From assembly GCA_963082975.1 (NCBI GenBank), contig OY720348.1:72131719-72195718 (forward strand): DNA of 64,000 bases. Direction: 5' to 3'. A program made the translations under genes and the position numbers. Below are positions 1-64,000 of the stretch, in pieces; position 1 is the stretch's first letter, and every line of letters begins with the position of its first letter. Under the pieces are notes generated by a model. The model made no database searches, was not told where the DNA came from, and was given only the letters and a program-made list of their open reading frames with translations. This stretch comes from Labia minor. Taxonomy: Eukaryota; Arthropoda; Insecta; Dermaptera; Spongiphoridae.

Positions 1-70
1 TTAAATAATGTTTTTTAAAAAGTTATTTGATTAATTTTTTTTCACTGACTCTAAATAGTTACTTCTATTA

Positions 71-160
71 GCATGCGACTGTACCTGTGAATTTTGCTAT
101 AAATACAGCCTGGACTATACATGGATTTCACTTTGTCTCCGGACTTCATAGCCGATACAC
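71..160 (+). promoter_or_regulatory. GC-rich core promoter island, copy 1 (TATA + initiator)
   Basis: These 90 bp contain 39 G or C (43%), against roughly 20% in the rest of the unit. TATAAATA lies at 98-105. An initiator-like TTCACT at 127-132 puts a candidate +1 A at 130, 32 bp after the first T of the TATA box, the spacing expected for RNA polymerase II; TCACTT differs by one base from the arthropod initiator consensus TCAKTY. The island also holds the palindromes GCATGC (71-76) and TCCGGA (138-143) and two related heptamers, CTGGACT (110-116) and CCGGACT (139-145), of unknown meaning. It is almost invariant across all 35 copies, so every gene appears to have its own promoter. The transcription start is predicted from spacing only. 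Confidence 0.7.
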
Positions 161-449
161 ACATTATCAAAATATTTTTAGTACAATTTCTATTTACTCA
201 TTAAATATTGATTCTTTTTAATTTCATTCTTTATCGACTCTGTGGATTAATTATTTTTATATATATATATTTATTTCATTTCATTGTAATTATTATTTAT
301 ATTATATTTTCAGAAAAATAATATTTTTCTTCTAAAATAACTTACAAATTATTCTTCAAACATAATTCTCTTTTTCTTTCATTGAATTATCAATTTTATT
401 TATTATTATCTATTGTAGGTATATCAAAGTTATTCTTTTCACTAACATA

Positions 450-971
450 ATGAATGTCAATTACGATTTATTTGCCTACAATTTTTCTTTATTTTCAGAA
501 TCCATCATTCTTAATGAAAATTTTATAAATAATTTACCAATCGAAATTATTGAAATTATATTTAACAAATTAGATATCGTTTCGTTATATCAATCATATC
601 ATGTCTGCAAAAAATGGAAAAGTATTATTAAAAAACATTCTCGATTATATAATAAAATAAAATCTTATAGAACATATAATAGACGCATGAATACCGATAT
701 AGAATTTCATATGAATGAAATTTCTAAAATAATTAATACGAGACATTATCAGAATAAATCCATTGATTCTATTAATTCTATTAATATCATCAATTCAAAC
801 ACTAGAAATATAATTAAATCAAACAAATTCTTAGATAGTAGAATAGTTGAAACCAGTGAAAATAGACAAATGACAAGAAAAAAGAAAACATTTTTAAAAC
901 AAACCACAAATCAAATTCAACATGAGAAACAAAACATTAAAAATAAACAAAAACTAAGACGATTATTATAA
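450..971 (+). CDS. Small F-box protein, copy 1 (173 aa, full length)
   Basis: Residues 27-70 match the F-box: Leu29-Pro30, then IEIIEIIFNKLD (31-42), Ser45-Leu46, and HVCKKW (51-56), which is the classic LP-E-I--IF--LD--SL---VCK-W pattern. F-boxes bind Skp1 and act as substrate adaptors of SCF E3 ubiquitin ligases in cytosol or nucleus. Residues 71-135 are Asn/Ile/Ser-rich with a small SIDSINSIN repeat (104-112). The tail is basic: RKKK (143-146), a possible nuclear signal, and KQKLRRLL (166-173). I see no LRR, WD40, Kelch, signal peptide or membrane segment, so the substrate is unknown; 173 residues is short for an F-box adaptor. The ATG at 450 has A at -3 and is the first ATG after the predicted transcription start. 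Codon 122 is Ile and codon 155 Gln. Codon 65 is CGA here, CGT in the other copies. Family assignment is firm; function beyond Skp1 binding is not. Confidence 0.82.
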   Translation: MNVNYDLFAYNFSLFSESIILNENFINNLPIEIIEIIFNKLDIVSLYQSYHVCKKWKSIIKKHSRLYNKIKSYRTYNRRMNTDIEFHMNEISKIINTRHYQNKSIDSINSINIINSNTRNIIKSNKFLDSRIVETSENRQMTRKKKTFLKQTTNQIQHEKQNIKNKQKLRRLL

Positions 972-1137
972 TTAATATATAAGAGATATTAACATGACAG
1001 ATGTAAGAGAGGGAAATATATTATTTTTTCCATCGAGTTGATATAATTTAATTAATACAACATCTCCTTATCAAAAAGATTTATTATTTATTAACATGTA
1101 CTAAAAATAATTTCTCTATTTAAAAATTTTTCCTTTT

Positions 1138-1163
1138 TTTTATTTATTTATTTATTTATTTAT
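1138..1163. repeat. TTTA microsatellite in the 3' spacer (copy 1)
   Basis: A run of T followed by about five TTTA units lies 170 bp after the stop codon. It recurs in every unit, for example around 3000, 4858 and 6728, with no length change noticed between copies. Confidence 0.9.
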
Positions 1164-1219
1164 AATACTTTCCTATTTTTGTTAGTTTTCATTATGTAAA
1201 CATTCCTATTATTTGAAAC

Positions 1220-1225
1220 AATAAA
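1220..1225 (+). terminator. Candidate polyadenylation signal AATAAA (copy 1)
   Basis: AATAAA lies about 250 nt after the stop codon and is followed 35-50 nt later by a T/GT-rich stretch (TTTTGTTTGTTACTTTT, about 1259-1275), the arrangement of a eukaryotic cleavage and polyadenylation site. A second AATAAA is at 1291-1296. In sequence this rich in A and T the hexamer is expected several times per unit by chance, so the choice is tentative. Both motifs recur at the same place in all units. Confidence 0.35.
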
Positions 1226-1923
1226 TTTATTTATTCTAACAATTTCCATTATAATTTTATTTTGTTTGTTACTTTTACCTCAAAAATTTGAATAAAAATC
1301 TCAAGTTTGAAAAATATTTCTTATTATTTCATTTATTTTTTTAGTTTAACCTTATATATTTCCTTTATTCTATTTACATTTTTATTTATTATAAAAGCTT
1401 TTTTCAATAGTTGTACTTGAAAATAAAAAATATTTATTTAATTGTTTTTCTTTAGTTTGATACTACCATTCTTTAAACTGTACTATTTTCAATTAATATG
1501 TAGATATATCTCTAAATTTATATCTGAAAATCACAAAACTTTTATTAATTCGTTGTCATTATATTTCATTAGATTGACAAATAATTTAAAATATAATATT
1601 TTATTCATTTCAAGTATTTTAAAATTCAGTTGTTTTTTTTTTTATAAAAAATATTACTAATAAAGAAAAAAACAATTTAATTAGAATATGATAGAAATAT
1701 GTTCTTAAACAAATAATTTAATAACAACAAACAAAATAATTCATTAAAATTAATAAATAAAATTATGTGTGAATGTTCAAAAACAATAAAGATTAAATTA
1801 ATATTATTATTTTTTAATTTTTTTTTTATTTTTAAATATTTATTATTTATTTTTAAATAATGTTTTTTAAAAAGTTATTTGATTAATTTTTTTTTCACTG
1901 ACTCTAAATAGTTACTTCTATTA

Positions 1924-2013
1924 GCATGCGACTGTACCTGTGAATTTTGCTATAAATACAGCCTGGACTATACATGGATTTCACTTTGTCTCCGGACTTC
2001 ATAGCCGATACAC
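1924..2013 (+). promoter_or_regulatory. Core promoter island, copy 2
   Basis: TATAAATA at 1951-1958, initiator-like TTCACT 29 bp after its first T. No difference from copy 1 seen. Confidence 0.68.
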
Positions 2014-2300
2014 ACATTATCAAAATATTTTTAGTACAATTTCTATTTACTCATTAAATATTGATTCTTTTTAATTTCATTCTTTATCGACTCTTAGGAT
2101 TAATTATTTATATATATATATTTATTTCATTTCATTGTAATTATTATTTATATTATATTTTCAGAAAAATAATATTTTTCTTCTAAAATAACTTACAAAT
2201 TATTCTTCAAACATAATTCTCTTTTTCTTTCATTGAATTATCAATTTTATTTATTATTATCTATTGTAGGTATATCAAAGTTATTCTTTTCACTAACATA

Positions 2301-2765
2301 ATGAATGTCAATTACGATTTATTTGCCTACAATTTTTCTTTATTTTCAGAATCCATCATTCTTAATGAAAATTTTATAAATAATTTACCAATCGAAATTA
2401 TTGAAATTATATTTAACAAATTAGATATCGTTTCGTTATATCAATCATATCATGTCTGCAAAAAATGGAAAAGTATTATTAAAAAACATTCTCGTTTATA
2501 TAATAAAATAAAATCTTATAGAACATATAATAGACGCATGAATACCGATATAGAATTTCATATGAATGAAATTTCTAAAATAATTAATACGAGACATTAT
2601 CAGAATAAATCCATTGATTCTATTAATTCTATTAATATCATCAATTCAAACACTAGAAATATAAATAAATCAAACAAATTCTTAGATAGTAGAATAGTTG
2701 AAACCAGTGAAAATAGACAAATGACAAGAAAAAAGAAAACATTTTTAAAACAAACCACAAATTAA
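2301..2765 (+). CDS. Small F-box protein, copy 2 (154 aa, premature stop)
   Basis: This is the first of eleven copies in which codon 155 is TAA instead of CAA, a single C-to-T change. The F-box (27-70) and RKKK (143-146) stay intact, but the last 19 residues, including the second basic cluster ending in RRLL, are lost. The old frame after the stop is still open down to the ancestral TAA at 2820-2822, so no other decay is seen. Codon 122 is AAT (Asn) instead of ATT (Ile). The product may be a functional shorter isoform, since an F-box alone can bind Skp1, or these copies may be early pseudogenes; the sequence alone does not decide. Confidence 0.68.
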   Translation: MNVNYDLFAYNFSLFSESIILNENFINNLPIEIIEIIFNKLDIVSLYQSYHVCKKWKSIIKKHSRLYNKIKSYRTYNRRMNTDIEFHMNEISKIINTRHYQNKSIDSINSINIINSNTRNINKSNKFLDSRIVETSENRQMTRKKKTFLKQTTN

Positions 2766-3790
2766 ATTCAACATGAGAAACAAAACATTAAAAATAAACA
2801 AAAACTAAGACGATTATTATAATTAATATATAAGAGATATTAACATGACAGATGTAAGAGAGGGAAATATATTATTTTTTCCATCGAGTTGATATAATTT
2901 AATTAATACAACATCTCCTTATCAAAAAGATTTATTATTTATTAACATGTACTAAAAATAATTTCTCTATTTAAAAATTTTTCCTTTTTTTTATTTATTT
3001 ATTTATTTATTTATAATACTTTCCTATTTTTGTTAGTTTTCATTATGTAAACATTCCTATTATTTGAAACAATAAATTTATTTATTCTAACAATTTCCAT
3101 TATAATTTTATTTTGTTTGTTACTTTTACCTCAAAAATTTGAATAAAAATCTCAAGTTTGAAAAATATTTCTTATTATTTCATTTATTTTTTTAGTTTAA
3201 CCTTATATATTTCCTTTATTCTATTTACATTTTTATTTATTATACTCACTTGTATCCAGATTTTGCTTATTTCAATAGTTGTACTTGAAAATAAAAAATA
3301 TTTATTTAATTGTTTTTCTTTAGTTTGATACTACCATTCTTTAAACTGTACTATTTTCAATTAATATGTAGATATATCTCTAAATTTATATCTGAAAATC
3401 ACAAAACTTTTATTAATTCGTTGTCATTATATTTCATTAGATTGACAAATAATTTAAAATATAATATTTTATTCATTTCAAGTATTTTAAAATTCAGTTG
3501 TTTTTTTTTTATAAAAAATATTACTAATAAAGAAAAAAACAATTTAATTAGAATATGATAGAAATATGTTCTTAAACAAATAATTTAATAACAACAAACA
3601 AAATAATTCATTAAAATTAATAAATAAAATTATGTGTGAATGTTCAAAAACAATAAAGATTAAATTAATATTATTATTTTTTAATTTTTTTTTTATTTTT
3701 AAATATTTATTATTTATTTTTAAATAATGTTTTTTAAAAAGTTATTTGATTAATTTTTTTTTCACTGACTCTAAATAGTTACTTCTATTA

Positions 3791-3880
3791 GCATGCGACT
3801 GTACCTGTGAATTTTGCTATAAATACAGCCTGGACTATACATGGATTTCACTTTGTCTCCGGACTTCATAGCCGATACAC
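3791..3880 (+). promoter_or_regulatory. Core promoter island, copy 3
   Basis: TATAAATA at 3818-3825 with the same initiator spacing as copy 1. Confidence 0.68.
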
Positions 3881-4167
3881 ACATTATCAAAATATTTTTA
3901 GTACAATTTCTATTTACTCATTAAATATTGATTCTTTTTAATTTCATTCTTTATCGACTCTTAGGATTAATTATTTATATATATATATTTATTTCATTTC
4001 ATTGTAATTATTATTTATATTATATTTTCAGAAAAATAATATTTTTCTTCTAAAATAACTTACAAATTATTCTTCAAACATAATTCTCTTTTTCTTTCAT
4101 TGAATTATCAATTTTATTTATTATTATCTATTGTAGGTATATCAAAGTTATTCTTTTCACTAACATA

Positions 4168-4632
4168 ATGAATGTCAATTACGATTTATTTGCCTACAAT
4201 TTTTCTTTATTTTCAGAATCCATCATTCTTAATGAAAATTTTATAAATAATTTACCAATCGAAATTATTGAAATTATATTTAACAAATTAGATATCGTTT
4301 CGTTATATCAATCATATCATGTCTGCAAAAAATGGAAAAGTATTATTAAAAAACATTCTCGTTTATATAATAAAATAAAATCTTATAGAACATATAATAG
4401 ACGCATGAATACCGATATAGAATTTCATATGAATGAAATTTCTAAAATAATTAATACGAGACATTATCAGAATAAATCCATTGATTCTATTAATTCTATT
4501 AATATCATCAATTCAAACACTAGAAATATAAATAAATCAAACAAATTCTTAGATAGTAGAATAGTTGAAACCAGTGAAAATAGACAAATGACAAGAAAAA
4601 AGAAAACATTTTTAAAACAAACCACAAATTAA
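4168..4632 (+). CDS. Small F-box protein, copy 3 (154 aa, premature stop)
   Basis: Protein identical to copy 2: Asn122 and TAA at codon 155 (4630-4632). F-box intact; C-terminal basic tail missing. Adjacent to another stop-bearing copy, which happens elsewhere in the window only for copies 22-23. Confidence 0.68.
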   Translation: MNVNYDLFAYNFSLFSESIILNENFINNLPIEIIEIIFNKLDIVSLYQSYHVCKKWKSIIKKHSRLYNKIKSYRTYNRRMNTDIEFHMNEISKIINTRHYQNKSIDSINSINIINSNTRNINKSNKFLDSRIVETSENRQMTRKKKTFLKQTTN

Positions 4633-5658
4633 ATTCAACATGAGAAACAAAACATTAAAAATAAACAAAAACTAAGACGATTATTATAATTAATATATAA
4701 GAGATATTAACATGACAGATGTAAGAGAGGGAAATATATTATTTTTTCCATCGAGTTGATATAATTTAATTAATACAACATCTCCTTATCAAAAAGATTT
4801 ATTATTTATTAACATGTACTAAAAATAATTTCTCTATTTAAAAATTTTTCCTTTTTTTTATTTATTTATTTATTTATTTATAATACTTTCCTATTTTTGT
4901 TAGTTTTCATTATGTAAACATTCCTATTATTTGAAACAATAAATTTATTTATTCTAACAATTTCCATTATAATTTTATTTTGTTTGTTACTTTTACCTCA
5001 AAAATTTGAATAAAAATCTCAAGTTTGAAAAATATTTCTTATTATTTCATTTATTTTTTTAGTTTAACCTTATATATTTCCTTTATTCTATTTACATTTT
5101 TATTTATTATACTCACTTGTATCCAGATTTTGCTTATTTCAATAGTTGTACTTGAAAATAAAAAATATTTATTTAATTGTTTTTCTTTAGTTTGATACTA
5201 CCATTCTTTAAACTGTACTATTTTCAATTAATATGTAGATATATCTCTAAATTTATATCTGAAAATCACAAAACTTTTATTAATTCGTTGTCATTATATT
5301 TCATTAGATTGACAAATAATTTAAAATATAATATTTTATTCATTTCAAGTATTTTAAAATTCAGTTGTTTTTTTTTTATAAAAAATATTACTAATAAAGA
5401 AAAAAACAATTTAATTAGAATATGATAGAAATATGTTCTTAAACAAATAATTTAATAACAACAAACAAAATAATTCATTAAAATTAATAAATAAAATTAT
5501 GTGTGAATGTTCAAAAACAATAAAGATTAAATTAATATTATTATTTTTTAATTTTTTTTTTTATTTTTAAATATTTATTATTTATTTTTAAATAATGTTT
5601 TTTAAAAAGTTATTTGATTAATTTTTTTTTCACTGACTCTAAATAGTTACTTCTATTA

Positions 5659-5748
5659 GCATGCGACTGTACCTGTGAATTTTGCTATAAATACAGCCTG
5701 GACTATACATGGATTTCACTTTGTCTCCGGACTTCATAGCCGATACAC
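5659..5748 (+). promoter_or_regulatory. Core promoter island, copy 4
   Basis: TATAAATA at 5686-5693. No change from copy 1 seen. Confidence 0.68.
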
Positions 5749-6037
5749 ACATTATCAAAATATTTTTAGTACAATTTCTATTTACTCATTAAATATTGAT
5801 TCTTTTTAATTTCATTCTTTATCGACTCTGTGGATTAATTATTTTTATATATATATATTTATTTCATTTCATTGTAATTATTATTTATATTATATTTTCA
5901 GAAAAATAATATTTTTCTTCTAAAATAACTTACAAATTATTCTTCAAACATAATTCTCTTTTTCTTTCATTGAATTATCAATTTTATTTATTATTATCTA
6001 TTGTAGGTATATCAAAGTTATTCTTTTCACTAACATA

Positions 6038-6559
6038 ATGAATGTCAATTACGATTTATTTGCCTACAATTTTTCTTTATTTTCAGAATCCATCATTCTT
6101 AATGAAAATTTTATAAATAATTTACCAATCGAAATTATTGAAATTATATTTAACAAATTAGATATCGTTTCGTTATATCAATCATATCATGTCTGCAAAA
6201 AATGGAAAAGTATTATTAAAAAACATTCTCGTTTATATAATAAAATAAAATCTTATAGAACATATAATAGACGCATGAATACCGATATAGAATTTCATAT
6301 GAATGAAATTTCTAAAATAATTAATACGAGACATTATCAGAATAAATCCATTGATTCTATTAATTCTATTAATATCATCAATTCAAACACTAGAAATATA
6401 ATTAAATCAAACAAATTCTTAGATAGTAGAATAGTTGAAACCAGTGAAAATAGACAAATGACAAGAAAAAAGAAAACATTTTTAAAACAAACCACAAATC
6501 AAATTCAACATGAGAAACAAAACATTAAAAATAAACAAAAACTAAGACGATTATTATAA
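6038..6559 (+). CDS. Small F-box protein, copy 4 (173 aa, full length)
   Basis: Majority protein form with Ile122 and Gln155. Codon 65 is CGT, as in all copies but the first. It follows two stop-bearing copies and precedes another. Confidence 0.8.
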   Translation: MNVNYDLFAYNFSLFSESIILNENFINNLPIEIIEIIFNKLDIVSLYQSYHVCKKWKSIIKKHSRLYNKIKSYRTYNRRMNTDIEFHMNEISKIINTRHYQNKSIDSINSINIINSNTRNIIKSNKFLDSRIVETSENRQMTRKKKTFLKQTTNQIQHEKQNIKNKQKLRRLL

Positions 6560-7530
6560 TTAATATATAAGAGATATTAACATGACAGATGTAAGAGAGG
6601 GAAATATATTATTTTTTCCATCGAGTTGATATAATTTAATTAATACAACATCTCCTTATCAAAAAGATTTATTATTTATTAACATGTACTAAAAATAATT
6701 TCTCTATTTAAAAATTTTTCCTTTTTTTTATTTATTTATTTATTTATTTATAATACTTTCCTATTTTTGTTAGTTTTCATTATGTAAACATTCCTATTAT
6801 TTGAAACAATAAATTTATTTATTCTAACAATTTCCATTATAATTTTATTTTGTTTGTTACTTTTACCTCAAAAATTTGAATAAAAATCTCAAGTTTGAAA
6901 AATATTTCTTATTATTTCATTTATTTTTTTAGTTTAACCTTATATATTTCCTTTATTCTATTTACATTTTTATTTATTATACTCACTTGTATCCAGATTT
7001 TGCTTTTTTCAATAGTTGTACTTGAAAATAAAAAATATTTATTTAATTGTTTTTCTTTAGTTTGATACTACCATTCTTTAAACTGTACTATTTTCAATTA
7101 ATATGTAGATATATCTCTAAATTTATATCTGAAAATCACAAAACTTTTATTAATTCGTTGTCATTATATTTCATTAGATTGACAAATAATTTAAAATATA
7201 ATATTTTATTCATTTCAAGTATTTTAAAATTCAGTTGTTTTTTTTTTTTATAAAAAATATTACTAATAAAGAAAAAAACAATTTAATTAGAATATGATAG
7301 AAATATGTTCTTAAACAAATAATTTAATAACAACAAACAAAATAATTCATTAAAATTAATAAATAAAATTATGTGTGAATGTTCAAAAACAATAAAGATT
7401 AAATTAATATTATTATTTTTTAATTTTTTTTTTTATTTTTAAATATTTATTATTTATTTTTAAATAATGTTTTTTAAAAAGTTATTTGATTAATTTTTTT
7501 TTCACTGACTCTAAATAGTTACTTCTATTA

Positions 7531-7620
7531 GCATGCGACTGTACCTGTGAATTTTGCTATAAATACAGCCTGGACTATACATGGATTTCACTTTGTCTCC
7601 GGACTTCATAGCCGATACAC
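7531..7620 (+). promoter_or_regulatory. Core promoter island, copy 5
   Basis: TATAAATA at 7558-7565. No change from copy 1 seen. Confidence 0.68.
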
Positions 7621-7909
7621 ACATTATCAAAATATTTTTAGTACAATTTCTATTTACTCATTAAATATTGATTCTTTTTAATTTCATTCTTTATCGACTC
7701 TGTGGATTAATTATTTTTATATATATATAATTATTTCATTTCATTGTAATTATTATTTATATTATATTTTCAGAAAAATAATATTTTTCTTCTAAAATAA
7801 CTTACAAATTATTCTTCAAACATAATTCTCTTTTTCTTTCATTGAATTATCAATTTTATTTATTATTATCTATTGTAGGTATATCAAAGTTATTCTTTTC
7901 ACTAACATA

Positions 7910-8374
7910 ATGAATGTCAATTACGATTTATTTGCCTACAATTTTTCTTTATTTTCAGAATCCATCATTCTTAATGAAAATTTTATAAATAATTTACCAA
8001 TCGAAATTATTGAAATTATATTTAACAAATTAGATATCGTTTCGTTATATCAATCATATCATGTCTGCAAAAAATGGAAAAGTATTATTAAAAAACATTC
8101 TCGTTTATATAATAAAATAAAATCTTATAGAACATATAATAGACGCATGAATACCGATATAGAATTTCATATGAATGAAATTTCTAAAATAATTAATACG
8201 AGACATTATCAGAATAAATCCATTGATTCTATTAATTCTATTAATATCATCAATTCAAACACTAGAAATATAAATAAATCAAACAAATTCTTAGATAGTA
8301 GAATAGTTGAAACCAGTGAAAATAGACAAATGACAAGAAAAAAGAAAACATTTTTAAAACAAACCACAAATTAA
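7910..8374 (+). CDS. Small F-box protein, copy 5 (154 aa, premature stop)
   Basis: Asn122 with TAA at codon 155 (8372-8374). Same protein as copy 2 although the leader upstream is of the TGTG type, showing that the coding variant moves between leader backgrounds. Confidence 0.68.
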   Translation: MNVNYDLFAYNFSLFSESIILNENFINNLPIEIIEIIFNKLDIVSLYQSYHVCKKWKSIIKKHSRLYNKIKSYRTYNRRMNTDIEFHMNEISKIINTRHYQNKSIDSINSINIINSNTRNINKSNKFLDSRIVETSENRQMTRKKKTFLKQTTN

Positions 8375-9401
8375 ATTCAACATGAGAAACAAAACATTAA
8401 AAATAAACAAAAACTAAGACGATTATTATAATTAATATATAAGAGATATTAACATGACAGATGTAAGAGAGGGAAATATATTATTTTTTCCATCGAGTTG
8501 ATATAATTTAATTAATACAACATCTCCTTATCAAAAAGATTTATTATTTATTAACATGTACTAAAAATAATTTCTCTATTTAAAAATTTTTCCTTTTTTT
8601 TATTTATTTATTTATTTATTTATAATACTTTCCTATTTTTGTTAGTTTTCATTATGTAAACATTCCTATTATTTGAAACAATAAATTTATTTATTCTAAC
8701 AATTTCCATTATAATTTTATTTTGTTTGTTACTTTTACCTCAAAAATTTGAATAAAAATCTCAAGTTTGAAAAATATTTCTTATTATTTCATTTATTTTT
8801 TTAGTTTAACCTTATATATTTCCTTTATTCTATTTACATTTTTATTTATTATACTCACTTGTATCCAGATTTTGCTTATTTCAATAGTTGTACTTGAAAA
8901 TAAAAAATATTTATTTAATTGTTTTTCTTTAGTTTGATACTACCATTCTTTAAACTGTACTATTTTCAATTAATATGTAGATATATCTCTAAATTTATAT
9001 CTGAAAATCACAAAACTTTTATTAATTCGTTGTCATTATATTTCATTAGATTGACAAATAATTTAAAATATAATATTTTATTCATTTCAAGTATTTTAAA
9101 ATTCAGTTGTTTTTTTTTTTATAAAAAATATTACTAATAAAGAAAAAAACAATTTAATTAGAATATGATAGAAATATGTTCTTAAACAAATAATTTAATA
9201 ACAACAAACAAAATAATTCATTAAAATTAATAAATAAAATTATGTGTGAATGTTCAAAAACAATAAAGATTAAATTAATATTATTATTTTTTAATTTTTT
9301 TTTTTATTTTTAAATATTTATTATTTATTTTTAAATAATGTTTTTTAAAAAGTTATTTGATTAATTTTTTTTTCACTGACTCTAAATAGTTACTTCTATT
9401 A

Positions 9402-9491
9402 GCATGCGACTGTACCTGTGAATTTTGCTATAAATACAGCCTGGACTATACATGGATTTCACTTTGTCTCCGGACTTCATAGCCGATACAC
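9402..9491 (+). promoter_or_regulatory. Core promoter island, copy 6
   Basis: TATAAATA at 9429-9436. No change from copy 1 seen. Confidence 0.68.
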
Positions 9492-9780
9492 ACATTATCA
9501 AAATATTTTTAGTACAATTTCTATTTACTCATTAAATATTGATTCTTTTTAATTTCATTCTTTATCGACTCTGTGGATTAATTATTTTTATATATATATA
9601 ATTATTTCATTTCATTGTAATTATTATTTATATTATATTTTCAGAAAAATAATATTTTTCTTCTAAAATAACTTACAAATTATTCTTCAAACATAATTCT
9701 CTTTTTCTTTCATTGAATTATCAATTTTATTTATTATTATCTATTGTAGGTATATCAAAGTTATTCTTTTCACTAACATA

Positions 9781-10302
9781 ATGAATGTCAATTACGATTT
9801 ATTTGCCTACAATTTTTCTTTATTTTCAGAATCCATCATTCTTAATGAAAATTTTATAAATAATTTACCAATCGAAATTATTGAAATTATATTTAACAAA
9901 TTAGATATCGTTTCGTTATATCAATCATATCATGTCTGCAAAAAATGGAAAAGTATTATTAAAAAACATTCTCGTTTATATAATAAAATAAAATCTTATA
10001 GAACATATAATAGACGCATGAATACCGATATAGAATTTCATATGAATGAAATTTCTAAAATAATTAATACGAGACATTATCAGAATAAATCCATTGATTC
10101 TATTAATTCTATTAATATCATCAATTCAAACACTAGAAATATAATTAAATCAAACAAATTCTTAGATAGTAGAATAGTTGAAACCAGTGAAAATAGACAA
10201 ATGACAAGAAAAAAGAAAACATTTTTAAAACAAACCACAAATCAAATTCAACATGAGAAACAAAACATTAAAAATAAACAAAAACTAAGACGATTATTAT
10301 AA
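9781..10302 (+). CDS. Small F-box protein, copy 6 (173 aa, full length)
   Basis: Majority protein (Ile122, Gln155). First of four consecutive full-length copies (6-9). Confidence 0.8.
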   Translation: MNVNYDLFAYNFSLFSESIILNENFINNLPIEIIEIIFNKLDIVSLYQSYHVCKKWKSIIKKHSRLYNKIKSYRTYNRRMNTDIEFHMNEISKIINTRHYQNKSIDSINSINIINSNTRNIIKSNKFLDSRIVETSENRQMTRKKKTFLKQTTNQIQHEKQNIKNKQKLRRLL

Positions 10303-11271
10303 TTAATATATAAGAGATATTAACATGACAGATGTAAGAGAGGGAAATATATTATTTTTTCCATCGAGTTGATATAATTTAATTAATACAACATCTCCTT
10401 ATCAAAAAGATTTATTATTTATTAACATGTACTAAAAATAATTTCTCTATTTAAAAATTTTTCCTTTTTTTTATTTATTTATTTATTTATTTATAATACT
10501 TTCCTATTTTTGTTAGTTTTCATTATGTAAACATTCCTATTATTTGAAACAATAAATTTATTTATTCTAACAATTTCCATTATAATTTTATTTTGTTTGT
10601 TACTTTTACCTCAAAAATTTGAATAAAAATCTCAAGTTTGAAAAATATTTCTTATTATTTCATTTATTTTTTTAGTTTAACCTTATATATTTCCTTTATT
10701 CTATTTACATTTTTATTTATTATACTCACTTGTATCCAGATTTTGCTTTTTTCAATAGTTGTACTTGAAAATAAAAAATATTTATTTAATTGTTTTTCTT
10801 TAGTTTGATACTACCATTCTTTAAACTGTACTATTTTCAATTAATATGTAGATATATCTCTAAATTTATATCTGAAAATCACAAAACTTTTATTAATTCG
10901 TTGTCATTATATTTCATTAGATTGACAAATAATTTAAAATATAATATTTTATTCATTTCAAGTATTTTAAAATTCAGTTGTTTTTTTTTTATAAAAAATA
11001 TTACTAATAAAGAAAAAAACAATTTAATTAGAATATGATAGAAATATGTTCTTAAACAAATAATTTAATAACAACAAACAAAATAATTCATTAAAATTAA
11101 TAAATAAAATTATGTGTGAATGTTCAAAAACAATAAAGATTAAATTAATATTATTATTTTTTAATTTTTTTTTTTATTTTTAAATATTTATTATTTATTT
11201 TTAAATAATGTTTTTTAAAAAGTTATTTGATTAATTTTTTTTTCACTGACTCTAAATAGTTACTTCTATTA

Positions 11272-11361
11272 GCATGCGACTGTACCTGTGAATTTTGCTA
11301 TAAATACAGCCTGGACTATACATGGATTTCACTTTGTCTCCGGACTTCATAGCCGATACAC
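11272..11361 (+). promoter_or_regulatory. Core promoter island, copy 7
   Basis: TATAAATA at 11299-11306. No change from copy 1 seen. Confidence 0.68.
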
Positions 11362-11650
11362 ACATTATCAAAATATTTTTAGTACAATTTCTATTTACTC
11401 ATTAAATATTGATTCTTTTTAATTTCATTCTTTATCGACTCTGTGGATTAATTATTTTTATATATATATATTTATTTCATTTCATTGTAATTATTATTTA
11501 TATTATATTTTCAGAAAAATAATATTTTTCTTCTAAAATAACTTACAAATTATTCTTCAAACATAATTCTCTTTTTCTTTCATTGAATTATCAATTTTAT
11601 TTATTATTATCTATTGTAGGTATATCAAAGTTATTCTTTTCACTAACATA

Positions 11651-12172
11651 ATGAATGTCAATTACGATTTATTTGCCTACAATTTTTCTTTATTTTCAGA
11701 ATCCATCATTCTTAATGAAAATTTTATAAATAATTTACCAATCGAAATTATTGAAATTATATTTAACAAATTAGATATCGTTTCGTTATATCAATCATAT
11801 CATGTCTGCAAAAAATGGAAAAGTATTATTAAAAAACATTCTCGTTTATATAATAAAATAAAATCTTATAGAACATATAATAGACGCATGAATACCGATA
11901 TAGAATTTCATATGAATGAAATTTCTAAAATAATTAATACGAGACATTATCAGAATAAATCCATTGATTCTATTAATTCTATTAATATCATCAATTCAAA
12001 CACTAGAAATATAATTAAATCAAACAAATTCTTAGATAGTAGAATAGTTGAAACCAGTGAAAATAGACAAATGACAAGAAAAAAGAAAACATTTTTAAAA
12101 CAAACCACAAATCAAATTCAACATGAGAAACAAAACATTAAAAATAAACAAAAACTAAGACGATTATTATAA
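11651..12172 (+). CDS. Small F-box protein, copy 7 (173 aa, full length)
   Basis: Majority protein (Ile122, Gln155); no private change seen. Confidence 0.8.
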   Translation: MNVNYDLFAYNFSLFSESIILNENFINNLPIEIIEIIFNKLDIVSLYQSYHVCKKWKSIIKKHSRLYNKIKSYRTYNRRMNTDIEFHMNEISKIINTRHYQNKSIDSINSINIINSNTRNIIKSNKFLDSRIVETSENRQMTRKKKTFLKQTTNQIQHEKQNIKNKQKLRRLL

Positions 12173-13142
12173 TTAATATATAAGAGATATTAACATGACA
12201 GATGTAAGAGAGGGAAATATATTATTTTTTCCATCGAGTTGATATAATTTAATTAATACAACATCTCCTTATCAAAAAGATTTATTATTTATTAACATGT
12301 ACTAAAAATAATTTCTCTATTTAAAAATTTTTCCTTTTTTTTATTTATTTATTTATTTATTTATAATACTTTCCTATTTTTGTTAGTTTTCATTATGTAA
12401 ACATTCCTATTATTTGAAACAATAAATTTATTTATTCTAACAATTTCCATTATAATTTTATTTTGTTTGTTACTTTTACCTCAAAAATTTGAATAAAAAT
12501 CTCAAGTTTGAAAAATATTTCTTATTATTTCATTTATTTTTTTAGTTTAACCTTATATATTTCCTTTATTCTATTTACATTTTTATTTATTATACTCACT
12601 TGTATCCAGATTTTGCTTTTTTCAATAGTTGTACTTGAAAATAAAAAATATTTATTTAATTGTTTTTCTTTAGTTTGATACTACCATTCTTTAAACTGTA
12701 CTATTTTCAATTAATATGTAGATATATCTCTAAATTTATATCTGAAAATCACAAAACTTTTATTAATTCGTTGTCATTATATTTCATTAGATTGACAAAT
12801 AATTTAAAATATAATATTTTATTCATTTCAAGTATTTTAAAATTCAGTTGTTTTTTTTTTTATAAAAAATATTACTAATAAAGAAAAAAACAATTTAATT
12901 AGAATATGATAGAAATATGTTCTTAAACAAATAATTTAATAACAACAAACAAAATAATTCATTAAAATTAATAAATAAAATTATGTGTGAATGTTCAAAA
13001 ACAATAAAGATTAAATTAATATTATTATTTTTTAATTTTTTTTTTTATTTTTAAATATTTATTATTTATTTTTAAATAATGTTTTTTAAAAAGTTATTTG
13101 ATTAATTTTTTTTTCACTGACTCTAAATAGTTACTTCTATTA

Positions 13143-13232
13143 GCATGCGACTGTACCTGTGAATTTTGCTATAAATACAGCCTGGACTATACATGGATTT
13201 CACTTTGTCTCCGGACTTCATAGCCCATACAC
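13143..13232 (+). promoter_or_regulatory. Core promoter island, copy 8 (one private change)
   Basis: TATAAATA at 13170-13177. GCCGATAC is changed to GCCCATAC at 13226, about 24 bp downstream of the predicted transcription start; no other copy has this change. Confidence 0.66.
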
Positions 13233-13521
13233 ACATTATCAAAATATTTTTAGTACAATTTCTATTTACTCATTAAATATTGATTCTTTTTAATTTCATT
13301 CTTTATCGACTCTGTGGATTAATTATTTTTATATATATATAATTATTTCATTTCATTGTAATTATTATTTATATTATATTTTCAGAAAAATAATATTTTT
13401 CTTCTAAAATAACTTACAAATTATTCTTCAAACATAATTCTCTTTTTCTTTCATTGAATTATCAATTTTATTTATTATTATCTATTGTAGGTATATCAAA
13501 GTTATTCTTTTCACTAACATA

Positions 13522-14043
13522 ATGAATGTCAATTACGATTTATTTGCCTACAATTTTTCTTTATTTTCAGAATCCATCATTCTTAATGAAAATTTTATAA
13601 ATAATTTACCAATCGAAATTATTGAAATTATATTTAACAAATTAGATATCGTTTCGTTATATCAATCATATCATGTCTGCAAAAAATGGAAAAGTATTAT
13701 TAAAAAACATTCTCGTTTATATAATAAAATAAAATCTTATAGAACATATAATAGACGCATGAATACCGATATAGAATTTCATATGAATGAAATTTCTAAA
13801 ATAATTAATACGAGACATTATCAGAATAAATCCATTGATTCTATTAATTCTATTAATATCATCAATTCAAACACTAGAAATATAATTAAATCAAACAAAT
13901 TCTTAGATAGTAGAATAGTTGAAACCAGTGAAAATAGACAAATGACAAGAAAAAAGAAAACATTTTTAAAACAAACCACAAATCAAATTCAACATGAGAA
14001 ACAAAACATTAAAAATAAACAAAAACTAAGACGATTATTATAA
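13522..14043 (+). CDS. Small F-box protein, copy 8 (173 aa, full length)
   Basis: Majority protein (Ile122, Gln155). The sequence directly after the stop has the A-rich form TTAAAAAATATAAG, shared with copies 11, 15 and 18. Confidence 0.8.
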   Translation: MNVNYDLFAYNFSLFSESIILNENFINNLPIEIIEIIFNKLDIVSLYQSYHVCKKWKSIIKKHSRLYNKIKSYRTYNRRMNTDIEFHMNEISKIINTRHYQNKSIDSINSINIINSNTRNIIKSNKFLDSRIVETSENRQMTRKKKTFLKQTTNQIQHEKQNIKNKQKLRRLL

Positions 14044-15016
14044 TTAAAAAATATAAGAGATATTAACATGACAGATGTAAGAGAGGGAAATATATTATTT
14101 TTTCCATCGAGTTGATATAATTTAATTAATACAACATCTCCTTATCAAAAAGATTTATTATTTATTAACATGTACTAAAAATAATTTCTCTATTTAAAAA
14201 TTTTTCCTTTTTTTTATTTATTTATTTATTTATTTATAATACTTTCCTATTTTTGTTAGTTTTCATTATGTAAACATTCCTATTATTTGAAACAATAAAT
14301 TTATTTATTCTAACAATTTCCATTATAATTTTATTTTGTTTGTTACTTTTACCTCAAAAATTTGAATAAAAATCTCAAGTTTGAAAAATATTTCTTATTA
14401 TTTCATTTATTTTTTTAGTTTAACCTTATATATTTCCTTTATTCTATTTACATTTTTATTTATTATACTCACTTGTATCCAGATTTTGCTTTTTTCAATA
14501 GTTGTACTTGAAAATAAAAAATATTTATTTAATTGTTTTTCTTTAGTTTGATACTACCATTCTTTAAACTGTACTATTTTCAATTAATATGTAGATATAT
14601 CTCTAAATTTATATCTGAAAATCACAAAACTTTTATTAATTCGTTGTCATTATATTTCATTAGATTGACAAATAATTTAAAATATAATATTTTATTCATT
14701 TCAAGTATTTTAAAATTCAGTTGTTTTTTTTTTTTATAAAAAATATTACTAATAAAGAAAAAAACAATTTAATTAGAATATGATAGAAATATGTTCTTAA
14801 ACAAATAATTTAATAACAACAAACAAAATAATTCATTAAAATTAATAAATAAAATTATGTGTGAATGTTCAAAAACAATAAAGATTAAATTAATATTATT
14901 ATTTTTTAATTTTTTTTTTTATTTTTAAATATTTATTATTTATTTTTAAATAATGTTTTTTAAAAAGTTATTTGATTAATTTTTTTTTCACTGACTCTAA
15001 ATAGTTACTTCTATTA

Positions 15017-15106
15017 GCATGCGACTGTACCTGTGAATTTTGCTATAAATACAGCCTGGACTATACATGGATTTCACTTTGTCTCCGGACTTCATAGCCG
15101 ATACAC
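15017..15106 (+). promoter_or_regulatory. Core promoter island, copy 9
   Basis: TATAAATA at 15044-15051. No change from copy 1 seen. Confidence 0.68.
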
Positions 15107-15395
15107 ACATTATCAAAATATTTTTAGTACAATTTCTATTTACTCATTAAATATTGATTCTTTTTAATTTCATTCTTTATCGACTCTGTGGATTAATTAT
15201 TTTTATATATATATATTTATTTCATTTCATTGTAATTATTATTTATATTATATTTTCAGAAAAATAATATTTTTCTTCTAAAATAACTTACGAATTATTC
15301 TTCAAACATAATTCTCTTTTTCTTTCATTGAATTATCAATTTTATTTATTATTATCTATTGTAGGTATATCAAAGTTATTCTTTTCACTAACATA

Positions 15396-15917
15396 ATGAA
15401 TGTCAATTACGATTTATTTGCCTACAATTTTTCTTTATTTTCAGAATCCATCATTCTTAATGAAAATTTTATAAATAATTTACCAATCGAAATTATTGAA
15501 ATTATATTTAACAAATTAGATATCGTTTCGTTATATCAATCATATCATGTCTGCAAAAAATGGAAAAGTATTATTAAAAAACATTCTCGTTTATATAATA
15601 AAATAAAATCTTATAGAACATATAATAGACGCATGAATACCGATATAGAATTTCATATGAATGAAATTTCTAAAATAATTAATACGAGACATTATCAGAA
15701 TAAATCCATTGATTCTATTAATTCTATTAATATCATCAATTCAAACACTAGAAATATAATTAAATCAAACAAATTCTTAGATAGTAGAATAGTTGAAACC
15801 AGTGAAAATAGACAAATGACAAGAAAAAAGAAAACATTTTTAAAACAAACCACAAATCAAATTCAACATGAGAAACAAAACATTAAAAATAAACAAAAAC
15901 TAAGACGATTATTATAA
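15396..15917 (+). CDS. Small F-box protein, copy 9 (173 aa, full length)
   Basis: Majority protein (Ile122, Gln155), behind a leader carrying the rare CTTACG variant. Confidence 0.8.
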   Translation: MNVNYDLFAYNFSLFSESIILNENFINNLPIEIIEIIFNKLDIVSLYQSYHVCKKWKSIIKKHSRLYNKIKSYRTYNRRMNTDIEFHMNEISKIINTRHYQNKSIDSINSINIINSNTRNIIKSNKFLDSRIVETSENRQMTRKKKTFLKQTTNQIQHEKQNIKNKQKLRRLL

Positions 15918-16887
15918 TTAATATATAAGAGATATTAACATGACAGATGTAAGAGAGGGAAATATATTATTTTTTCCATCGAGTTGATATAATTTAATTA
16001 ATACAACATCTCCTTATCAAAAAGATTTATTATTTATTAACATGTACTAAAAATAATTTCTCTATTTAAAAATTTTTCCTTTTTTTTATTTATTTATTTA
16101 TTTATTTATAATACTTTCCTATTTTTGTTAGTTTTCATTATGTAAACATTCCTATTATTTGAAACAATAAATTTATTTATTCTAACAATTTCCATTATAA
16201 TTTTATTTTGTTTGTTACTTTTACCTCAAAAATTTGAATAAAAATCTCAAGTTTGAAAAATATTTCTTATTATTTCATTTATTTTTTTAGTTTAACCTTA
16301 TATATTTCCTTTATTCTATTTACATTTTTATTTATTATACTCACTTGTATCCAGATTTTGCTTTTTTCAATAGTTGTACTTGAAAATAAAAAATATTTAT
16401 TTAATTGTTTTTCTTTAGTTTGATACTACCATTCTTTAAACTGTACTATTTTCAATTAATATGTAGATATATCTCTAAATTTATATCTGAAAATCACAAA
16501 ACTTTTATTAATTCGTTGTCATTATATTTCATTAGATTGACAAATAATTTAAAATATAATATTTTATTCATTTCAAGTATTTTAAAATTCAGTTGTTTTT
16601 TTTTTTATAAAAAATATTACTAATAAAGAAAAAAACAATTTAATTAGAATATGATAGAAATATGTTCTTAAACAAATAATTTAATAACAACAAACAAAAT
16701 AATTCATTAAAATTAATAAATAAAATTATGTGTGAATGTTCAAAAACAATAAAGATTAAATTAATATTATTATTTTTTAATTTTTTTTTTTATTTTTAAA
16801 TATTTATTATTTATTTTTAAATAATGTTTTTTAAAAAGTTATTTGATTAATTTTTTTTTCACTGACTCTAAATAGTTACTTCTATTA

Positions 16888-16977
16888 GCATGCGACTGTA
16901 CCTGTGAATTTTGCTATAAATACAGCCTGGACTATACATGGATTTCACTTTGTCTCCGGACTTCATAGCCGATACAC
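16888..16977 (+). promoter_or_regulatory. Core promoter island, copy 10
   Basis: TATAAATA at 16915-16922. No change from copy 1 seen. Confidence 0.68.
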
Positions 16978-17266
16978 ACATTATCAAAATATTTTTAGTA
17001 CAATTTCTATTTACTCATTAAATATTGATTCTTTTTAATTTCATTCTTTATCGACTCTGTGGATTAATTATTTTTATATATATATAATTATTTCATTTCA
17101 TTGTAATTATTATTTATATTATATTTTCAGAAAAATAATATTTTTCTTCTAAAATAACTTACAAATTATTCTTCAAACATAATTCTCTTTTTCTTTCATT
17201 GAATTATCAATTTTATTTATTATTATCTATTGTAGGTATATCAAAGTTATTCTTTTCACTAACATA

Positions 17267-17731
17267 ATGAATGTCAATTACGATTTATTTGCCTACAATT
17301 TTTCTTTATTTTCAGAATCCATCATTCTTAATGAAAATTTTATAAATAATTTACCAATCGAAATTATTGAAATTATATTTAACAAATTAGATATCGTTTC
17401 GTTATATCAATCATATCATGTCTGCAAAAAATGGAAAAGTATTATTAAAAAACATTCTCGTTTATATAATAAAATAAAATCTTATAGAACATATAATAGA
17501 CGCATGAATACCGATATAGAATTTCATATGAATGAAATTTCTAAAATAATTAATACGAGACATTATCAGAATAAATCCATTGATTCTATTAATTCTATTA
17601 ATATCATCAATTCAAACACTAGAAATATAAATAAATCAAACAAATTCTTAGATAGTAGAATAGTTGAAACCAGTGAAAATAGACAAATGACAAGAAAAAA
17701 GAAAACATTTTTAAAACAAACCACAAATTAA
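17267..17731 (+). CDS. Small F-box protein, copy 10 (154 aa, premature stop)
   Basis: Asn122 and TAA at codon 155 (17729-17731). Third member of the 8-9-10 triplet that recurs as 15-16-17 and 18-19-20. Confidence 0.68.
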   Translation: MNVNYDLFAYNFSLFSESIILNENFINNLPIEIIEIIFNKLDIVSLYQSYHVCKKWKSIIKKHSRLYNKIKSYRTYNRRMNTDIEFHMNEISKIINTRHYQNKSIDSINSINIINSNTRNINKSNKFLDSRIVETSENRQMTRKKKTFLKQTTN

Positions 17732-18758
17732 ATTCAACATGAGAAACAAAACATTAAAAATAAACAAAAACTAAGACGATTATTATAATTAATATATAAG
17801 AGATATTAACATGACAGATGTAAGAGAGGGAAATATATTATTTTTTCCATCGAGTTGATATAATTTAATTAATACAACATCTCCTTATCAAAAAGATTTA
17901 TTATTTATTAACATGTACTAAAAATAATTTCTCTATTTAAAAATTTTTCCTTTTTTTTATTTATTTATTTATTTATTTATAATACTTTCCTATTTTTGTT
18001 AGTTTTCATTATGTAAACATTCCTATTATTTGAAACAATAAATTTATTTATTCTAACAATTTCCATTATAATTTTATTTTGTTTGTTACTTTTACCTCAA
18101 AAATTTGAATAAAAATCTCAAGTTTGAAAAATATTTCTTATTATTTCATTTATTTTTTTAGTTTAACCTTATATATTTCCTTTATTCTATTTACATTTTT
18201 ATTTATTATACTCACTTGTATCCAGATTTTGCTTTTTTCAATAGTTGTACTTGAAAATAAAAAATATTTATTTAATTGTTTTTCTTTAGTTTGATACTAC
18301 CATTCTTTAAACTGTACTATTTTCAATTAATATGTAGATATATCTCTAAATTTATATCTGAAAATCACAAAACTTTTATTAATTCGTTGTCATTATATTT
18401 CATTAGATTGACAAATAATTTAAAATATAATATTTTATTCATTTCAAGTATTTTAAAATTCAGTTGTTTTTTTTTTTATAAAAAATATTACTAATAAAGA
18501 AAAAAACAATTTAATTAGAATATGATAGAAATATGTTCTTAAACAAATAATTTAATAACAACAAACAAAATAATTCATTAAAATTAATAAATAAAATTAT
18601 GTGTGAATGTTCAAAAACAATAAAGATTAAATTAATATTATTATTTTTTAATTTTTTTTTTTATTTTTAAATATTTATTATTTATTTTTAAATAATGTTT
18701 TTTAAAAAGTTATTTGATTAATTTTTTTTTCACTGACTCTAAATAGTTACTTCTATTA

Positions 18759-18848
18759 GCATGCGACTGTACCTGTGAATTTTGCTATAAATACAGCCTG
18801 GACTATACATGGATTTCACTTTGTCTCCGGACTTCATAGCCGATACAC
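18759..18848 (+). promoter_or_regulatory. Core promoter island, copy 11
   Basis: TATAAATA at 18786-18793. No change from copy 1 seen. Confidence 0.68.
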
Positions 18849-19137
18849 ACATTATCAAAATATTTTTAGTACAATTTCTATTTACTCATTAAATATTGAT
18901 TCTTTTTAATTTCATTCTTTATCGACTCTGTGGATTAATTATTTTTATATATATATAATTATTTCATTTCATTGTAATTATTATTTATATTATATTTTCA
19001 GAAAAATAATATTTTTCTTCTAAAATAACTTACAAATTATTCTTCAAACATAATTCTCTTTTTCTTTCATTGAATTATCAATTTTATTTATTATTATCTA
19101 TTGTAGGTATATCAAAGTTATTCTTTTCACTAACATA

Positions 19138-19659
19138 ATGAATGTCAATTACGATTTATTTGCCTACAATTTTTCTTTATTTTCAGAATCCATCATTCTT
19201 AATGAAAATTTTATAAATAATTTACCAATCGAAATTATTGAAATTATATTTAACAAATTAGATATCGTTTCGTTATATCAATCATATCATGTCTGCAAAA
19301 AATGGAAAAGTATTATTAAAAAACATTCTCGTTTATATAATAAAATAAAATCTTATAGAACATATAATAGACGCATGAATACCGATATAGAATTTCATAT
19401 GAATGAAATTTCTAAAATAATTAATACGAGACATTATCAGAATAAATCCATTGATTCTATTAATTCTATTAATATCATCAATTCAAACACTAGAAATATA
19501 ATTAAATCAAACAAATTCTTAGATAGTAGAATAGTTGAAACCAGTGAAAATAGACAAATGACAAGAAAAAAGAAAACATTTTTAAAACAAACCACAAATC
19601 AAATTCAACATGAGAAACAAAACATTAAAAATAAACAAAAACTAAGACGATTATTATAA
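19138..19659 (+). CDS. Small F-box protein, copy 11 (173 aa, full length)
   Basis: Majority protein (Ile122, Gln155) with the A-rich sequence just after the stop. Confidence 0.8.
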   Translation: MNVNYDLFAYNFSLFSESIILNENFINNLPIEIIEIIFNKLDIVSLYQSYHVCKKWKSIIKKHSRLYNKIKSYRTYNRRMNTDIEFHMNEISKIINTRHYQNKSIDSINSINIINSNTRNIIKSNKFLDSRIVETSENRQMTRKKKTFLKQTTNQIQHEKQNIKNKQKLRRLL

Positions 19660-20631
19660 TTAAAAAATATAAGAGATATTAACATGACAGATGTAAGAGA
19701 GGGAAATATATTATTTTTTCCATCGAGTTGATATAATTTAATTAATACAACATCTCCTTATCAAAAAGATTTATTATTTATTAACATGTACTAAAAATAA
19801 TTTCTCTATTTAAAAATTTTTCCTTTTTTTTATTTATTTATTTATTTATTTATAATACTTTCCTATTTTTGTTAGTTTTCATTATGTAAACATTCCTATT
19901 ATTTGAAACAATAAATTTATTTATTCTAACAATTTCCATTATAATTTTATTTTGTTTGTTACTTTTACCTCAAAAATTTGAATAAAAATCTCAAGTTTGA
20001 AAAATATTTCTTATTATTTCATTTATTTTTTTAGTTTAACCTTATATATTTCCTTTATTCTATTTACATTTTTATTTATTATACTCACTTGTATCCAGAT
20101 TTTGCTTTTTTCAATAGTTGTACTTGAAAATAAAAAATATTTATTTAATTGTTTTTCTTTAGTTTGATACTACCATTCTTTAAACTGTACTATTTTCAAT
20201 TAATATGTAGATATATCTCTAAATTTATATCTGAAAATCACAAAACTTTTATTAATTCGTTGTCATTATATTTCATTAGATTGACAAATAATTTAAAATA
20301 TAATATTTTATTCATTTCAAGTATTTTAAAATTCAGTTGTTTTTTTTTTTATAAAAAATATTACTAATAAAGAAAAAAACAATTTAATTAGAATATGATA
20401 GAAATATGTTCTTAAACAAATAATTTAATAACAACAAACAAAATAATTCATTAAAATTAATAAATAAAATTATGTGTGAATGTTCAAAAACAATAAAGAT
20501 TAAATTAATATTATTATTTTTTAATTTTTTTTTTTATTTTTAAATATTTATTATTTATTTTTAAATAATGTTTTTTAAAAAGTTATTTGATTAATTTTTT
20601 TTTCACTGACTCTAAATAGTTACTTCTATTA

Positions 20632-20721
20632 GCATGCGACTGTACCTGTGAATTTTGCTATAAATACAGCCTGGACTATACATGGATTTCACTTTGTCTC
20701 CGGACTTCATAGCCGATACAC
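20632..20721 (+). promoter_or_regulatory. Core promoter island, copy 12
   Basis: TATAAATA at 20659-20666. No change from copy 1 seen. Confidence 0.68.
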
Positions 20722-21010
20722 ACATTATCAAAATATTTTTAGTACAATTTCTATTTACTCATTAAATATTGATTCTTTTTAATTTCATTCTTTATCGACT
20801 CTGTGGATTAATTATTTTTATATATATATAATTATTTCATTTCATTGTAATTATTATTTATATTATATTTTCAGAAAAATAATATTTTTCTTCTAAAATA
20901 ACTTACAAATTATTCTTCAAACATAATTCTCTTTTTCTTTCATTGAATTATCAATTTTATTTATTATTATCTATTGTAGGTATATCAAAGTTATTCTTTT
21001 CACTAACATA

Positions 21011-21532
21011 ATGAATGTCAATTACGATTTATTTGCCTACAATTTTTCTTTATTTTCAGAATCCATCATTCTTAATGAAAATTTTATAAATAATTTACCA
21101 ATCGAAATTATTGAAATTATATTTAACAAATTAGATATCGTTTCGTTATATCAATCATATCATGTCTGCAAAAAATGGAAAAGTATTATTAAAAAACATT
21201 CTCGTTTATATAATAAAATAAAATCTTATAGAACATATAATAGACGCATGAATACCGATATAGAATTTCATATGAATGAAATTTCTAAAATAATTAATAC
21301 GAGACATTATCAGAATAAATCCATTGATTCTATTAATTCTATTAATATCATCAATTCAAACACTAGAAATATAAATAAATCAAACAAATTCTTAGATAGT
21401 AGAATAGTTGAAACCAGTGAAAATAGACAAATGACAAGAAAAAAGAAAACATTTTTAAAACAAACCACAAATCAAATTCAACATGAGAAACAAAACATTA
21501 AAAATAAACAAAAACTAAGACGATTATTATAA
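21011..21532 (+). CDS. Small F-box protein, copy 12 (173 aa, Asn122 form)
   Basis: Full length with Gln155 but Asn at residue 122, the variant that elsewhere in copies 1-29 always travels with the premature stop. Either a recombinant between the two coding types or an ancestor-like state that predates the stop mutation. Confidence 0.79.
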   Translation: MNVNYDLFAYNFSLFSESIILNENFINNLPIEIIEIIFNKLDIVSLYQSYHVCKKWKSIIKKHSRLYNKIKSYRTYNRRMNTDIEFHMNEISKIINTRHYQNKSIDSINSINIINSNTRNINKSNKFLDSRIVETSENRQMTRKKKTFLKQTTNQIQHEKQNIKNKQKLRRLL

Positions 21533-22501
21533 TTAATATATAAGAGATATTAACATGACAGATGTAAGAGAGGGAAATATATTATTTTTTCCATCGAGTT
21601 GATATAATTTAATTAATACAACATCTCCTTATCAAAAAGATTTATTATTTATTAACATGTACTAAAAATAATTTCTCTATTTAAAAATTTTTCCTTTTTT
21701 TTATTTATTTATTTATTTATTTATAATACTTTCCTATTTTTGTTAGTTTTCATTATGTAAACATTCCTATTATTTGAAACAATAAATTTATTTATTCTAA
21801 CAATTTCCATTATAATTTTATTTTGTTTGTTACTTTTACCTCAAAAATTTGAATAAAAATCTCAAGTTTGAAAAATATTTCTTATTATTTCATTTATTTT
21901 TTTAGTTTAACCTTATATATTTCCTTTATTCTATTTACATTTTTATTTATTATACTCACTTGTATCCAGATTTTGCTTATTTCAATAGTTGTACTTGAAA
22001 ATAAAAAATATTTATTTAATTGTTTTTCTTTAGTTTGATACTACCATTCTTTAAACTGTACTATTTTCAATTAATATGTAGATATATCTCTAAATTTATA
22101 TCTGAAAATCACAAAACTTTTATTAATTCGTTGTCATTATATTTCATTAGATTGACAAATAATTTAAAATATAATATTTTATTCATTTCAAGTATTTTAA
22201 AATTCAGTTGTTTTTTTTTTATAAAAAATATTACTAATAAAGAAAAAAACAATTTAATTAGAATATGATAGAAATATGTTCTTAAACAAATAATTTAATA
22301 ACAACAAACAAAATAATTCATTAAAATTAATAAATAAAATTATGTGTGAATGTTCAAAAACAATAAAGATTAAATTAATATTATTATTTTTTAATTTTTT
22401 TTTTTATTTTTAAATATTTATTATTTATTTTTAAATAATGTTTTTTAAAAAGTTATTTGATTAATTTTTTTTTCACTGACTCTAAATAGTTACTTCTATT
22501 A

Positions 22502-22591
22502 GCATGCGACTGTACCTGTGAATTTTGCTATAAATACAGCCTGGACTATACATGGATTTCACTTTGTCTCCGGACTTCATAGCCGATACAC
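22502..22591 (+). promoter_or_regulatory. Core promoter island, copy 13
   Basis: TATAAATA at 22529-22536. No change from copy 1 seen. Confidence 0.68.
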
Positions 22592-22880
22592 ACATTATCA
22601 AAATATTTTTAGTACAATTTCTATTTACTCATTAAATATTGATTCTTTTTAATTTCATTCTTTATCGACTCTGTGGATTAATTATTTTTATATATATATA
22701 TTTATTTCATTTCATTGTAATTATTATTTATATTATATTTTCAGAAAAATAATATTTTTCTTCTAAAATAACTTACAAATTATTCTTCAAACATAATTCT
22801 CTTTTTCTTTCATTGAATTATCAATTTTATTTATTATTATCTATTGTAGGTATATCAAAGTTATTCTTTTCACTAACATA

Positions 22881-23402
22881 ATGAATGTCAATTACGATTT
22901 ATTTGCCTACAATTTTTCTTTATTTTCAGAATCCATCATTCTTAATGAAAATTTTATAAATAATTTACCAATCGAAATTATTGAAATTATATTTAACAAA
23001 TTAGATATCGTTTCGTTATATCAATCATATCATGTCTGCAAAAAATGGAAAAGTATTATTAAAAAACATTCTCGTTTATATAATAAAATAAAATCTTATA
23101 GAACATATAATAGACGCATGAATACCGATATAGAATTTCATATGAATGAAATTTCTAAAATAATTAATACGAGACATTATCAGAATAAATCCATTGATTC
23201 TATTAATTCTATTAATATCATCAATTCAAACACTAGAAATATAATTAAATCAAACAAATTCTTAGATAGTAGAATAGTTGAAACCAGTGAAAATAGACAA
23301 ATGACAAGAAAAAAGAAAACATTTTTAAAACAAACCACAAATCAAATTCAACATGAGAAACAAAACATTAAAAATAAACAAAAACTAAGACGATTATTAT
23401 AA
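22881..23402 (+). CDS. Small F-box protein, copy 13 (173 aa, full length)
   Basis: Majority protein (Ile122, Gln155); no private change seen. Confidence 0.8.
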   Translation: MNVNYDLFAYNFSLFSESIILNENFINNLPIEIIEIIFNKLDIVSLYQSYHVCKKWKSIIKKHSRLYNKIKSYRTYNRRMNTDIEFHMNEISKIINTRHYQNKSIDSINSINIINSNTRNIIKSNKFLDSRIVETSENRQMTRKKKTFLKQTTNQIQHEKQNIKNKQKLRRLL

Positions 23403-24373
23403 TTAATATATAAGAGATATTAACATGACAGATGTAAGAGAGGGAAATATATTATTTTTTCCATCGAGTTGATATAATTTAATTAATACAACATCTCCTT
23501 ATCAAAAAGATTTATTATTTATTAACATGTACTAAAAATAATTTCTCTATTTAAAAATTTTTCCTTTTTTTTATTTATTTATTTATTTATTTATAATACT
23601 TTCCTATTTTTGTTAGTTTTCATTATGTAAACATTCCTATTATTTGAAACAATAAATTTATTTATTCTAACAATTTCCATTATAATTTTATTTTGTTTGT
23701 TACTTTTACCTCAAAAATTTGAATAAAAATCTCAAGTTTGAAAAATATTTCTTATTATTTCATTTATTTTTTTAGTTTAACCTTATATATTTCCTTTATT
23801 CTATTTACATTTTTATTTATTATACTCACTTGTATCCAGATTTTGCTTTTTTCAATAGTTGTACTTGAAAATAAAAAATATTTATTTAATTGTTTTTCTT
23901 TAGTTTGATACTACCATTCTTTAAACTGTACTATTTTCAATTAATATGTAGATATATCTCTAAATTTATATCTGAAAATCACAAAACTTTTATTAATTCG
24001 TTGTCATTATATTTCATTAGATTGACAAATAATTTAAAATATAATATTTTATTCATTTCAAGTATTTTAAAATTCAGTTGTTTTTTTTTTTTATAAAAAA
24101 TATTACTAATAAAGAAAAAAACAATTTAATTAGAATATGATAGAAATATGTTCTTAAACAAATAATTTAATAACAACAAACAAAATAATTCATTAAAATT
24201 AATAAATAAAATTATGTGTGAATGTTCAAAAACAATAAAGATTAAATTAATATTATTATTTTTTAATTTTTTTTTTTATTTTTAAATATTTATTATTTAT
24301 TTTTAAATAATGTTTTTTAAAAAGTTATTTGATTAATTTTTTTTTCACTGACTCTAAATAGTTACTTCTATTA

Positions 24374-24463
24374 GCATGCGACTGTACCTGTGAATTTTGC
24401 TATAAATACAGCCTGGACTATACATGGATTTCACTTTGTCTCCGGACTTCATAGCCGATACAC
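24374..24463 (+). promoter_or_regulatory. Core promoter island, copy 14
   Basis: TATAAATA at 24401-24408. No change from copy 1 seen. Confidence 0.68.
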
Positions 24464-24752
24464 ACATTATCAAAATATTTTTAGTACAATTTCTATTTAC
24501 TCATTAAATATTGATTCTTTTTAATTTCATTCTTTATCGACTCTGTGGATTAATTATTTTTATATATATATAATTATTTCATTTCATTGTAATTATTATT
24601 TATATTATATTTTCAGAAAAATAATATTTTTCTTCTAAAATAACTTACAAATTATTCTTCAAACATAATTCTCTTTTTCTTTCATTGAATTATCAATTTT
24701 ATTTATTATTATCTATTGTAGGTATATCAAAGTTATTCTTTTCACTAACATA

Positions 24753-25217
24753 ATGAATGTCAATTACGATTTATTTGCCTACAATTTTTCTTTATTTTCA
24801 GAATCCATCATTCTTAATGAAAATTTTATAAATAATTTACCAATCGAAATTATTGAAATTATATTTAACAAATTAGATATCGTTTCGTTATATCAATCAT
24901 ATCATGTCTGCAAAAAATGGAAAAGTATTATTAAAAAACATTCTCGTTTATATAATAAAATAAAATCTTATAGAACATATAATAGACGCATGAATACCGA
25001 TATAGAATTTCATATGAATGAAATTTCTAAAATAATTAATACGAGACATTATCAGAATAAATCCATTGATTCTATTAATTCTATTAATATCATCAATTCA
25101 AACACTAGAAATATAAATAAATCAAACAAATTCTTAGATAGTAGAATAGTTGAAACCAGTGAAAATAGACAAATGACAAGAAAAAAGAAAACATTTTTAA
25201 AACAAACCACAAATTAA
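24753..25217 (+). CDS. Small F-box protein, copy 14 (154 aa, premature stop)
   Basis: Asn122 and TAA at codon 155 (25215-25217); protein as copy 2. Confidence 0.68.
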   Translation: MNVNYDLFAYNFSLFSESIILNENFINNLPIEIIEIIFNKLDIVSLYQSYHVCKKWKSIIKKHSRLYNKIKSYRTYNRRMNTDIEFHMNEISKIINTRHYQNKSIDSINSINIINSNTRNINKSNKFLDSRIVETSENRQMTRKKKTFLKQTTN

Positions 25218-26244
25218 ATTCAACATGAGAAACAAAACATTAAAAATAAACAAAAACTAAGACGATTATTATAATTAATATATAAGAGATATTAATATGA
25301 CAGATGTAAGAGAGGGAAATATATTATTTTTTCCATCGAGTTGATATAATTTAATTAATACAACATCTCCTTATCAAAAAGATTTATTATTTATTAACAT
25401 GTACTAAAAATAATTTCTCTATTTAAAAATTTTTCCTTTTTTTTATTTATTTATTTATTTATTTATAATACTTTCCTATTTTTGTTAGTTTTCATTATGT
25501 AAACATTCCTATTATTTGAAACAATAAATTTATTTATTCTAACAATTTCCATTATAATTTTATTTTGTTTGTTACTTTTACCTCAAAAATTTGAATAAAA
25601 ATCTCAAGTTTGAAAAATATTTCTTATTATTTCATTTATTTTTTTAGTTTAACCTTATATATTTCCTTTATTCTATTTACATTTTTATTTATTATACTCA
25701 CTTGTATCCAGATTTTGCTTTTTTCAATAGTTGTACTTGAAAATAAAAAATATTTATTTAATTGTTTTTCTTTAGTTTGATACTACCATTCTTTAAACTG
25801 TACTATTTTCAATTAATATGTAGATATATCTCTAAATTTATATCTGAAAATCACAAAACTTTTATTAATTCGTTGTCATTATATTTCATTAGATTGACAA
25901 ATAATTTAAAATATAATATTTTATTCATTTCAAGTATTTTAAAATTCAGTTGTTTTTTTTTTTATAAAAAATATTACTAATAAAGAAAAAAACAATTTAA
26001 TTAGAATATGATAGAAATATGTTCTTAAACAAATAATTTAATAACAACAAACAAAATAATTCATTAAAATTAATAAATAAAATTATGTGTGAATGTTCAA
26101 AAACAATAAAGATTAAATTAATATTATTATTTTTTAATTTTTTTTTTTATTTTTAAATATTTATTATTTATTTTTAAATAATGTTTTTTAAAAAGTTATT
26201 TGATTAATTTTTTTTTCACTGACTCTAAATAGTTACTTCTATTA

Positions 26245-26334
26245 GCATGCGACTGTACCTGTGAATTTTGCTATAAATACAGCCTGGACTATACATGGAT
26301 TTCACTTTGTCTCCGGACTTCATAGCCGATACAC
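26245..26334 (+). promoter_or_regulatory. Core promoter island, copy 15
   Basis: TATAAATA at 26272-26279. No change from copy 1 seen. Confidence 0.68.
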
Positions 26335-26623
26335 ACATTATCAAAATATTTTTAGTACAATTTCTATTTACTCATTAAATATTGATTCTTTTTAATTTCA
26401 TTCTTTATCGACTCTGTGGATTAATTATTTTTATATATATATAATTATTTCATTTCATTGTAATTATTATTTATATTATATTTTCAGAAAAATAATATTT
26501 TTCTTCTAAAATAACTTACAAATTATTCTTCAAACATAATTCTCTTTTTCTTTCATTGAATTATCAATTTTATTTATTATTATCTATTGTAGGTATATCA
26601 AAGTTATTCTTTTCACTAACATA

Positions 26624-27145
26624 ATGAATGTCAATTACGATTTATTTGCCTACAATTTTTCTTTATTTTCAGAATCCATCATTCTTAATGAAAATTTTAT
26701 AAATAATTTACCAATCGAAATTATTGAAATTATATTTAACAAATTAGATATCGTTTCGTTATATCAATCATATCATGTCTGCAAAAAATGGAAAAGTATT
26801 ATTAAAAAACATTCTCGTTTATATAATAAAATAAAATCTTATAGAACATATAATAGACGCATGAATACCGATATAGAATTTCATATGAATGAAATTTCTA
26901 AAATAATTAATACGAGACATTATCAGAATAAATCCATTGATTCTATTAATTCTATTAATATCATCAATTCAAACACTAGAAATATAATTAAATCAAACAA
27001 ATTCTTAGATAGTAGAATAGTTGAAACCAGTGAAAATAGACAAATGACAAGAAAAAAGAAAACATTTTTAAAACAAACCACAAATCAAATTCAACATGAG
27101 AAACAAAACATTAAAAATAAACAAAAACTAAGACGATTATTATAA
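26624..27145 (+). CDS. Small F-box protein, copy 15 (173 aa, full length)
   Basis: Majority protein (Ile122, Gln155) with A-rich post-stop sequence; counterpart of copy 8 in the duplicated block. Confidence 0.8.
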   Translation: MNVNYDLFAYNFSLFSESIILNENFINNLPIEIIEIIFNKLDIVSLYQSYHVCKKWKSIIKKHSRLYNKIKSYRTYNRRMNTDIEFHMNEISKIINTRHYQNKSIDSINSINIINSNTRNIIKSNKFLDSRIVETSENRQMTRKKKTFLKQTTNQIQHEKQNIKNKQKLRRLL

Positions 27146-28118
27146 TTAAAAAATATAAGAGATATTAACATGACAGATGTAAGAGAGGGAAATATATTAT
27201 TTTTTCCATCGAGTTGATATAATTTAATTAATACAACATCTCCTTATCAAAAAGATTTATTATTTATTAACATGTACTAAAAATAATTTCTCTATTTAAA
27301 AATTTTTCCTTTTTTTTATTTATTTATTTATTTATTTATAATACTTTCCTATTTTTGTTAGTTTTCATTATGTAAACATTCCTATTATTTGAAACAATAA
27401 ATTTATTTATTCTAACAATTTCCATTATAATTTTATTTTGTTTGTTACTTTTACCTCAAAAATTTGAATAAAAATCTCAAGTTTGAAAAATATTTCTTAT
27501 TATTTCATTTATTTTTTTAGTTTAACCTTATATATTTCCTTTATTCTATTTACATTTTTATTTATTATACTCACTTGTATCCAGATTTTGCTTTTTTCAA
27601 TAGTTGTACTTGAAAATAAAAAATATTTATTTAATTGTTTTTCTTTAGTTTGATACTACCATTCTTTAAACTGTACTATTTTCAATTAATATGTAGATAT
27701 ATCTCTAAATTTATATCTGAAAATCACAAAACTTTTATTAATTCGTTGTCATTATATTTCATTAGATTGACAAATAATTTAAAATATAATATTTTATTCA
27801 TTTCAAGTATTTTAAAATTCAGTTGTTTTTTTTTTTTATAAAAAATATTACTAATAAAGAAAAAAACAATTTAATTAGAATATGATAGAAATATGTTCTT
27901 AAACAAATAATTTAATAACAACAAACAAAATAATTCATTAAAATTAATAAATAAAATTATGTGTGAATGTTCAAAAACAATAAAGATTAAATTAATATTA
28001 TTATTTTTTAATTTTTTTTTTTATTTTTAAATATTTATTATTTATTTTTAAATAATGTTTTTTAAAAAGTTATTTGATTAATTTTTTTTTCACTGACTCT
28101 AAATAGTTACTTCTATTA

Positions 28119-28208
28119 GCATGCGACTGTACCTGTGAATTTTGCTATAAATACAGCCTGGACTATACATGGATTTCACTTTGTCTCCGGACTTCATAGC
28201 CGATACAC
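28119..28208 (+). promoter_or_regulatory. Core promoter island, copy 16
   Basis: TATAAATA at 28146-28153. No change from copy 1 seen. Confidence 0.68.
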
Positions 28209-28497
28209 ACATTATCAAAATATTTTTAGTACAATTTCTATTTACTCATTAAATATTGATTCTTTTTAATTTCATTCTTTATCGACTCTGTGGATTAATT
28301 ATTTTTATATATATATATTTATTTCATTTCATTGTAATTATTATTTATATTATATTTTCAGAAAAATAATATTTTTCTTCTAAAATAACTTACGAATTAT
28401 TCTTCAAACATAATTCTCTTTTTCTTTCATTGAATTATCAATTTTATTTATTATTATCTATTGTAGGTATATCAAAGTTATTCTTTTCACTAACATA

Positions 28498-29019
28498 ATG
28501 AATGTCAATTACGATTTATTTGCCTACAATTTTTCTTTATTTTCAGAATCCATCATTCTTAATGAAAATTTTATAAATAATTTACCAATCGAAATTATTG
28601 AAATTATATTTAACAAATTAGATATCGTTTCGTTATATCAATCATATCATGTCTGCAAAAAATGGAAAAGTATTATTAAAAAACATTCTCGTTTATATAA
28701 TAAAATAAAATCTTATAGAACATATAATAGACGCATGAATACCGATATAGAATTTCATATGAATGAAATTTCTAAAATAATTAATACGAGACATTATCAG
28801 AATAAATCCATTGATTCTATTAATTCTATTAATATCATCAATTCAAACACTAGAAATATAATTAAATCAAACAAATTCTTAGATAGTAGAATAGTTGAAA
28901 CCAGTGAAAATAGACAAATGACAAGAAAAAAGAAAACATTTTTAAAACAAACCACAAATCAAATTCAACATGAGAAACAAAACATTAAAAATAAACAAAA
29001 ACTAAGACGATTATTATAA
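28498..29019 (+). CDS. Small F-box protein, copy 16 (173 aa, full length)
   Basis: Majority protein (Ile122, Gln155); counterpart of copy 9, with the same CTTACG leader. Confidence 0.8.
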   Translation: MNVNYDLFAYNFSLFSESIILNENFINNLPIEIIEIIFNKLDIVSLYQSYHVCKKWKSIIKKHSRLYNKIKSYRTYNRRMNTDIEFHMNEISKIINTRHYQNKSIDSINSINIINSNTRNIIKSNKFLDSRIVETSENRQMTRKKKTFLKQTTNQIQHEKQNIKNKQKLRRLL

Positions 29020-29989
29020 TTAATATATAAGAGATATTAACATGACAGATGTAAGAGAGGGAAATATATTATTTTTTCCATCGAGTTGATATAATTTAAT
29101 TAATACAACATCTCCTTATCAAAAAGATTTATTATTTATTAACATGTACTAAAAATAATTTCTCTATTTAAAAATTTTTCCTTTTTTTTATTTATTTATT
29201 TATTTATTTATAATACTTTCCTATTTTTGTTAGTTTTCATTATGTAAACATTCCTATTATTTGAAACAATAAATTTATTTATTCTAACAATTTCCATTAT
29301 AATTTTATTTTGTTTGTTACTTTTACCTCAAAAATTTGAATAAAAATCTCAAGTTTGAAAAATATTTCTTATTATTTCATTTATTTTTTTAGTTTAACCT
29401 TATATATTTCCTTTATTCTATTTACATTTTTATTTATTATACTCACTTGTATCCAGATTTTGCTTTTTTCAATAGTTGTACTTGAAAATAAAAAATATTT
29501 ATTTAATTGTTTTTCTTTAGTTTGATACTACCATTCTTTAAACTGTACTATTTTCAATTAATATGTAGATATATCTCTAAATTTATATCTGAAAATCACA
29601 AAACTTTTATTAATTCGTTGTCATTATATTTCATTAGATTGACAAATAATTTAAAATATAATATTTTATTCATTTCAAGTATTTTAAAATTCAGTTGTTT
29701 TTTTTTTTATAAAAAATATTACTAATAAAGAAAAAAACAATTTAATTAGAATATGATAGAAATATGTTCTTAAACAAATAATTTAATAACAACAAACAAA
29801 ATAATTCATTAAAATTAATAAATAAAATTATGTGTGAATGTTCAAAAACAATAAAGATTAAATTAATATTATTATTTTTTAATTTTTTTTTTTATTTTTA
29901 AATATTTATTATTTATTTTTAAATAATGTTTTTTAAAAAGTTATTTGATTAATTTTTTTTTCACTGACTCTAAATAGTTACTTCTATTA

Positions 29990-30079
29990 GCATGCGACTG
30001 TACCTGTGAATTTTGCTATAAATACAGCCTGGACTATACATGGATTTCACTTTGTCTCCGGACTTCATAGCCGATACAC
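29990..30079 (+). promoter_or_regulatory. Core promoter island, copy 17
   Basis: TATAAATA at 30017-30024. No change from copy 1 seen. Confidence 0.68.
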
Positions 30080-30368
30080 ACATTATCAAAATATTTTTAG
30101 TACAATTTCTATTTACTCATTAAATATTGATTCTTTTTAATTTCATTCTTTATCGACTCTGTGGATTAATTATTTTTATATATATATAATTATTTCATTT
30201 CATTGTAATTATTATTTATATTATATTTTCAGAAAAATAATATTTTTCTTCTAAAATAACTTACAAATTATTCTTCAAACATAATTCTCTTTTTCTTTCA
30301 TTGAATTATCAATTTTATTTATTATTATCTATTGTAGGTATATCAAAGTTATTCTTTTCACTAACATA

Positions 30369-30833
30369 ATGAATGTCAATTACGATTTATTTGCCTACAA
30401 TTTTTCTTTATTTTCAGAATCCATCATTCTTAATGAAAATTTTATAAATAATTTACCAATCGAAATTATTGAAATTATATTTAACAAATTAGATATCGTT
30501 TCGTTATATCAATCATATCATGTCTGCAAAAAATGGAAAAGTATTATTAAAAAACATTCTCGTTTATATAATAAAATAAAATCTTATAGAACATATAATA
30601 GACGCATGAATACCGATATAGAATTTCATATGAATGAAATTTCTAAAATAATTAATACGAGACATTATCAGAATAAATCCATTGATTCTATTAATTCTAT
30701 TAATATCATCAATTCAAACACTAGAAATATAAATAAATCAAACAAATTCTTAGATAGTAGAATAGTTGAAACCAGTGAAAATAGACAAATGACAAGAAAA
30801 AAGAAAACATTTTTAAAACAAACCACAAATTAA
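30369..30833 (+). CDS. Small F-box protein, copy 17 (154 aa, premature stop)
   Basis: Asn122 and TAA at codon 155 (30831-30833); counterpart of copy 10. Confidence 0.68.
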   Translation: MNVNYDLFAYNFSLFSESIILNENFINNLPIEIIEIIFNKLDIVSLYQSYHVCKKWKSIIKKHSRLYNKIKSYRTYNRRMNTDIEFHMNEISKIINTRHYQNKSIDSINSINIINSNTRNINKSNKFLDSRIVETSENRQMTRKKKTFLKQTTN

Positions 30834-31860
30834 ATTCAACATGAGAAACAAAACATTAAAAATAAACAAAAACTAAGACGATTATTATAATTAATATATA
30901 AGAGATATTAACATGACAGATGTAAGAGAGGGAAATATATTATTTTTTCCATCGAGTTGATATAATTTAATTAATACAACATCTCCTTATCAAAAAGATT
31001 TATTATTTATTAACATGTACTAAAAATAATTTCTCTATTTAAAAATTTTTCCTTTTTTTTATTTATTTATTTATTTATTTATAATACTTTCCTATTTTTG
31101 TTAGTTTTCATTATGTAAACATTCCTATTATTTGAAACAATAAATTTATTTATTCTAACAATTTCCATTATAATTTTATTTTGTTTGTTACTTTTACCTC
31201 AAAAATTTGAATAAAAATCTCAAGTTTGAAAAATATTTCTTATTATTTCATTTATTTTTTTAGTTTAACCTTATATATTTCCTTTATTCTATTTACATTT
31301 TTATTTATTATACTCACTTGTATCCAGATTTTGCTTTTTTCAATAGTTGTACTTGAAAATAAAAAATATTTATTTAATTGTTTTTCTTTAGTTTGATACT
31401 ACCATTCTTTAAACTGTACTATTTTCAATTAATATGTAGATATATCTCTAAATTTATATCTGAAAATCACAAAACTTTTATTAATTCGTTGTCATTATAT
31501 TTCATTAGATTGACAAATAATTTAAAATATAATATTTTATTCATTTCAAGTATTTTAAAATTCAGTTGTTTTTTTTTTTATAAAAAATATTACTAATAAA
31601 GAAAAAAACAATTTAATTAGAATATGATAGAAATATGTTCTTAAACAAATAATTTAATAACAACAAACAAAATAATTCATTAAAATTAATAAATAAAATT
31701 ATGTGTGAATGTTCAAAAACAATAAAGATTAAATTAATATTATTATTTTTTAATTTTTTTTTTTATTTTTAAATATTTATTATTTATTTTTAAATAATGT
31801 TTTTTAAAAAGTTATTTGATTAATTTTTTTTTCACTGACTCTAAATAGTTACTTCTATTA

Positions 31861-31950
31861 GCATGCGACTGTACCTGTGAATTTTGCTATAAATACAGCC
31901 TGGACTATACATGGATTTCACTTTGTCTCCGGACTTCATAGCCGATACAC
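31861..31950 (+). promoter_or_regulatory. Core promoter island, copy 18
   Basis: TATAAATA at 31888-31895. No change from copy 1 seen. Confidence 0.68.
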
Positions 31951-32239
31951 ACATTATCAAAATATTTTTAGTACAATTTCTATTTACTCATTAAATATTG
32001 ATTCTTTTTAATTTCATTCTTTATCGACTCTGTGGATTAATTATTTTTATATATATATAATTATTTCATTTCATTGTAATTATTATTTATATTATATTTT
32101 CAGAAAAATAATATTTTTCTTCTAAAATAACTTACAAATTATTCTTCAAACATAATTCTCTTTTTCTTTCATTGAATTATCAATTTTATTTATTATTATC
32201 TATTGTAGGTATATCAAAGTTATTCTTTTCACTAACATA

Positions 32240-32761
32240 ATGAATGTCAATTACGATTTATTTGCCTACAATTTTTCTTTATTTTCAGAATCCATCATTC
32301 TTAATGAAAATTTTATAAATAATTTACCAATCGAAATTATTGAAATTATATTTAACAAATTAGATATCGTTTCGTTATATCAATCATATCATGTCTGCAA
32401 AAAATGGAAAAGTATTATTAAAAAACATTCTCGTTTATATAATAAAATAAAATCTTATAGAACATATAATAGACGCATGAATACCGATATAGAATTTCAT
32501 ATGAATGAAATTTCTAAAATAATTAATACGAGACATTATCAGAATAAATCCATTGATTCTATTAATTCTATTAATATCATCAATTCAAACACTAGAAATA
32601 TAATTAAATCAAACAAATTCTTAGATAGTAGAATAGTTGAAACCAGTGAAAATAGACAAATGACAAGAAAAAAGAAAACATTTTTAAAACAAACCACAAA
32701 TCAAATTCAACATGAGAAACAAAACATTAAAAATAAACAAAAACTAAGACGATTATTATAA
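32240..32761 (+). CDS. Small F-box protein, copy 18 (173 aa, full length)
   Basis: Majority protein (Ile122, Gln155), A-rich post-stop sequence; counterpart of copy 11. Confidence 0.8.
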   Translation: MNVNYDLFAYNFSLFSESIILNENFINNLPIEIIEIIFNKLDIVSLYQSYHVCKKWKSIIKKHSRLYNKIKSYRTYNRRMNTDIEFHMNEISKIINTRHYQNKSIDSINSINIINSNTRNIIKSNKFLDSRIVETSENRQMTRKKKTFLKQTTNQIQHEKQNIKNKQKLRRLL

Positions 32762-33733
32762 TTAAAAAATATAAGAGATATTAACATGACAGATGTAAGA
32801 GAGGGAAATATATTATTTTTTCCATCGAGTTGATATAATTTAATTAATACAACATCTCCTTATCAAAAAGATTTATTATTTATTAACATGTACTAAAAAT
32901 AATTTCTCTATTTAAAAATTTTTCCTTTTTTTTATTTATTTATTTATTTATTTATAATACTTTCCTATTTTTGTTAGTTTTCATTATGTAAACATTCCTA
33001 TTATTTGAAACAATAAATTTATTTATTCTAACAATTTCCATTATAATTTTATTTTGTTTGTTACTTTTACCTCAAAAATTTGAATAAAAATCTCAAGTTT
33101 GAAAAATATTTCTTATTATTTCATTTATTTTTTTAGTTTAACCTTATATATTTCCTTTATTCTATTTACATTTTTATTTATTATACTCACTTGTATCCAG
33201 ATTTTGCTTTTTTCAATAGTTGTACTTGAAAATAAAAAATATTTATTTAATTGTTTTTCTTTAGTTTGATACTACCATTCTTTAAACTGTACTATTTTCA
33301 ATTAATATGTAGATATATCTCTAAATTTATATCTGAAAATCACAAAACTTTTATTAATTCGTTGTCATTATATTTCATTAGATTGACAAATAATTTAAAA
33401 TATAATATTTTATTCATTTCAAGTATTTTAAAATTCAGTTGTTTTTTTTTTTATAAAAAATATTACTAATAAAGAAAAAAACAATTTAATTAGAATATGA
33501 TAGAAATATGTTCTTAAACAAATAATTTAATAACAACAAACAAAATAATTCATTAAAATTAATAAATAAAATTATGTGTGAATGTTCAAAAACAATAAAG
33601 ATTAAATTAATATTATTATTTTTTAATTTTTTTTTTTATTTTTAAATATTTATTATTTATTTTTAAATAATGTTTTTTAAAAAGTTATTTGATTAATTTT
33701 TTTTTCACTGACTCTAAATAGTTACTTCTATTA

Positions 33734-33823
33734 GCATGCGACTGTACCTGTGAATTTTGCTATAAATACAGCCTGGACTATACATGGATTTCACTTTGTC
33801 TCCGGACTTCATAGCCGATACAC
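33734..33823 (+). promoter_or_regulatory. Core promoter island, copy 19
   Basis: TATAAATA at 33761-33768. No change from copy 1 seen. Confidence 0.68.
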
Positions 33824-34112
33824 ACATTATCAAAATATTTTTAGTACAATTTCTATTTACTCATTAAATATTGATTCTTTTTAATTTCATTCTTTATCGA
33901 CTCTGTGGATTAATTATTTTTATATATATATATTTATTTCATTTCATTGTAATTATTATTTATATTATATTTTCAGAAAAATAATATTTTTCTTCTAAAA
34001 TAACTTACGAATTATTCTTCAAACATAATTCTCTTTTTCTTTCATTGAATTATCAATTTTATTTATTATTATCTATTGTAGGTATATCAAAGTTATTCTT
34101 TTCACTAACATA

Positions 34113-34634
34113 ATGAATGTCAATTACGATTTATTTGCCTACAATTTTTCTTTATTTTCAGAATCCATCATTCTTAATGAAAATTTTATAAATAATTTAC
34201 CAATCGAAATTATTGAAATTATATTTAACAAATTAGATATCGTTTCGTTATATCAATCATATCATGTCTGCAAAAAATGGAAAAGTATTATTAAAAAACA
34301 TTCTCGTTTATATAATAAAATAAAATCTTATAGAACATATAATAGACGCATGAATACCGATATAGAATTTCATATGAATGAAATTTCTAAAATAATTAAT
34401 ACGAGACATTATCAGAATAAATCCATTGATTCTATTAATTCTATTAATATCATCAATTCAAACACTAGAAATATAATTAAATCAAACAAATTCTTAGATA
34501 GTAGAATAGTTGAAACCAGTGAAAATAGACAAATGACAAGAAAAAAGAAAACATTTTTAAAACAAACCACAAATCAAATTCAACATGAGAAACAAAACAT
34601 TAAAAATAAACAAAAACTAAGACGATTATTATAA
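34113..34634 (+). CDS. Small F-box protein, copy 19 (173 aa, full length)
   Basis: Majority protein (Ile122, Gln155); CTTACG leader upstream, GT-insert spacer downstream, so the gene sits inside a mosaic unit. Confidence 0.8.
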   Translation: MNVNYDLFAYNFSLFSESIILNENFINNLPIEIIEIIFNKLDIVSLYQSYHVCKKWKSIIKKHSRLYNKIKSYRTYNRRMNTDIEFHMNEISKIINTRHYQNKSIDSINSINIINSNTRNIIKSNKFLDSRIVETSENRQMTRKKKTFLKQTTNQIQHEKQNIKNKQKLRRLL

Positions 34635-35607
34635 TTAATATATAAGAGATATTAACATGACAGATGTAAGAGAGGGAAATATATTATTTTTTCCATCGAG
34701 TTGATATAATTTAATTAATACAACATCTCCTTATCAAAAAGATTTATTATTTATTAACATGTACTAAAAATAATTTCTCTATTTAAAAATTTTTCCTTTT
34801 TTTTATTTATTTATTTATTTATTTATAATACTTTCCTATTTTTGTTAGTTTTCATTATGTAAACATTCCTATTATTTGAAACAATAAATTTATTTATTCT
34901 AACAATTTCCATTATAATTTTATTTTGTTTGTTACTTTTACCTCAAAAATTTGAATAAAAATCTCAAGTTTGAAAAATATTTCTTATTATTTCATTTATT
35001 TTTTTAGTTTAACCTTATATATTTCCTTTATTCTATTTACATTTTTATTTATTATACTCACTTGTATCCAGATTTTGCTTTTTTCAATAGTTGTACTTGA
35101 AAATAAAAAATATTTATTTAATTGTTTTTCTTTAGTTTGATACTACCATTCTTTAAACTGTACTATTTTCAATTAATATGTAGATATATCTCTAAATTTA
35201 TATCTGAAAATCACAAAACTTTTATTAATTCGTTGTCATTATATTTCATTAGATTGACAAATAATTTAAAATATAATATTTTATTCATTTCAAGTATTTT
35301 AAAATTCAGTTGTTTTTTTTTTTTATAAAAAATATTACTAATAAAGAAAAAAACAATTTAATTAGAATATGTGATAGAAATATGTTCTTAAACAAATAAT
35401 TTAATAACAACAAACAAAATAATTCATTAAAATTAATAAATAAAATTATGTGTGAATGTTCAAAAACAATAAAGATTAAATTAATATTATTATTTTTTAA
35501 TTTTTTTTTTTATTTTTAAATATTTATTATTTATTTTTAAATAATGTTTTTTAAAAAGTTATTTGATTAATTTTTTTTTCACTGACTCTAAATAGTTACT
35601 TCTATTA

Positions 35608-35697
35608 GCATGCGACTGTACCTGTGAATTTTGCTATAAATACAGCCTGGACTATACATGGATTTCACTTTGTCTCCGGACTTCATAGCCGATACAC
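35608..35697 (+). promoter_or_regulatory. Core promoter island, copy 20
   Basis: TATAAATA at 35635-35642. No change from copy 1 seen. Confidence 0.68.
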
Positions 35698-35986
35698 ACA
35701 TTATCAAAATATTTTTAGTACAATTTCTATTTACTCATTAAATATTGATTCTTTTTAATTTCATTCTTTATCGACTCTGTGGATTAATTATTTTTATATA
35801 TATATAATTATTTCATTTCATTGTAATTATTATTTATATTATATTTTCAGAAAAATAATATTTTTCTTCTAAAATAACTTACAAATTATTCTTCAAACAT
35901 AATTCTCTTTTTCTTTCATTGAATTATCAATTTTATTTATTATTATCTATTGTAGGTATATCAAAGTTATTCTTTTCACTAACATA

Positions 35987-36451
35987 ATGAATGTCAATTA
36001 CGATTTATTTGCCTACAATTTTTCTTTATTTTCAGAATCCATCATTCTTAATGAAAATTTTATAAATAATTTACCAATCGAAATTATTGAAATTATATTT
36101 AACAAATTAGATATCGTTTCGTTATATCAATCATATCATGTCTGCAAAAAATGGAAAAGTATTATTAAAAAACATTCTCGTTTATATAATAAAATAAAAT
36201 CTTATAGAACATATAATAGACGCATGAATACCGATATAGAATTTCATATGAATGAAATTTCTAAAATAATTAATACGAGACATTATCAGAATAAATCCAT
36301 TGATTCTATTAATTCTATTAATATCATCAATTCAAACACTAGAAATATAAATAAATCAAACAAATTCTTAGATAGTAGAATAGTTGAAACCAGTGAAAAT
36401 AGACAAATGACAAGAAAAAAGAAAACATTTTTAAAACAAACCACAAATTAA
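35987..36451 (+). CDS. Small F-box protein, copy 20 (154 aa, premature stop)
   Basis: Asn122 and TAA at codon 155 (36449-36451); protein as copy 2. Confidence 0.68.
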   Translation: MNVNYDLFAYNFSLFSESIILNENFINNLPIEIIEIIFNKLDIVSLYQSYHVCKKWKSIIKKHSRLYNKIKSYRTYNRRMNTDIEFHMNEISKIINTRHYQNKSIDSINSINIINSNTRNINKSNKFLDSRIVETSENRQMTRKKKTFLKQTTN

Positions 36452-37478
36452 ATTCAACATGAGAAACAAAACATTAAAAATAAACAAAAACTAAGACGAT
36501 TATTATAATTAATATATAAGAGATATTAACATGACAGATGTAAGAGAGGGAAATATATTATTTTTTCCATCGAGTTGATATAATTTAATTAATACAACAT
36601 CTCCTTATCAAAAAGATTTATTATTTATTAACATGTACTAAAAATAATTTCTCTATTTAAAAATTTTTCCTTTTTTTTATTTATTTATTTATTTATTTAT
36701 AATACTTTCCTATTTTTGTTAGTTTTCATTATGTAAACATTCCTATTATTTGAAACAATAAATTTATTTATTCTAACAATTTCCATTATAATTTTATTTT
36801 GTTTGTTACTTTTACCTCAAAAATTTGAATAAAAATCTCAAGTTTGAAAAATATTTCTTATTATTTCATTTATTTTTTTAGTTTAACCTTATATATTTCC
36901 TTTATTCTATTTACATTTTTATTTATTATACTCACTTGTATCCAGATTTTGCTTTTTTCAATAGTTGTACTTGAAAATAAAAAATATTTATTTAATTGTT
37001 TTTCTTTAGTTTGATACTACCATTCTTTAAACTGTACTATTTTCAATTAATATGTAGATATATCTCTAAATTTATATCTGAAAATCACAAAACTTTTATT
37101 AATTCGTTGTCATTATATTTCATTAGATTGACAAATAATTTAAAATATAATATTTTATTCATTTCAAGTATTTTAAAATTCAGTTGTTTTTTTTTTTATA
37201 AAAAATATTACTAATAAAGAAAAAAACAATTTAATTAGAATATGATAGAAATATGTTCTTAAACAAATAATTTAATAACAACAAACAAAATAATTCATTA
37301 AAATTAATAAATAAAATTATGTGTGAATGTTCAAAAACAATAAAGATTAAATTAATATTATTATTTTTTAATTTTTTTTTTTATTTTTAAATATTTATTA
37401 TTTATTTTTAAATAATGTTTTTTAAAAAGTTATTTGATTAATTTTTTTTTCACTGACTCTAAATAGTTACTTCTATTA

Positions 37479-37568
37479 GCATGCGACTGTACCTGTGAAT
37501 TTTGCTATAAATACAGCCTGGACTATACATGGATTTCACTTTGTCTCCGGACTTCATAGCCGATACAC
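37479..37568 (+). promoter_or_regulatory. Core promoter island, copy 21
   Basis: TATAAATA at 37506-37513. No change from copy 1 seen. Confidence 0.68.
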
Positions 37569-37857
37569 ACATTATCAAAATATTTTTAGTACAATTTCTA
37601 TTTACTCATTAAATATTGATTCTTTTTAATTTCATTCTTTATCGACTCTGTGGATTAATTATTTTTATATATATATAATTATTTCATTTCATTGTAATTA
37701 TTATTTATATTATATTTTCAGAAAAATAATATTTTTCTTCTAAAATAACTTACAAATTATTCTTCAAACATAATTCTCTTTTTCTTTCATTGAATTATCA
37801 ATTTTATTTATTATTATCTATTGTAGGTATATCAAAGTTATTCTTTTCACTAACATA

Positions 37858-38379
37858 ATGAATGTCAATTACGATTTATTTGCCTACAATTTTTCTTTAT
37901 TTTCAGAATCCATCATTCTTAATGAAAATTTTATAAATAATTTACCAATCGAAATTATTGAAATTATATTTAACAAATTAGATATCGTTTCGTTATATCA
38001 ATCATATCATGTCTGCAAAAAATGGAAAAGTATTATTAAAAAACATTCTCGTTTATATAATAAAATAAAATCTTATAGAACATATAATAGACGCATGAAT
38101 ACCGATATAGAATTTCATATGAATGAAATTTCTAAAATAATTAATACGAGACATTATCAGAATAAATCCATTGATTCTATTAATTCTATTAATATCATCA
38201 ATTCAAACACTAGAAATATAATTAAATCAAACAAATTCTTAGATAGTAGAATAGTTGAAACCAGTGAAAATAGACAAATGACAAGAAAAAAGAAAACATT
38301 TTTAAAACAAACCACAAATCAAATTCAACATGAGAAACAAAACATTAAAAATAAACAAAAACTAAGACGATTATTATAA
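37858..38379 (+). CDS. Small F-box protein, copy 21 (173 aa, full length)
   Basis: Majority protein (Ile122, Gln155); counterpart of copy 24. Confidence 0.8.
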   Translation: MNVNYDLFAYNFSLFSESIILNENFINNLPIEIIEIIFNKLDIVSLYQSYHVCKKWKSIIKKHSRLYNKIKSYRTYNRRMNTDIEFHMNEISKIINTRHYQNKSIDSINSINIINSNTRNIIKSNKFLDSRIVETSENRQMTRKKKTFLKQTTNQIQHEKQNIKNKQKLRRLL

Positions 38380-39351
38380 TTAATATATAAGAGATATTAA
38401 CATGACAGATGTAAGAGAGGGAAATATATTATTTTTTCCATCGAGTTGATATAATTTAATTAATACAACATCTCCTTATCAAAAAGATTTATTATTTATT
38501 AACATGTACTAAAAATAATTTCTCTATTTAAAAATTTTTCCTTTTTTTTATTTATTTATTTATTTATTTATAATACTTTCCTATTTTTGTTAGTTTTCAT
38601 TATGTAAACATTCCTATTATTTGAAACAATAAATTTATTTATTCTAACAATTTCCATTATAATTTTATTTTGTTTGTTACTTTTACCTCAAAAATTTGAA
38701 TAAAAATCTCAAGTTTGAAAAATATTTCTTATTATTTCATTTATTTTTTTAGTTTAACCTTATATATTTCCTTTATTCTATTTACATTTTTATTTATTAT
38801 ACTCACTTGTATCCAGATTTTGCTTTTTTCAATAGTTGTACTTGAAAATAAAAAATATTTATTTAATTGTTTTTCTTTAGTTTGATACTACCATTCTTTA
38901 AACTGTACTATTTTCAATTAATATGTAGATATATCTCTAAATTTATATCTGAAAATCACAAAACTTTTATTAATTCGTTGTCATTATATTTCATTAGATT
39001 GACAAATAATTTAAAATATAATATTTTATTCATTTCAAGTATTTTAAAATTCAGTTGTTTTTTTTTTTTATAAAAAATATTACTAATAAAGAAAAAAACA
39101 ATTTAATTAGAATATGTGATAGAAATATGTTCTTAAACAAATAATTTAATAACAACAAACAAAATAATTCATTAAAATTAATAAATAAAATTATGTGTGA
39201 ATGTTCAAAAACAATAAAGATTAAATTAATATTATTATTTTTTAATTTTTTTTTTTATTTTTAAATATTTATTATTTATTTTTAAATAATGTTTTTTAAA
39301 AAGTTATTTGATTAATTTTTTTTCACTGACTCTAAATAGTTACTTCTATTA

Positions 39352-39441
39352 GCATGCGACTGTACCTGTGAATTTTGCTATAAATACAGCCTGGACTATA
39401 CATGGATTTCACTTTGTCTCCGGACTTCATAGCCGATACAC
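39352..39441 (+). promoter_or_regulatory. Core promoter island, copy 22
   Basis: TATAAATA at 39379-39386; one T fewer in the run just upstream of the island. Confidence 0.68.
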
Positions 39442-39730
39442 ACATTATCAAAATATTTTTAGTACAATTTCTATTTACTCATTAAATATTGATTCTTTTT
39501 AATTTCATTCTTTATCGACTCTGTGGATTAATTATTTTTATATATATATATTTATTTCATTTCATTGTAATTATTATTTATATTATATTTTCAGAAAAAT
39601 AATATTTTTCTTCTAAAATAACTTACAAATTATTCTTCAAACATAATTCTCTTTTTCTTTCATTGAATTATCAATTTTATTTATTATTATCTATTGTAGG
39701 TATATCAAAGTTATTCTTTTCACTAACATA

Positions 39731-40195
39731 ATGAATGTCAATTACGATTTATTTGCCTACAATTTTTCTTTATTTTCAGAATCCATCATTCTTAATGAAA
39801 ATTTTATAAATAATTTACCAATCGAAATTATTGAAATTATATTTAACAAATTAGATATCGTTTCGTTATATCAATCATATCATGTCTGCAAAAAATGGAA
39901 AAGTATTATTAAAAAACATTCTCGTTTATATAATAAAATAAAATCTTATAGAACATATAATAGACGCATGAATACCGATATAGAATTTCATATGAATGAA
40001 ATTTCTAAAATAATTAATACGAGACATTATCAGAATAAATCCATTGATTCTATTAATTCTATTAATATCATCAATTCAAACACTAGAAATATAAATAAAT
40101 CAAACAAATTCTTAGATAGTAGAATAGTTGAAACCAGTGAAAATAGACAAATGACAAGAAAAAAGAAAACATTTTTAAAACAAACCACAAATTAA
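39731..40195 (+). CDS. Small F-box protein, copy 22 (154 aa, premature stop)
   Basis: Asn122 and TAA at codon 155 (40193-40195). Directly followed by another stop-bearing copy. Confidence 0.68.
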   Translation: MNVNYDLFAYNFSLFSESIILNENFINNLPIEIIEIIFNKLDIVSLYQSYHVCKKWKSIIKKHSRLYNKIKSYRTYNRRMNTDIEFHMNEISKIINTRHYQNKSIDSINSINIINSNTRNINKSNKFLDSRIVETSENRQMTRKKKTFLKQTTN

Positions 40196-41208
40196 ATTCA
40201 ACATGAGAAACAAAACATTAAAAATAAACAAAAACTAAGACGATTATTATAATTAATATATAAGAGATATTAACATGACAGATGTAAGAGAGGGAAATAT
40301 ATTATTTTTTCCATCGAGTTGATATAATTTAATTAATACAACATCTCCTTATCAAAAAGATTTATTATTTATTAACATGTACTAAAAATAATTTCTCTAT
40401 TTAAAAATTTTTCCTTTTTTTTATTTATTTATTTATTTATTTATAATACTTTCCTATTTTTGTTAGTTTTCATTATGTAAACATTCCTATTATTTGAAAC
40501 AATAAATTTATTTATTCTAACAATTTCCATTATAATTTTATTTTGTTTGTTACTTTTACCTCAAAAATTTGAATAAAAATCTCAAGTTTGAAAAATATTT
40601 CTTATTATTTCATTTATTTTTTTAGTTTAACCTTATATATTTCCTTTATTCTATTTACATTTTTATTTATTATAAAAGCTTTTTTCAATAGTTGTACTTG
40701 AAAATAAAAAATATTTATTTAATTGTTTTTCTTTAGTTTGATACTACCATTCTTTAAACTGTACTATTTTCAATTAATATGTAGATATATCTCTAAATTT
40801 ATATCTGAAAATCACAAAACTTTTATTAATTCGTTGTCATTATATTTCATTAGATTGACAAATAATTTAAAATATAATATTTTATTCATTTCAAGTATTT
40901 TAAAATTCAGTTGTTTTTTTTTTTTATAAAAAATATTACTAATAAAGAAAAAAACAATTTAATTAGAATATGTGATAGAAATATGTTCTTAAACAAATAA
41001 TTTAATAACAACAAACAAAATAATTCATTAAAATTAATAAATAAAATTATGTGTGAATGTTCAAAAACAATAAAGATTAAATTAATATTATTATTTTTTA
41101 ATTTTTTTTTTTATTTTTAAATATTTATTATTTATTTTTAAATAATGTTTTTTAAAAAGTTATTTGATTAATTTTTTTTTCACTGACTCTAAATAGTTAC
41201 TTCTATTA

Positions 41209-41298
41209 GCATGCGACTGTACCTGTGAATTTTGCTATAAATACAGCCTGGACTATACATGGATTTCACTTTGTCTCCGGACTTCATAGCCGATACAC
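41209..41298 (+). promoter_or_regulatory. Core promoter island, copy 23
   Basis: TATAAATA at 41236-41243. No change from copy 1 seen. Confidence 0.68.
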
Positions 41299-41587
41299 AC
41301 ATTATCAAAATATTTTTAGTACAATTTCTATTTACTCATTAAATATTGATTCTTTTTAATTTCATTCTTTATCGACTCTGTGGATTAATTATTTTTATAT
41401 ATATATAATTATTTCATTTCATTGTAATTATTATTTATATTATATTTTCAGAAAAATAATATTTTTCTTCTAAAATAACTTACAAATTATTCTTCAAACA
41501 TAATTCTCTTTTTCTTTCATTGAATTATCAATTTTATTTATTATTATCTATTGTAGGTATATCAAAGTTATTCTTTTCACTAACATA

Positions 41588-42052
41588 ATGAATGTCAATT
41601 ACGATTTATTTGCCTACAATTTTTCTTTATTTTCAGAATCCATCATTCTTAATGAAAATTTTATAAATAATTTACCAATCGAAATTATTGAAATTATATT
41701 TAACAAATTAGATATCGTTTCGTTATATCAATCATATCATGTCTGCAAAAAATGGAAAAGTATTATTAAAAAACATTCTCGTTTATATAATAAAATAAAA
41801 TCTTATAGAACATATAATAGACGCATGAATACCGATATAGAATTTCATATGAATGAAATTTCTAAAATAATTAATACGAGACATTATCAGAATAAATCCA
41901 TTGATTCTATTAATTCTATTAATATCATCAATTCAAACACTAGAAATATAAATAAATCAAACAAATTCTTAGATAGTAGAATAGTTGAAACCAGTGAAAA
42001 TAGACAAATGACAAGAAAAAAGAAAACATTTTTAAAACAAACCACAAATTAA
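41588..42052 (+). CDS. Small F-box protein, copy 23 (154 aa, premature stop)
   Basis: Asn122 and TAA at codon 155 (42050-42052); counterpart of copy 20. Confidence 0.68.
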   Translation: MNVNYDLFAYNFSLFSESIILNENFINNLPIEIIEIIFNKLDIVSLYQSYHVCKKWKSIIKKHSRLYNKIKSYRTYNRRMNTDIEFHMNEISKIINTRHYQNKSIDSINSINIINSNTRNINKSNKFLDSRIVETSENRQMTRKKKTFLKQTTN

Positions 42053-43079
42053 ATTCAACATGAGAAACAAAACATTAAAAATAAACAAAAACTAAGACGA
42101 TTATTATAATTAATATATAAGAGATATTAACATGACAGATGTAAGAGAGGGAAATATATTATTTTTTCCATCGAGTTGATATAATTTAATTAATACAACA
42201 TCTCCTTATCAAAAAGATTTATTATTTATTAACATGTACTAAAAATAATTTCTCTATTTAAAAATTTTTCCTTTTTTTTATTTATTTATTTATTTATTTA
42301 TAATACTTTCCTATTTTTGTTAGTTTTCATTATGTAAACATTCCTATTATTTGAAACAATAAATTTATTTATTCTAACAATTTCCATTATAATTTTATTT
42401 TGTTTGTTACTTTTACCTCAAAAATTTGAATAAAAATCTCAAGTTTGAAAAATATTTCTTATTATTTCATTTATTTTTTTAGTTTAACCTTATATATTTC
42501 CTTTATTCTATTTACATTTTTATTTATTATACTCACTTGTATCCAGATTTTGCTTTTTTCAATAGTTGTACTTGAAAATAAAAAATATTTATTTAATTGT
42601 TTTTCTTTAGTTTGATACTACCATTCTTTAAACTGTACTATTTTCAATTAATATGTAGATATATCTCTAAATTTATATCTGAAAATCACAAAACTTTTAT
42701 TAATTCGTTGTCATTATATTTCATTAGATTGACAAATAATTTAAAATATAATATTTTATTCATTTCAAGTATTTTAAAATTCAGTTGTTTTTTTTTTTAT
42801 AAAAAATATTACTAATAAAGAAAAAAACAATTTAATTAGAATATGATAGAAATATGTTCTTAAACAAATAATTTAATAACAACAAACAAAATAATTCATT
42901 AAAATTAATAAATAAAATTATGTGTGAATGTTCAAAAACAATAAAGATTAAATTAATATTATTATTTTTTAATTTTTTTTTTTATTTTTAAATATTTATT
43001 ATTTATTTTTAAATAATGTTTTTTAAAAAGTTATTTGATTAATTTTTTTTTCACTGACTCTAAATAGTTACTTCTATTA

Positions 43080-43169
43080 GCATGCGACTGTACCTGTGAA
43101 TTTTGCTATAAATACAGCCTGGACTATACATGGATTTCACTTTGTCTCCGGACTTCATAGCCGATACAC
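43080..43169 (+). promoter_or_regulatory. Core promoter island, copy 24
   Basis: TATAAATA at 43107-43114. No change from copy 1 seen. Confidence 0.68.
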
Positions 43170-43458
43170 ACATTATCAAAATATTTTTAGTACAATTTCT
43201 ATTTACTCATTAAATATTGATTCTTTTTAATTTCATTCTTTATCGACTCTGTGGATTAATTATTTTTATATATATATAATTATTTCATTTCATTGTAATT
43301 ATTATTTATATTATATTTTCAGAAAAATAATATTTTTCTTCTAAAATAACTTACAAATTATTCTTCAAACATAATTCTCTTTTTCTTTCATTGAATTATC
43401 AATTTTATTTATTATTATCTATTGTAGGTATATCAAAGTTATTCTTTTCACTAACATA

Positions 43459-43980
43459 ATGAATGTCAATTACGATTTATTTGCCTACAATTTTTCTTTA
43501 TTTTCAGAATCCATCATTCTTAATGAAAATTTTATAAATAATTTACCAATCGAAATTATTGAAATTATATTTAACAAATTAGATATCGTTTCGTTATATC
43601 AATCATATCATGTCTGCAAAAAATGGAAAAGTATTATTAAAAAACATTCTCGTTTATATAATAAAATAAAATCTTATAGAACATATAATAGACGCATGAA
43701 TACCGATATAGAATTTCATATGAATGAAATTTCTAAAATAATTAATACGAGACATTATCAGAATAAATCCATTGATTCTATTAATTCTATTAATATCATC
43801 AATTCAAACACTAGAAATATAATTAAATCAAACAAATTCTTAGATAGTAGAATAGTTGAAACCAGTGAAAATAGACAAATGACAAGAAAAAAGAAAACAT
43901 TTTTAAAACAAACCACAAATCAAATTCAACATGAGAAACAAAACATTAAAAATAAACAAAAACTAAGACGATTATTATAA
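43459..43980 (+). CDS. Small F-box protein, copy 24 (173 aa, full length)
   Basis: Majority protein (Ile122, Gln155); counterpart of copy 21. Confidence 0.8.
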   Translation: MNVNYDLFAYNFSLFSESIILNENFINNLPIEIIEIIFNKLDIVSLYQSYHVCKKWKSIIKKHSRLYNKIKSYRTYNRRMNTDIEFHMNEISKIINTRHYQNKSIDSINSINIINSNTRNIIKSNKFLDSRIVETSENRQMTRKKKTFLKQTTNQIQHEKQNIKNKQKLRRLL

Positions 43981-44952
43981 TTAATATATAAGAGATATTA
44001 ACATGACAGATGTAAGAGAGGGAAATATATTATTTTTTCCATCGAGTTGATATAATTTAATTAATACAACATCTCCTTATCAAAAAGATTTATTATTTAT
44101 TAACATGTACTAAAAATAATTTCTCTATTTAAAAATTTTTCCTTTTTTTTATTTATTTATTTATTTATTTATAATACTTTCCTATTTTTGTTAGTTTTCA
44201 TTATGTAAACATTCCTATTATTTGAAACAATAAATTTATTTATTCTAACAATTTCCATTATAATTTTATTTTGTTTGTTACTTTTACCTCAAAAATTTGA
44301 ATAAAAATCTCAAGTTTGAAAAATATTTCTTATTATTTCATTTATTTTTTTAGTTTAACCTTATATATTTCCTTTATTCTATTTACATTTTTATTTATTA
44401 TACTCACTTGTATCCAGATTTTGCTTTTTTCAATAGTTGTACTTGAAAATAAAAAATATTTATTTAATTGTTTTTCTTTAGTTTGATACTACCATTCTTT
44501 AAACTGTACTATTTTCAATTAATATGTAGATATATCTCTAAATTTATATCTGAAAATCACAAAACTTTTATTAATTCGTTGTCATTATATTTCATTAGAT
44601 TGACAAATAATTTAAAATATAATATTTTATTCATTTCAAGTATTTTAAAATTCAGTTGTTTTTTTTTTTTATAAAAAATATTACTAATAAAGAAAAAAAC
44701 AATTTAATTAGAATATGTGATAGAAATATGTTCTTAAACAAATAATTTAATAACAACAAACAAAATAATTCATTAAAATTAATAAATAAAATTATGTGTG
44801 AATGTTCAAAAACAATAAAGATTAAATTAATATTATTATTTTTTAATTTTTTTTTTTATTTTTAAATATTTATTATTTATTTTTAAATAATGTTTTTTAA
44901 AAAGTTATTTGATTAATTTTTTTTCACTGACTCTAAATAGTTACTTCTATTA

Positions 44953-45042
44953 GCATGCGACTGTACCTGTGAATTTTGCTATAAATACAGCCTGGACTAT
45001 ACATGGATTTCACTTTGTCTCCGGACTTCATAGCCGATACAC
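44953..45042 (+). promoter_or_regulatory. Core promoter island, copy 25
   Basis: TATAAATA at 44980-44987; 8-T run upstream. Confidence 0.68.
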
Positions 45043-45331
45043 ACATTATCAAAATATTTTTAGTACAATTTCTATTTACTCATTAAATATTGATTCTTTT
45101 TAATTTCATTCTTTATCGACTCTGTGGATTAATTATTTTTATATATATATATTTATTTCATTTCATTGTAATTATTATTTATATTATATTTTCAGAAAAA
45201 TAATATTTTTCTTCTAAAATAACTTACAAATTATTCTTCAAACATAATTCTCTTTTTCTTTCATTGGATTATCAATTTTATTTATTATTATCTATTGTAG
45301 GTATATCAAAGTTATTCTTTTCACTAACATA

Positions 45332-45796
45332 ATGAATGTCAATTACGATTTATTTGCCTACAATTTTTCTTTATTTTCAGAATCCATCATTCTTAATGAA
45401 AATTTTATAAATAATTTACCAATCGAAATTATTGAAATTATATTTAACAAATTAGATATCGTTTCGTTATATCAATCATATCATGTCTGCAAAAAATGGA
45501 AAAGTATTATTAAAAAACATTCTCGTTTATATAATAAAATAAAATCTTATAGAACATATAATAGACGCATGAATACCGATATAGAATTTCATATGAATGA
45601 AATTTCTAAAATAATTAATACGAGACATTATCAGAATAAATCCATTGATTCTATTAATTCTATTAATATCATCAATTCAAACACTAGAAATATAAATAAA
45701 TCAAACAAATTCTTAGATAGTAGAATAGTTGAAACCAGTGAAAATAGACAAATGACAAGAAAAAAGAAAACATTTTTAAAACAAACCACAAATTAA
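45332..45796 (+). CDS. Small F-box protein, copy 25 (154 aa, premature stop)
   Basis: Asn122 and TAA at codon 155 (45794-45796); protein as copy 2. Confidence 0.68.
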   Translation: MNVNYDLFAYNFSLFSESIILNENFINNLPIEIIEIIFNKLDIVSLYQSYHVCKKWKSIIKKHSRLYNKIKSYRTYNRRMNTDIEFHMNEISKIINTRHYQNKSIDSINSINIINSNTRNINKSNKFLDSRIVETSENRQMTRKKKTFLKQTTN

Positions 45797-46821
45797 ATTC
45801 AACATGAGAAACAAAACATTAAAAATAAACAAAAACTAAGACGATTATTATAATTAATATATAAGAGATATTAACATGACAGATGTAAGAGAGGGAAATA
45901 TATTATTTTTTCCATCGAGTTGATATAATTTAATTAATACAACATCTCCTTATCAAAAAGATTTATTATTTATTAACATGTACTAAAAATAATTTCTCTA
46001 TTTAAAAATTTTTCCTTTTTTTTATTTATTTATTTATTTATTTATAATACTTTCCTATTTTTGTTAGTTTTCATTATGTAAACATTCCTATTATTTGAAA
46101 CAATAAATTTATTTATTCTAACAATTTCCATTATAATTTTATTTTGTTTGTTACTTTTACCTCAAAAATTTGAATAAAAATCTCAAGTTTGAAAAATATT
46201 TCTTATTATTTCATTTATTTTTTTAGTTTAACCTTATATATTTCCTTTATTCTATTTACATTTTTATTTATCATACTCACTTGTATCCAGATTTTGCTTT
46301 TTTCAATAGTTGTACTTGAAAATAAAAAATATTTATTTAATTGTTTTTCTTTAGTTTGATACTACCATTCTTTAAACTGTACTATTTTCAATTAATATGT
46401 AGATATATCTCTAAATTTATATCTGAAAATCACAAAACTTTTATTAATTCGTTGTCATTATATTTCATTAGATTGACAAATAATTTAAAATATAATATTT
46501 TATTCATTTCAAGTATTTTAAAATTCAGTTGTTTTTTTTTTATAAAAAATATTACTAATAAAGAAAAAAACAATTTAATTAGAATATGATAGAAATATGT
46601 TCTTAAACAAATAATTTAATAACAACAAACAAAATAATTCATTAAAATTAATAAATAAAATTATGTGTGAATGTTCAAAAACAATAAAGATTAAATTAAT
46701 ATTATTATTTTTTAATTTTTTTTTTTATTTTTAAATATTTATTATTTATTTTTAAATAATGTTTTTTAAAAAGTTATTTGATTAATTTTTTTTCACTGAC
46801 TCTAAATAGTTACTTCTATTA

Positions 46822-46911
46822 GCATGCGACTGTACCTGTGAATTTTGCTATAAATACAGCCTGGACTATACATGGATTTCACTTTGTCTCCGGACTTCAT
46901 AGCCGATACAC
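46822..46911 (+). promoter_or_regulatory. Core promoter island, copy 26
   Basis: TATAAATA at 46849-46856; 8-T run upstream. Confidence 0.68.
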
Positions 46912-47200
46912 ACATTATCAAAATATTTTTAGTACAATTTCTATTTACTCATTAAATATTGATTCTTTTTAATTTCATTCTTTATCGACTCTGTGGATTA
47001 ATTATTTTTATATATATATATTTATTTCATTTCATTGTAATTATTATTTATATTATATTTTCAGAAAAATAATATTTTTCTTCTAAAATAACTTACAAAT
47101 TATTCTTCAAACATAATTCTCTTTTTCTTTCATTGAATTATCAATTTTATTTATTATTATCTATTGTAGGTATATCAAAGTTATTCTTTTCACTAACATA

Positions 47201-47722
47201 ATGAATGTCAATTACGATTTATTTGCCTACAATTTTTCTTTATTTTCAGAATCCATCATTCTTAATGAAAATTTTATAAATAATTTACCAATCGAAATTA
47301 TTGAAATTATATTTAACAAATTAGATATCGTTTCGTTATATCAATCATATCATGTCTGCAAAAAATGGAAAAGTATTATTAAAAAACATTCTCGTTTATA
47401 TAATAAAATAAAATCTTATAGAACATATAATAGACGCATGAATACCGATATAGAATTTCATATGAATGAAATTTCTAAAATAATTAATACGAGACATTAT
47501 CAGAATAAATCCATTGATTCTATTAATTCTATTAATATCATCAATTCAAACACTAGAAATATAATTAAATCAAACAAATTCTTAGATAGTAGAATAGTTG
47601 AAACCAGTGAAAATAGACAAATGACAAGAAAAAAGAAAACATTTTTAAAACAAACCACAAATCAAATTCAACATGAGAAACAAAACATTAAAAATAAACA
47701 AAAACTAAGACGATTATTATAA
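47201..47722 (+). CDS. Small F-box protein, copy 26 (173 aa, full length)
   Basis: Majority protein (Ile122, Gln155); no private change seen. Confidence 0.8.
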   Translation: MNVNYDLFAYNFSLFSESIILNENFINNLPIEIIEIIFNKLDIVSLYQSYHVCKKWKSIIKKHSRLYNKIKSYRTYNRRMNTDIEFHMNEISKIINTRHYQNKSIDSINSINIINSNTRNIIKSNKFLDSRIVETSENRQMTRKKKTFLKQTTNQIQHEKQNIKNKQKLRRLL

Positions 47723-48690
47723 TTAATATATAAGAGATATTAACATGACAGATGTAAGAGAGGGAAATATATTATTTTTTCCATCGAGTTGATATAATTT
47801 AATTAATACAACATCTCCTTATCAAAAAGATTTATTATTTATTAACATGTACTAAAAATAATTTCTCTATTTAAAAATTTTTCCTTTTTTTTATTTATTT
47901 ATTTATTTATTTATAATACTTTCCTATTTTTGTTAGTTTTCATTATGTAAACATTCCTATTATTTGAAACAATAAATTTATTTATTCTAACAATTTCCAT
48001 TATAATTTTATTTTGTTTGTTACTTTTACCTCAAAAATTTGAATAAAAATCTCAAGTTTGAAAAATATTTCTTATTATTTCATTTATTTTTTTAGTTTAA
48101 CCTTATATATTTCCTTTATTCTATTTACATTTTTATTTATTATACTCACTTGTATCCAGATTTTGCTTTTTTCAATAGTTGTACTTGAAAATAAAAAATA
48201 TTTATTTAATTGTTTTTCTTTAGTTTGATACTACCATTCTTTAAACTGTACTATTTTCAATTAATATGTAGATATATCTCTAAATTTATATCTGAAAATC
48301 ACAAAACTTTTATTAATTCGTTGTCATTATATTTCATTAGATTGACAAATAATTTAAAATATAATATTTTATTCATTTCAAGTATTTTAAAATTCAGTTG
48401 TTTTTTTTTTATAAAAAATATTACTAATAAAGAAAAAAACAATTTAATTAGAATATGATAGAAATATGTTCTTAAACAAATAATTTAATAACAACAAACA
48501 AAATAATTCATTAAAATTAATAAATAAAATTATGTGTGAATGTTCAAAAACAATAAAGATTAAATTAATATTATTATTTTTTAATTTTTTTTTTTATTTT
48601 TAAATATTTATTATTTATTTTTAAATAATGTTTTTTAAAAAGTTATTTGATTAATTTTTTTTCACTGACTCTAAATAGTTACTTCTATTA

Positions 48691-48780
48691 GATTGCGACT
48701 GTACCTGTGAATTTTGCTATAAATACAGCCTGGACTATACATGGATTTCACTTTGTCTCCGGACTTCATAGCCGATACAC
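48691..48780 (+). promoter_or_regulatory. Core promoter island, copy 27 (GCATGC box lost)
   Basis: TATAAATA at 48718-48725 is intact. The upstream GCATGCG reads GATTGCG here (CA to AT at 48692-48693), which removes the palindrome 27 bp before the TATA box. Same change in copy 29. Confidence 0.66.
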
Positions 48781-49069
48781 ACATTATCAAAATATTTTTA
48801 GTACAATTTCTATTTACTCATTAAATATTGATTCTTTTTAATTTCATTCTTTATCGACTCTGTGGATTAATTATTTTTATATATATATATTTATTTCATT
48901 TCATTGTAATTATTATTTATATTATATTTTCAGAAAAATAATATTTTTCTTCTAAAATAACTTACAAATTATTCTTCAAACATAATTCTCTTTTTCTTTC
49001 ATTGAATTATCAATTTTATTTATTATTATCTATTGTAGGTATATCAAAGTTATTCTTTTCACTAACATA

Positions 49070-49591
49070 ATGAATGTCAATTACGATTTATTTGCCTACA
49101 ATTTTTCTTTATTTTCAGAATCCATCATTCTTAATGAAAATTTTATAAATAATTTACCAATCGAAATTATTGAAATTATATTTAACAAATTAGATATCGT
49201 TTCGTTATATCAATCATATCATGTCTGCAAAAAATGGAAAAGTATTATTAAAAAACATTCTCGTTTATATAATAAAATAAAATCTTATAGAACATATAAT
49301 AGACGCATGAATACCGATATAGAATTTCATATGAATGAAATTTCTAAAATAATTAATACGAGACATTATCAGAATAAATCCATTGATTCTATTAATTCTA
49401 TTAATATCATCAATTCAAACACTAGAAATATAATTAAATCAAACAAATTCTTAGATAGTAGAATAGTTGAAACCAGTGAAAATAGACAAATGACAAGAAA
49501 AAAGAAAACATTTTTAAAACAAACCACAAATCAAATTCAACATGAGAAACAAAACATTAAAAATAAACAAAAACTAAGACGATTATTATAA
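49070..49591 (+). CDS. Small F-box protein, copy 27 (173 aa, full length)
   Basis: Majority protein (Ile122, Gln155), behind one of the two promoters that lack the GCATGC palindrome. Confidence 0.8.
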   Translation: MNVNYDLFAYNFSLFSESIILNENFINNLPIEIIEIIFNKLDIVSLYQSYHVCKKWKSIIKKHSRLYNKIKSYRTYNRRMNTDIEFHMNEISKIINTRHYQNKSIDSINSINIINSNTRNIIKSNKFLDSRIVETSENRQMTRKKKTFLKQTTNQIQHEKQNIKNKQKLRRLL

Positions 49592-50562
49592 TTAATATAT
49601 AAGAGATATTAACATGACAGATGTAAGAGAGGGAAATATATTATTTTTTCCATCGAGTTGATATAATTTAATTAATACAACATCTCCTTATCAAAAAGAT
49701 TTATTATTTATTAACATGTACTAAAAATAATTTCTCTATTTAAAAATTTTTCCTTTTTTTTATTTATTTATTTATTTATTTATAATACTTTCCTATTTTT
49801 GTTAGTTTTCATTATGTAAACATTCCTATTATTTGAAACAATAAATTTATTTATTCTAACAATTTCCATTATAATTTTATTTTGTTTGTTACTTTTACCT
49901 CAAAAATTTGAATAAAAATCTCAAGTTTGAAAAATATTTCTTATTATTTCATTTATTTTTTTAGTTTAACCTTATATATTTCCTTTATTCTATTTACATT
50001 TTTATTTATTATACTCACTTGTATCCAGATTTTGCTTTTTTCAATAGTTGTACTTGAAAATAAAAAATATTTATTTAATTGTTTTTCTTTAGTTTGATAC
50101 TACCATTCTTTAAACTGTACTATTTTCAATTAATATGTAGATATATCTCTAAATTTATATCTGAAAATCACAAAACTTTTATTAATTCGTTGTCATTATA
50201 TTTCATTAGATTGACAAATAATTTAAAATATAAAATTTTATTCATTTCAAGTATTTTAAAATTCAGTTGTTTTTTTTTTTTATAAAAAATATTACTAATA
50301 AAGAAAAAAACAATTTAATTAGAATATGATAGAAATATGTTCTTAAACAAATAATTTAATAACAACAAACAAAATAATTCATTAAAATTAATAAATAAAA
50401 TTATGTGTGAATGTTCAAAAACAATAAAGATTAAATTAATATTATTATTTTTTAATTTTTTTTTTTATTTTTAAATATTTATTATTTATTTTTAAATAAT
50501 GTTTTTTAAAAAGTTATTTGATTAATTTTTTTTTCACTGACTCTAAATAGTTACTTCTATTA

Positions 50563-50652
50563 GCATGCGACTGTACCTGTGAATTTTGCTATAAATACAG
50601 CCTGGACTATACATGGATTTCACTTTGTCTCCGGACTTCATAGCCGATACAC
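50563..50652 (+). promoter_or_regulatory. Core promoter island, copy 28
   Basis: TATAAATA at 50590-50597. No change from copy 1 seen, although both neighbours have the GATTGCG form. Confidence 0.68.
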
Positions 50653-50941
50653 ACATTATCAAAATATTTTTAGTACAATTTCTATTTACTCATTAAATAT
50701 TGATTCTTTTTAATTTCATTCTTTATCGACTCTGTGGATTAATTATTTTTATATATATATAATTATTTCATTTCATTGTAATTATTATTTATATTATATT
50801 TTCAGAAAAATAATATTTTTCTTCTAAAATAACTTACAAATTATTCTTCAAACATAATTCTCTTTTTCTTTCATTGAATTATCAATTTTATTTATTATTA
50901 TCTATTGTAGGTATATCAAAGTTATTCTTTTCACTAACATA

Positions 50942-51406
50942 ATGAATGTCAATTACGATTTATTTGCCTACAATTTTTCTTTATTTTCAGAATCCATCAT
51001 TCTTAATGAAAATTTTATAAATAATTTACCAATCGAAATTATTGAAATTATATTTAACAAATTAGATATCGTTTCGTTATATCAATCATATCATGTCTGC
51101 AAAAAATGGAAAAGTATTATTAAAAAACATTCTCGTTTATATAATAAAATAAAATCTTATAGAACATATAATAGACGCATGAATACCGATATAGAATTTC
51201 ATATGAATGAAATTTCTAAAATAATTAATACGAGACATTATCAGAATAAATCCATTGATTCTATTAATTCTATTAATATCATCAATTCAAACACTAGAAA
51301 TATAAATAAATCAAACAAATTCTTAGATAGTAGAATAGTTGAAACCAGTGAAAATAGACAAATGACAAGAAAAAAGAAAACATTTTTAAAACAAACCACA
51401 AATTAA
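50942..51406 (+). CDS. Small F-box protein, copy 28 (154 aa, premature stop)
   Basis: Asn122 and TAA at codon 155 (51404-51406). No truncated copy occurs to its right within the window. Confidence 0.68.
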   Translation: MNVNYDLFAYNFSLFSESIILNENFINNLPIEIIEIIFNKLDIVSLYQSYHVCKKWKSIIKKHSRLYNKIKSYRTYNRRMNTDIEFHMNEISKIINTRHYQNKSIDSINSINIINSNTRNINKSNKFLDSRIVETSENRQMTRKKKTFLKQTTN

Positions 51407-52431
51407 ATTCAACATGAGAAACAAAACATTAAAAATAAACAAAAACTAAGACGATTATTATAATTAATATATAAGAGATATTAACATGACAGATGTAAGA
51501 GAGGGAAATATATTATTTTTTCCATCGAGTTGATATAATTTAATTAATACAACATCTCCTTATCAAAAAGATTTATTATTTATTAACATGTACTAAAAAT
51601 AATTTCTCTATTTAAAAATTTTTCCTTTTTTTTATTTATTTATTTATTTATTTATAATACTTTCCTATTTTTGTTAGTTTTCATTATGTAAACATTCCTA
51701 TTATTTGAAACAATAAATTTATTTATTCTAACAATTTCCATTATAATTTTATTTTGTTTGTTACTTTTACCTCAAAAATTTGAATAAAAATCTCAAGTTT
51801 GAAAAATATTTCTTATTATTTCATTTATTTTTTTAGTTTAACCTTATATATTTCCTTTATTCTATTTACATTTTTATTTATTATACTCACTTGTATCCAG
51901 ATTTTGCTTTTTTCAATAGTTGTACTTGAAAATAAAAAATATTTATTTAATTGTTTTTCTTTAGTTTGATACTACCATTCTTTAAACTGTACTATTTTCA
52001 ATTAATATGTAGATATATCTCTAAATTTATATCTGAAAATCACAAAACTTTTATTAATTCGTTGTCATTATATTTCATTAGATTGACAAATAATTTAAAA
52101 TATAATATTTTATTCATTTCAAGTATTTTAAAATTCAGTTGTTTTTTTTTTATAAAAAATATTACTAATAAAGAAAAAAACAATTTAATTAGAATATGAT
52201 AGAAATATGTTCTTAAACAAATAATTTAATAACAACAAACAAAATAATTCATTAAAATTAATAAATAAAATTATGTGTGAATGTTCAAAAACAATAAAGA
52301 TTAAATTAATATTATTATTTTTTAATTTTTTTTTTTATTTTTAAATATTTATTATTTATTTTTAAATAATGTTTTTTAAAAAGTTATTTGATTAATTTTT
52401 TTTCACTGACTCTAAATAGTTACTTCTATTA

Positions 52432-52521
52432 GATTGCGACTGTACCTGTGAATTTTGCTATAAATACAGCCTGGACTATACATGGATTTCACTTTGTCTC
52501 CGGACTTCATAGCCGATACAC
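52432..52521 (+). promoter_or_regulatory. Core promoter island, copy 29 (GCATGC box lost)
   Basis: TATAAATA at 52459-52466. GATTGCG replaces GCATGCG (52433-52434), as in copy 27. Confidence 0.66.
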
Positions 52522-52810
52522 ACATTATCAAAATATTTTTAGTACAATTTCTATTTACTCATTAAATATTGATTCTTTTTAATTTCATTCTTTATCGACT
52601 CTGTGGATTAATTATTTTTATATATATATAATTATTTCATTTCATTGTAATTATTATTTATATTATATTTTCAGAAAAATAATATTTTTCTTCTAAAATA
52701 ACTTACAAATTATTCTTCAAACATAATTCTCTTTTTCTTTCATTGAATTATCAATTTTATTTATTATTATCTATTGTAGGTATATCAAAGTTATTCTTTT
52801 CACTAACATA

Positions 52811-53332
52811 ATGAATGTCAATTACGATTTATTTGCCTACAATTTTTCTTTATTTTCAGAATCCATCATTCTTAATGAAAATTTTATAAATAATTTACCA
52901 ATCGAAATTATTGAAATTATATTTAACAAATTAGATATCGTTTCGTTATATCAATCATATCATGTCTGCAAAAAATGGAAAAGTATTATTAAAAAACATT
53001 CTCGTTTATATAATAAAATAAAATCTTATAGAACATATAATAGACGCATGAATACCGATATAGAATTTCATATGAATGAAATTTCTAAAATAATTAATAC
53101 GAGACATTATCAGAATAAATCCATTGATTCTATTAATTCTATTAATATCATCAATTCAAACACTAGAAATATAATTAAATCAAACAAATTCTTAGATAGT
53201 AGAATAGTTGAAACCAGTGAAAATAGACAAATGACAAGAAAAAAGAAAACATTTTTAAAACAAACCACAAATCAAATTCAACATGAGAAACAAAACATTA
53301 AAAATAAACAAAAACTAAGACGATTATTATAA
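52811..53332 (+). CDS. Small F-box protein, copy 29 (173 aa, full length)
   Basis: Majority protein (Ile122, Gln155); second gene behind a promoter lacking the GCATGC palindrome. Confidence 0.8.
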   Translation: MNVNYDLFAYNFSLFSESIILNENFINNLPIEIIEIIFNKLDIVSLYQSYHVCKKWKSIIKKHSRLYNKIKSYRTYNRRMNTDIEFHMNEISKIINTRHYQNKSIDSINSINIINSNTRNIIKSNKFLDSRIVETSENRQMTRKKKTFLKQTTNQIQHEKQNIKNKQKLRRLL

Positions 53333-54303
53333 TTAATATATAAGAGATATTAACATGACAGATGTAAGAGAGGGAAATATATTATTTTTTCCATCGAGTT
53401 GATATAATTTAATTAATACAACATCTCCTTATCAAAAAGATTTATTATTTATTAACATGTACTAAAAATAATTTCTCTATTTAAAAATTTTTCCTTTTTT
53501 TTATTTATTTATTTATTTATTTATAATACTTTCCTATTTTTGTTAGTTTTCATTATGTAAACATTCCTATTATTTGAAACAATAAATTTATTTATTCTAA
53601 CAATTTCCATTATAATTTTATTTTGTTTGTTACTTTTACCTCAAAAATTTGAATAAAAATCTCAAGTTTGAAAAATATTTCTTATTATTTCATTTATTTT
53701 TTTAGTTTAACCTTATATATTTCCTTTATTCTATTTACATTTTTATTTATTATACTCACTTGTATCCAGATTTTGCTTTTTTCAATAGTTGTACTTGAAA
53801 ATAAAAAATATTTATTTAATTGTTTTTCTTTAGTTTGATACTACCATTCTTTAAACTGTACTATTTTCAATTAATATGTAGATATATCTCTAAATTTATA
53901 TCTGAAAATCACAAAACTTTTATTAATTCGTTGTCATTATATTTCATTAGATTGACAAATAATTTAAAATATAATATTTTATTCATTTCAAGTATTTTAA
54001 AATTCAGTTGTTTTTTTTTTTTATAAAAAATATTACTAATAAAGAAAAAAACAATTTAATTAGAATATGATAGAAATATGTTCTTAAACAAATAATTTAA
54101 TAACAACAAACAAAATAATTCATTAAAATTAATAAATAAAATTATGTGTGAATGTTCAAAAACAATAAAGATTAAATTAATATTATTATTTTTTAATTTT
54201 TTTTTTTATTTTTAAATATTTATTATTTATTTTTAAATAATGTTTTTTAAAAAGTTATTTGATTAATTTTTTTTTCACTGACTCTAAATAGTTACTTCTA
54301 TTA

Positions 54304-54393
54304 GCATGCGACTGTACCTGTGAATTTTGCTATAAATACAGCCTGGACTATACATGGATTTCACTTTGTCTCCGGACTTCATAGCCGATACAC
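54304..54393 (+). promoter_or_regulatory. Core promoter island, copy 30
   Basis: TATAAATA at 54331-54338. No change from copy 1 seen. Confidence 0.68.
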
Positions 54394-54680
54394 ACATTAT
54401 CAAAATATTTTTAGTACAATTTCTATTTACTCATTAAATATTGATTCTTTTTAATTTCATTCTTTATCGACTCTTAGGATTAATTATTTATATATATATA
54501 TTTATTTCATTTCATTGTAATTATTATTTATATTATATTTTCAGAAAAATAATATTTTTCTTCTAAAATAACTTACAAATTATTCTTCAAACATAATTCT
54601 CTTTTTCTTTCATTGAATTATCAATTTTATTTATTATTATCTATTGTAGGTATATCAAAGTTATTCTTTTCACTAACATA

Positions 54681-55202
54681 ATGAATGTCAATTACGATTT
54701 ATTTGCCTACAATTTTTCTTTATTTTCAGAATCCATCATTCTTAATGAAAATTTTATAAATAATTTACCAATCGAAATTATTGAAATTATATTTAACAAA
54801 TTAGATATCGTTTCGTTATATCAATCATATCATGTCTGCAAAAAATGGAAAAGTATTATTAAAAAACATTCTCGTTTATATAATAAAATAAAATCTTATA
54901 GAACATATAATAGACGCATGAATACCGATATAGAATTTCATATGAATGAAATTTCTAAAATAATTAATACGAGACATTATCAGAATAAATCCATTGATTC
55001 TATTAATTCTATTAATATCATCAATTCAAACACTAGAAATATAAATAAATCAAACAAATTCTTAGATAGTAGAATAGTTGAAACCAGTGAAAATAGACAA
55101 ATGACAAGAATAAAGAAAACATTTTTAAAACAAACCACAAATCAAATTCAACATGAGAAACAAAACATTAAAAATAAACAAAAACTAAGACGATTATTAT
55201 AA
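54681..55202 (+). CDS. Small F-box protein, copy 30 (173 aa, Asn122, Lys144Ile)
   Basis: Full length with Asn122 and Gln155. An A-to-T change at 55111 turns codon 144 from AAA to ATA, so the basic cluster RKKK (143-146) becomes RIKK. This is the only amino-acid change private to one copy in the array. Confidence 0.79.
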   Translation: MNVNYDLFAYNFSLFSESIILNENFINNLPIEIIEIIFNKLDIVSLYQSYHVCKKWKSIIKKHSRLYNKIKSYRTYNRRMNTDIEFHMNEISKIINTRHYQNKSIDSINSINIINSNTRNINKSNKFLDSRIVETSENRQMTRIKKTFLKQTTNQIQHEKQNIKNKQKLRRLL

Positions 55203-56173
55203 TTAATATATAAGAGATATTAACATGACAGATGTAAGAGAGGGAAATATATTATTTTTTCCATCGAGTTGATATAATTTAATTAATACAACATCTCCTT
55301 ATCAAAAAGATTTATTATTTATTAACATGTACTAAAAATAATTTCTCTATTTAAAAATTTTTCCTTTTTTTTATTTATTTATTTATTTATTTATAATACT
55401 TTCCTATTTTTGTTAGTTTTCATTATGTAAACATTCCTATTATTTGAAACAATAAATTTATTTATTCTAACAATTTCCATTATAATTTTATTTTGTTTGT
55501 TACTTTTACCTCAAAAATTTGAATAAAAATCTCAAGTTTGAAAAATATTTCTTATTATTTCATTTATTTTTTTAGTTTAACCTTATATATTTCCTTTATT
55601 CTATTTACATTTTTATTTATTATACTCACTTGTATCCAGATTTTGCTTTTTTCAATAGTTGTACTTGAAAATAAAAAATATTTATTTAATTGTTTTTCTT
55701 TAGTTTGATACTACCATTCTTTAAACTGTACTATTTTCAATTAATATGTAGATATATCTCTAAATTTATATCTGAAAATCACAAAACTTTTATTAATTCG
55801 TTGTCATTATATTTCATTAGATTGACAAATAATTTAAAATATAATATTTTATTCATTTCAAGTATTTTAAAATTCAGTTGTTTTTTTTTTTTATAAAAAA
55901 TATTACTAATAAAGAAAAAAACAATTTAATTAGAATATGATAGAAATATGTTCTTAAACAAATAATTTAATAACAACAAACAAAATAATTCATTAAAATT
56001 AATAAATAAAATTATGTGTGAATGTTCAAAAACAATAAAGATTAAATTAATATTATTATTTTTTAATTTTTTTTTTTATTTTTAAATATTTATTATTTAT
56101 TTTTAAATAATGTTTTTTAAAAAGTTATTTGATTAATTTTTTTTTCACTGACTCTAAATAGTTACTTCTATTA

Positions 56174-56263
56174 GCATGCGACTGTACCTGTGAATTTTGC
56201 TATAAATACAGCCTGGACTATACATGGATTTCACTTTGTCTCCGGACTTCATAGCCGATACAC
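56174..56263 (+). promoter_or_regulatory. Core promoter island, copy 31
   Basis: TATAAATA at 56201-56208. No change from copy 1 seen. Confidence 0.68.
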
Positions 56264-56550
56264 ACATTATCAAAATATTTTTAGTACAATTTCTATTTAC
56301 TCATTAAATATTGATTCTTTTTAATTTCATTCTTTATCGACTCTTAGGATTAATTATTTATATATATATATTTATTTCATTTCATTGTAATTATTATTTA
56401 TATTATATTTTCAGAAAAATAATATTTTTCTTCTAAAATAACTTACAAATTATTCTTCAAACATAATTCTCTTTTTCTTTCATTGAATTATCAATTTTAT
56501 TTATTATTATCTATTGTAGGTATATCAAAGTTATTCTTTTCACTAACATA

Positions 56551-57072
56551 ATGAATGTCAATTACGATTTATTTGCCTACAATTTTTCTTTATTTTCAGA
56601 ATCCATCATTCTTAATGAAAATTTTATAAATAATTTACCAATCGAAATTATTGAAATTATATTTAACAAATTAGATATCGTTTCGTTATATCAATCATAT
56701 CATGTCTGCAAAAAATGGAAAAGTATTATTAAAAAACATTCTCGTTTATATAATAAAATAAAATCTTATAGAACATATAATAGACGCATGAATACCGATA
56801 TAGAATTTCATATGAATGAAATTTCTAAAATAATTAATACGAGACATTATCAGAATAAATCCATTGATTCTATTAATTCTATTAATATCATCAATTCAAA
56901 CACTAGAAATATAAATAAATCAAACAAATTCTTAGATAGTAGAATAGTTGAAACCAGTGAAAATAGACAAATGACAAGAAAAAAGAAAACATTTTTAAAA
57001 CAAACCACAAATCAAATTCAACATGAGAAACAAAACATTAAAAATAAACAAAAACTAAGACGATTATTATAA
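56551..57072 (+). CDS. Small F-box protein, copy 31 (173 aa, Asn122 form)
   Basis: Full length with Asn122 and Gln155, same protein as copies 12, 33 and 34. Confidence 0.79.
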   Translation: MNVNYDLFAYNFSLFSESIILNENFINNLPIEIIEIIFNKLDIVSLYQSYHVCKKWKSIIKKHSRLYNKIKSYRTYNRRMNTDIEFHMNEISKIINTRHYQNKSIDSINSINIINSNTRNINKSNKFLDSRIVETSENRQMTRKKKTFLKQTTNQIQHEKQNIKNKQKLRRLL

Positions 57073-58043
57073 TTAATATATAAGAGATATTAACATGACA
57101 GATGTAAGAGAGGGAAATATATTATTTTTTCCATCGAGTTGATATAATTTAATTAATACAACATCTCCTTATCAAAAAGATTTATTATTTATTAACATGT
57201 ACTAAAAATAATTTCTCTATTTAAAAATTTTTCCTTTTTTTTATTTATTTATTTATTTATTTATAATACTTTCCTATTTTTGTTAGTTTTCATTATGTAA
57301 ACATTCCTATTATTTGAAACAATAAATTTATTTATTCTAACAATTTCCATTATAATTTTATTTTGTTTGTTACTTTTACCTCAAAAATTTGAATAAAAAT
57401 CTCAAGTTTGAAAAATATTTCTTATTATTTCATTTATTTTTTTAGTTTAACCTTATATATTTCCTTTATTCTATTTACATTTTTATTTATTATACTCACT
57501 TGTATCCAGATTTTGCTTTTTTCAATAGTTGTACTTGAAAATAAAAAATATTTATTTAATTGTTTTTCTTTAGTTTGATACTACCATTCTTTAAACTGTA
57601 CTATTTTCAATTAATATGTAGATATATCTCTAAATTTATATCTGAAAATCACAAAACTTTTATTAATTCGTTGTCATTATATTTCATTAGATTGACAAAT
57701 AATTTAAAATATAAAATTTTATTCATTTCAAGTATTTTAAAATTCAGTTGTTTTTTTTTTTTATAAAAAATATTACTAATAAAGAAAAAAACAATTTAAT
57801 TAGAATATGATAGAAATATGTTCTTAAACAAATAATTTAATAACAACAAACAAAATAATTCATTAAAATTAATAAATAAAATTATGTGTGAATGTTCAAA
57901 AACAATAAAGATTAAATTAATATTATTATTTTTTAATTTTTTTTTTTATTTTTAAATATTTATTATTTATTTTTAAATAATGTTTTTTAAAAAGTTATTT
58001 GATTAATTTTTTTTTCACTGACTCTAAATAGTTACTTCTATTA

Positions 58044-58133
58044 GCATGCGACTGTACCTGTGAATTTTGCTATAAATACAGCCTGGACTATACATGGATT
58101 TCACTTTGTCTCCGGACTTCATAGCCGATACAC
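58044..58133 (+). promoter_or_regulatory. Core promoter island, copy 32
   Basis: TATAAATA at 58071-58078. No change from copy 1 seen. Confidence 0.68.
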
Positions 58134-58420
58134 ACATTATCAAAATATTTTTAGTACAATTTCTATTTACTCATTAAATATTGATTCTTTTTAATTTCAT
58201 TCTTTATCGACTCTTAGGATTAATTATTTATATATATATATTTATTTCATTTCATTGTAATTATTATTTATATTATATTTTCAGAAAAATAATATTTTTC
58301 TTCTAAAATAACTTACAAATTATTCTTCAAACATAATTCTCTTTTTCTTTCATTGAATTATCAATTTTATTTATTATTATCTATTGTAGGTATATCAAAG
58401 TTATTCTTTTCACTAACATA

Positions 58421-58942
58421 ATGAATGTCAATTACGATTTATTTGCCTACAATTTTTCTTTATTTTCAGAATCCATCATTCTTAATGAAAATTTTATAAA
58501 TAATTTACCAATCGAAATTATTGAAATTATATTTAACAAATTAGATATCGTTTCGTTATATCAATCATATCATGTCTGCAAAAAATGGAAAAGTATTATT
58601 AAAAAACATTCTCGTTTATATAATAAAATAAAATCTTATAGAACATATAATAGACGCATGAATACCGATATAGAATTTCATATGAATGAAATTTCTAAAA
58701 TAATTAATACGAGACATTATCAGAATAAATCCATTGATTCTATTAATTCTATTAATATCATCAATTCAAACACTAGAAATATAATTAAATCAAACAAATT
58801 CTTAGATAGTAGAATAGTTGAAACCAGTGAAAATAGACAAATGACAAGAAAAAAGAAAACATTTTTAAAACAAACCACAAATCAAATTCAACATGAGAAA
58901 CAAAACATTAAAAATAAACAAAAACTAAGACGATTATTATAA
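58421..58942 (+). CDS. Small F-box protein, copy 32 (173 aa, full length)
   Basis: Majority protein (Ile122, Gln155) flanked on both sides by Asn122 copies within the TTAG-leader block, so codon 122 has been exchanged independently of the leader. Confidence 0.8.
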   Translation: MNVNYDLFAYNFSLFSESIILNENFINNLPIEIIEIIFNKLDIVSLYQSYHVCKKWKSIIKKHSRLYNKIKSYRTYNRRMNTDIEFHMNEISKIINTRHYQNKSIDSINSINIINSNTRNIIKSNKFLDSRIVETSENRQMTRKKKTFLKQTTNQIQHEKQNIKNKQKLRRLL

Positions 58943-59913
58943 TTAATATATAAGAGATATTAACATGACAGATGTAAGAGAGGGAAATATATTATTTTTT
59001 CCATCGAGTTGATATAATTTAATTAATACAACATCTCCTTATCAAAAAGATTTATTATTTATTAACATGTACTAAAAATAATTTCTCTATTTAAAAATTT
59101 TTCCTTTTTTTTATTTATTTATTTATTTATTTATAATACTTTCCTATTTTTGTTAGTTTTCATTATGTAAACATTCCTATTATTTGAAACAATAAATTTA
59201 TTTATTCTAACAATTTCCATTATAATTTTATTTTGTTTGTTACTTTTACCTCAAAAATTTGAATAAAAATCTCAAGTTTGAAAAATATTTCTTATTATTT
59301 CATTTATTTTTTTAGTTTAACCTTATATATTTCCTTTATTCTATTTACATTTTTATTTATTATACTCACTTGTATCCAGATTTTGCTTTTTTCAATAGTT
59401 GTACTTGAAAATAAAAAATATTTATTTAATTGTTTTTCTTTAGTTTGATACTACCATTCTTTAAACTGTACTATTTTCAATTAATATGTAGATATATCTC
59501 TAAATTTATATCTGAAAATCACAAAACTTTTATTAATTCGTTGTCATTATATTTCATTAGATTGACAAATAATTTAAAATATAAAATTTTATTCATTTCA
59601 AGTATTTTAAAATTCAGTTGTTTTTTTTTTTTATAAAAAATATTACTAATAAAGAAAAAAACAATTTAATTAGAATATGATAGAAATATGTTCTTAAACA
59701 AATAATTTAATAACAACAAACAAAATAATTCATTAAAATTAATAAATAAAATTATGTGTGAATGTTCAAAAACAATAAAGATTAAATTAATATTATTATT
59801 TTTTAATTTTTTTTTTTATTTTTAAATATTTATTATTTATTTTTAAATAATGTTTTTTAAAAAGTTATTTGATTAATTTTTTTTTCACTGACTCTAAATA
59901 GTTACTTCTATTA

Positions 59914-60003
59914 GCATGCGACTGTACCTGTGAATTTTGCTATAAATACAGCCTGGACTATACATGGATTTCACTTTGTCTCCGGACTTCATAGCCGATA
60001 CAC
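59914..60003 (+). promoter_or_regulatory. Core promoter island, copy 33
   Basis: TATAAATA at 59941-59948. No change from copy 1 seen. Confidence 0.68.
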
Positions 60004-60290
60004 ACATTATCAAAATATTTTTAGTACAATTTCTATTTACTCATTAAATATTGATTCTTTTTAATTTCATTCTTTATCGACTCTTAGGATTAATTATTTA
60101 TATATATATATTTATTTCATTTCATTGTAATTATTATTTATATTATATTTTCAGAAAAATAATATTTTTCTTCTAAAATAACTTACAAATTATTCTTCAA
60201 ACATAATTCTCTTTTTCTTTCATTGAATTATCAATTTTATTTATTATTATCTATTGTAGGTATATCAAAGTTATTCTTTTCACTAACATA

Positions 60291-60812
60291 ATGAATGTCA
60301 ATTACGATTTATTTGCCTACAATTTTTCTTTATTTTCAGAATCCATCATTCTTAATGAAAATTTTATAAATAATTTACCAATCGAAATTATTGAAATTAT
60401 ATTTAACAAATTAGATATCGTTTCGTTATATCAATCATATCATGTCTGCAAAAAATGGAAAAGTATTATTAAAAAACATTCTCGTTTATATAATAAAATA
60501 AAATCTTATAGAACATATAATAGACGCATGAATACCGATATAGAATTTCATATGAATGAAATTTCTAAAATAATTAATACGAGACATTATCAGAATAAAT
60601 CCATTGATTCTATTAATTCTATTAATATCATCAATTCAAACACTAGAAATATAAATAAATCAAACAAATTCTTAGATAGTAGAATAGTTGAAACCAGTGA
60701 AAATAGACAAATGACAAGAAAAAAGAAAACATTTTTAAAACAAACCACAAATCAAATTCAACATGAGAAACAAAACATTAAAAATAAACAAAAACTAAGA
60801 CGATTATTATAA
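60291..60812 (+). CDS. Small F-box protein, copy 33 (173 aa, Asn122 form)
   Basis: Full length with Asn122 and Gln155. Confidence 0.79.
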   Translation: MNVNYDLFAYNFSLFSESIILNENFINNLPIEIIEIIFNKLDIVSLYQSYHVCKKWKSIIKKHSRLYNKIKSYRTYNRRMNTDIEFHMNEISKIINTRHYQNKSIDSINSINIINSNTRNINKSNKFLDSRIVETSENRQMTRKKKTFLKQTTNQIQHEKQNIKNKQKLRRLL

Positions 60813-61781
60813 TTAATATATAAGAGATATTAACATGACAGATGTAAGAGAGGGAAATATATTATTTTTTCCATCGAGTTGATATAATTTAATTAATACA
60901 ACATCTCCTTATCAAAAAGATTTATTATTTATTAACATGTACTAAAAATAATTTCTCTATTTAAAAATTTTTCCTTTTTTTTATTTATTTATTTATTTAT
61001 TTATAATACTTTCCTATTTTTGTTAGTTTTCATTATGTAAACATTCCTATTATTTGAAACAATAAATTTATTTATTCTAACAATTTCTATTATAATTTTA
61101 TTTTGTTTGTTACTTTTACCTCAAAAATTTGAATAAAAATCTCAAGTTTGAAAAATATTTCTTATTATTTCATTTATTTTTTTAGTTTAACCTTATATAT
61201 TTCCTTTATTCTATTTACATTTTTATTTATTATACTCACTTGTATCCAGATTTTGCTTTTTTCAATAGTTGTACTTGAAAATAAAAAATATTTATTTAAT
61301 TGTTTTTCTTTAGTTTGATACTACCATTCTTTAAACTGTACTATTTTCAATTAATATGTAGATATATCTCTAAATTTATATCTGAAAATCACAAAACTTT
61401 TATTAATTCGTTGTCATTATATTTCATTAGATTGACAAATAATTTAAAATATAATATTTTATTCATTTCAAGTATTTTAAAATTCAGTTGTTTTTTTTTT
61501 TATAAAAAATATTACTAATAAAGAAAAAAACAATTTAATTAGAATATGATAGAAATATGTTCTTAAACAAATAATTTAATAACAACAAACAAAATAATTC
61601 ATTAAAATTAATAAATAAAATTATGTGTGAATGTTCAAAAACAATAAAGATTAAATTAATATTATTATTTTTTAATTTTTTTTTTATTTTTAAATATTTA
61701 TTATTTATTTTTAAATAATGTTTTTTAAAAAGTTATTTGATTAATTTTTTTTTCACTGACTCTAAATAGTTACTTCTATTA

Positions 61782-61871
61782 GCATGCGACTGTACCTGTG
61801 AATTTTGCTATAAATACAGCCTGGACTATACATGGATTTCACTTTGTCTCCGGACTTCATAGCCGATACAC
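61782..61871 (+). promoter_or_regulatory. Core promoter island, copy 34
   Basis: TATAAATA at 61809-61816. No change from copy 1 seen. Confidence 0.68.
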
Positions 61872-62160
61872 ACATTATCAAAATATTTTTAGTACAATTT
61901 CTATTTACTCATTAAATATTGATTCTTTTTAATTTCATTCTTTATCGACTCTGTGGATTAATTATTTTTATATATATATATTTATTTCATTTCATTGTAA
62001 TTATTATTTATATTATATTTTCAGAAAAATAATATTTTTCTTCTAAAATAACTTACAAATTATTCTTCAAACATAATTCTCTTTTTCTTTCATTGAATTA
62101 TCAATTTTATTTATTATTATCTATTGTAGGTATATCAAAGTTATTCTTTTCACTAACATA

Positions 62161-62682
62161 ATGAATGTCAATTACGATTTATTTGCCTACAATTTTTCTT
62201 TATTTTCAGAATCCATCATTCTTAATGAAAATTTTATAAATAATTTACCAATCGAAATTATTGAAATTATATTTAACAAATTAGATATCGTTTCGTTATA
62301 TCAATCATATCATGTCTGCAAAAAATGGAAAAGTATTATTAAAAAACATTCTCGTTTATATAATAAAATAAAATCTTATAGAACATATAATAGACGCATG
62401 AATACCGATATAGAATTTCATATGAATGAAATTTCTAAAATAATTAATACGAGACATTATCAGAATAAATCCATTGATTCTATTAATTCTATTAATATCA
62501 TCAATTCAAACACTAGAAATATAAATAAATCAAACAAATTCTTAGATAGTAGAATAGTTGAAACCAGTGAAAATAGACAAATGACAAGAAAAAAGAAAAC
62601 ATTTTTAAAACAAACCACAAATCAAATTCAACATGAGAAACAAAACATTAAAAATAAACAAAAACTAAGACGATTATTATAA
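62161..62682 (+). CDS. Small F-box protein, copy 34 (173 aa, Asn122 form)
   Basis: Full length with Asn122 and Gln155; last complete gene in the window. Confidence 0.79.
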   Translation: MNVNYDLFAYNFSLFSESIILNENFINNLPIEIIEIIFNKLDIVSLYQSYHVCKKWKSIIKKHSRLYNKIKSYRTYNRRMNTDIEFHMNEISKIINTRHYQNKSIDSINSINIINSNTRNINKSNKFLDSRIVETSENRQMTRKKKTFLKQTTNQIQHEKQNIKNKQKLRRLL

Positions 62683-63580
62683 TTAATATATAAGAGATAT
62701 TAACATGACAGATGTAAGAGAGGGAAATATATTATTTTTTCCATCGAGTTGATATAATTTAATTAATACAACATCTCCTTATCAAAAAGATTTATTATTT
62801 ATTAACATGTACTAAAAATAATTTCTCTATTTAAAAATTTTTCCTTTTTTTTATTTATTTATTTATTTATTTATAATACTTTCCTATTTTTGTTAGTTTT
62901 CATTATGTAAACATTCCTATTATTTGAAACAATAAATTTATTTATTCTAACAATTTCTATTATAATTTTATTTTGTTTGTTACTTTTACCTCAAAAATTT
63001 GAATAAAAATCTCAAGTTTGAAAAATATTTCTTATTATTTCATTTATTTTTTTAGTTTAACCTTATATATTTCCTTTATTCTATTTACATTTTTATTTAT
63101 TATACTCACTTGTATCCAGATTTTGCTTTTTTCAATAGTTGTACTTGAAAATAAAAAATATTTATTTAATTGTTTTTCTTTAGTTTGATACTACCATTCT
63201 TTAAACTGTACTATTTTCAATTAATATGTAGATATATCTCTAAATTTATATCTGAAAATCACAAAACTTTTATTAATTCGTTGTCATTATATTTCATTAG
63301 ATTGACAAATAATTTAAAATATAATATTTTATTCATTTCAAGTATTTTAAAATTCAGTTGTTTTTTTTTTTATAAAAAATATTACTAATAAAGAAAAAAA
63401 CAATTTAATTAGAATATGATAGAAATATGTTCTTAAACAAATAATTTAATAACAACAAACAAAATAATTCATTAAAATTAATAAATAAAATTATGTGTGA
63501 ATGTTCAAAAACAATAAAGATTAAATTAATATTATTATTTTTTAATTTTTTTTTTATTTTTAAATATTTATTATTTATTT

Positions 63581-64000
63581 TTAAATAATGTTTTTTAAAA
63601 AGTTATTTGATTAATTTTTTTTTCACTGACTCTAAATAGTTACTTCTATTAGCATGCGACTGTACCTGTGAATTTTGCTATAAATACAGCCTGGACTATA
63701 CATGGATTTCACTTTGTCTCCGGACTTCATAGCCGATACACACATTATCAAAATATTTTTAGTACAATTTCTATTTACTCATTAAATATTGATTCTTTTT
63801 AATTTCATTCTTTATCGACTCTGTGGATTAATTATTTTTATATATATATATTTATTTCATTTCATTGTAATTATTATTTATATTATATTTTCAGAAAAAT
63901 AATATTTTTCTTCTAAAATAACTTACAAATTATTCTTCAAACATAATTCTCTTTTTCTTTCATTGAATTATCAATTTTATTTATTATTATCTATTGTAGG
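63581..64000 (+). repeat. Repeat unit 35 (partial, cut by window edge)
   Basis: First 420 bp of a unit. Code so far: 9 | TGTG | T | A. It ends in the leader at TATTGTAGG, about 30 bp before where the next start codon should lie (about 64031), so the array continues to the right. Confidence 0.96.
63652..63741 (+). promoter_or_regulatory. Core promoter island, copy 35
   Basis: TATAAATA at 63679-63686. Its gene lies beyond the window. Confidence 0.67.

What the first reader, a model, noticed from the sequence alone, without database searches (positions are those of the whole stretch)
1..64000. More than 34 tandem copies of a short F-box gene, each with its own promoter
The sequence shows 34 complete near-identical units and a 35th partial one, all in one orientation, with TATA box and start codon conserved in every copy. 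Known cases of such arrays (histone, rRNA, and ampliconic genes such as Drosophila Stellate) reflect high product demand or genetic conflict. An F-box gene amplified to this degree with almost no protein divergence suggests selection for dosage or very recent expansion. Possible roles are titration of Skp1 or mass tagging of one target (inference).
Basis: partly seen in the sequence, partly recalled or inferred. Interest (0 to 1): 0.8.

Follow-up and report, generated by a model that had tools for sequence, protein, structure and literature searches.

The report
Hundreds of X-linked earwig F-box genes
The X chromosome of the lesser earwig carries several hundred near-identical tandem copies of a small ubiquitin-ligase (F-box) gene, and the gene for its usual docking partner Skp1 has been multiplied separately on another chromosome, a pattern that suggests, but does not yet prove, a genetic tug-of-war involving the sex chromosomes.

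Summary
In detail: 34 full ~1.87 kb units plus a 35th partial one, same strand, mean pairwise identity 99.79%, each full unit with a TATA-like box and an F-box ORF (173 aa in 23 of 34, 154 aa in 11). This array has 45 copies; others lie on X at 49.71-50.63, 65.88-66.16 and 69.18 Mb. At least 320 were located. All 150 scored protein hits are on X; 15 autosomal F-box rows of a profile search were not read. The unit sits in X amplicons with a titin-like gene fragment. Unexpectedly, Skp1, the F-box partner, is also tandemly amplified: 17 diverged copies on autosome 5. The one read in full is an intact gene ending 12 residues early. Cullins are not clustered. Best reading: an X-linked ampliconic F-box gene amplified under sex-chromosome conflict and acting through SCF (0.4). 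Passive macrosatellite growth is the main rival (0.35). Selection evidence is weak. Expression, the Y chromosome and copy-number variation could not be tested.

The parts
1..64000 (+). Tandem array of ~1871-bp F-box units (34 complete, 35th partial); middle part of a 45-copy array on X (C10:72,117,810-72,204,719)
98..105 (+). TATAAATA box of unit 1; 35 identical 29-mers in the window (last one at about 63677-63705)
   Evidence: sequence; positions, count
130..449 (+). ATG-free leader of unit 1, assuming a TSS ~30 bp after TATA (inference)
   Evidence: 0 ATG, 2.5 expected, P=0.083
450..971 (+). F-box CDS copy 1, 173 aa
525..644 (+). F-box domain of copy 1 (residues 26-65)
   Evidence: PF00646 E 2.7e-8
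2301..2765 (+). CDS copy 2, 154 aa (Q155stop)
4168..4632 (+). CDS copy 3, 154 aa
6038..6559 (+). CDS copy 4, 173 aa
7910..8374 (+). CDS copy 5, 154 aa
9781..10302 (+). CDS copy 6, 173 aa
11651..12172 (+). CDS copy 7, 173 aa
13522..14043 (+). CDS copy 8, 173 aa
15396..15917 (+). CDS copy 9, 173 aa
17267..17731 (+). CDS copy 10, 154 aa
19138..19659 (+). CDS copy 11, 173 aa
21011..21532 (+). CDS copy 12, 173 aa
22881..23402 (+). CDS copy 13, 173 aa
24753..25217 (+). CDS copy 14, 154 aa
26624..27145 (+). CDS copy 15, 173 aa
28498..29019 (+). CDS copy 16, 173 aa
30369..30833 (+). CDS copy 17, 154 aa
32240..32761 (+). CDS copy 18, 173 aa
34113..34634 (+). CDS copy 19, 173 aa
35987..36451 (+). CDS copy 20, 154 aa
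37858..38379 (+). CDS copy 21, 173 aa
39731..40195 (+). CDS copy 22, 154 aa
41588..42052 (+). CDS copy 23, 154 aa
43459..43980 (+). CDS copy 24, 173 aa
45332..45796 (+). CDS copy 25, 154 aa
47201..47722 (+). CDS copy 26, 173 aa
49070..49591 (+). CDS copy 27, 173 aa
50942..51406 (+). CDS copy 28, 154 aa
52811..53332 (+). CDS copy 29, 173 aa
54681..55202 (+). CDS copy 30, 173 aa
56551..57072 (+). CDS copy 31, 173 aa
58421..58942 (+). CDS copy 32, 173 aa
60291..60812 (+). CDS copy 33, 173 aa
62161..62682 (+). CDS copy 34, 173 aa

Best explanation
An X-linked ampliconic F-box gene of the lesser earwig. Shown: a short F-box-only ORF behind a TATA-like box forms the unit of three tandem arrays and one lone copy on X; at the places read, the unit adjoins a duplicated titin-like gene fragment; its usual docking partner Skp1 is separately amplified as diverged copies on autosome 5. 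Inferred: the protein enters SCF ubiquitin ligases through Skp1 in the germ line, mainly of males. Copy number on X has been driven up by sex-chromosome conflict (an X-linked dose-dependent distorter, or an X response to a Y or autosomal opponent). Unequal exchange and gene conversion keep the copies alike. The autosomal Skp1-like cluster is a dedicated partner or a counter-adaptation.
For: X linkage by exact contig length. 40 of 40 scored DNA hits (338 candidates) and 150 of 150 scored protein hits (857 candidates) are on X; of 150 scored rows of the F-box profile, 135 are on X and 15 on autosomes (925 candidates). Three arrays and a lone copy, not one array. Open frames prevail: 68 of 80 gap-free full-length CDS copies fully intact, the other 12 losing only 19 C-terminal residues, plus 1 frameshifted and 1 partial copy; 120 of 135 X rows have the full frame. 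Gap intervals avoid the CDS, 1 against 21 (p=0.014). Promoter block: no majority difference between two arrays (0 of 129) and none in 15 pairwise comparisons of six copies from four places. Skp1-like amplification, 17 copies, with cullins at 5 separate unclustered loci.
Against: No expression data. No Y sequence in the assembly. Synonymous share 4 of 12 against 18% expected, p=0.16. CDS divergence is below the flanks only at p=0.07, and the whole unit is low, which homogenisation alone can explain. The promoter block is not invariant: two variable sites within the window array and two differences upstream of the TATA box in the copy at 49.712 Mb. 11 of 34 window copies are truncated, and 9 of 135 X rows have a 115-codon frame, the one of them that was read by a 4-bp insertion. 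Skp1 families expand in other lineages, for example 21 Skp1-like genes in Arabidopsis (PMC3511428, abstract start in the listing).
Confidence: 0.4

Rival explanations
1. Passive gene-bearing macrosatellite. A once ordinary F-box gene was caught at the breakpoint of a titin-like X amplicon and spread by unequal exchange, with no benefit to the organism or the X. Open frames persist because homogenisation is recent.
For: Strong within-array homogeneity. Spread of a nonsense allele (11 of 34 in the window) and of a 115-codon frame (9 of 135 X rows; one read, with a 4-bp insertion). The whole unit, not only the CDS, differs less between arrays than the flanks do (8 of 1842 against 213 of 16675, p=0.0006). 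The unit adjoins duplicated titin-like fragments.
Against: 120 of 135 X rows keep the full frame. Gap intervals avoid the CDS (p=0.014). Separate Skp1-like amplification is unexplained.
Confidence: 0.35
2. High-demand gene: many copies supply large amounts of one F-box protein, for example in ovary or early embryo, as histone or rRNA arrays supply product. X location is incidental.
For: A TATA-like box and an ORF in each complete unit, an ATG-free leader in unit 1. Mouse has an oocyte-specific cluster of 13 F-box genes (PMC1166550, passages read).
Against: Hundreds of copies of a substrate adaptor are hard to explain by demand (judgement). The family copies located are all on X. A truncated allele is frequent.
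Confidence: 0.12
3. Structural or regulatory X repeat (the array itself matters, as proposed for DXZ4), with the ORF a relic.
For: Tandem macrosatellite on X, as DXZ4 is (PMC3018141, passages read; PMC3218863, abstract start in the listing).
Against: The ORF is largely intact and carries a good F-box. Does not explain the Skp1-like cluster.
Confidence: 0.05
4. Assembly artefact: far fewer real copies.
For: 200-N gaps at 72105977-72106176 and 65910117-65910316. One HiFi-sequenced male.
Against: 27 distinct units among 34. Male X is hemizygous, so haplotype duplication cannot produce copies (inference). The two 16-kb flank copies differ at ~0.13%, too many differences for a QV 57.7 assembly. Arrays with different periods, about 1657, 1862 and 1871. 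Gaps tend to hide copies.
Confidence: 0.03

Closest known systems
Stellate / Su(Ste), Drosophila melanogaster
   Same: X-linked tandemly repeated protein gene (passages of PMC10618873 read); short gene with its own promoter is recalled
   Different: Stellate is a casein kinase II beta relative; here an F-box. Y-linked antisense suppressor not testable here. The extra amplification found is Skp1-like and autosomal.
Slx/Slxl1 and Sly, mouse
   Same: Multicopy X-linked gene; dose matters in a conflict with the Y (passages of PMC11668290)
   Different: Sycp3-like, 50-100 copies, Y counterpart known; here F-box, at least 320 copies, Y unknown
RS447 (USP17) and D4Z4 (DUX4) gene-bearing macrosatellites, human
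   Same: Kilobase unit with one ORF, tens to over a hundred tandem copies; RS447 encodes a deubiquitinating enzyme (passages of PMC3018141)
   Different: Autosomal; deubiquitinase or homeobox, not F-box; polymorphism known there, not here
S-locus F-box (SLF) genes with pollen-specific SSK1, plants
   Same: Multiple F-box genes of a reproductive locus paired with a specialised Skp1-like adaptor (passages of PMC4106197)
   Different: SLFs are diverse, not homogenised (recalled); SSK1 bridging is shown there; pairing here is inferred only
Oocyte-specific F-box cluster, mouse chromosome 9 (FBXO12 and relatives)
   Same: Clustered F-box genes expressed in the germ line (passages of PMC1166550)
   Different: 13 genes with WD40 repeats, autosomal

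Membership tests
F-box proteins (Pfam PF00646/PF12937) | F-box domain over the curated cut-off | tested here: met
   33.8 bits against 20.5; 32.6 against 24.3
F-box proteins (Pfam PF00646/PF12937) | Recognised substrate-binding domain (WD40, LRR) | tested here: not met
   Only F-box models matched up to E 10; an 'F-box only' architecture, which is allowed in the family (recalled)
SCF substrate receptor | Binds Skp1 and brings a substrate to Cul1 | not testable with these tools
   Only domain homology; phmmer hit to yeast Cdc4 F-box region E 0.13; structure prediction queue was full
Sex-chromosome ampliconic conflict genes (Stellate, Slx/Sly class) | Multicopy, homogenised, on a sex chromosome | tested here: met
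Sex-chromosome ampliconic conflict genes (Stellate, Slx/Sly class) | Counterpart amplified on the other sex chromosome, or a small-RNA suppressor | not testable with these tools
   Y not in the assembly; no reads held
Sex-chromosome ampliconic conflict genes (Stellate, Slx/Sly class) | Germ-line expression and dose effect on sex ratio or fertility | not testable with these tools
   No expression or genetic data
Gene-bearing macrosatellite | Kilobase unit, tens to hundreds of tandem copies, one ORF per unit, on one or two chromosomes | tested here: met
   (chromosome restriction within rank-limited lists)
Gene-bearing macrosatellite | Copy-number polymorphism between individuals | not testable with these tools
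   One individual assembled
Skp1 (for the autosomal cluster) | Skp1_POZ and Skp1 domains over cut-off | tested here: met
   88.0 and 52.5 bits for the one copy read in full; 17 copies with both POZ pieces over cut-off
Skp1 (for the autosomal cluster) | Complete C-terminal tail | tested here: not met
   One copy read: 151 aa; ends where human Skp1 has 12 more residues

The most novel reading that the evidence does not exclude
A two-locus arms race fought inside one ubiquitin ligase: an X-linked F-box distorter multiplied to hundreds of copies, opposed by an autosomal tandem cluster of tail-less Skp1 genes that act as decoys or as a re-tuned adaptor, with the Y chromosome or another spermatogenesis protein as the target.
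Probability: 0.15. Interest if true: 0.92.

Novelty: new variant of a known kind. Interest (0 to 1): 0.7.

Why it matters
X-linked gene amplification is documented in mouse and Drosophila. Earwigs (Polyneoptera) branch far from both, and an F-box protein would tie such amplification to a known biochemical machine. If the X F-box arrays and the autosomal Skp1-like cluster prove to be expressed in the germ line and to bind each other, sex-chromosome conflict could be tested by simple protein-binding and dosage experiments. If the arrays prove silent or neutral, they are still large gene-bearing tandem repeats on an insect X (how they rank was not searched) and show how an intact-looking ORF can ride on a satellite.

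Tried and rejected
Intron loss by retroposition: the 50 Mb units lack 213 bp of leader, but the break lies at a TATTTA microhomology, not at splice sites, so it is a deletion. It joins the ATG beside the TATA box to the ORF (220-codon frame). That ATG lies upstream of the expected TSS and is probably not translated (inference).

Other contents of the unit: no Rfam match up to E 1 in window 1-4000 and no tRNA by ARAGORN in the window. Viral relatives: 24 pattern matches in viral contigs, none confirmed by tblastn. PHROGs: nothing better than E 0.078. Solved structures: only yeast Cdc4, E 0.13.

An F-box unit beside every titin-like fragment: not so. At the expected distance, the C5 fragment has a retroelement-like frame (my reading by eye) and the 15.52 Mb fragment a further Ig-type exon (by eye). 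The 15.52 Mb copy may be the parent gene (inference). The five other X fragments were not read for this.

Strong purifying selection on the CDS: not shown. The last Fisher test printed used a placeholder denominator and is replaced.

Full report
What is there. The window contains 34 complete tandem units and the start of a 35th, all on the + strand, spaced 1853-1874 bp. 27 of 34 units are distinct and mean pairwise identity is 99.79%. Each complete unit has a TATAAATA box, a ~350-bp stretch to the start codon and an ORF. Unit 1's leader contains no ATG (0 found, 2.5 expected, P=0.083). The ORF is 173 aa in 23 of 34 copies. In 11 of 34 a C-to-T change stops it after 154 aa, downstream of the F-box. 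Pfam places an F-box at residues 26-65 (E 2.7e-8); only F-box models matched. No RNA gene was found (on positions 1-4000, on the window).

Where it is. The window is C10:72,131,719-72,195,718 of a 604-Mb genome. The lengths of the seven large contigs equal, to the base, those of chromosomes 1-6 and X of Labia minor, the lesser earwig (Table 1 of PMC11829193; part 1 of 2 of the text read). The (TTCGG)n telomere at the right end of C10 agrees. C10, 76,888,567 bp, is the X, which the assemblers recognised by half coverage in one male. They expected a Y but did not find it in the assembly (PMC11937785, part 1 of 3 read).

Extent. BLAST of the unit shows this array from 72,117,810 to 72,204,719, with 45 CDS copies. 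A DNA search scored 40 of 338 candidates, all 40 on C10. A protein search scored the 150 best of 857 candidates; all 150 lie on C10, at 50.45-50.56, 65.99-66.16, 69.18 and 72.12-72.20 Mb. A search with the Pfam F-box profile scored 150 of 925 candidates: 15 rows on autosomal contigs C1, C2, C4, C5 and C9, and 135 on C10, extending the first array to 49.71-50.63 Mb (of the 14 control genomes one gave a match, below the cut-off). Merging the two lists gives 280 distinct X copies. Adding copies read directly at 65.85-65.94 Mb (26, one partial) and counting 45 instead of 31 for the window array gives at least 320. The 49.71-50.63 Mb span divided by its 1657-bp period would be ~554 copies, but two stretches inside it, of 157 and 358 kb, have no listed copy, so that figure is what a continuous array would hold, not a count. 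All lists are rank-limited, so weaker autosomal or unplaced copies are not excluded.

Form of the arrays. The window array is on the + strand; the 65.9 and 50 Mb arrays are on the - strand. Units of the 50 Mb array that were read lack 213 bp of leader by a microhomology deletion, which opens a 220-codon frame. Of 82 copies read directly, 68 have the full ORF, 12 the 154-aa form, 1 a one-base deletion and 1 is partial. Of the 135 X rows, 120 have the full frame (220 or 201 codons), 9 a 115-codon frame and 6 other lengths. Of two further copies read in part, the one at 50.625 Mb, a 115-codon row, carries a +4 frameshift after the F-box. Along the array the I/N and stop/non-stop variants are interleaved, as expected from repeated unequal exchange or conversion.

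Surroundings. Both flanks of the window array, and the left flank of the 65.88 Mb array, contain Ig and FN3 exons of a titin/projectin-like gene (frames; one fragment confirmed by Pfam and PDB searches; kinship of the flanks by BLAST; the name projectin is my recall). The two flanks of the window array share a 16-kb block at 99.87% identity. A 1.5-kb piece of this flank has 10 full-length copies at 98% identity or more: 9 on X and 1 on C5 (chromosome 4), with all 15 candidates scored. F-box units adjoin the copies at 65.88, 69.18 and 72.205 Mb. At the same distance from the copies at C5:83.04 Mb and X:15.52 Mb there is none. The other five were not read. So at least these arrays are parts of larger X amplicons.

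Age and selection. Between the window locus and the 65.88 Mb locus the flanks differ by 213 substitutions in 16,675 sites (1.28%). The majority F-box unit differs at 0 of 129 promoter, 0 of 313 leader, 2 of 522 CDS and 6 of 878 3' sites (43 and 20 units of regular length used). The promoter block is not wholly invariant: two sites vary within the window array, and the copy at 49.712 Mb shows two differences upstream of the TATA box (compared by eye). The whole unit is less diverged than the flanks (p=0.0006); the CDS alone is so only at p=0.07. Across 80 gap-free full-length copies, 4 of 12 CDS changes are synonymous against 18% expected (p=0.16). Distinct gap intervals fall 1 in the CDS and 21 elsewhere (p=0.014, 63 units); this test ignores that many gaps lie in homopolymers. 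Taken together the ORF shows some constraint, but not strong constraint, and homogenisation explains much of the similarity. The arrays are older than their internal identity suggests.

An unexpected second family. F-box proteins act by binding Skp1 (established knowledge). The genome has two high-scoring Skp1 loci (C2:39.35 Mb, C6:53.79 Mb) and, on C6 (autosome 5), a tandem cluster of diverged copies: 19 Skp1-domain hits, 3 with one in-frame stop (all 23 candidates scored), and 17 copies with both pieces of the Skp1_POZ domain and no stops (all 23 candidates scored); six of the intervals are 7012-7015 bp. Three weaker POZ rows lie elsewhere, on C1, C2 (with a stop) and X (C10:21.17 Mb, 27.4 bits); they were not read and could be related domains such as elongin C. 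One cluster copy read in full is a three-exon gene encoding 151 aa. It aligns with human Skp1 residues 1-150 and stops 12 residues before the end. Its last exon matches the canonical one at 41-42 of 57 positions. PDB entry 1fs1, which carries the molecule names Skp1 and p45 (Skp2 by recall), has a Skp1 chain ending at the position equivalent to residue 147, so the missing tail need not abolish F-box binding (inference). As a control, cullins give 31 exon hits at 5 separate loci without tandem clustering; a second control, proteasome subunits, did not complete. Skp1 families also expand in other lineages, so the coincidence is suggestive only.

How it most likely works. Shown: X linkage, three arrays, mostly open frames with a sound F-box, and a separate Skp1-like expansion. 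Inferred: the proteins enter SCF complexes in the germ line, and copy number rose because more copies helped the X (or its opponents) during gametogenesis. Slx/Sly in mouse (PMC11668290, passages) and Stellate in Drosophila (PMC10618873, passages) are the models. Co-amplified Drosophila genes are often derived from meiosis genes and targeted by small RNAs; words beginning with F-box, Skp or ubiquitin do not occur in that paper's main text (PMC6690552, passages), so an F-box case would be new there. The main rival is a passive gene-bearing macrosatellite of the RS447 or D4Z4 kind (PMC3018141, passages). I cannot separate the two without expression data and put them at 0.40 and 0.35.

What is new. 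Paper searches (several listed only part of the papers found, for example 15 of 140 and 15 of 254) listed none whose title or abstract start describes this array or a Skp1 cluster in earwigs; the part of the genome paper that I read does not mention them. Preprints and most subscription papers are not held. The kind, an X-linked ampliconic gene in tandem arrays, is known. The F-box identity, the copy number and the separate Skp1-like amplification make it a new variant.

Noticed in passing
G000:C6:18,439,833-19,154,050 (L053 = 18,476,800-18,479,100): 17 diverged Skp1-like copies, mostly tandem, on autosome 5; the one read in full is a three-exon gene encoding a protein 12 residues shorter than human Skp1.
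   Followed up: partly
G000:C10 72,083,383; 72,205,001; 72,308,384; 69,180,699; 76,540,139; 15,520,365; 15,710,470; 15,887,233; 65,881,813; C5:83,037,648: A titin/projectin-like gene fragment is present ten times at 98% identity or more, nine times on X and once on autosome 4.
   Followed up: partly
C10:72,090,001-72,105,976 and 72,215,569-72,231,554: 16-kb blocks at 99.87% identity on both sides of the window array, the left one ending exactly at an assembly gap.
   Followed up: partly
C10:49.71-50.63 Mb (L047, L050, L051): Units of this array that were read lack 213 bp of leader, which fuses the ATG next to the TATA box in frame with the F-box ORF.
   Followed up: yes
C10 50.48-50.63 Mb (L052): A sub-family with a 115-codon frame (9 of 135 rows); the copy read carries a 4-bp insertion after the F-box.
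   Followed up: partly
C10:65,884,500-65,886,200 and 65,887,500-65,893,500: Retroelement-like frames inserted in the 65.9 Mb array: a 121-codon frame present on both strands (GIY-YIG/Penelope-like by eye) and a gag-pol-like element (by eye).
   Followed up: no
C10:72,096,402 and 72,221,979: A LINE-like 909-codon frame (endonuclease-reverse transcriptase family by Pfam on its first 300 residues) inside both flank copies.
   Followed up: partly
G000:C10:21,167,931-21,168,032 (-): A weak Skp1_POZ hit (27.4 bits, over cut-off) on X, not read; may be a related domain such as elongin C.
   Followed up: no
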